DNA of 64,000 bases from Cliona cf. orientalis (Eukaryota; Porifera; Demospongiae; Clionaida; Clionaidae), in the NCBI GenBank assembly GCA_963930775.1, contig OZ005690.1:14561974-14625973 (forward strand), read 5' to 3'. The position numbers and the translations under genes are program-made. Below the pieces are notes generated by a model that was not told the origin of the DNA, did no database searches, and saw only the letters and a program-made list of their open reading frames with translations. Positions 1 to 64,000 of this stretch are shown here, piece by piece. Position 1 is the first letter of the stretch. Each line of letters starts with the position of its first letter.

Positions 1-1950
1 GTGTGCGTTAATGCAGGTTTTATTGCTTCCGATTGGGCGTGGCTTCACGAGCCAGTGCTTGGATATCGGGGCCTGGGACTTGGCCGCGGCGATAGGTGGG
101 CGTGTCCCGGATGCGGTGGTGACCTTTGCACCCGGCCAGGAGGCTTCGGGGGCGTGGCAGGAGGTCAAAGGTGAGGCCATGTCAGTTAATGAGGCACTGT
201 ACGGCGGTGCGATCGAGGGGCCTGTACAGCTGGACGGAGGCTGACGATGGTTTGAAGCGGATGTGGTTGCGATGACGTGTTGTTACTCCGCCCACACAGG
301 AAATGAGGTGAGCTCTTGTGTGGGCGGTGTGGCAGAACGGCCTTGAAGTGTTTGTGTGTGTTTTGGCCTTGAGGAAGCTGTGTGTTTTAATTGGGATTGA
401 TTGTGGGCTTCCGGTGGACATCCGGTGGTTAGTAGGCACTTGATTGAGAATGGTGGTCCTTGGGGAACAGGGTGGGGCTGTTTTGGGCGTGGCCTGGCCC
501 CTCCCTTCCGGCTCGGCTTCCGGTCCATGGAGGATATTAAATGAACACTTCCGGCTCTAGCAGCCACACCCCTGAGACCTGTGCAATTAAAAGGGCGTGG
601 TTACACAACATGCACCTCACTAATGACTTTGATGTGGTTTAGGTGTCATATCCCCCACCTCACGCCCACGCAATTTAATGGTACCTTAATCAGCTACTCT
701 TGGCCTGCAGTGAGGGGTGTGGTCTTCATCTGCGCGTGCGCGCTATACTAACTGGCACTCGATTGTATATAGCATGCTGTTAGTAGTGTTCAGTCATGAT
801 TGTGACATCAAACATACTTGTTCATGATTGTCATTAATTTTCATCAATGCCACCTAGCTGACTAATCTCGTGGGAACAGAATCTGGGCATGAGACTATAC
901 ATATACCATGGCAACCGATTTGCCTATTCATTGTTTAATATTAAAAATTTAATGCATGGAACTAGCTACAACTTCAAAAAAAATTTCTGGACCTAGCTAC
1001 ATCCAACTGTGCTCTAGCAATAATACAATATTAGTATAGGGAAGCATGTACACCACTGATTCAGCATGTTTGTGTGATCTTAGCCTTTGATTCAGGCAGC
1101 TATGGTACCCCAAACACACCGTGCCTGAGTTCAAACTTGAATATTCCTATAAGTGCAAATCTCAGGCACTCTTTTGATAGCTAGCTAGGACATCTTCTTT
1201 TGCATCACACACTATTGAACGTACATCAGTGGGACTCTCAAGAAAGCTCAGGTAACCAGCGTCTAGATTTGACCTGCGAATGAAGCCACGCCCCTCGTTA
1301 TCTTGATCCTGACCGGCAAACTTGAAAGAAGGCTGTTTAGAACCAAGTAGCAACGAAAATCTTCGGTTTCGGGAGCATATTTTATAGGCCAGTAAGTTTA
1401 GTAGCCACCATAATCGACAGTTCACTGAGCTGATCAGCTGAGTGCTCGATTGAGCAGGTCCTGGATGCGCCGGCGCACGCGCGCCACTTACATCAGTCAC
1501 ATGATTTCACCATGGCAACACCGTATGAGCATGCACATTATATGACAAAATGGCTAATCAGACACACCCACTCGCAAAATGCACACTGTACACACACCCA
1601 CAATTAAATCGCTATCCTGATAACACAAAATAAGCGTGCCACAGACATGCGCTCCAAAATGGAATGGATTTATACTCAAACTAAGGTGAGCAGTCGTGGT
1701 AGTGTTGAGTTAGCCCAGGAAAACAGAAAGAAAGAAAGAAAGATTGACAAATGGCTATTTTTTTGGTTCTGCAGGCATACACAATTGAGTTGATGGATGA
1801 TCTTGGTCTTATTAGATAGATAATTTGCTTTAGATTCTGATTTTGACACTTAGAAAGTTCACAAAGTTACCTGTTTTGAGATATTTGGATTTTTGTAATG
1901 TATTATATGTATGGAGTATCCGTGCCATCCCCACTATAGAGTCTACCGAC
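1..1950. other. Left flank with no recognised gene
   Basis: The first 600 bases are clearly richer in G and C than the rest and have GGCGTGG-type motifs. A plus-strand frame at 11-244 is open to the window edge, but I recognise nothing in it. No trace of the GTPase-to-Death half of the composite gene is visible here, although a simple tandem duplication would place it near this edge. Confidence 0.5.
1162..1500 (-). CDS. Unassigned open frame, 112 codons
   Basis: An open frame beginning MTDVSGARAPAHPGP and ending ASYQKSA. No domain is recognised, there is no clear splice context, and a chance frame or a first exon are both possible. It lies in the flank outside the duplicated segments. Confidence 0.2.
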   Translation of the reverse strand: MTDVSGARAPAHPGPAQSSTQLISSVNCRLWWLLNLLAYKICSRNRRFSLLLGSKQPSFKFAGQDQDNEGRGFIRRSNLDAGYLSFLESPTDVRSIVCDAKEDVLASYQKSA

Positions 1951-3879
1951 TCTATTATAATTATAGTTAACACCAATAACGTAAGTTTGACTACCATACG
2001 TAATATCAGTGAATATATTTGCCACAAATGCAGTTCTCTCTACGCTCGATGTACATAATATATTAACCAATCTCGTGTAATAATGGATGCCTAAATTAGC
2101 ATGCACAGCACAGTGAAGCCAGACAGAAGATACACTCTGAATTAGTATCATGCTCACTATTAAGCACACATTTCATTAAGTGCAGGATCTTGCAATTGTG
2201 CGGGCTGTACTGTTAGTTTTCTCATCATAATATTATATAGCCAACAGTCTATCATGATGCATGCAGAGATCATTATGGTTGCTAGAGTAAAAAATATGTT
2301 CTGGTAGAGCACCCATGGGTGCTTATATCCTGCATACAGCCATTAATTTTAAGTATAAGCTACATGCAAAGATTTGATGCAAGATAGTAACGAAGCAATA
2401 ATAGAGCACTCTAGTGTGCAATTAAATCCTGCATGAAGCCAAAATCATCATGTATACGATGTCTCATTTTGGGCTTACAAACCTATTATTATACTATAAT
2501 ATTATTATGGTACCAAGACACACACAAACCTTGGCTTTTAATCAAAATTCCAGCTAACTCTTGCTGACCAATCTGTTGCAAGCACTCCACCACCCTCTTC
2601 TTAGTGACCACTGGCTGGTCAGCAGCTGCTTGGTCAGCAACCGCAGTTTCTAAGTATAAACCAATGTTACTTAGTTCATCCACATACTCCACTAGCACGA
2701 TGTTGAGTATTAATTCTTAGCTCATCTGCTGTCAGTGGTCTGCCTGAATGGTTTGAAAATATCTTCAACTAGGATTAACCGTTTAAAGTGAAGCCTTTAC
2801 TTTCATTTTCGCACTGAGCTCTAATTATAAGGTTATCAAAGCAGCGATCACAGACTCTTTCAGGCTTGGATGAGGGGTCATGAACGGGTAACCTGTGCTT
2901 GGAGCAGCTATCACACACTTGGTCCAAACATTTATTGCAGTTATGCTACAGAAAAGGCACATTAATTAAATTGTTATAGCTAATCAATGCCATAATATTA
3001 TATTATTACAGATTATATTAGCATCATAACACACCGGTCTTCTATAGGAAGTAAATATTCTCCTGCACTGAGCACAATGAGCTGTTTTGTACATAGCTAA
3101 TATTGTAAGTGTGTGCATTAGAAATCACTAATTAATATTTGTGTCAAGGACTGTATTGCACAGAAAATGCTACTAATTACTGATGCTGATTTGTGCAGAT
3201 AAAGTGTTAAGCTTCTAGATTTATCTTTGATTGTGCTTTAGGGATAAGTTTGGTGAAAGGTCATCTCATGACCATATGCACATGAAACTTGAATGTTGAG
3301 GATTACTGTTGCCCTATTCGGAGTGAGCCTGAGTGAGCCCCGAATACACGAGAGACGGGAAGCGGTTTTATTATAGGCTATATACAACGAAAAATATTTT
3401 TCAGACGATCATTTTTCTTATAATTATAGTCCGTGTCATTACATGAGGGCATGGATACGCGTCTTAGACGTGCCCGGTTGCTATGAACGTGCGGCGTGGG
3501 CGGAGAGAAAGTCGCACTATAAGGCTCAGGATTGGTCAGAACTGTAGGGCCGTGTGCACGAAGAAGAGTGGCCTTAATGCCTCGGGCCATAAAGACACAT
3601 TGTTGAATGATCCGCGCAAAAGCGCCACGCGCTCATTTCAAGAGGTCTGTTTTTTGTCATAGCTAGCTACCTATCAGTAGTCCGGTAGCAACGTTTGAGC
3701 AGAGCGAGAACGTGGCCATTGCAAACTTAGTAGGGGCCAGAACAGTAACTGTTGCTTAGCTATGAGGGGTGTGGCCTCTGCGACTGCTTCAATCTGCGCA
3801 TGCGCACGGTACTAATGGTTAGGATAGCTACTGTTTGTGCATGAACTATGTCTCTATGTTCCGTGAGTATGTACTGTTA

Positions 3880-4283
3880 AGGCCACACAAACTAAATTCA
3901 CTGTTAAGCGTCACCGCCCGCATGCTATTTTGAAGATCCAGCAAAATTTTCATTATTCATTATTGATCACGTGAACACTGCACAAAACCTTCAAATGTTC
4001 GACATATATGCACAGCACGTCCAAAGCCTTTGTTTCCCTTCTAACAACACACTAACAAGTAGAAAACTTGCCTTAAACTCGTTGTCCTCAGCGGAATGCA
4101 ACGAGCATGCATGACCTTTAACCTTAGCATTGCCCATTAATGGTAAACAACGGCCCTTGAGTGAGGGGCGTGGCTCGCAATGATAAAGAAAATGGACAAT
4201 GAATAATGAATAATGACCGCTCGCCCGCATGGAAAATGGAAAAAGTGGTGACGATAAACAACGAATTTAGTTTGTGTGGCCTA
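3880..4283. mobile_element. MITE with AAGGCCACACAAAC ends, 2 copies
   Basis: About 400 bp bounded by AAGGCCACACAAACTAAATT and GAATTTAGTTTGTGTGGCCT, with CACCGCCCGCATG subterminal blocks. A shorter member (about 244 bp) is at 12779-13022 with the same ends. Confidence 0.82.
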
Positions 4284-4956
4284 ATAGATGATCATGCATG
4301 CTAGCCACAATATCCCATGATTGTGACATTAAACATACTTGTATGTATAATATTAATTGGGGCGAGCCTGAGCGAGCCCCACATAAACGGTACAACTATG
4401 CACGAAATATATATTATATATTATATATTATGGTGCGTCCGTCACGCGAAATTATATCCCCAGCATTGCTAACTATGAACGTAAACGCGAAATATTTCAT
4501 TGCACATTCTCGTGCCTGGGCTATACGGGCCGTATATACGCCGTTCTAATTTAGCGAATTGCAAATTTACACTCATGCTTGTATTGATCAAGCAAGCTAC
4601 CGTACCGCGCCGTACAGAAATATTTAATAGCAGAAAGCTCCAAAGGAGGAGAGAACGAGACAGAGCTCGTCGTCAGCTCAACAGTGCAAGGACCAGCTAA
4701 GAACACGATTAATTAAGATAGACTAGACGTGCTGCTCACTGATGACTCTGATATAGATAGCAGAGGCAATTATTGACTGTCGGCACTGAAGGATGGAGGG
4801 GACTGTCTGTCATTGTTTGCTTGGATCTGTATCAGTGGTCTTCAAGATCATCGTGCTATGGCTTTATTAAAATTTTTGAGTCTCAGCTACTGACAGAGAC
4901 TTTCAGAGGCTCAGCTCAGGCTCGCCCCAAACAGGCCCTGCATGACACTAGTAATA

Positions 4957-5184
4957 AGGCCCCTCCAAATCAATTAGTAGTTTCTCATCCCCCTTAATTT
5001 CCGCCCGCATGCATTTTGTGGTTAGAAGCACAATGCAAAAGTATACCGCCTCCTTTTTTGCAAGCGATTTTGACGACCATTTCCATCAAAAAATGCACAT
5101 ATTAACGACCATTACCACCGCCCGCCCGCATCAATTTTGAGCTCAGAGGGGATGAGAAACTACTAATTGATTTGGAGGGGCCTA
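4957..5184. mobile_element. 228-bp inverted-repeat element
   Basis: Left arm AGGCCCCTCCAAATCAATTA continuing into GTAGTTTCTCATCCCC, with an almost exact inverse at about 5147-5184. Lies in the long intron between the cap ankyrin exon and the FYVE exons of the pseudogene. Confidence 0.8.
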
Positions 5185-6230
5185 ATGTATGTTTGTGGGG
5201 TGATCATTTCTGTGAGGAGAGAGTTAATTAAATTTTGAACGCGTAAGGTAATGGTCGTCATGCGCATACGCCCGCACTGCACCGTGGTGCACACAATCTG
5301 AGACAACTCGAGCCTGTAACAGTACAGTGTACGCAGGTAAAGGCATGAAACTGGAAAGGTGAGTGCTGTAGCTACCACTCTGGCAAGGCTCAGGTCCACG
5401 ATTAACATCGCTGGCAGACCGTTCCACTTCCCCGAGCATAAAGGTGACTGCATGGAGGCTTATCCTCTCAGAGCCTGGCTACAGGTATATAGCTCATGAT
5501 GGCCGATCATGACAGAATGTAGCTAGACTACTAAATATAGTATAGGTGATCAACATAGCAGTCTATGATACTTTCACTGTTGTGGTAGCTTCTCAGGCCT
5601 AGCTATTGGGGTACGTACCAATCCCATGTGCATGCCTGTATGTTTTCTTATGACTGGCGAAGGCTCACCCTGCACAGATGATTTTCATCACCACTAGTAG
5701 CTAGAGATACATATAATTTGGGCAAGTGAAGCTCATACACAACTTTAAACCATACGCCTGCAAGAAATCTCCTCCACTAGTGTATTATAATAATTATATT
5801 AACTCTATCAGGCACATTGGCACACTCACTATTTGGTAGTAATAATTCTATACAACATTCTTATTAGCCTATATAAAGAGCTAATTGGCCCAATTTTACA
5901 TTAATTTTCTTCCTTAAGGGAATTAAGGAATGAGTGAACACAAACAGCTCTTTCTTTAACTTGAAGTACTTTATCTGAACTTGCTCACCTGCAGTTTCTA
6001 GCAGACTAACTATTTTTGAATAGTTTCTGCTGCTTGCTATCTGGAGTGGAGTCTGACCAGCCTGGAACAGATACGAGGTTAGTTAATGGGCATAAAAACA
6101 GCACTTATCAATAAACAGTTTACAAATTGACTCAATTGATCACAAATTAATATAAAAATTGTGCTGTTTCTTTACTTTTGAAGTAATACAGACTTTGGCA
6201 CATACAATAATTCAGTACTGGCCATACCAA

Positions 6231-7280
6231 TCATCAAGTTACTCACAGTGCCTTTAACATGCACATCAGCGTGACACTGCAAAAGTAGCTTCACCACTTC
6301 AAGGTGGCCATTCCTAGATGCATAGTGAAGAGCTGTGTCACCATCCTGTGGGGAAAACAGTATGAAAGCAATAGTGACACTTATCACATATCAGTATGAT
6401 CATCATGTTGGTCTAATTTCTTCCTGGCAGATAGCCTGCAGCACTCTCCATACATCAGTGACCCACACACTGTGATGACCATGCACATAGCTAGCTACAC
6501 AAAATGCCCCACCTGCCCAGTCCGGCCAACCACCTTAATTAAGTTCTAAACTGAGCACACCATTCTGCGGCCTGCATGGCACACCATGTGGTATACAACA
6601 TAGCTGGAATTAAATTTGTTGGTTGGGCTAAAATCAAAAATGATTTTAATTTTCATTGCCTCAGTCGGCAATGAAAATAATATTATTATTACAAAAATTT
6701 CCAGATTTACGTGATAAGGAGTGAATGGTACTAGTGAGATGATTCTGTATATAGCTACTCACAGTGCCTTTAACATGCACATCAGCGTGACACTGCAAAA
6801 GTAGCTTCACCACTTCAAGGTGGCCATTCCTAGATGCATAGTGAAGAGCTGTGTCACCATCCTGTGGGGAAAACAGTATGAAAGCAATAGTGACACTTAT
6901 CACATATCAGTATGATCATCATGTTGGTCTAATTTCTTCCTGGCAGATAGCCTGCAGCACCCTCCATACATCAGTGACCCACACACTGTGATGACCATGC
7001 ACATAGCTAGCTACACAAAATGCCCCACCTGCCCAGTCCGGCCAACCACCTTAATTAAGTTCTAAACTGAGCACACCATTCTGCGGCCTGCATGGCACAC
7101 CATGTGGTATACAACATAGCTGGAATTAAATTTGTTGGTTGGGCTAAAATCAAAAATGATTTTAATTTTCATTGCCTCAATCGGCAATGAAAATAATATT
7201 ATTATTACAAAAATTTCCAGATTTACGTGATAAGGAGTGAATGGTACTAGTGAGATGATTCTGTATATAGCTACTCACAG
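6231..7280. repeat. Tandem 516-bp exon-plus-intron repeats in the ankyrin pseudogene
   Basis: Two nearly identical units of about 516 bases (each one 99-nt ankyrin exon and its intron) follow each other at 6247-6762 and 6763-7278, with a third, more diverged unit starting at 7279. Further exons at 7685, 8525 and 9038 carry the same intron phrases (CTGGCAGATAGCCTGCAGCA) and so come from older rounds. Confidence 0.9.
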
Positions 7281-8156
7281 TGCCTTTAACATGTACATCA
7301 GCGTGACACTGCAAAAGTAGCTTCACCACTTCAAGGTGGCCATTCCTAGATACATAGTGAAGAGCTGTGTCACCATTCTGCAGTGGGGAAAACAGTATGA
7401 AAGCAATAGTGACACTTATCACATATCAGTATGATCATCATGTTGGTCTAAATTTATTGCTATAGCAGATAGCCTGTAGCACACTCCATGCATCAGTGAC
7501 CCACACACTATGATGATCATGCACATAGCTATATAGCTACACAAAATGCCCCACCCACCCAACTGGCCGCCAGCACAATCAAAAATTTTTGTTGCCTCAT
7601 GTGGCAATGAGAATATTATTTAAATAATATTTTGATTTACATAATAAAGAGTGAATGGTACTAGTGAGGTGATTCAGTACTCACCCTATCTTTAACATTC
7701 ACATCGGCGTGAGACTGCAACAGTAGCTTCACCACTTCAGGGTGGCCATTCGTGGATGCCTTGTGAAGAGCTGTGCGGCCATCCTGTGGGGAAAACAGTA
7801 TGAAAACAATAGTGACACTTATCACATATCGGTATCGTCATGTTGGTATAAATTTCTCCCTGGCAGATAGCCTGCAGCACTCTGCATGCATCAGTGACCC
7901 ACACACTGTGATGACCATGCACATAGCTAGCTACACACAATGCCCCACCCATCCAACTGGCCACCAGCCACCTTAATTGATCTAAATTGAGCATACCATT
8001 CTGTGTCAGGCACACCTTGTGGTAGCCAGTAATATTAAAACAATTATTAATAAGTGGTTGGGCTACAAAAATACTATTTCAATAGCAAATATTATTTCCA
8101 GATTTACATAATAAGGAGTGAGTGGTACTTATGGTGGTTTGTAAGGGCCACTTCCT

Positions 8157-8333
8157 TCAACTGTATTTCCATTGTAGAAATTCACTTCACTCTAGTTCCA
8201 TTCTAATTCCAAGATACTTCCACTCTACTTCCACTTTACTTCCATCGTAGTTCCATTATACCCACTTGCTTCCACGCTAATTCCACCCTAATTCCACTCT
8301 AATTCCACTGTAGCTACCTACTAATTTCCATTA
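8157..8333. repeat. TTCCA minisatellite, duplicated with its intron
   Basis: Short units of the type TTCCACTCTAAT repeat across 8157-8333. A similar tract lies at 9513-9627 in the corresponding intron of the neighbouring repeat unit. Confidence 0.8.
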
Positions 8334-11273
8334 TACTTGAGCATACCATTCGGTCCCATGCACACCATGTGGTAGCCGGTAACATTAAAATTATCATTAA
8401 TTAGTGGTTGAGCTACAATCAAAAATTTTTTTTGCCTCATGTGGCAATGAGAATATTATTTAAATAATATTTTGATTTACATAATAAAAAGTGAATGATA
8501 CTAGTGAGGTGATTCAGTACTCACATTGTCTTTAACATTCACGTCGGCGTGAGACTGCAACAGAAGCTTCACCACTTCAGGGTGGTCTTTTATGGATGCA
8601 CAGTGAAGAGCTGTGAAGCCATCCTGTGGGGAAAACAGTATGAAAACAATAGTGACACTTATCACATATCGGTATCGTCATGTTGGTATAAATTTCTCCC
8701 TGGCAGATAGCCTGCAGCACTCTCCATACATCAGTGACCCACACACTGTGATGACCATGCACATAGCTAGCTACACACAATGCCCCACCCACCCAACTGG
8801 CCACCAGCCACCTTAATTGATCTAAATTAACTGAGCATACCATTCTGAGACTGACAAAATTATACTGCATAGTCAGAAATATAATTAAATTAGTGGTCGG
8901 GCTAAAATTTAAAATTATATTGCGATTTTAATTTTCACTGCCTCAGCAATGAAAATATTATTTCAATGATAAAATTAATATTTCCAGATTTATGTAATAA
9001 GGAGTGAATGGTACTAGTGAGGTGATTCAGTACTCACCTTATTTTTAACATTCACGTCGGCGTGAGACTGCAAAAGTAGCTTCACCACTTCAAGGTGGCC
9101 ATTCATGGATGCAAAGTGAAGAGCTGTGTCACCATCCTGTGGGGAAAACAGTATAAAAGCAATAGTGATACTTATCACATATCGGTATCGTCATGTTGGT
9201 ATAAATTTCTCCCTGGCAGATAGCCTGCAGCACTCTGCATGCATCAGTGACCCACACACTGTGATGACCATGCACATAGCTAGCTACACACAATTAATGC
9301 CCCACCCACCCAACTGGCCACCAGCCACCTTAATTGATCTAAATTGAGCATACCATTCTGTGTCAGGCACACCTTGTGGTAGCCAGTAATATTAAAACAA
9401 TTATTAATAAGTGGTTGGGCTACAAAAATACTATTTCAATAGCAAATATTATTTCCAGATTTACATAATAAGGAGTGAGTGGTACTTATGGTGGTTTGTA
9501 AGGGCCACTTCCTTCAACTGTATTTCCATTATAGAAATTCACTTCACTCTAGTTCCATTCTAATTCCATCGTAGTTCCATTATACCCACTTGCTTCCACG
9601 CTAATTCCACCCTAATTCCACTCTACTACATATATAGACAATATTATTGTCAAAAATGCATGTGGTTGGGAAAAAATTATAATGTTAATGTTGTTTTAAT
9701 AATAATTTATTATTTGGTTCGCCTGCATACAGGAATGTCATATACCATATTGCGGGAAACTTTCGAAGGAGAAAACTTTTGTGGATCGATAGGATGGGAG
9801 CATTAATTTTTACAGAGAAAACTTTTGCGGGTGGCTATAAAATCGCAAAATTCGTGAAAGTCTTCTCCCCCCGCTATACGGTATGTAAGTATATATCCTG
9901 ATCAGCCTTGTATCCTAGGCAACAGCCATGGTTTAACTGTGATATTCACCAGGAAATATCACTGATATTTCCCTTGTCTTGTAAATTTAAATTACAAGCC
10001 TCTGGCTATTATTCTGCCATTCCTTTAGTAGTACTTTTGCATGTGCATCTATGGTTTGCATACACTATACTACAGTATTATGTATGCATACAGTGACATA
10101 GGCAGCATACACAGACACGGAAACACACATACACTAATAGAGACTAATCAGGAACCAATTAGTTATCTCTCAATCTGGCACTTCTGCCACGTGGCAAAGT
10201 TCAACAGTACAGTGAAGAACTAGAAGCGTATGTAGCTGATTTAGCAGTCTAATAGTTAGCGTAGCTCTAGTAGCCATCGCCCGGGAGTTTATTGAACAGT
10301 GAAACTACTTTTGAATTTGGTTTCGAAGCTACCTGGCTGTCTTCTACTCACGTAAAGCTGAAGCACTGGTCTGGCTCGGCACTGGTTGACTCAACTAGCC
10401 ATGGTTCACTCATAATTTCATTATTCTGTGCAACTCTCTTCTGTTCAGAACTTTATTGTTGCTAGGTCAGAACGGTTGTTGCTATGCATGTACTATGGTG
10501 CGCTCGTGACTTTCGGCCAATCAGGTGGGATATATAATACTTACAGCACGGTTGCTAGGGATTTATGGCAACGTAAACCGCCCTTATCCTCGGGCTTCGC
10601 CCTCGGACTCGGGTCGGTTTACTGCCATAAATCCCTAGCACCCGTGCTATAACTATAACATAACACATTAATTTCTAATTTGGTGGTTGGAAAGGCAGAC
10701 CACCAGACAGCCAATTGCAAATTAAATTTCACACCTAATTTCCCAGCTAATACTCTCACCTTATTCTTGTGGTTGATCAAAGCACCTCAATGTAGGAGCA
10801 GTCTGGCTGTTTCTAGATGGCCATTCAAACTGGCCACTATCAGCGCTGTGTTTCCATGGACCTGCATGAATTGAGAGAATTAATGCAACACAACAGATAC
10901 AGAGACTGTGAATGGTCACAACTAAATCCACTCCATCATGCAGTTCTATGGCAATAATGGTATGGTATTTTTTAATATGATTGCCATAAACAGGACTCAA
11001 ATTAATTCTAGGATTATAATTTTAATTTTTTTGGCCCTTAAATTTAATGCTATCACCAGGTCCTATATTATTATTATTACTAATTTTTTGCGGGTACTAA
11101 TAATTATTGCGGATTGGCCAAAAAATGCAAACTTTTGTACCTGCTAACATCAGCAAGAGTATACTCTTGACATTAGCCATAATACGCACCATGGAACATT
11201 ACAATATGTCGACCCTGCACCATTTCCTCATACAGCAAACGTGTTTTAAGCAAAAAATGTACCTGCAAATAAT

Positions 11274-11672
11274 TGTGACCTGCTCTGAGAAAAGGGACCA
11301 CTCATGACTTCATTTTTCAATAATAGCTAAAGTATGGGGAAAATGAATGTTTTTCATTTTTCTATTTTTATTCTACTACCAGAAAATGTAGAATTTTGGC
11401 TTCATATTGATGATATGCTATGTTTATGTAGATGCAATATGTAAACGATCGTTATGGGTGCAAATAATTGCTCGGATACATACAATTAAATATGCACATT
11501 TTCTGAAAGTCGAATATATCTATAAAAATGGTCATAACTCAGCTTGTGATCAATATTTTTCATGAAATTTGCATCATTTGATTCAGCACAGCTATCAATC
11601 AATGCTAAAAAAAACTCAATTTTTATGAAAATTTAATATCCCAAGTGGTCCCTTTTCTCAGAGCAGGTCATA
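11274..11672. mobile_element. 400-bp element with TGACCTGCTCTGAGAAAAGG ends
   Basis: Inverted repeats of about 27 bases, flanked by TAATTG on each side. Partial relatives of one end occur at 13552-13690, 14825 and 52893. Lies in an ankyrin intron of the pseudogene. Confidence 0.8.
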
Positions 11673-11808
11673 ATTGTCACCTAAAGATCAAGAAAATTAA
11701 TGTACCTATCATTCTCAAAAAAAGAAATGTACCTATTATTCTCATGTGTTTGGGATAAAAGGTAGAATTATTAATAATTATTCTCGAAGTTATTCCAGCG
11801 TACATACC

Positions 11809-12023
11809 TTAGGGCTACAATTATTTGCGGGTACAAATTTTAGCGGATTTCAGAAATAGCGCATTCAGCGGGTACTCATTTTAGCGATTTTTTCAAAATT
11901 AACATTCTATATATTTATTCGAAAATGTTGAAAAAATTGATATTCGCGGGTACAACTTTTAGTGAAAATTATGCAAATCGCTAATTTCGCTAAACTTAGT
12001 ACACGCAAACAAGTGTCCTTAAG
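11809..12023. mobile_element. MITE with GCGGGTAC...TTTTAGC blocks and CCTTA ends
   Basis: Begins CCTTAGGGCTACAATT and ends GTGTCCTTAAGG, with repeated GCGGGTACAAATTTTAGC-type blocks. Related fragments lie at 20965-21015, 22862-23030 and 58805-58955. The last two are paralogous positions, so that copy predates the duplication. Confidence 0.72.
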
Positions 12024-15000
12024 GTAATTTCCCTCCCCTAGGCCTAGCAATGACACATGTACAGACCCTCTGCTGTAGCTCTATGGTAGATTGATTGCCA
12101 CAAACAGGACATATGGAATTAAGACATGCAGTGATACTGACTCTAACTTGGTGCCACCACCATATTATACAACTTGCATTCATTATTAGCCATGAGATTA
12201 TAATTAACTAATTATTAAAGAAGGTTGGTCTCAGTCTGTGGAGCCACCACCAAGCCCATTCATGTCTTTACTGCTCTATCATGTAGCTGCTTTATAATTA
12301 GAGCCTTACATTCGTAGCCAAGTTCACTTCAACACCGTTCTGAAGGAAAAGGTCAGCAAGATCCGTCCTTCCATGGCGGCTGACCAGATGAAGTGGATGG
12401 CTGCCCTCCTACAGTGGAATAGCATCGAATAAACAGCCACAGCTATTCAGAGCACATCACAATAACTATTAGTTGTTGAGTGGTGTACCTTATTGTAAAT
12501 ATTCAGCCTAGCTCCTCGATCTAGTAGGGCAGCAAACCGACTGAAAGGAGTACTCTTGCATGTCTCGTCATAACACAGCTGAAGTAGCTCCTTCTCATCC
12601 TACAGAAGTAATTTATTTGTAAACATGTAACAACTATGATAGTTATCATAATGTATTATAGCAGCTATTATTACCATAGTTAGTTTTTTTGCCATCATAG
12701 ATAATTATCTATCAAGTGATATTCATGCCAAAATTGATGCACTAAGCTTGCTAGCTAGTATTCAACTCAAGATACTATTAGGCCACACAAACTTGATTGT
12801 TAGTTTCTCGTCACCGCCCGCGTCTGTTTCAACCTACCGCTTCTGCCTTCATTATTGCCTTGAAACACCAGCCACACCTCTTTTTGGCTAATTATTTGGG
12901 CGGTTCCAGGAAACCACACCCTCAAAATGCCATAATATTGAACAATGAATAATGACCGCCCGCCCGCATAGAAATATAAAAACGGGTGGACGAGAAACTA
13001 ACAATGTAGTTTGATTGGCCTTAAGATTGGAACAGAATGCAGCACCTCACTAACCTAGCCACTTATTTATAGCGAGCTGCTGTAGCGAGCCACTATCTGC
13101 AAATAAATGTACATGATATAATATATTATGACATCATATCCGGTGCATGTTAATCACGATAATCGTCGTTCTACCATATCCCATAGCTAGGTTCTACAAG
13201 CTATGAATATCATTATCAAGCCAGAAGCCAGTCACACTCATGACATGTACAAACATGTTTAATAACAATAATCTCTTTATCTGTACAACAATAGACAATT
13301 ATTTATAATAATTATAATAATAGCAATAATTATACAACAGTTGCTATGAAAAGAAAAGGAACAGAAAATATTATCTTCTTTTTTGGCTAAAACTGTTCTG
13401 AGAGAATGTCACATATCTTTTTTGACACAGCCTCATTCGATGTTCTCACTGTGATACGGTACATCTGAAACAGGAACGAGATAAATAATGACAAAAAGTA
13501 ATCATTATGCAAATTAAGGGGCACCCATGGAATTTCATATACCATATGTGACCTGCTATGAGAAAAGGGACCACTCGGGATATTTTATAAAAATTGAGTT
13601 TTTGGCATGGAATGATAGCCCTATGTGTGCTGAATCCAATGATGCAAGTTTCATGAAAAAATATTGATCACAAGCAGAGTTATGACCATATAGCCGGAAA
13701 TATTGGTGGGAATTAAATTTGGCAGTTGAGCCCAAACTCGATATTGAAGAATAATTATTAGCGGATTTAAATTTGGTGGTTCAGTACAGGATCGCCATAC
13801 ATTATATAATTATATGCAAGTAGGAAATTTTTGGTAGATTTTAATTTGGCAGTTGTAACATAGACCGTCAAACCGCCAAATTTTCTGGCTATACGGTACT
13901 AGTGATCAGTCAAAACCTCATCACATCTCTCTCTCCTCACGTTAATTATGACAGGGGGGCTTACCTTTGTCTCTTTGTTTGGTTCTAGTCGCAAGAGACA
14001 TCCAATGAGAGTGGTTCGAGTGTTGATTATCCCGGCAGACACAAAGTTGTCTTCATTTGGGTCCACCCCAGCTAGCACGGATATACCATAACCTTTCAAC
14101 TGCATGCCACAGAAATGAACAAAAAAGAGCATCATACAATTCAGTGAGCGAGGGGATGTAATTAAAAGTAGTTAATTAAGGGGTCACAATTGGCCCCCCC
14201 CCCCCCCCCGCATGATAAATGCTCCCCCCCTACACATACACTAATAGAACTCTGTTGTGCATATCTCATATACTTGCCCCCCTGACCCCTGCTCCCCCAA
14301 AGACCAAGATTCTGAAATACAGAGTATTGTCAGTAGCTAACCTTTGATGCAGCAAACTCCTTCTCCATAGAGTGCTTAGCAGCAAATATCTTCTGAGCCT
14401 CTTGACTACCAGGGAAAAAGCAATAATGAAAATTGGCACAATTACAATAATATTGTGTGTATGTAATTTTGAGTGCATAATGTGTGTGAGAGAGAGAGAG
14501 AGCGGCAGAGATAGACAGAGAGGGTGTGTGTTTGCGGAAGGGCTCATACTTAGCTAGTTGTTTCCATCGTGAGAAAAAGTCAGCGGATCCCATGACTGTC
14601 TCTTCAATAAACTTGTTGATGAAGACAGGCAGCTTGAGCACCAACTGGTGGGGACTGCCCCCAACACTGCAACAGACAACAGCCAAATTTAATAATGATA
14701 ACTACACCTGTGCTTAGGAAATGTTCTAGTCTGTGTGAGACTTGTTAATTTGCTGTGACAGTGTATAGGATTATTATTATTTGCAGGAGCCACCAACCCC
14801 AACTGGTGGTATCTGGGCACAAAATATGACCTGCTCTGAGAAAAGGGACCTTCCAGAATTTTTATGAATAATATTATTATTGTATCTATCAGAGGAGCCA
14901 ATTGTACATAATTGTGTCTATAGATAGCTACCTGATACAATATATAAATACAACACATCAAAATAAATCCAAAACCTTCTAACATTAACTGATAGAAATG

Positions 15001-15056
15001 AATATTTATACACGTGCACATAATGCATGTGCATGTATGTGAAGAGAGATAGAGAA

Positions 15057-15089
<33 letters not shown>

Positions 15090-15734
15090 CAGAGGAGGGC
15101 ATTCCCCTGCCCCCTCTAGACTACTCCCCTCTTACGTACCTGAACTGAACATTCAGTAGAGGTGCTTCAAAGAACGGTGCCTTGCATTCGACGTTTACGA
15201 CCTGTTGTACTTGGGCCCCGTTCTCTATCGTGGAGTCAATTGGCTTGGTCTGAATGTTGAGACACTCTTCCAGCGAACCAGCCAGAGAAACACTCGAAGA
15301 AAAGTTTTTTAGACTGGTTGAGGATTTATTGCCGAAAAACACCCCAATACGACCTGCGTAATAATATTGTGTGTGTGAACACGTATTCATAGTGCATGCA
15401 CGTGTGAAAGAGGGAGAGGGAGAGAGAGAGAGAGAGAGAGATGGGGGGGGGGGGGGGAGGAAATTAAATTAACCTAGATTTTTCTTATATTCTGACTTGA
15501 CTCCGATTTGAAGCATTTCATTCTCAAACAGAACTCCATTATTCTTCAGTAGGAACCTCATGTATCCTTCCTCTGCTCCAGGGGAAAGTCCCGTCGCTGT
15601 TGGGGGTGTGGTCACCTCAGCGGCTGCTGCGGGGGGCGGGGCTGGGGGACCTCCAAATACATCAATTAGTAGGGGCTGCTGACTCGGGAGCTGGGGGGGG
15701 GAGAGAGAAACAGAGAGTGAGGAGAAAGAGAAAG

Positions 15735-15945
15735 TACCGTATAGCGGGAAATTTTCGAGGGAGAAAACTTTCGCGGATCGGTAGGAAAGGAGCATTTCGC
15801 GGAGAAAACTTTCGCGGAATGTTAAAATTGGTCGCATAATGGGTGTGGCATGCCTAGAATTTCGTAGAGAAAACTTTGGCGGATGGCGGGAAAATCGCGA
15901 AATTCGTGAAAGTTTTCTCCCTCGAAAGTTTCCCGCTATACGGTA
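15735..15945. mobile_element. MITE family B (TACCGTATAGCGGG), at least 4 copies
   Basis: About 210 bp with terminal repeats TACCGTATAGCGGGAAA and internal GAGAAAACTTTCGCGG motifs in both orientations. Other copies: 9743-9883, 52239-52342, 61799-62008. A further start at 51727 may pair with the end at 52342 as a longer member. Confidence 0.88.
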
Positions 15946-16189
15946 TGTAAGGGTAGAGAAGAACAGAGGGAGAGAGAGATCATAATGAAATAGAAACAAA
16001 TTATCCCTAAAAAGAGGATACCCCTATAATTAAACACAAGTTCACCTACATGTATATCCTAGTAGCTACCTACATGGGTCACAATGCAACTACAATAGCA
16101 TCCCTGAAATACAGGCTCAGCAACAAATAAATATTTATCGCTGCACAGGTGTCTCTGGCTAACAGAGGAAAGGGTATTTCACAACTGCG

Positions 16190-16905
16190 CAGATGTGCAC
16201 AGTGTCGCCGGTACCTTGTACTCGATTGCAATTTGATTGGTCAATGCAAGTTAATTAACTTAGCTCGTTTATTTATTTGTTTATTTGCTAATAGTAGCTA
16301 GCGAATAATACCGGTACCTAATGCTGTGAGGGGATATTTCATAACCGCACAGATGTTCAAAGTGCTGCCGGTACCTTGTATTCTGCTGTAATTCGATTGG
16401 TCAATGCAAGTTAAATTGTTTATTTATTTATTTGTTAGTAGTAGCGAACAATACCGGTACCTAATGCTATGAGGGACCTTGCAGATGTTCAGTGTCGCCG
16501 GTACCTAGTAATCTGCTGCAATTTGATTGGTCGCCACAAGTTAATTAACAGGTCTCCTTCATTTATTTATTTATTTATTAGCATAGATTGTAGCGAATAA
16601 TACCGGTACCTAATGCTGTGAGGGCATATTTCACAACCTTACAGATGGTCACAGTGTCGCCGGTACCTTGTATTCTGCTGCAATTTGACAAGTTAATTAA
16701 CTAATCTCCTTTATTATTTATTTATTTGTTAGTAGCGTAGATTGTAGCGGTACCTAACAATCGTGCAGATCACAGTGTCGCCGGTACCTTGTACTCTGCT
16801 GCAATTTGATTGGTCGATCCAAGTCAATTAACTTATCTTGTTTATTAATTTTATTCGGTTATTTGTGTAGAGTGTAGTAACAGTTTGTTGCTTACCGGTA
16901 CTATG
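16190..16905. repeat. Tandem satellite with about 130-150-bp unit
   Basis: At least five diverged units, each with CGCCGGTACCTTGTA, CTGCAATTTGATTGGTC, TTTATTTATT and ATACCGGTACCTAATGCT. In intron 14 of the AP-2 alpha pseudogene. A lone CACCGGTACCTTGTACTCCG unit is at 20814-20850. The intact gene has no such array. Confidence 0.85.
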
Positions 16906-18354
16906 CTGCGCTAACCCCTTAGTAGCTAATGCACCTGCGAACCTCTTAATGGTGTTTTTTTTTATCTGTCTAGCTAACGCGATGGGCTATTTAAAGTACT
17001 TTTAACTCTAGGTCATCAAGCAGCAAATCCCCTAAAAATAACATTATAAAAATTAATGATATTTATTTATTTATTTATTTGTTAGCAATCGCTACTGATC
17101 CATTCATTCGCTGGACAAAAATAACACCAAGCCCAGCACCTCTAAACTACATAAATATTTGGTGGGATAAATTTTTTCGTTAATTTAGTATATATTATCA
17201 TCAAGGTCACCATAATATCTTCTCTGTATTCATTTATTAGCATAGAACAAAAAATGTTTGCCAATGAGAGCTGATGATGAAATTGGCAAAAAAAAATTCT
17301 GGCTACAATACTTACGCGATGTGCTGACCAGTGTATCTCCAACTGGCTGATCGATATCATTAATGACAGGGGCAGGGGGTTCCTCCTCCCTCGTGGCCCC
17401 GCCCACTGACTCCTCCCCCAACGTCTTGTGTAGTTTAGCGGTCCACGGCGCTGACTGGTAGAGCTTAGAGAGAAGAGTTGACTCACGCTCTGGAAAAGTA
17501 GGCATCTCTTCGAGAACAGTAGCCTATGGAGGGGGGGGGGAGGGGGAGAGAGTGTTTGTGTGTACATGTGTTAGCTGTGTAGTTGTGCATTTTCTTTCCA
17601 AAAAAGGTCACAGCTGGATTGATGTTTCAATGAATTTTTTTTATACATGTATTTGAGCCAAACTGTACTAGCATATCACATGAATGTTCAAAATGTCGAT
17701 TATGGACATTTTGAACATTCATCATTCATGTGGAAAATCTTAAAACTGTAAGTTTTACCATCAGAATACACAATGTCATAATTTTCTGTGACTTTCTTAG
17801 AAACATTTCTTTGAAAAAATTGCTAAATCTTAAATCGATTTTTCAATGAAATTTCTTACTTACCAGTACATCTGGGGTGGCTATGGTAGTCAGCTGAAGA
17901 TACTCTATGGCCCTCTGCTGGAGCTCTTGACTACCGTTTCGAGACTGACTGTCAGAGGACAGGATCTGTTGGATCTGCGGCTTAATCTCAGGGAGCAGGT
18001 TGATAAACTTGACGTAGGTAGAGAGAATCAGCGCTCACGTTGGAATGGAACACAGGTGGAACTTGGAATGGAGTAATTGGAATTGGACTAAAGGACTGGA
18101 ATGGGAATGGAAAGCAGATATACACACTAAATCTCATAAAGATATTTGGACAGTTTGTACGTGCAATGGTAAAAAAATACACCAATAATCACTCCTGGAA
18201 ACAATGGCGTACCTTGACCTTGGATCTCCGGCTATGAGGTTCCCAAACTCTCCTAAGATGTAGCCACCGACCTTGATCATGTTCTCATGACATGCTGGAG
18301 CCTGAAGCGCCTGATCACACAAACAAAAACAAATAATCAAATGTAGGATTTATA

Positions 18355-18665
18355 TAATAATATATCCTGATTCACCCTTGTATCCTAGGTAACAGGGGTG
18401 TTATAACTAAAATATTGACCTCCCTCAAGCAATTATAATCCCCTGTGAACACTGTAGTGCACTGCACTAAAAATATGCCAGCCAACGACTTCCTACCATC
18501 TAAACACAAACACTAAGAAACTGACCAATCAGGATATATATCAGATGTCACATGGTAGGCACGCGTATTATGGATTATAAAGCCCCTCCCCCTTGGGCTG
18601 CGCCCTCGGGGTCGTGGGCTTTATAATCCATAATACACTGCCTACCATGCGATATCTATTACATA
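18355..18665. mobile_element. Family with CCTTGTATCCTAGG start and hairpin tail, 3 copies
   Basis: Members start with ATCCTGATTCACCCTTGTAT-like sequence and end in a strong hairpin whose loop reads GGGCT(G/T)CGCCCTCGG-like. Others: about 9893-10655 (hairpin 10543-10652) and 31478-31735 (hairpin 31640-31730). Confidence 0.65.
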
Positions 18666-19287
18666 ATATAACCGACGCATATCAGAATGCGAAACAGTGT
18701 CATACCGTACAGCTGGACAATTTGGTGGGGAATTATATTTGGCGGTCTATATTACAACCGCCAAATTAAAATTCGCCAAAATTTCTTACTCACATATATA
18801 TGTACATGTATGGTGATCCTGTACCGAACCGCCAAATTTTAATCCGCCAATGTTCTTGTAATAACGATGTGGGGCTCAACCACCAAATTTAATTCCCGCC
18901 AATATTTCCAGCTATACGGTATACAGCACACATGCATACAAGCAAGGGTTCAGACAATGCCATCCTAGCTTAAATTACCAATGAGAGCAGGGGCGAAATT
19001 GGTAAAAATTTTCAGCAATACTGTATCAATTGATGCATACACATACATTTTTCGACACCATTTCTTGTCTCACCTCGAAGCAAGTTTTTGCGGCATATCC
19101 CTGCACCTCCTGGGTGTTGATGACAACCTGGACGATCCTGTACCAGACCTCCTCACTGACATAGTCTCCGGCCAAACGAATCAGATTCAGGATCGTGTCC
19201 ACGTACCAGGTGTAATCGTGAGCGTACTTCTCAGATAGAATAGTTATCTTCAAAACCTGGAGTTCAGGGAAATAGGCATTAAATTCT

Positions 19288-20679
19288 TACGGAAGCCGAG
19301 AGGTGCAATCCGCCGCAATCCGACATCATCGCCGACGTTGTCGCCGACATCATCGCCGACGTTGTTGTCGCCGACATCGTCGCCGACGTCGTCGCCGACA
19401 TCGTCGCCGACATCGTCGCCGACATCATCGCCGACATCATCGCCGACGTTGTCGCCGATACCATCGCCGATATTGTCGCCGACATCATCGCCGACGTTGT
19501 CGCCGACACCATCGCCGATGCCTTCGCCGACGTCGTCGCCGACGGTTATGTAGAAAATGGCGTATTTTAGGAAATATTTCCCTTAGACCTACTAAAAGGA
19601 ACATTTTACGCCAGTGTTCCTTTTAGACCTAGCTAAAGGGCCTGGGGAGATTTAAGGCCACATTCGCCGTTTTGTACATAGCGGCTACATTTTACGCAAG
19701 GTATTTTGGCGCATATCTGCCCTTGTGTTTGAACATTATTATAACATAATAAAGGAAAGATTTTACGCCAACCATATGAGTAGCGTAAACGCTTCTCTTT
19801 ATAATACTAAACAAACACAAGGGCGAGTTTATGTGCTGCGAACTCGAGGCTCTTAATGCGGTGGGCGGGGCTGAGCATGCGTACTTTTTGTACATTAGTT
19901 ATTGTGGGTGGAGCTGAGCATGCGCAGACGTTCAATTTTTAGACAGCCGCGGATAGCGATGATGACTTCGAACTCCCTTTTCTTCCAAGAGAGAAATTAA
20001 CAGAGGATGCATGGGGAAAATTGCACAAGTAATATCTCGATCTGTGTATTTATACTAGCTATTATTATTGAATTGGTAAAACACATCACAATAGATGCAA
20101 CACAATTAGCTAGTGCATCCCCGCTACATGATGTAGCTAATATCCCAGTATGACATGCCCGAGGGAGAGACCACATCTTCCGAAGTACATTATTATTGCA
20201 TAATAGATCTACTTATCAATACTATCAGCGACGTAGTTACGGTGCTGCTGTCTACCGAATGGCGATACTATCGGCGAAGATGTCGACGATGGTGTCGGCG
20301 AAGGTGTCGGCGATGGTATCGGCGATACTGTCGGCGAAGGTGTCGGCGATGGCATCGGCGAAGATATCAATGATGGTGTCGGCGATACTGTCGGAGATGG
20401 TATCGGGAAGGCGTCGACGATGTTGTCGGCGATACTATATCTTGCTGCACCTGTTGTGGTGTGTCTCATCAAATCAATGATAAGAATAATGACCATCGGC
20501 GACGACGTCGGCGAAGGCATCGGCGATGGCGTCGGCGATGATGTCGGCGACAACGTCGGCGACAACAACGTCGGCGACGACATCGGCGACGATGTCGGCG
20601 ACAACAACGTCGGCGATGATGTCGGCGACAACGTCGGCGATGGTGTCGGATTGCGGCGGATTGCACCTCTCGGCTTCCG
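19288..20679. mobile_element. 1.39-kb foldback element with minisatellite arms
   Basis: The ends are inverted repeats of about 40 bases (TACGGAAGCCGAGAGGTGCA at the left). Each continues into a GTCGCCGACATC-type minisatellite: about 19320-19550 and, inverted, 20270-20655. The element is flanked by the 8-base duplication TAAATTCT (19280-19287 and 20680-20687). The matching place in the paralogous segment (about 56603-56612) is uninterrupted, confirming a clean insertion into the intron between pseudogene exons 10 and 11. Open frames rich in Ser-Pro-Thr on either strand are only translations of the minisatellite. Confidence 0.9.
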
Positions 20680-22290
20680 TAAATTCTAGACAAATTGATG
20701 ACCCTTTACCAGTCACAATTATATAGGTGGGGAAACATGCTCTAGATCGAGTGACGACCCCTTACCAAATACCTATTATACGGGAGAGGAAAATTTAATT
20801 TCCTTTGAAAACGTCACCGGTACCTTGTACTCCGCTGCAATCTGACGTTTTCAGAGGAAATTTGGGACCCACCCACCAATTTAATACCCCCAATACATTA
20901 TTTCCAACTTTACAGTATTTTTTACCAAGAGTCTATAGTACTACATGTACACTGTATATTAGGCGAATCGCTAATTTCGCTAAATTCAGTACCCGCAAAC
21001 AAAAGTGTCCTTATGGTATACAATTATTTCATCGAATAGCATACCAGTAGTTCCCTATGTATGCATGGCAAATTTTATCACCACCCCCTAATCCCCTCAA
21101 GAGTAGATAAGTCTCGTCCCCTAATAATTACCGTATTTCTTTTAAAAATTCGGCATGAAAATAATAATATTGCTTTAGCTTCGCTGAATTTTTAGAGGTT
21201 AATATTCAACATTCTGTCTGAGTGTGCATTCCATTCCCGTTTATAGCATATACACATGACGACCTTTGCCGAAAAATTAGAGACTATATTCAATCATTCG
21301 GTAAAGGGTGCCGAATAATTAGAAGGGCCGAATTTTTAGAAGAAATAAAGTCTTATATTGCATCGAACAGCATACCAGTGTTTCCCTAATGGAGTAGTCT
21401 GCCTTCTCCAGGTAGTGGAGCATCTCCTCCACGATGGTCTGGGCGTTGGTGTGATCACACATCGCGTAGAGGAGGTCGATAGCTCGCTGACGAACACTAA
21501 CATCTCGCTTGGTCTGGGGAGGGAGGGTGGGGATAAGTGTATGTGTGTGTGAGGGTGTGAATACATAATACTGTATAGCCGGAAAATTTGGCAGGGAATT
21601 AAATTTGGCGGTTTGGCGGTCTATATTACAACCGCCAAATTGAAATCCACCAAAATTTCCTACTTGCATATATACGTATGGCGATCACATAGCTACCAAA
21701 CCGCCAAATTTAAATCCGCCAATATTCTTGCAATAGCAATTTTGGGCTCAACCGCCAAATTTAATTCCCACCAATATTTCTGGCTATATGGTATATTATT
21801 ACCTTGAGCTGCTCTAGCGCAGTGTCCTGGTGTTTCTTGACTGCCTCCCTTGAGAGGTCAGAGGTCGCGAGATGGCTGAGGCTCTCTAGAGCCAGGTATC
21901 TCATGTTGGTCCGAGGCTCCTTGTGAGTATTAAAGGTATCCTCCCAGGAGGTTGCAGGCTCGGACTTGGAGGCTAGGGTCACTGTGAACACAGAGAGAAA
22001 CAATAAACTAAGAGACAGAGGTTCCTAAAAATCTTAATTTTATTAAAAATAATGATAAAAATTGGGCAAATTGTGTTGGGGGTGCTGATCTGAGGCTAAG
22101 CAAGTACACGTACATGTAGGTGTATACGGCTGATAACGTGAAAGTATTTAATAAAATGCTGAACGGTTCTCACCCCTGGAAGTGTAGGATGACGTTAATG
22201 GCTTCAAACAACACAGCATTCTTAGCCGCGAGAGTGTTGAACCTTCTTCGATTTATTCGGCTCCTGGGTTTTGCTCAAGATCACTCAAAC

Positions 22291-22341
22291 TAGTCTCGTG
22301 ACCCAGCCCCCTTAATCTTAGGGGGCTGGGTCACGAGACTA
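22291..22341. mobile_element. 51-bp palindromic insertion in AP-2 alpha pseudogene exon 8
   Basis: A near-perfect palindrome beginning TAGTCTCGTGACCCAGCCCC, flanked by CACTCAAAC at 22282-22290 and 22342-22350. It interrupts exon 8, and the intact gene lacks it. Confidence 0.9.
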
Positions 22342-23034
22342 CACTCAAACGAGCTCGAACTACAGGGTCATCTGAAAACATGACGAAAATTAATATCAAA
22401 TTTTATCTCAGGGCTATATACAATTGTACAAATTTTAGTAGTGATGTCAAACATTGGCTGGATTCACTAAAATTTTTCTCCTCATACTTATATGGCACAA
22501 ATGATGTGTAAGTTTTCGCATGCTGTAGATCCAATGGTGAGCTAGAGGCACCCAGACCACTTATAGGGTAAGTTTGGGTGCTGAACATGATGGTTTGCAT
22601 AGTTTTTCTCTTCAAAGACAAGTTTTTCTGACTTTGTGCAATGTGGACTTTCAGAACTACCATTACTTGTAATAGACCAATTATGCCATTTTTTGTATTG
22701 CTTACTCCGGAGAATGTTGACATGAATTAACCCAGGATTGAGACATAAATATGGAATTAATATAGGTCATATACATATCAGAGTGATCAGCTATACCTAC
22801 TTTACACACTGGTGCAGAGTAATAATGCTAATGATGAAGTGAATTTTTTGCCCTGACATCCCTTATTTTAGTGAATTTAGGAAATATATGTAGTGCATTT
22901 AGCAGGTACAAATTTTAGCGATTCTTCAAAAACATTGATAAACTTGATATTCGCAGTACAATTTTTAGCAAAAATAAGGTATAGCTATATATACGTAAAT
23001 TGCTAATTTTGCTAAGGTTAGTACCAGAGCGTAG

Positions 23035-24409
23035 CGTAGTATTACAACACTCTGCGGCACACCTGTTTTATGACTTGACGTTCCTTTAATTTCCAATACC
23101 GAGCTTGAGCATGCGCAGTCCTGAGTTGCATCAGCATACTATTATGCTAAAGAGTGGGTGTGGTCGATAAACCACAGCCATGCTGAACAGAAAATGCATG
23201 ATTTATAGTGCTAGTATTAAAGCTATACAGTGCAACCAAGCAAGAGAGCAAAACTTTTTTATTTCAGAATTTGAGCCTATTTTGACTCATAAAATAAAAT
23301 CTATTATTGATAAGAGTTTGAAATTTGGTACCAATCTTCTTCAACATAAACTCTACATAGAATTTAAATTATGGGATGTAATCATGATTATTTCCATTTT
23401 TATGGCTTCATAAGATAACATGGCTCTCCAAAATATGTTAGGCACATTAAATGAGTATTGTTTTCAGTTAAGGATGTCCGCTCTACCCAGTCATTCATAT
23501 CCATATGAAGTTAATTGGACATGAGTGTGGAGGCTGTGCAGTGTATTGCTAACCAGATATTGTCCTAAAATCCCTTTTGGAGGGCCAAATATGTTAGGCA
23601 CATTTTTTCCTTTTTAGTTCTAGTTAAGAAACTCCACTTGGTGGGCTGGTAGCACTTGTAATAAAGTTACTAAATCCCAAATTTGAAGTCTTGACTCCTT
23701 ACCACTTCCAAGATATAGCCACTTTTATCCAAAATCAGTGAAAAATCTATGAAAACTGGCCTGCACATATGTGGCTTCTGTATTAGCTATAATATGGGAA
23801 ATTTGCAATTTTGTAAAACACAATAAAAATGATTGTTATGGCCATTTTGATATCAAGTAGGTTTATCTGTGTAGTTTTTAGCCCAAAAATATGGTTTTAA
23901 AAAGTTTTGCTCTCTTGCTTGGTTGCACTGTAGCTATATATTTTCAGCAATTTGAAGCGCATAGAAACCAAATCTTCAACGATATATATCTACCGATTGG
24001 TTGTGCTTACAGCACGGTACGCACAGACGCCTAGAACTCGAGATCTGGCGATTTTCGTGCCGACAACGACAGTGATTGCTTTACCCCTTGCGCATGTGCG
24101 CGGGGTAATTAATGTTGGAGCTTACACTTATAATTGCACAATCACAATAATTATTGAGGCAGCAAAAATATTGATCTTTCATGATAATAATTATAACAGA
24201 ATCCATCACACATCATGTGCTATAATATTATTACATGCTGCACAAAGATTAGCTAGCTATAGATGATTGAGTGAGTATTATAATAATTACTCACTAGCTT
24301 AATTAAAGCTCTGTTAGGTATGTAGCTATATTATATATAAAATTGATAATAGCTAGCACTACAATCAAACAGCTGCAGATATAATTATAGACTATATCAG
24401 TTTCTAGTT
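23035..24409. other. Intergenic spacer across the duplication junction
   Basis: From the end of copy 1 to the stop of the composite gene. It contains the Tc1-like element (23228-23930) and a fragment ending GCGCATGTGCGCGGGGTAA at about 24107. No gene is seen; a frame at 23180-23413 is within the transposon. Confidence 0.6.
23228..23930. mobile_element. Tc1/mariner-like non-autonomous element, copy 1
   Basis: A 703-bp element with perfect terminal inverted repeats of about 28 bases starting CAGTGCAACCAAGCAAGAGA, flanked by TA on both sides (226-227 and 931-932 of the 23-kb block). The CAGT start and TA duplication are those of Tc1/mariner transposons. No transposase frame is evident inside. 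Confidence 0.9.
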
Positions 24410-24735
24410 TTAAGAACATAAAAGTGCATGGTTTACTTTTTTAGCGAGTGTTTCTAGTTCAACATCGTCCAATAATTCAATTAGTCCATTCCAATCGTGA
24501 GTATACCCCTGTGGTTTCTTGTTAATGAAGTAGTCAATGAATGTTTGTCTGAGGCACTCTTTGGGATTACCATGGTATTTTTGTTCTAATATAGTCGCTA
24601 CATTAACGTCACCGCAAATTAAACTGGCAATGTTCTTCCACTTGTGGCTTGCTTCACTGATAACTCTAACTTTTTGCTTCTTCCCTTTATCGGTGTACTT
24701 GAGTATCAGCAGCTCCTCTAATGTCGGCAATTCAT
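24410..24735 (-). other. C-terminal Death domain exon
   Basis: The last exon encodes 107 residues with a Death-fold signature: KWKNIASLICGD, ILEQKYHGNPKECLRQTFID and THDWNGLIELLDDVELETLA. It ends HALLCS and a TAA stop at 24412-24410. Death domains bind other Death domains in apoptosis and NF-kB signalling. The preceding exon 25245-25110 is a Gln/Ser-rich linker. Confidence 0.9.
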
Positions 24736-27700
24736 CTGTGTACAAATGCATTATTAAGATGAGTACATGCATGTACAATACCCATAATATTATGTATAGC
24801 TAGCAATTTCAAAAGCACAACTGTCACTGATTTCTTGCCAGACCCCCTATTTCTTGTGCAAAAGATTTCGTGCGATATTAAATTTTTTTCACATGCATTG
24901 GACAAACCATCTTGTACTGTTAACAGTACTAGAGGACATAGCTAATAATAATATTATTATTAAGCTTTCACGTATTCAATTTTTGCATAAGACAGTCTAT
25001 CTGAAAATATTTACGGTGAAAATGACTCTCTGATGAGCTCAAGACTAACCTATTGGAGCTATTGTGTGCATCATGTGTGTGTGTGCGCACAGCTAATTGG
25101 ACTACCTACCAATTTTTGCTTGTTGTCCAGCAATAGAAGAGCTTAGTTGATGTTGTTTAGTTTTGGGGGTAGCCACACTGCTAATTCTCGGTGATAATTG
25201 CTGTAGTGGTTGTCTCTCACTACCAAAAATTTGCTGGCTGCTTTTCTGTACATAAAAGGTACGTAGAAACTGAATGAACTAATGCTACACTAGAGACTTT
25301 CTCATTAACTTACCATGTCCTCTATGATATTCATAATGGCAAGTGTGAATCCAAATGATACACTGAAACGTTCTAGCCGGCTTTCATTCAGGCTCAGAAA
25401 TGCATAGCCATTAATTCTGGCATCTATTAAAAATTTTTACAACCATAATATTATTATTAATTACAACAGTATTGGGTAATGTACCTCTTAATTTGCTGAT
25501 ATCTTCTTCATAATCTGTCCCACTCAAGCTGGGGTGGTGTCTTAACCACTGTGCTAGTTGCTCATTACTCATACACTTGGAGAATTCGAACGTTAATAAA
25601 TCCACTTGTTCTAGCGCTGGCGTCCGAACTGTAGGTGGGGATTGTGGCTGCTGCACACTAGCACCGATTTTAGTTGGTTGCAAGCTCACTTTCTGTGCAC
25701 ATGCATGCAATGGTATAATATTATTATTATACCTGAATGATAATAGTTACTGGTATACTACCATAAAATTTCTCATAAACTTACCATGTCTTCTATGATA
25801 TTCATAATGGCAAATTTAAATCCAAATGATACCCCAAATTGTGATAGGGTACTTTCATTCAGGCTCAGGAATACATATCCATTAATTCTGGCATCTAAAT
25901 AAAATCATTAATATCACAATCATGATATCGATATAATACTACAAGCACCTGTACAATAATTATAGCAATTTCTGTGTGCGTACCTTTTAATTTGCTAATA
26001 TCTTGTTGATAATCTGCTCCCACAAACTGTGGATGGTTAGTTAACCACACTGCTAGTTGCTCATAACTCATATCCTTTGAGAATTCCAGTGGCGGTAGAG
26101 GTACATCCACCTGTGAAGCTGGTGCCCGTGGCCGCTGCACACGATCACTGGTGGAATCTAAAATATTATATTACAGGCTAACTCCTGCAGGTACACACCA
26201 TAGTAGAGTAGACTAAGTATGGATAAAGAAAAATTTCATGCCTCTTGGAGATCAAACTGTTTTGCTATGTGATTAAATTTACGTCGCATTAGATTAATTT
26301 ACTGTATGTACCTCTATTAATATTTGAAGGCATGTAAGATAGAATGACTTTGTGTTGTGGTGGCTTAATACCATTGAGAATGACTTCATATAAAAGTTCA
26401 GGGAAGTCTTCACAGAGAGGGCGTGCCTTCAGCACACAGTTGGGTATTCCTCTACCTGGTTTAAAGTCATCAAGCGCAGCTTTGGTCACCTATACAAAGC
26501 AAATAATAAAATTTAACTTTTGTGAATATTATTATTATTGTTTTTGATTGCACAGACCATCGGTTGAGCTGGATGAATTTCCCACTGACCATCCATCACC
26601 TTGGTCCACTTTGCTGTGTCAAGCGCTACTTCAATAACTTTCCCTTCTATCTCAACAACCCTGTGACAGCCAGCAAGGAAACTATCCTCGGGATAATGCT
26701 GGCTTATATACTGCAAGTGCATAATAATCACTGATAATAAATATTATGACTACACATAGAATGACTGCATTACATTTAAATGTAATTCGGTGTTCCAAAT
26801 GAAGATTATGTGAATCTCGTGCCTCTGCTGCTGATGGCTGAGATAACTGCGGTAGAATAGCTGATTGTAGTACATTCTCTCTGAGTCTGGGTTCTCTTCA
26901 ACAACACAAACTCCAGAGAAACCTTTCATATCTATGGCTCCATAAAACGTGTCTGCATTAAAGCTAGCTCCTTTTAGTTGCTTGAACTTGTAGGGGAGGG
27001 ACTTCTGATTACAAAATGCTCGCACTATTTTAAGCTTAGAGAGATCCTGCTTAGTACTGCAATGCTGGATCTCAACTGTGATAGGCTTAATGAAGATACA
27101 CTGTGGTTCACAGCGCAGCCAAAAGAAGGCGCTGACTAGACTAGTATTCTCAGGGATCTCATAGTCCCCAGCAAGAGAAGCTTTGATGAAAATAGTACAT
27201 TGCTGCAAGTCTTCTGATATGCTGCCTGCATGGATATGAAGCTTCAAGCCATTCCACTCGACAAGCTGACCTTGAGAAGAGTGTACAACCACACTTGTTT
27301 CATCACACACTTCTACACCAGGTAACTTCCATACACCTATGAAAGAAGGGTACATGCATTTTTAGCATCATAAAACTTCGAATTCATTCAAAGTTGAAAT
27401 GAAAAAAATGCAGTGAGAAGACTATGAGAATAATTATGCCATACCTAACTTACTAGGCAGCTGATTTATTTCTTCTGGCTGTTGTACAAGACTTTCAGAT
27501 GAAGTTCTTCTTGCTTCCAAAAACTCCTCAATTAATTTCTTTTCTTCCAGGCTATACTCTTTTCTCAGTCGCTCCACTTCATGACCATGAGCACTCTCGA
27601 TATTTCTCCTATAATAATATATAGAATGATGTGATAAATATTAGCTGTGATAGATTAGCAAACTCTTCTCACCTGTAATCAAAACTAATAGCAGGAAGTA

Positions 27701-30700
27701 CTTTCCATGTCTCTTTACACACTGGGCAAGAGTGATTATTATTTTTCCACATGTGAGCCAAACACAGTTGACAGAAGGTGTGTCCACAGGAGAGGGTGCA
27801 CGGATCGACATGGATATTTAGACACACTGCACACTTTGTACAATCAGCAACAACTAAAAGCAATATATAGTAGCAATCGGCATTAAAGCTTTGGTTAAAC
27901 ATACATTCATCATAGCATATAGAATATAGGGGTAAAGGCATGCATATAATTATACTATCAGTGTTACAAACATGATCTCAATACCTAATAATGATAGCAA
28001 AGCATTCTTCTCTGTGAATGTCAAAATTAGATCCAGTGACCAAGATTCATATGAGCTCAAATTTAATTCCTTAGCAGTAATTCTATTTTCTAATAAGATT
28101 AAGATATTATTATAACAACATAATAAAATGTAACATTGTGTATTTCTATCCTACCTCTCAACTTCTTACAGACATCATAATAGATGCCATTGGCATTGAG
28201 GTAGAGTAGAAACTGTCTGTCGCTCATTTCAACACTAAAATCTTCAGGAGGTTCTATACAGTAGGAAGTCATTCATTTCTTAAAAGTGGGAATATACTCT
28301 AACGCTATAATCATTACATTTGTGATTAGTTTACCTGGTATATCTAGTTCCACTTCAGCTGACATTGATACTACAGGTTGACTCGATGTTGAAATAACAC
28401 AAAGGTAGGTTCCAGCATACTTGCTCTCAAAACAATCAATCTTTAGAATTTTTGAGTCACTGTTTTTGTAACATTCCTCATCCTCAATTTTTTCTTCCAC
28501 TTCATTGATAATTCTTGACCACTGGTACTTGAGCTGATTACTGCTTGAGTTGGTCATGAACAAGTGGTCTGTAGATAGTTCAACAACACTGCCCAAGTCC
28601 TTTGTCTGATGATCATACGGTTCCTATAAAGACAACAAAAAGTGAAATTTAGCAATCTGATAAAAGCATACATTCATTGTATTAATAATTTCTCTTGCCA
28701 CTTACCCTGAACCATACAATTACAGATTGTTCAGAAGTGTCCACAGTAAGTGGGTGTGGTCTGTTTTTGTCTAATAGACAATTGGCCTTAATTTCAATCT
28801 TCTTTTCATGTGGTTTGCTTTCAAATTCCATCACATGTTCCAATTCTTCTCTTCCATGCAAGGTGCATTGACAAGCAACTGTGTACTCTTTCAGAGATGC
28901 ATTTAATGAGTTGGAAATGACTGCTCCGATATCGTTCCAAACTTTTTTGCAAATGTTGCGACCATCGGTTCCGAGCTGGAATGGTTCTTTTGAGTGAGTA
29001 TGAACAATATGAATTTCATAGTATACTTTGGTTGATACTAGGGTCACAAAATATTTCTTCTCATATGCTTGAACGATAAAAGTGGCTTTATTTCTCCAAT
29101 AAATCTTATTTTCAGTCATCATCTGTTCCTTTTCAAGCGGAAGTTTCCATTTTCGATCGGATATCAACCTTGTGAAGAGGTAGCAGAATCCACCCATTGG
29201 GGAAAACCCACACTTGAAGTATATTCTGAGAGGTATGATTGAGCAGGCCTCTCCATTTCGTAGCAGCAGTTGGAGCTCCTCTTGTTGAGCATCATTAAGA
29301 ACAGCAGGAATTATGAATTCTATATTATCTGATTCAATGCTTTGTGATGAATGGTCCTCATCCTTAGGCTGAGCTGAAGAATCGTCTGACTCACTAAACT
29401 GAACTGGAGCAATGATTCCAAGATGCTGAAGTATTATTATTAACTGGTCAATCAGAAGCTGACATCCTTTATTTATTGATTTTGATTTGCAGTGTTGCTT
29501 TAATTCCTGATACATGAATATTCCCCATTTTTTCAACTGCAAGGATCGCACTGTACTGCTTTTAGTGAATGAATTGAAAATGAGTTCTGATATACCTCTG
29601 TACACGACTGAGGGATCACAGATGACTATGTCCTCAAGTTCACGTATTTCTGGGAAGTACATCACAATTCCGAGGATCTTATGGAGACGAGATAGCAAGC
29701 TCTGGAGCTGTGTTTCTTGGATGTACAACTTGCTAGCAATCTGCTGACAATGGCTATATCGAAGTACTGAATGACCGATGATTTTCATTCTGCGCAACAC
29801 AATTGAGAACATATACCATGATGGTGGCAGCTTTTCAGATTCTGGACAAGAGAGCTTATTTTCCGCAATATCCAAAATCACTTTTCGATAATCCTTGGGC
29901 TGGTTACTACACCTCTTATTTTTTTTTATGCTCACTTCCAGCACCATCTTATCTTTTTCTTCATCTGCAAATACGAGGCCACTTTTCAGGAACGGTTCCA
30001 CTTTCTTACTTACAATACTATTAACATTTTCTACATGTTGAGGTTTAACTGTATCAACATGTGTGCCAACGAGTAGGGCCACGTTATCTTTCGATACTGA
30101 GGATGTGCTTGATACACAGATTAATGATTGCATTACTATGTCCATCTGTTCGTAGAATGTGCCAGTATGTACTTCCACAGAGGCACCTTGCTGTTGAACT
30201 GTCTCAAGAATTCGACTCTCAAAGTGCTCGTATGAGAAGAAAAGAAGGTAGAGTGCTTTGCCCACTGTCACTGTAGGAAGCAGTTCTAAGAACGCCCTTT
30301 GACCTCCAGTATCAATCAAATGACAGATTTTCTTAATAAGTGGGATATTGGTCGGTATCTTTTCACCTTTTCGTAGGAGACTAGTTAATTCGCTGAAATA
30401 TTCATCAATTTCTTTAGAAATTTGTTCAATTTCTTGCTTTTGGGCTGCTAGTAACTCTTCATCAATAATTTCACGATATGCAAACTTTACTGGTACTCTC
30501 CGTTCATTTTCATTCGTCCAAATCTGGCTGGCAGTGCTGGCTTCAAGTTGCTGATTGGTATCAAGATCAGTGGTATATGTCTCATATTGGCTCGAGTCAT
30601 ATTCTTTAGAAGGGGTCTGAGTGATATTTGCTTGTGATCGATTACTTTCCTCGCTGTCTAAATTTGAAGGCACAGTCGATTCTTCCCCAGGGGAAGTAAT

Positions 30701-33700
30701 CAATGATTCTGAGGGCACCACACTCTCACTTTGACTTGAATCAGTCTGTGTGGGACCTGCTTCTAAAATACGCTTGTATATGGTCAGTGCTTCTGTTGTG
30801 AGATCTTTAGTATCCGTTTCGCAGTACAAGTGCAAATCAAGAAGCATTTCTGTGTTCATGTGGGCTGAGAGGAAATGTGACTCTGCTACTCCAGTGCTTG
30901 TTGATGTCTTGCTGGGCTTAAAATCCTTCATCGCTAATCGCTTCCAGAAGGTGGTCTTTCCTGATCGCGGTACTCCACTCAATATCATCTTGAATACTTG
31001 AAGTCGGACTTCAGCTTTTTCGTTTCTTAATGTACTTTCGTAGACATTTTTATACACGTGATCCTGAAGCTCTTTGATGCCTATTATGCAGATATGTATA
31101 GCTATAGCCTTGTCACAGCAATGCATGGAGTGTACCTGGCTCTCTCTTCTCTCAATGGATTCCAGGCTTACAGCTATATTATATAATTAACACCGATAAT
31201 GTAAGCTTGACTGCCATACGTAATATCAGTGAATGCGTTTGCCACAAATGCAGATCTCTCTATGCTCAATGCTATTTACTTTGAATCAATATGTTAACGA
31301 ATGTCGTCTAATAACTTGAATCAATAAGTATACGTTAACCAATCTCGTATAATAATCCATTCCTAAATTAGCATGCACAGCACAGTGAAGCCAGACAGAA
31401 AATACATTCTGAATTAGTATCATGATCACTGTTATGCGCAGGATCTTGCGCAGGCTACAATGCTTTCTCTTATATAATATCATGACTTAGCCTTGTATCC
31501 TAGGTAACAGCCACGATATAACTACCATATACCCCAGCCCTCAGGCATTATAGCTCCCTACTCCTGACAATAGTCCAATAACACAGTTGCACTGGCATAC
31601 CAAGTTTATGGTCAAGATATTAAACAGATAAACCAGGATACATCATTCATATACCACCTTCGCTCTCGGGCTACGCCGTCGAGCTCAGGGTGGTATATAA
31701 ACGGTATATCCTGGGCAACCATAGTTTATCTATTACTTATATGGCGAACAGTGGATCATGATGCAAAGACCATTATAGTTGCTAGAGTAAAAGACTTCAA
31801 AAACATGTTCTGGTAGAGCACCCATGGGTGCTTATCCTGCCTACAGTATAATTCTTCTGGGATCCCTAAAGTCAAGCTAGCTACATCTAAAGATTTGATG
31901 CAAGATAGTTACACAGCAATAATAAAGCATCATTGTGTAAAATCCTGCATGAAGCCAAAGAACTCCATGTCTCATAAACGTATGCGGTATATACTACAGC
32001 ATGGTACATACCTTGGTTTTTAATAATTCCAGCTAGTTCTCGCTGACCAATCTGTTGCAAGCACTCCACCACCCTTTTCTTAGTGATCACAGGTTGGTCA
32101 GCAATAGCTGTCTCAAAATATAAACCAATATTGTTTAGTTTATCCATATACTCCACTAGCACGATGTTGAGTATTCTCAGTTCATCAGCTGTCAGCGGTC
32201 GACCTGAATGGTTTGAAAATGCCTCGGATTAGGACTAACTTTAGCTACTACAAGTGAATTAAGCCTTACTTTCATATTTGCGTTGAGGTGTAAGGTCATC
32301 AAAGCAGCGATCACAGACTCTTGCAGGCTTGGATGATGGGTCAGTAATGGATAACTTGTGCTTGGAACAGCTATCGCACACTTGAACAAAGCATTTATGG
32401 CAGTAATGCTACAGAAATGGTACAATTACTACATGCATGCATTATAGATTATAATTAGGCACATGGACAGACCTGTCGTCTATAAAGAGTAAATTTCCTG
32501 CTGCACTGTGCACATTGATCAGCTGTACATAGCATGTATTGTATGCATGCATGATTGTGTATATAGATGTGTATATGGATGTGTATCAGTGCTTGTGTGT
32601 GCATGTGATGCCACATGTACAGTATAGTGGGCAATTTGTGGAGTGGTATTTTTTTATGAAAAGTGAAAACATTAATACCGATAATTTCTCAATTCCACAA
32701 GGCACATTGGTATCTTTTCCTACATGTAGCCCATGACAAGAACTAATTTTACATTACCCCAAATTTTGCATTCCTTGAGGGAGGAAATAAGCAAAAATAT
32801 ACTCTACAGGTACTGGACTCAAGATACCAAGAGCATGTGCCATGGGTGGGTATTCATAGGCCACTATACTACAGCCATACTGCTTCATTTTCTCCATACA
32901 TATTACTAAAAGGCATCTATTGATTCGTAGCATAAAATAACTAATGAAATAATAGCAGTAAATGTGCCTAGAAATTGATGCCTAGAAAGGATGCGAGCAA
33001 TGTACAGGAAATAAGGAATTAATATACAAGTCATCACCTGCAAACTTGAGTAGACTAATTATTTTTGAGTCTTTTGCTATCTGGAGTGGTCTCTGACGAT
33101 TCTGTAGCAAACACATAGGTAAATCAAAGCACACAAAAATGAGCACCTATTTAAACAGTTAAACAAATTAACTACCGTATATGTTCTAATATAGGCGCCA
33201 CCCTAATTTAGGCGCCCTTTGAGACCTGCGCAATTTTTTCGGTTCTAATTTAATTAAGGGGCCTTTCCGGACATCAATTATTTTTAGGCGGCGCCTATTT
33301 AAGGTTACGGGATAGTATTCGACGCGCAATTTATAAATGATTGTGCATGGACACAATTCACGTATGTTTTAATGCGGTTTAGTCGGGAACGCGAACGAAC
33401 GTCGACCATTTTCCAGATGCAAACAAAGTCCAAGTTCCTGCGTCAAATTTTGAAGACCAGAGACTCGAACGAACTGACTTCGCTGTTGTTCACGCTAGTC
33501 CATCGATCGGAGCAGGGCCAGGTATAGCGCTTTTTCGAAAATTCTAGGACGGTGAGTCGTCAGACAAGGTTTTGTCCTGGAGGGCCGCCATTAAGCGAGT
33601 CACATGGCAGCTGAGCAGTAAGTTTTTATGTTCGCTTTCTGTTCGTGTAACTCGATAGAGTTCAAACGCTATACCTGGCCCTGTAGAGGCTCGTAAGCTA

Positions 33701-36700
33701 TCGTTTCGTTTGTATATCATTACATAGAGGCTGTTTATCTTGGCAAAAACTGACGCAGGAAATTGCAAAACTTACCCGCGCTTGCAGACAGACAGTGGCA
33801 GGTTTGCTTTTCGTTTTTGTGGACCATGGGGCAGGCATCAGGAGAGCTACTTACCTGTGCCTTGACTGTGCAAAGAACGTGGACAAAAACTGGAATATAA
33901 CTGTCTCATTTATTATTCATGTGAACTTTGACCATGCGTGGGCGGAACACTATCCCGTAACCTTAATTGGAACGTATTGCCACATGCAATATGGCAATAC
34001 CGGTACCGCCGTATATATATATAGGCACCAGGCCCTTTCTCCTCCCCCTCGATCAAAGGGCCTGGGTACGAGGCTATACCGTACCGTACCGTACCGTCGA
34101 TCGATCTATCAAGCTAGCAGTTTAGATGTCAAACTAAGCTGGCTCTTACAATTATATGGGCACTTACCGACTGCTTTGATGTCTTTCTGAAGTTAGAGAT
34201 AATCGTTCTGATGGCTACGGTATCCACAAGTTGAGAATAAATTAAGCGATCAGAATGAAATTTCCAAAAAGAACTGAAACTAGAACCATATTTTTGTTGT
34301 TCTTGCCAATGTCATATTTACTGCCACTAAATAGGACCGATTTATAGTGATAGCGCTTGTGCTCTGGCAAAACTTCCAGAACCGTTCTAATTGCAGCTCT
34401 TAGGCGCCCATTGACCTGTTCGTGAATTTTTCAGTTCTAATTGGAGGCGCCTGCACGATCTGTGATTATTTTTTGGGGGTGCCTATATTAGAAAGTACAT
34501 GGTAATTATCACAAATAGCTATAATTATGTATACACACACTAATACTGCATGTAGAGAAAATCTGCCATTCCATTAGAACAGTTCACAGTATATAGACTT
34601 TCTTCCATACACTGTGAGTATCTACCAGCCACACCCATCGACCACACCCACCCACTGACTGGCCGACCAATCAGCATGTGCAACTAACTTCCTCTCAGTA
34701 CTCTGACAGAGAAGATGGCAGAGCTCACATTGTTTTCGATGTTCACATTGGCTTGGGACAGCAGAAGCTGCTCCACCACTTTAGAGTGACCACGGTAAAC
34801 AGCCCGATGAAGAGGAGTGTTGCCATGCTGTGAGAAAAGTTTAGTAACTGGTCTAAGATTATTGACATATCCATGTTATAATTTTTACAATACCATTTCT
34901 CATACCAAAATTTGTAATATTGCATTCCTACTTGATTATTGTGTATTCAGGCCTAGGACATTAATGTATTCATAATTTAATAATATACATCCTGAGTCCC
35001 AATTCCAAAATCGATTCGGCCGACCAATGAGGTAATTAATAATGACGAAAGTTATGATGAAAGTAATGATGAAATAATGATGAAAGTTATAATGAAAAAC
35101 TTAGAGACTACGTCCAGAGTCCCTCATGAATACGCCGCCATAAATAAACACATTGACAAACTGCGCATGCTCCGTATACGCATACAATATTGGGGCGCGC
35201 GGCTTGAGCCGGTTGACCTTCACCTGCCATGTGCTCAACTGAATAGGGAATCCCCCTGCTCTGAAAGCGAGCTCGCTAGAGAAAGCGAACTGAGAGAAAC
35301 GCCATAATGATATCATCGGATAGTCCACGATCTCTTCTACGCTAGGTTCGAATTCTGGGTCCCAACAACCTTTCATGCGCACTAAACATTTTGAAACAGT
35401 TTTCACCCTAATTTCATCATAATTTCATCATAGGTTTCATCATTATTCATCATAATTACCTCATCAGTCGGCCGAATTGCGTATCGATTTGTGAATTGGG
35501 ACTCTGGACGTAACGTAATGAAATTGTGATAAAATTGGGGTGAAGACTATATACTTCAAAATGTTTAGCTCACAAGACAGGGTATTCGGACCCAACCTAG
35601 CGTAGAAGAGATCATGGACTATCGATGATATATGGCGATTCTCTCAGTTCACTTTCTTTGGCGAGCTCGCACTCGGGGGGATTTCCCTATTCAGTCTAGC
35701 ACATGGCAGGTGGAGGTCACGTCCGGGTCAACCTGCTCAAGCCACACGCCCCAATGCATTACAAGCTGAGCGCTACTTTCTCTGCACTGAGAAGTACCAT
35801 TGGTTGAACTTCACATGTTTCTTGGCTTATGTATTGCCATGGATAAATAAAGCTAGCCTTGCGCTATATATAGCACGCATCATTGTCACAAGGGGCTGGC
35901 CCGTGCAGGACTGAAGCAGCACGACCAATCTAAAATTTGGAAGGAATACTGTGCTATCGAGTTCGTCTCTGTGATTGAAGCATCGATACTTGTCACTATC
36001 AAGGTTGAGACTCGATCTTAGATGCCATTTCCATGATTTCTTGGGCCAGCATCGATCGATGTGTATGCATTCTATTGACGACCTTTTACCACATGCACCA
36101 TTATACTATGCAGCTACTGGGGATATGGTCAAGTGTTCATTATATTCTAAAGGAGAGAATTACAGTTATCCCCATTTGAAATGCATAAAATGTGACCTAC
36201 TTATTATCAACTATGTGGGTATACCCAGTATTATCCACACAGTTGATAATAAGTAGGTCACGTAAGCAGAGCTGACAGAAGGTGCTCGTGAAAAACTTCT
36301 GTTTAGGGAGCAAATCTTAGGTTTATTGTTGATAGTAACTTCCCTGGGCCTGGGGACAAGGATAGTCACTGAGCTGACTGTTCAAATTAGAGCTGAGTGG
36401 CCACGGTAAGGCTAGTTAAATGACGAACTAATGAGGGGCGTGGCTAAGACTGTTACCTCATCCTGGAATCAAGATAGAGTGGAGTTGGCATATTTCGAAT
36501 AGCTAACGAAAGATAGTGCTATATCACTAACAAAACGAATAGCACTAAATCCCGAATATGCAGCAAGTAGTCCACCCTGCATGTGGCTCCACCCACCTCC
36601 GATTGTGCAGGGTGCAAGTATAATCTCGTGCCCAGCCCCCTTTCATGCAAGGGGGCTGGGCACGAGACTAGTGCAAGTATTGCATGCTGGTTCTGGAGGT

Positions 36701-39700
36701 AGAGAGCGGATAATGGTGCATGTCATTACCGGATGAGGGTGAAAAAGAAAATACTGCTGCTATCATGAATAAATAACTCATAAATGGCATTGATGAATTA
36801 TCCTAAAGAGGAATAAAAAAAAGAGAACAGGATCAAGTATAAAAAACAATGAAATTGAAGGATGAAGTAGGGATGGCAGGGTCAAAAAGTACACAACCCA
36901 GATTGGTAGTGATAATCACCTTCACTATACATCCCTACGCTTGCTTTTTGAGTAGGTGCAGGAATTAACTAACCATGCAGGCAGTAATGTGACGATAGAA
37001 GCTGACTAACCCCCCCCCCCACCCCTCTATGAGAAAGCATAGTGGATAAGATGAATTTCTCCCACATGCATAGGATTCAAACTAAGGATATAGCACCAAT
37101 GGGTCACCATCAACAGGTGCATGATACCGTAGGTCGGGTTTTAATTGTGAGTATCTATTAATTGCGAATTGCGAGTTTTTGTACGTTTCGCAATTAACAG
37201 ATTTGCAAACATAAACGTGCACATATACTACAGTACAGTACGGGGTCATCTATCGCAATTATTGGATTCGCAATTTGGCCTGACTTGACTGCAATTATTA
37301 AACTACGTAATTAGCTAAAACCTGTGCTACAGTAATTGAAAAAAGCAAGCGTAGGGATGTATAGTGAATGTGATTGTCACTACAAATCTTGTTTGTGTAC
37401 ATTTTGACCCTGCCATCCCTACTTCATCCTTCAATTTTATTGTTTTTTATACTTGTAAATATTTAGCATCATTATGATGTTAAGCCTTGGACCCCTCCCC
37501 CCCTTATAGTGTCATGGCAAAAGTAAATGATACTGGGACTTGAAGATAGTGGCAGATATAATCCAGCTTAGTAAGGAAAATTAGCATCATGGCCCTGACC
37601 CCTCCCCCTTAGCATCATAAAGATATGTTTTTCTTAAACAGTTTGGAAGTGTCCCCTAAAAATAGTAACTATTATGTTTCTAAATGGATGCACTTGGCAG
37701 TAATACAACTAATTGCTGAGCTCCTTAGCGTGAGACATCTAATTCAGCCTCTGTCGCTCTCTCAGATTATTTGTCGTATGTGTACATCTGGTCGTCACTC
37801 TTTAATCGTTTCATGGGCAATGAAGCCTTATATTATTATTATGCTTTACATCACCATAAATCTAAAGAATTTTATATGATAATAAAACATTAGTGTAGAA
37901 AATCTCTATTGCTCGAACTCCACCTATGAAACTTATTTTATTCCAATTTTTTTTTCTCTATATGGATATGCGTCTATCAAAAAATTCAATTTCAAAAATA
38001 TCCAGATTTACGTATATAATAGTGAGGTTATTCAATACTCACATTTTCTTTAACATTCACATCGGCGTGAGACTGCAACAGTAGCTTCACCACTTCAAGA
38101 CGACCATTCCAGGATGCATCATGAAGAGCTGTGTTGCCAGACTGTGGGGAAAACAGTATAATAGTAATAGTGACACTTATCGCATAATATTATTATTATC
38201 AGTATCATCATGTTGGTATAAATTTCTCCCTGGCAAATAGCCTGCAGCACTCTCCATGCGTCAGTGACCCACACACTGTGAACCTGATGACCATGCACAA
38301 AGCTAGTTACACAAAATGCCCCACCCACCCAACTGGCCGACCACCTTAATTGATCTAAACTGAGAATACCATTCTGTGCTAGGCACACCATGTGATATAT
38401 TATAGGCTTTGACCATGCGATAATGCTAAAAAATTGCCTATCATACCTCTATGCTCAGAATTCTGCCTATTATTCCAGAATGCCTGCAAAACAGTCCCTA
38501 TTATGCTCGATTATGCTTTTGAAAAGTGGTCAAATCCATAAAAACACAAACTTAATTAATTATATAGCGTCATCATCTTAAATTGTACTGACTAAATTAA
38601 TTTTGAGAACGAATTTGACAAAACAGGTTCTGAGCTACCTTTCAGAGCTAGTACATTTTATCAGATCATGTGATCAAGATCAAACCACACCCTATAACCA
38701 CACCCCAATTTCCCTAACCGCACCTTCAAATTGGTAAATCTGAGCCTATTACGCCAGCATTATGGCTAATGCCACCAAACTTGTCTCTATTATTCTAAAA
38801 CTATGCCAGCATAATCGGTCAAGGCAGCTGACCTAGTGGTATACTGCATAACCGGGAATATTAAAATTAATTGAAAGTTGTTTTGCAATTTTAATTTCGT
38901 GTGGCAATTAATATTTCCAGATTTACATTATAAGGAGAGAATGGAGTGAATGGTACTAGTGAGGTGATTCAGTACTCACATTGTCTTTAACATTCACGTC
39001 AGCATGAGACTGCAACAGTAGCTTCACCACTTCAGGGTACCCATTCCAGGATGCATTGTGAAGAGCTGTGTTACCAGACTATGGGGAAACAGTATGAAAG
39101 CAATAGTGACACTTATCACATATCGGTATCATCATGTAATTATTTCTCCCTGGCAGATAGCCTGCAGCACTCTCCATGCATCAGTGACCCACACACTATG
39201 ATGACCATGCACATAGATAGCTACACAGAATGCCCCACCCACCCAACTGGCCGACCACCTTAATAACTAGAGCTCTATAGAGCACATACCCCGCGCACAC
39301 ATTGCGCAATCTATAGATTTGCTTTTGTTGCTGGTTGGTTGTATCAGACCCCGAGAGCCCTTGGTTTTAATAGCTATAGGGCTCTTAGTGATATCAGCCA
39401 AAACACCACTGACTCTCTCTCTGCACCAGATGTAAACTAGGTACATTCTGATTCGATGGGGCTTTGCATTCCAGTCAGTGGATACCGTAAATCGCGAATA
39501 TTTCGTTGTTAAAATATTTTCGGACAGCCTGGCTTATACGAAAATTAAACGCACGAAAATACATGCGCAATATTAACGATAATGCGGTACAGGGTCGTTT
39601 GTCCGAAAATTATTTAACATGAAAATTTATAGCATGAAATATTTTAGACACGAAATATTCGCGAATTACGGTATATAGCTTACCAGCCAAACGTGTGCCA

Positions 39701-42700
39701 CTAGCATTATTGACGACCTTTACCAGTACATAATATTCAATGTTATGCGCATGAGCAGAAAGCACAAGGCCTGCATGCATAATGCATTGAGTGGGCACTG
39801 TCAATAGGCGTGGTTACGAAGGCTAACAGAAAGGCACCATTTGTGACGCTTGTGGACCATATTCCCTCCATTCGAAGCACACTGAAGCCCGTTTTTCGCC
39901 AAATTCGACTGATTCATTGTGCTTACTAGTCGCTCAGGTGCCTAGACCTCCAGATATGGCGATTTTTCTGCTAACAACGACGACGACACGACCGATTACT
40001 TTACCCCTTGCGCATGCGCGCGGGGTAATAATTGATCTAAACCAAGCATACCGGCACACCATGTGGTAGCCAGTAATGAGTGGTTGGGCTACAATCAAAA
40101 ATTATTTTAAATGTTTGTGCCTCTGGTGGCAATGAAAACACTAATTTTTAATAGCAAATATTTCCAGATTTATGTTATAAGGAATGAATGGTACTAGTGA
40201 GGTGATTCTCTACTCACATTGTTTTTATCATTCACATCGGCATGAGACAATAGTAGCTTCGCCACTTCAGGATAGCCATTCATGGATGCATTGTGAAGAG
40301 CTGTGTCTCCAGACTGTGGGGAAAACAGGTCAAATACTATTAGATATTAGCTACATCATGGGAAGATTTTATGTGACTTATTCCATGGGTTAATCATGGG
40401 AAGATTTTACGTGACTTGTACCGTAAAATATGTCCCCATGATTAGATCAAGGTACAAATCACGTAAAATCTTCCCATGATATAATCATGGCAATTTCTAT
40501 ACTTTTACATAAAGAACTGTAGGACCGGGAAAACAGTATGAAAGCAATGGTGATACTTATCACATAGCTATCGGTATCATCATGTTGGTATAAATTTCTC
40601 CCTGACAGATAGCCTGCAGCACTCTCCATGCATCAGTGACCCACACACTATGAATCTGATGACCATGCACAAAGCTAGTTACACAAAATGCCCCACCCAT
40701 GGGTGATGACACACCGTGTGGTAGCTGGTAATAATTACTAGTGGTTGGGCTACAATCAAAAATTATTTTGCAATTTATTGCCACAGTGGCAATGAAAAAA
40801 ATTATAAATAGCAAATAGATTTACGTAATGAAGAGTGAATGGTACTAGTGAGGTGATTCTGAATCAGTACTCACATTGTCTTTAACATTCACATCTGCAT
40901 GAGACTGCACCAGTAGCTTCACCACTTCAGGGTGGCCATTCCAGGATGCATCATGAAGAGCTGTGTTGCCAGACTGTGGGGAAAACAGTATAATAGTAAT
41001 AGTGACACTTATCGCATAATATTATCAGTATCATCATGTTGGTATAAATTTCTCCCTGGCAGATAGCCTGCAGCACTCTCCATGCATCAGTGACCCACAC
41101 ACTGTGAATCTGATGACCATGCACAAAGCTAGTTACACAAAATGCCCCACCCACCCAACCGGCCGACCACCTTAATTGATCTAAACTGAGCATACCATTC
41201 TGTACCAGGGACACCATGTGGTAGCCAGTAGTACTAGGAAGATGATATCATCAGGCAGGGCGAGCCTTCGCTCGTGGCATCAGCTGTACTCCAGTGTTTT
41301 TATTTGTAAAGGTAATCAAAGTGTTATTAACAAAATACCTTGGTTTTGAGTCACTAACTGGGCAGGCTAAGCACAACCAAATGACCGAATTGGAGCACCC
41401 AGGCTCTCCTCAGTTTGGCAATGGTATGATTCTTGACATTCTTGAGTTTGGTATTAAAGTCGGAGAAAGGTACAGCTCTACAACTGAAAATAGTGCCAAC
41501 CATGAATGATTGCCACTGCCATGGCTAAAACTCGAGATCAATAAGGTTGAAAGTTAATAAACAATAGCTTGTGACGAGAAGAGAGTTTATGTAAGACCAG
41601 TTGCGGCGCGAACGTTTATCTCATGAATATCATTAACGAGCATACATTGCTATCCGCCATTTTGGAGGTCAAAATCCTACAGCAGCCAACATGCAACATG
41701 CGAAGCGGGTGAAGAATGTTTAGTGTGACCATGGGGAGGGGAATATATAATCTATGGTTTGATCTGTTCTCAGTGTGAACTTCTTGAAGCGATGCCACTT
41801 ACTTGCGTGGTTGTAAATTAAAGTGCCATAATAGGGCCAGTCACAAAGATTCATATCAGGGTCAAGTTCTTCCGTTTTCCAGCTGAGAGAGAGGAGCGTG
41901 AAGCATGGATTTCCGCCATCAACCGAAAGAGTTGGTCCCCAACGGAGTACAGCCGTCTTTGTAGTGCCCATTTTGTCTCAGGTAAGGCCAGATTTACTTG
42001 ATATTGAGCTAGCACATCCCATTAGCCCATTACAGCCAGTTTATCAGTCTTGTCCTGTCATGATAAATTTCGACCCCCCCCCCCTTTTTGTTCCCCCTGG
42101 TCCATATATTTCGAAATATTTGGACCCCCCGGCCCTCATATTTCCAAAATATATGGACCCCTATGCATATTATCAACTATAGCAGAGACTTAGAAGAGTC
42201 AGGGGCTGGGTTCTGGGTTAAATGGCATTGTTAGTTTCCAGGGTTTGTATGGCAGGGTTAGTCTTCAGGGTCTGCATGGGGATCCAAATATTTCGGGGGT
42301 CCAAATATCTCGTGACAGTCCAAGGCATGTTTCTTCACTTTATGTCCTAGGAAAGCCTTCAAAGGATAAGTCACATCCTGACTACAAACCATCACTTCTA
42401 CTTGGGCAGTGCCAGCCATGTAGCTACCAATGCATCAACCCCCAGCACGAGTTTGAGCTGACATTCAAGATTGGCAGAACATAGGAAGAGAGCTCGAGAT
42501 TCTAGGCCCTGGTTCAGCTAAGTATCACTAAGCAACTGCGCATCGAAGGAGAGAATGAATACGAAGGTGAATCTCTCAGTGGTGGCGATGCTCCTTCTAG
42601 AGCAGATGACGATCCCACTCTAAGTGGTGGTGATGCTTCTCCTAGAGCAGATGACGATCCTGCCACTTCTGCTGGGTTAGTGTCTCAGCTACAGCAAGAC

Positions 42701-45700
42701 TGTTCGACGTAAAAACAGCAAGCTTGAGGCGGAGAATAAGAAACTCCAGCAGAAGACGCATGAGCTCTCTTTGCATATTGTCGGATTAGAAGCAGAAAAG
42801 TCAACGGTTGCTATGGCAAATTCTCAGCTAGCAGCGCAAAACCACCACCTTTCACTGTCTCCATCTCGGTCTGAGACGATTTCTCACACCAATGATTGAC
42901 CTGGGAACCAGGCTACAGAAGACGGCAAGTCTACATTTCACGGATGTTCCATTCATGGATTGACACGATGTACCATAATCTTCGTCCACTTGTCTCCTGG
43001 CCAGATGCTGAAACCTTGAGAAAGAATCTACCGAATGCATTCAAGAAGCATTTCTCGAATGTCAAGTGCATTATTGACACCGAGTGACCTGTTGCTTTCT
43101 ATGCCAGGGCTTCTACATACTCGAACTATAAGAAGGTGTTGATAGGTATCGCACCCACTGGAGCCATCACGTTCATTTCAAAGGCCTGGACAGGACGAGT
43201 GATCACACAGAAATGTGAGCTACTCGATTACCTCGAGTACAGTGATGTCGTCCTAGCTGACTGAGGGTTCAATGTCCATGACAAGCTTGCACTTGTTGGA
43301 GCCAGACTGGAGATACCCTCATTCACTAAAGGGAAGACCCAGTTGTCGAGAGCTGAGGTGGAGAAATTATATCGACTCGCAAGGGTACGCATTCATGTGG
43401 AGCGTGTCATTGGACAATTGAAGAACAAGTACAAGATTCTGCAGCGGACCCTATCCATTACACTAATCAAGAGACCCTCAGACAAAGAAGTTGCTACAAT
43501 AGACAAACTTCTAATTGTTACTGCTGCTCTTACAAATTTGTCCCAGAGTGTTGTTTAGGTTTCTCTTTTCTGTATAATATTATAATTATTATTACTGGTA
43601 TACCTTTTGTTTATTCAAAAAATAAGAGAAAGTGGTCTTAACAAAATTAAATTTAATGAATGCAAGAGAAAAACAATAGCTACATGCATAAAAATACAAT
43701 GTAGATTGAATAGGAGACAGATCTGCTCACTGCAGAATCAATCTCCAGCTGGCTCTGTATCAAGTCCTCGGGGGGGGGGGGGGGGGCGTATATTACCACA
43801 GAATCCCACGATTACGCCCCTCTTCAGGGCCGTCGCCTCCTATTTGGCCAGTACGGCCATGGCCATACCGATTTTTTGAGGGTAAAACGCTCATTACCAA
43901 GTCTATCCTTGCATGGCATACTGTGGCTATTAAAACTTTCCGCTTGGTCCTACACAATTACTAACATTGCAAATATTAAACACACAACAGTCACGCCTCT
44001 CATGCACTTAAACCCCACCCCGTTCGTCTTCCATGGCATGCGCAAACGTGGTATATAACATGTGGTGTCAGTTTAGCTGCAAATGCAGCTGTGATCATCA
44101 GATCATTGTTGATATTGTACTATAAACCCTATATACCCCATTTGTCTTGCATGGCGTGTGCAAAACATGCAGTGTAGTGTCAGGTCAGCTGCAAATGCAG
44201 CTATAGCACCAGATCATTGTTGATATTGTGCTGTAAACCCTATAGTAGTCTCGTCCCCAGACCCCACCCCCAAAAGGAGGAAAGGGTCTGGTACACATCG
44301 AGCGCTTTTTGGGTCTTGCTGACGCGTGCTAATTAATTTAATTAACAGACAAAAATTGGTAAAAAGTTCATGAAACTAACTGTTTTCTGGCATCTCGAGA
44401 CAGTTTGGTTGACATCTCACAACTGAAGTCTCCGTGAAAGTGGTATTTAGCCAGCAGCTAGCTAGCTATTTTCTTCAATGATGATGACGTCATCTGATGC
44501 AGGCTAAATCTTGTCATCTTATAGTACTTACTAGGTTAGTACGACTGATGAAACTTTTCTCTACTGAATAGAAAGCTAAACTTGATTGTTAGGCTAGATA
44601 TTCTTTCTGGTTGGACTTCAATACTTGTATTTCAGCACTAGCTTGTGTATCAACCACGTGCTAGTCTCGCGCGCCAGCCCCTCCTACGCAAAAAGTGGGA
44701 AAGGGTCTGGAAAATAATGTACCATCCGCTTGTCCCCGTGGAGTGCACATGACATCATAGAACGTGACATCATTAACCGCAAACATCACGACCAGACAAG
44801 TGATAACTTCTAGCTGTTTCGTTTCTCCTTCAATGACAAATAGCCTAACTCAGCGCTTGCTGTCTTCACTGCCTCCTCGAGCTTCTCTATCGTTCCTGCC
44901 AAGATAGAGCATGACTAATCTCGCGGGCCAGTGACTGCGAACTTTATTGTACACCCGTACACAGCTACTTCGCGCGTTGCGTATGTCCCAAATGGTCATG
45001 TGACTAGATACTGCCATTTCATTGGTAGTTCATATAGCCTACACGGGGACAAGAGGATGGTACGTTATTTACCAGACCCTTTCTCGCTTTTTGCGTAGGA
45101 GGGGCTGGTGCGACAAAGACTAACCACGTGCAGCACTAGCGAAAATGGGCGTGGCCACTATCGCCACGCCCTTTTTTCATTAAATAAAATAAAAAGCCAC
45201 CTCCCACATGGGTTTTGAAATTTGAAAGCCTGAGAAACTAGTAATTAAGTTTGTTTGTCCTAGTATGACACAAATAGCTAGTTTGCTAGCTTTAGCTACT
45301 GTTTTTATTGACTTACGGACTCCATTTACGGTCAGGGAGGGGGGGGGGCTTACAGGCGAGACAAAACTGAGCACCTAGCTACAGTGCAACCAAGCAAGAG
45401 AGCAAAACTCTTTAAATCCATATTTTTGGGTTGAAAACTTCACAGACAAACCTACTTGATATCAAAATGGCCACAACAATCATTTTTATTGTGCTTTATA
45501 AAATTGCAAGTTTCCCATATATAGCTAATACAGAAGCCACATACGTGCAGGCCAGTTTTCATAGATTTTTCACTGATTTTGGATAAAAGTGGTTATATCT
45601 CGGAAGTGGTAAGGAGTCAAGACTTCACATTTGGGATTTAGTAACTTTATTACAAGTGCTATCAGCCTACCAAGTAGAATTTCTTAACTAGAACTAAATA

Positions 45701-48700
45701 GGAAAAATGTGCCTAACATATTTGGCCCTCCGAAGGAGATTTACGGATAATATTTGGTTAGTGATGCACTGCACAGCCTCTACACTCAACTTCATATGGA
45801 TGTGCATGACTGGATAGAGCGCACACCCTTAACCGAAAACATTACTCATTTAATGTGCCTAACATATTTTGGAGAGCCATATTATCTTATGAAGCCATAA
45901 TAAAGGAAGTATTCATGGTTGCACCCCATAATTTAAATTCTAAGTAGAGTTTATGTTGAAGAAGATTCGTACCAAATTTCAAACTCTTATCTGTAATAGA
46001 TTTTATTTTATGAGTTAAAATAGGCTCAAATTCTGAAATAAAAAAGTTTTGCTCTCTTGCTTGGTTGCACTGCATGCAGGTAAAAATGCAGGGGGATACT
46101 TATGCGCAAGGGGGGGGGGGGGGCGTAATCGCGGGATTCTACGGTATATACACCATACACCACTTCCGGTTTCTCGTGTATTCGGAGCTCGTGCGATCGC
46201 TCAGGCCATAGATAATATAGTGCATAGGCTCCAATTTTTCCTGAACAGCTCCAGGGACATAGACCACACCCACTAGATGTGGCCATCATTAATTAAAACT
46301 CCACCTACATCACACCCAATATGATTAAATTTGATGACCACAATGCCACAATACACTTTCTAGAGCATGAATTTGCAAGCCTAGTAGAGCTCTTGTAGTG
46401 TTGCTACTGCAAAAACCAAAGTTTGTAAGGCACTACCACAAGAAGGTTGTTTATTTTACCACCAATAAGTGATTAGTTATACTATTACTACAGTGTTTGT
46501 GCTAGTGTCTGGACCTCTTCCGGGACCAATAATACAATTATAGAAGAGGTTTCCGGGACGCGGGACAATTGCTAAAAATCCGGGACTGTCCCGGAGATTC
46601 AGGGACAGTTGGAGCCTATGATAGTGTGTGTAGTCTAAATTATCTATGCTCAGGCTCGCACCGAATTAAAATTACTAAGTGGTTGGGCTACAATCAAAAA
46701 TTATTTAGCAATATTATTTTAAATCTTTGTTGCCTCATATGGAAATTTCAATAACAAATAATATTATTAATTTACGCAATAAGGAGTGAATGGTACTAGT
46801 GAGATGATTCTCAGTACTCACATTGTTTTTAACATTCACGTCGGCGTCTGACTGCAACAGTAGCTCCACCACTTCAAGGTGGCCATTCATGGATGCCTCA
46901 TGAAGAGCTGTGTTGCCAACCTGTGGGAAAAATAGTACGAAAGCAATAGTGACACTTAATTATCACATAATATCAGTATCATCATAATTCGCGGCGAGCC
47001 TGAGCGAGCCCGAATACACGAGAAACCAGAAGCGGTGTATAATATTTATATACCGTATTTTCTCGCTATTAAGCGCATGCGCTTATATCTCCACAGGAAG
47101 AAAACCTGCGCTTAATAACGAGGTGCGCCTATAACAGCGAGATGCGCCAAACAAAAAAATAGCTACTTCAAGAACGCATGCGCGTTCGCGGTATCATTTA
47201 AGGGGCGTGGCCAATCGATCGACGTTGCCCAGGTCGAAATGGCGTTCGTTGCTGGAAGAACCTGAGAATCGACAGTAGCCATCATAATTTCTACTAACTT
47301 GAAAAGGTTGGAGCCCCGGGCAAGCTAGCAAGCGTGCAGATATCGAGGTCAATGGTCACATAATATCAGTATGCGCTTATATGCGAAATGCGCCTAATAA
47401 TGAGTGCTTAATAGCAGGCGCTTAATAACGAATATGCGCTTATAAGCGAAATGCGCCTAATAACGAGAAAACACGGTATAATAATAATATATATTTATTT
47501 ATTTGCGCGTGATCTTGCATGGCAACGACTCAATGCGCATGCTCAGACACCACGTGGTAGGCCTTACCGTGTCAGGTAAAGGTCGTCGTCAACGCGGATC
47601 GAAGGTCAAATCCGCGGAATCCAGAGGAGGTTGGCCATGCGTCATCAAATGTCACCAATGTGTCACGTGCACCAATATAAAATGTATAGAAACATATGGC
47701 AGGTATTAATCACGCACTCCTGCGCTTCGCGAAGGATGCCGTTGGGAAAGAACTCGGTGAGCCTTGATAAATGAACCTTTCAACCCCGTTCAACCCCTGC
47801 CAAATAAGCGAGATCCGAGGCTTTGTTGTCGTTCATAATGAATCAAAAGTCAGCATTTCAGGTTGATTAAGGCTTCGTTGGTCAGTTCTCCCTCTCAGAA
47901 TTTGAAATCGGGCTAAGAAAGTTGTCTTTGAATAAATCTGCGATCGAAACAAGTATAGTACTAAGTCGCTAATGTATGCAGGAATGCTAATTTTGTCACG
48001 TGCACATGACGTATCATGATGCGTGGCCAACCTCCTCTGCGCGGAATCTATGGTGGCAGGCAGTGCAGTGTGGCTCGAGCTCAAGAGATATACAAATCTG
48101 CGCCGTGGAGCGTGTTATTGGGTAACTTTCGACCTTATTCATCTCGAGTTGTAGCCATGGCAGTGGCACTCGTTCACGATTGGCACTATTTTCAGTTGTA
48201 CTGTAGCTACAGGTAGCTAGAGCTGGGCCTTTCTCCACCTAGCCTCGTACCCAGGCCCTTTGAGAAGGAGGAGAAAGGGCCTGGTACACACTGTACGCGC
48301 ATGCGCGAGGTTTACGGAGCATTTTCTAGTATAATTCGCCGGATATTGTCGCTACCACGCCGCAGTCGGACGTGTACGGACAACGTATACCGTATAGCCG
48401 GAAAATTTGGCGGGGAATTAAATTTGGCGGTTTGGCGGTCTATATTATTACAACCGCCAAATTAAAATCCGCCAAAATTTCCTACTCGCATATATACGTA
48501 TGGCGATCCCGTACCGAACCGCCAAATTTAAATCCGCCAATATTCTTCTAATAGCGATTTGGGGCTCAACCGCCAAATTTAATGCCCGCCAATATTTCCG
48601 GCTATACGGTATTTTAATATACCAAGCATCCCATGGCATCTGAAGTCGATGAAGCCTACAGACTGGATATTTCTAAAGAATATCGTACGGAAGACTTTCT

Positions 48701-49361
48701 TCGCTCTCATTTGACTTTAAACAAACCTTCTTGAGCTTCAGAGATCTGACAAAGTCCCTTCGCTGCCGTTGGACAACTGCCTCGGTGTCGATACTTCAGA
48801 TTTATTCATAAAAAAAGTCGACTAAACGTGAGTCGATGTCCTTCTCATAGCTTCTTTATTATTCTTCTATCGATATTGCTCGCTTGTGATAGCTAAATTG
48901 GTGGTATCTGAGCAATAAAGCGAAGAATCGATACAAAGAGAAGCTCCAAGCAGTCGGTCTTGGTATCCAAGACGATCCTTACAAGCCTGAGAACGGCAGT
49001 AGGCGTAACTTGAACGTCGACTTCGGCCGCTTAGCTAATTAGCGCCACGGGCGGAATCCCTCTATAGCGAGGGATTCGATCAGTACTCACCATGTCTTTA
49101 ACATTCACATTGGCATGAGACTGCAACAGTAGCTTCACCACTTCAGGATGGCCTTTCCTGGATGCCCTGTGAAGAACTGTGCGGCCATACTGTGAGAAAA
49201 ACCATAAAAGCAATATTGACACTTATCATATATATATCAGTATCGTCATGTTAATCTAATTTTATCCCTGGCAGAAAGCCTGCAGCACTCTACATCATCA
49301 GTAACCTATCATAATGTATTTTTATTACGTATACAGCAGCTATTATTACCTTAGTTGCCAT
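24410..49361 (-). CDS. Composite ANK-FYVE-ROCO-Ig-RING-ZU5-SAM-SAM-Death signalling protein
   Basis: Very likely an intracellular receptor or scaffold linking a GTPase switch to ubiquitin ligase and Death-domain outputs; function is inferred from domains only. Exons (minus): possible 12-nt start exon 49361-49350, 49189-49091, 46920-46822, 40973-40875, 40313-40218, 39078-38980, 38141-38043, 34827-34729, 33101-33038, 32522-32473, 32408-32270, 32203-32012, 31080-28706, 28623-28335, 28253-28155, 28089-27985, 27853-27673, 27608-27445, 27336-26774, 26710-26558, 26489-26312, 26157-25984, 25894-25785, 25692-25485, 25423-25314, 25245-25110, 24735-24410. Every join keeps frame with GT-AG borders, giving about 2,105 residues: ANK 5-255, FYVE 256-318, helical 319-382, Roc-COR 383-1174, Ig 1175-1270, SAM-like 1271-1338, RING 1339-1399, coil 1400-1453, ZU5 1454-1641, extension to 1751, SAM 1752-1846 and 1847-1952, Death 1998-2105. 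The least certain points are the start exon and the join 32012/31080, across an intron of about 930 bp. Confidence 0.85.
25314..26157 (-). other. Tandem SAM domains (four exons)
   Basis: Each SAM domain is split over two exons at the same place and phase: 26157-25984 with 25894-25785, and 25692-25485 with 25423-25314. The halves read MSYEQLAVWLTNHPQF plus ARINGYVFLSLNESTLSQFG, and MSNEQLAQWLRHHPSL plus ARINGYAFLSLNESRLERFS. The matching split and similar introns show that one exon pair was duplicated in tandem. SAM domains commonly form polymers, so they may drive oligomerisation of the receptor. Confidence 0.9.
26312..27336 (-). other. ZU5 domain exon plus C-terminal extension
   Basis: Exon 27336-26774 (563 nt) encodes a ZU5-type beta domain: LVEWNGLKLHIHAGSI, CTIFIKASLAGDYEIPENT, KPITVEIQHCS and GFSGVCVVEE. 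Exons 26710-26558 and 26489-26312 continue with DGQWEIHPAQP and a conserved-looking strand-rich segment that may take the place of UPA, though I cannot show UPA homology. In UNC5, ankyrins and PIDD, ZU5 precedes UPA and Death; here two SAM domains sit between. Confidence 0.85.
27445..27853 (-). other. RING finger exon and following coiled coil
   Basis: Exon 27853-27673 has a complete C3HC4 RING: CTKCAVC, then C..SCGHTFCQLC and CPVC. This is the E2-binding fold of ubiquitin ligases, so the protein may ubiquitinate itself or its partners. Exon 27608-27445 follows with a charged heptad-like stretch (EVERLRKEYSLEEKKLIEEF), probably a coiled coil. Confidence 0.92.
27985..28253 (-). other. Small helical (possibly SAM-like) region, two exons
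   Basis: Exons 28253-28155 and 28089-27985 encode about 68 residues including MSDRQFLLYLNANGIYYDVC and SSYESWSLDLILTFTEKNAL. The arrangement of helices recalls SAM or related helical folds, but no diagnostic motif is present, so the name is tentative. Confidence 0.5.
28335..28623 (-). other. Ig-like domain exon
   Basis: The exon encodes about 96 residues with an Ig fold signature: a B/C-strand YQWSRI and an F-strand KYAGTYLCVIS, with a lone LKIDC before it. There is no signal peptide or membrane segment around it, so this would be a cytosolic Ig domain, as known in MALT1. It joins the Roc-COR exon in phase 0 and the next exon in phase 1. Confidence 0.82.
28706..31080 (-). other. Roc-COR GTPase exon (single 2,375-nt exon)
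   Basis: One exon encodes a ROCO module of about 791 residues. A P-loop LSGVPRSGKTTF lies near 30976-30950, a switch II DTGGQ near 30313-30299 and a G4-like GTHVD near 30067-30053. After it comes a COR-type region (LPPSWYMFSIVLRRM, LLSRLHKILGIVMYFPE). About 215 residues separate the P-loop from DTGGQ, of which roughly 100 are Ser/Thr/Gln/Glu-rich, an unusually long insertion for a Roc domain. An in-frame ATG at 31126, just upstream of the acceptor, could give a separate N-terminus, but phase 1 entry at 31080 matches the upstream exon exactly. Confidence 0.93.
32012..32203 (-). other. Helical linker exon between FYVE and GTPase
   Basis: The exon encodes about 64 residues with regularly spaced leucines and isoleucines (LTADELRILNIVLVEYMDKL) and ends ECLQQIGQRELAGIIKNQ. 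I do not recognise a named domain; the pattern would suit a small helical bundle. It enters in phase 1 from the FYVE exon and leaves in phase 1 into the large exon at 31080, which is the join that makes one gene out of the ankyrin-FYVE and GTPase halves. A disrupted paralogue is at 2743-2530. Confidence 0.75.
32270..32522 (-). other. FYVE-type zinc-finger exons of the composite gene
   Basis: Two exons (32522-32473 and 32408-32270) join in phase 0 to give eight cysteines in the FYVE spacing: CAQC, then YRRQHYCHKC, VCDSCS and RVCDRC. The RRxHYCHKC stretch corresponds to the basic R(R/K)HHCR motif that contacts PI3P on endosomes, and RVC is also a family signature. The N-terminal WxxD motif is absent, so it is FYVE-like and lipid binding is not assured. 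The paralogous exons at 3081-3035 and 2945-2801 keep all eight cysteines. Confidence 0.88.
33173..34504. mobile_element. 1.33-kb element with TCTAATATAGGCGCC ends
   Basis: The ends are TACCGTATATGTTCTAATAT and the inverse near 34480-34504, with GGCGCC-rich subterminal repeats. It lies between the last ankyrin exons at 34729 and 33101. A partial relative (GGCGCC, CATTAGAACGT) runs off the window at about 63860-64000. I see no coding region inside. Confidence 0.72.
34992..35770. mobile_element. Nested foldback elements
   Basis: One element (34992-35511) has ends GAGTCCCAATTCCAAAATCG / CGATTTGTGAATTGGGACTC and ATGATGAAA repeats. A second pair of arms (about 35160-35420 and 35520-35770) shares the left arm's interior and pairs outside it, giving a hairpin of several hundred bases. 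Probably one foldback inserted into another. Confidence 0.7.
36621..36670. mobile_element. 50-bp palindromic insertion, same family
   Basis: The palindrome begins TAATCTCGTGCCCAGCCCCC and ends with the inverse, flanked by GTGCAAGTA at 36612-36620 and 36671-36679 (9-base target duplication). Confidence 0.9.
36831..37456. mobile_element. 625-bp element with 120-bp inverted arms
   Basis: Arms at about 36831-36955 and 37338-37456 are inverted copies (AGTAGGGATGGCAGGGTCAA in the left arm and its inverse in the right). Lies in an ankyrin intron of the composite gene. Confidence 0.75.
39286..40027. mobile_element. 740-bp element with TACCCCGCGC ends, holding a nested element
   Basis: Inverted ends TACCCCGCGCACACATTGCG and its counterpart near 40005-40027 (GCGCATGCGCGCGGGGTAA). 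A second element with ends TACCGTAAATCGCGAATATT is nested at about 39484-39673. A related right end occurs at 24000-24107, just downstream of the composite gene. Confidence 0.7.
41792..43558 (+). pseudogene. Decayed THAP plus DDE (Harbinger/ISL2EU-like) transposase
   Basis: A THAP zinc finger begins MPLTCVVVN at 41792, hits a stop at 41819-41821, and resumes in another frame with VKFFRFPAEREEREAWISAI and YSRLCSAHFVSG up to 41980. A coiled segment lies near 42720-42840. From 42896 one frame carries a DDE_Tnp_4-type nuclease: first acidic IDTE at 43073-43084, then a stop at 43085; SNYKKVLIGIAPTGAITFIS; LAD at 43253-43261, then a stop at 43262; and IHVERVIGQLKNKYKIL near 43400. It ends at 43558. 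THAP plus DDE_Tnp_4 is typical of ISL2EU/IS4EU DNA transposons. Several stops and frameshifts show it is dead. Confidence 0.85.
44662..45122. mobile_element. 461-bp inverted-repeat element, likely parent of the tiny palindromes
   Basis: Terminal repeats of roughly 80 bases beginning TAGTCTCGCGCGCCAGCCCC, flanked by ACCACGTGC at 44653-44661 and 45123-45131. The termini and the 9-base duplication match the 39-51-bp palindromes, so these look like internally deleted versions. Confidence 0.85.
45382..46072. mobile_element. Tc1/mariner-like non-autonomous element, copy 2 (inverted)
   Basis: A 691-bp relative of the element at 23228-23930 in the opposite orientation, with the same terminal repeats. 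It is preceded by TA but followed by CA, so one target copy has mutated. The interiors align along their length as reverse complements. Confidence 0.9.
47051..47479. mobile_element. MITE family with AAGCGCATGCGCTT repeats, copy 1
   Basis: About 430 bp, beginning TACCGTATTTTCTCGCTATT and ending with the inverse. The interior repeats TTAAGCGCATGCGCTTA-like palindromes. Lies in an ankyrin intron of the composite gene. Confidence 0.82.
48267..48293. mobile_element. Partial TAGCCTCGT-family palindromes
   Basis: A decayed hairpin at about 48239-48293 shares the arms CTCGTACCCAGGCCCTTT and AAAGGGCCTGGTAC. Related partial copies lie at about 34025-34075 and 44252-44300. No target duplication could be defined for these three. 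Confidence 0.6.
48388..48611. mobile_element. MITE family A (TACCGTATAGCCGG), 5 copies
   Basis: A 200-225-bp element with terminal repeats TACCGTATAGCCGGAAA and an interior of alternating AAATTTGGCGG/CCGCCAAATTT blocks. Other copies: 13684-13898, 18703-18922, 21569-21793 and 60079-60272. All lie in introns or intergenic DNA of the two duplicated segments or their flanks. Confidence 0.9.
48633..49040 (+). pseudogene. Unrecognised coding-like fragments
   Basis: A frame opens MASEVDEAYRLDISKEYRTE at 48633 and stops after about 33 codons. A second, starting near 48902, reads NKAKNRYKEKLQAVGLGIQD and stops near 49040. The composition looks protein-like, and the two pieces could be exons or debris of a mobile element on the opposite strand to the host gene, lying in its first long ankyrin intron. 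I cannot name the family. Confidence 0.35.
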
Positions 49362-49867
49362 TATAGATGATTATCAATCATACCATCAGATCAGGAATAT
49401 CAATATTAAAAAGACTTCATGCCAAAATTAATGTACTAAGCTTGCTAGCTAGTATATAACTCAAGATGCTATTACGATGAAAAGAATGAAGCACCTCACT
49501 AACCTAGCTACTTATTTATAGCGAACTACTGTATAGCTATATATATACCGGTAGCCACTATTATATATCTGCAAATGCTATAATACATTATGACATCATA
49601 TCCGGTGCATGTTAATCACAGCAATTGTCATTCTGCCATAGACAATTTTAAGTTACAATTAATTACAGATCCTCTGCTATCATAAGCTATGAATATCATT
49701 ATCAAGCCAGTCACATGACATGTACAAACAATATTATGTTAACAGTAATCTCTTAATCTGTACAACAATAGACAATTAATATAGTAATCATAATAGCAAT
49801 AATTATAATATTATTATATAATAGCTGCTATGAAAAGAAAAGGAACAGAAAATATCTTCTTTTTTGG

Positions 49868-63218
<13,351 letters not shown>

Positions 63219-64000
63219 GATGGACCACTTCTTTTATAGTCTATGTGTGTATGTATGTACATAATATTATATAAAGCAAATGTGTGCACACAATAATAAA
63301 ACTTTTACGTGATGTGTGTGCGTCTGTCTGTCTGAGTATACTGGAAGGGTCCAGCCTTGTACATGTATATAGCTCCACCCAGAACCACACCACCCCCTTA
63401 ATTAAATGAGCTCGACAGTTGTATGTAGTCTAAGTTTAGCTTGCTATTTTCACGCTCTATTGGTTTATCATTACGAGCAAATTTCACAGACATAACGATG
63501 ACAGTGTTACAGTACATTACACATCCATTCGGGCACTACTAATCGTCAATTTTGCATTCCAAATCACAGTTTTCCCTCTAAACAAGATGATAGCCTATAA
63601 TATAATAATAAATATATAACTCATTCAATATTGTACCATAACTAGGATTAATTCTTGGCTACATGCAGGTTGCAAATATGGAATGATAGTTTGATAAAGT
63701 TATTCAAATCCCACTGTGAAATGGAGCAAATTCCAAATGCAACCCTATCCACTCGACATGGTAATTCTGGTATGGACGAGACTACTACCAAATTCCATAC
63801 ATATCCCATTAACACATCATACATACTGTAAAAGTTCTAATTACAGCACAAAAAATAATTTAGAATCACGTTTGGTGCTCCCATTAGAACGTTTTAAAAT
63901 TACTTAAGGCGCCAGTTTTCATATATCTGACTGTACTTCGCGCTATAATTAAAACGATAATAATATTATCCAATCCCAAGTGGCGCTAACATTAGAACGT
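63219..64000. other. Upstream region of AP-2 alpha
   Basis: Presumed promoter side of AP-2 alpha, the ATG being at 63218. AT-rich, with no clear TATA or initiator that I can defend. From about 63860 to the edge it is a GGCGCC/CATTAGAACGT element related to 33173-34504. Confidence 0.5.

Follow-up and report, generated by a model that had tools for sequence, protein, structure and literature searches.

A 27-exon ROCO gene of the sponge Cliona cf. orientalis with ankyrin, FYVE-type, RING, SAM and Death modules, a probable intracellular recognition receptor

Gene model and predicted domains

The window analysed here, i.e. the whole stretch of 64,000 nucleotides from contig OZ005690.1, carries on its minus strand 27 exons (49361-24410) with GT-AG borders and matching phases. 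In the window copy they join into a single frame of 2,102 residues, in agreement with the sequence-only reading, which had claimed a one-strand exon chain with an uninterrupted frame of about 2,100 residues. The order of elements is: start, ankyrin array, FYVE-type zinc finger, the X1 block, Roc-COR, Ig, the X2 block, RING, charged segment, ZU5-like domain, UPA-like region, SAM, SAM and Death. The claim that no described family has this order agrees with the matches listed in open-licence PubMed Central texts, among which none was found. The exons, all on the minus strand, and the part of a neighbouring copy that falls within the window are as follows:

49350..49361, minus: start exon, MATK, 12 bp, donor phase 0 (gene model)
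49091..49189, minus: ankyrin exon 1, 99 bp, phase 0-0 (gene model, Pfam)
46822..46920, minus: ankyrin exon 2, 99 bp, phase 0-0 (gene model, Pfam)
40875..40973, minus: ankyrin exon 3, 99 bp, phase 0-0 (gene model, Pfam)
40218..40313, minus: ankyrin exon 4, 96 bp, phase 0-0 (gene model, Pfam)
38980..39078, minus: ankyrin exon 5, 99 bp, phase 0-0 (gene model, Pfam)
38043..38141, minus: ankyrin exon 6, 99 bp, phase 0-0 (gene model, Pfam)
34729..34827, minus: ankyrin exon 7, the divergent final repeat, 99 bp, phase 0-0 (gene model, Pfam)
33038..33101, minus: ankyrin C-terminal cap exon (gene model)
32473..32522, minus: FYVE-type zinc finger, exon 1 of 2 (Pfam FYVE 50.9 bits across both exons; present in 8 of 9 sisters)
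32270..32408, minus: FYVE-type zinc finger, exon 2 of 2 (Pfam FYVE; sister copies)
32012..32203, minus: X1 block (conserved in sisters)
28706..31080, minus: Roc-COR (ROCO) exon, 2,375 bp, GTP-binding motifs GVPRSGKTT, DTGGQ and THVD
28335..28623, minus: Ig-like domain exon (Ig_3 in relatives; conserved residues)
28155..28253, minus: X2 block, exon 1 of 2, SAM-like only by eye (conserved in sisters)
27985..28089, minus: X2 block, exon 2 of 2 (conserved in sisters)
27673..27853, minus: RING finger, C3HC4, full ligand set (Pfam zf-C3HC4 1e-8)
27454..27608, minus: charged segment, perhaps coiled coil as judged by eye (gene model; conserved in sisters)
26774..27336, minus: ZU5-like domain (Pfam ZU5 18.8 bits, cut-off 21)
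26558..26710, minus: UPA-like region, exon 1 of 2, placed by position alone (gene model; sisters)
26312..26489, minus: UPA-like region, exon 2 of 2, placed by position alone (gene model; sisters)
25984..26157, minus: SAM 1, exon 1 of 2 (Pfam SAM_2, two stretches)
25785..25894, minus: SAM 1, exon 2 of 2 (Pfam)
25485..25692, minus: SAM 2, exon 1 of 2 (Pfam)
25314..25423, minus: SAM 2, exon 2 of 2 (Pfam)
25110..25245, minus: linker exon, donor phase 1 (gene model; sister borders)
24410..24735, minus: terminal exon, Death domain type A (AlphaFold pLDDT 94.8; fold ranking; 192 relatives)
2525..12700, minus: second, neighbouring copy p13, with the start exon at about 12.69 kb, ankyrin exons, FYVE and X1 (its ROCO and Ig start beyond the left edge of the window)

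AP-2 alpha genes adjoin.

Pfam upheld the ankyrin, FYVE-type finger, RING and SAM assignments, whereas Roc-COR was upheld by fold comparison, and the Ig domain through its relatives (Ig_3 in 22 of the 32 family members scanned), with Y.W and G(T)Y.C conserved. The Pfam match to Roc (1.1e-4) is below the cut-off and the structure model of this part is of low confidence; the key residues of the three GTP-binding motifs are invariant or nearly so in an alignment of 53 rows, COR follows directly after Roc, and membership among ROCO proteins is indicated by both the Roc motifs and COR. With its zinc ligands complete, the RING finger is a putative E3 ligase. Neither X1 nor X2 gave a Pfam match or a useful PDB match, and Pfam recognized no protein kinase, NACHT or LRR in the whole model.

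Two of the earlier proposals stand only in part. The FYVE-type finger keeps its eight cysteines, but the motifs of the FYVE lipid pocket, W..D and R+HHC+xCG, are only partly retained: RVC is present, RRQHYCHKC replaces the usual basic motif and W..D is missing. The case for endosome attachment is therefore weak, and membrane attachment through this finger must be regarded as doubtful. Pfam does match ZU5 in the window copy, but below the cut-off of 21 bits there (18.8) as in p17 (20.4) and p10 (15.6), and a sequence search of this part against the PDB found no ZU5 protein. For the UPA-like region, the window copy and the sisters scanned gave neither a Pfam UPA match nor a PDB match of use; UPA and two helical blocks are only tentative assignments. 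The C-terminal Death domain, on the other hand, is confidently modelled, and Death-domain folds top the fold comparison.

Evidence for a single gene

The comparison set comprises nine further copies (sisters) in this genome, chosen by their FYVE match, so that copies devoid of FYVE would be missed. These copies bear on the alternative that the chain represents two adjacent genes, one encoding ankyrin and FYVE and ending at about 32 kb, the other running from ROCO to Death from an ATG at 31126. In the window copy the frame is indeed open upstream of the ROCO acceptor and contains an ATG there, the ROCO exon has a public prediction, P0001, whose 814 residues exceed the 791 of the exon, and the longer X1-ROCO introns contain poly(A) hexamers (one in p11, six in p12, 16 in p13, 12 in p15, two in p16 and one in p17). 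However, that in-frame ATG, which the sequence-only reading had singled out as a possible second start, is missing in 8/8 sisters, and no hexamer occurs in the X1-ROCO intron of the window copy, p09 or p10, the last of which is just 301 bp long. Moreover, this intron (32012/31080) recurs in the sisters and is of phase 1 throughout, on both sides, with the X1 donor exact in 8/9 (in p12 the GT is shifted one codon on) and the ROCO acceptor in 8/8. The 28706/28623 junction likewise recurs, with its donor in 7/8 and its acceptor in 8/8, and across all sister copies AG is found at 105 of 115 borders and GT at 102 of 111. One protein-coding gene, as predicted from these borders, is thus supported, and a division into two is very improbable.

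Sister copies, the Death exons and the ankyrin array

Exon order and splice borders are repeated in the sister copies, and the best reading is that these genes, which encode large ROCO proteins, make up a family expanded in tandem. In p13 the start exon encodes MAKKLTM ahead of the same donor, GTAATAATAGCTGCT, and differs in length from that of the window copy by a multiple of 3. The dN/dS values of the window copy against the nine sisters (0.20-0.29) indicate purifying selection on the predicted gene body; some short exons (X2b, SAM2b) exceed 1, with dS there being very small. Not every copy need be active, since p09 has a frameshift within ROCO, a stop codon interrupts a 5' ankyrin-like exon of p13, and in p14 no ROCO was found within 9.2 kb after X1.

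The last exon comes in two kinds. Death type B ends p09, p10 and p12 at the same place and in the same phase as type A, and the two copies scanned, p10 and p09, score 24.9 and 27.1 against Pfam Death (cut-off 22.6). The presence of two kinds of predicted Death exon at one place is new here. Among the listed ROCO relatives (the best 120 of 327) and Death-A relatives, at least eight public contigs of equal size are common to both, three of them with ROCO relatives just 46-50% identical. Death-A occurs, in addition, on 14 of 22 long contigs that have no ROCO relative among the matches listed. These matches include 58 ROCO contigs of at least 30 kb, of which 57 entered the comparison; the remaining one (P0075, 53,575 bp) is in neither of the other two lists.

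Each ankyrin repeat corresponds to one symmetric phase-0 exon of 99 (in some cases 96) nt. As any subset of such exons stays in frame, alternative splicing could multiply the repertoire. In 34 ankyrin exons from six copies, the mean entropy is 2.04 bits at the binding positions of designed ankyrins (2, 3, 5, 10, 13 and 14) vs 0.80 elsewhere (permutation p 0.001), while the framework positions are conserved. Entropy alone is no proof, because the binding surfaces of ankyrin repeats vary within most proteins. However, the pooled dN/dS in 30 exons, estimated by a count method on short exons, is 2.85 at these positions (bootstrap 1.49-8.84) vs 0.42 in the remainder, a ratio matched by random six-codon sets in 593 of 20,000 draws. 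The predicted ligand-binding positions thus show an excess of amino-acid changes, and the combination of a one-exon-per-repeat build with binding-position variation is new here.

A receptor reading and known systems

We propose that the locus encodes one 27-exon member of a tandemly expanded ROCO family, most likely an intracellular recognition receptor. By analogy, the best reading of its function is that the family may work like NLRs or the brown-algal LRR-ROCO receptors. A role in immunity or cell death, suggested previously, is plausible, the more so given how the ankyrin repeats vary and that the Death exon comes in two kinds. The ankyrin array would bind variable ligands, whereupon the Roc-COR GTPase would be freed from a closed state, with the Death tail released likewise, as in other ZU5-UPA-Death proteins; the SAM and Death modules could then build a signalling platform, and the RING would ubiquitinate the ligand or the platform.

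It is less probable, and in our opinion rather unlikely, that this single gene encodes a signalling or trafficking scaffold, an expanded DAPK- or LRRK-like regulator whose ankyrin repeats vary because constraint was relaxed once the gene had been duplicated in tandem. Drift is frequent in tandem families, conservation extends over the repeat framework and the remaining protein, and the FYVE-type finger, the RING and the neighbouring AP-2 alpha genes would suit trafficking; yet at the binding positions dN exceeds dS rather than equalling it, and the signalling exon is of two kinds. Recognition of another sort, between self and non-self individuals or in tolerance of symbionts rather than against pathogens, seems improbable, although the present data do not discriminate between this and a receptor for pathogens: such recognition could make equally good use of clustered tandem copies, of ankyrin arrays that vary and of Death tails, and PMC8195603 discusses suicidal responses within the allo-incompatibility of colonial animals, including sponges.

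For the proposed recognition receptor, a broader scenario is tentative but worth considering, namely an animal receptor system with a ROCO GTPase in place of NACHT, in which variable arrays of interchangeable phase-0 ankyrin exons of 99 (some 96) nt, perhaps widened by alternative splicing, share one chain with a RING and either of two Death tails, and which evolved in parallel to the brown-algal LRR-ROCO genes. If true, a single polypeptide would unite a sensor that diversifies by exon duplication with a GTPase switch, a RING and a death-signalling tail, and animals and brown algae would have reached variable-repeat ROCO receptors separately. To our knowledge, the natural ligands of ROCO proteins are mostly unknown, and the group would gain a family in which ligand binding is directly testable.

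DAPK1 has an N-terminal protein kinase followed by ankyrin repeats, Roc-COR and a C-terminal Death domain. The sponge protein shares the last three in the same order, but it has no kinase, adds the FYVE-type finger, Ig, RING, ZU5-like and two SAM modules, and belongs to a tandemly arranged family whose repeats vary. LRRK2, LRRK1 and the Roco protein of C. tepidum possess LRR, kinase or WD40 domains, none of which is found here, where Death forms the signalling end. PIDD1, UNC5 and the ankyrins carry ZU5-UPA-Death and resemble the sponge protein in having Death after a ZU5(-like) region; here, however, two SAM domains intervene, the GTPase and RING lie on the same chain, ZU5 stays below the Pfam cut-off and UPA is not recognized.

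The NLRs of the sponge Dysidea avara, as described in PMC12909245, likewise form a large receptor family with variable repeats and, in some members, Death, but they combine NACHT with LRR instead of Roc-COR with ankyrin, and their Death domain is N-terminal rather than C-terminal. A further parallel in construction is offered by the brown-algal LRR-ROC-COR genes: according to PMC11378527, each repeat occupies a 72-bp phase-2 exon, exons are shuffled, changes concentrate on the binding face, and the products are proposed immune receptors. Both groups would thus share a ROCO core, a sensor in which every repeat has its own small exon, constant in length and phase, shuffling of exons, binding-face changes and a proposed immune role, whereas the sponge genes use ankyrin instead of LRR, 99-bp phase-0 instead of 72-bp phase-2 exons, and FYVE, Ig, RING, ZU5, SAM and Death modules that are absent from the algal genes as that paper describes them.

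Structure of the gene and the question of its unity

The gene rebuilt from the minus strand consists of 27 exons with GT-AG borders and agreeing phases, which join into a single frame of 2,102 residues. The sequence-only reading had thus recognised the joined multi-domain gene correctly and estimated its length well (about 2,100 residues), but its count of 26 exons was one short. The features of the window discussed here are:

49361..24410, minus strand: window gene, encoding ankyrin repeats, FYVE, X1, Roc-COR (ROCO), Ig, X2, RING, a charged segment, ZU5-like, UPA-like, two SAM and Death modules (X1 and X2, conserved blocks without an assigned fold)
43265..43555, plus strand: frame encoding a transposase (DDE_Tnp_4, 54.6 bits), presumably of the PIF/Harbinger type, in the intron that separates ankyrin exon 2 from exon 3
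12700..2525, minus strand: part of p13, a neighbouring second copy whose start, near 12.7 kb, lies inside the window
about 62.8-49.87 kb and 22.0-13.4 kb, minus strand: two AP-2 alpha-adaptin gene copies, alternating with the ROCO genes
20.2-20.7 kb and 19.25-19.58 kb: short tandem repeats that lie between exons in the second of these AP-2 alpha copies and translate into VGDD- and SPTSSP-like runs

The 12-bp start exon (MATK) at first seemed doubtful; however, in p13 the equivalent MAKKLTM precedes an identical donor sequence and differs in length by a multiple of three, which speaks for this exon. The 5' DNA fetched for the copies p10 and p11 showed no recognisable start exon of this kind.

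A FYVE search of the Cliona genome (216.8 Mb, 149 contigs) yielded 48 matches, and the DNA around nine of them on one contig, the window gene apart, provided the sister copies p09-p17, in which module order was established by an exon-by-exon search with the window gene model. Five copies (p09, p10, p11, p12 and p16) keep the order FYVE, X1, ROCO, Ig, X2, RING, charged segment, ZU5, UPA, SAM, although in p11 this search recovered only the second FYVE exon. The order is kept from FYVE to UPA, close to the end of the fetched DNA, in p17, and up to the edge of the fetched DNA in p15 (as far as the charged segment) and p13 (the first part of Ig). The exception is p14, where the search recovered FYVE and X1 only, with no ROCO within 9.2 kb after X1; either its intron is longer or the copy is broken. 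In p16 and p17, which belong to a second cluster at 10.2 Mb, an additional SAM-like exon pair, absent from the window copy, lies between the charged segment and ZU5. The ROCO exon of p09 carries a frameshift. Within p13, an in-frame stop interrupts one 5' ankyrin-like exon (10760-10858, minus strand) and two or three splice sites lie away from the expected place; this copy may be decaying or differently spliced.

Pooled dN/dS between the window gene and the nine sisters ranges from 0.20 to 0.29, with the best match taken per exon, a procedure that may set a SAM exon against the wrong copy, and with p14 represented by 156 codons only. The short exons X2b and SAM2b are among the few with dN/dS above 1, at very small dS.

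The sisters also bear on whether the window gene should be divided between the X1 donor (32012) and the ROCO acceptor (31080), the border singled out by the sequence-only reading, with a rival start at the ATG at 31126. Of 115 acceptor places extrapolated from the model to the sisters, 105 have AG, and of 111 donor places, 102 have GT (a stray RING match in p14 excluded). The missing sites cluster at the first FYVE exon (p09, p10, p13), at the RING acceptor and charged-segment end in the second cluster (p15-p17), and at the UPA end and second SAM (p10, p16 and p17 in both cases), where alignments stop early or exons differ. Eight of nine sisters have the X1 donor at the expected position, in phase 1, with a GT one codon further along in p12, and all eight sisters with a ROCO exon have its acceptor there, likewise in phase 1. 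The ATG at 31126 occurs in the window copy only; none of these eight sisters has an in-frame ATG upstream of the acceptor, where the frame runs into a stop 7 to 14 codons away. The X1-ROCO intron contains no poly(A) hexamer in the window copy, p09 or p10 (301 bp in p10); such hexamers occur in the longer introns of p11 (1), p12 (6), p13 (16), p15 (12), p16 (2) and p17 (1). The single-gene claim of the sequence-only reading therefore survives the test it had itself proposed.

Each of the eight adaptin frames that were scanned gave a match to Adaptin_N, Alpha_adaptinC2 or Alpha_adaptin_C, in one case below the cut-off, and the remainder were assigned by eye, as were AP-2-like frames downstream of p10. 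The repeated unit may comprise AP-2 alpha together with ROCO.

Two kinds of Death exon and the spread of the family

Tails were compared in six copies. The terminal Death exon of the window gene (type A, 24410..24735) is also last in p11 (97% identical) and p16 (70% identical), whereas p09, p10 and p12 carry a different Death domain (type B) in the DNA downstream of the second SAM. Type B scores above the Pfam Death cut-off of 22.6 in both copies scanned (p10, 24.9; p09, 27.1), and that of p12 is 86% identical to that of p10. Sequence read by eye places a linker exon before the type B exon, which has the same phase 1 start as type A.

Public predicted proteins include at least 327 relatives of the ROCO exon (7,990 candidates scored), 192 of Death-A and 79 of Ig. 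Of the 120 ROCO relatives listed, 46 are 70-100% identical over at least 97% of the exon, and many others are near 50%. Linkage was judged from 58 ROCO, 22 Death-A and 14 Ig contigs of at least 30 kb, taken as the same contig when equal in bp, a key that assigns the window gene (P0001) and p13 (P0023) to one contig, as known. Among the relatives listed, ROCO shares eight contigs with Death-A and 12 with Ig, while 14 Death-A and two Ig contigs are without ROCO. Since three shared contigs (676671, 935234 and 1256692 bp) hold ROCO relatives only 46-50% identical, the linkage is probably old. A tree of 55 ROCO exons (8 from the Cliona genome, 47 public) groups the window copy with p10, p11 and p12. 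Two Ig exons of the ROCO family (P0273, P0317) come from records named metagenome-assembled genomes of Proteobacteria bacterium, which suggests host DNA within bacterial bins.

A variable sensor surface in the ankyrin array

The array of the window copy comprises seven repeats, each encoded by its own exon (99 bp, in one case 96) that begins and ends in phase 0. Roughly 120-bp stretches preceding the ankyrin exons share 73-85% identity between exons and between copies, so the duplicated unit includes intron. The 5' DNA fetched for six copies, in which arrays may be incomplete, contained 40 candidate repeats. Of these, 36 are stop-free with both splice sites, and 34 of the 36 are 33 residues long. 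In these 34, entropy is maximal at position 10 (3.35 bits) and next highest at 13, 3, 2, 5 and 14. Its mean is 2.04 bits at the positions randomised in designed ankyrin proteins, which we take to be 2, 3, 5, 13, 14 and 33 in our assumed numbering, versus 0.80 elsewhere (permutation p 0.001). Position 33 is largely conserved in Cliona, and the variable position 10 lies outside the designed set. Residue numbers in PMC3602593 yield positions 2, 3, 5, 13 and 14.

For 30 array exons, four divergent ones having been removed on the basis of their framework residues, the pooled Nei-Gojobori estimate of dN/dS is 2.85 at the six positions (bootstrap 1.49-8.84, 200 resamplings) versus 0.42 elsewhere, and 0.64 over the whole exon. 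Among 20,000 random six-codon sets, 593 reach this ratio and 81 its dN. The pooled count, rather than a codon model, points to diversifying selection on these positions.

Possible mechanism and related systems

To this gene structure, a constrained family with a variable sensor surface and two kinds of Death exon, a tentative scheme can be fitted. The ankyrin groove would bind a ligand, Roc-COR would act as a GTPase switch, the ZU5-UPA-like part could autoinhibit Death, SAM and Death could mediate assembly, and RING could confer ubiquitination. Membrane targeting by the zinc finger would be the least secure step, since this finger lacks a full set of lipid-binding motifs.

This architecture was not found among the papers that the literature searches brought up, relative to which it is new. 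Related elements appear in published work: a sponge with TRADD-N and Death-like expansions, and bacterial conflict systems using the same GTPase (PMC8195603); ankyrin, Ig and Death genes among the responders to microbial patterns in two sponges (PMC6208332); and the NLR repertoire of a sponge (PMC12909245). The nearest parallel is provided by the brown-algal LRR-ROCO genes, in which every exon encodes a single repeat, exons have been shuffled and the concave face is under selection (PMC11378527). The working principle of the Cliona gene would resemble that of known repeat-GTPase receptors.
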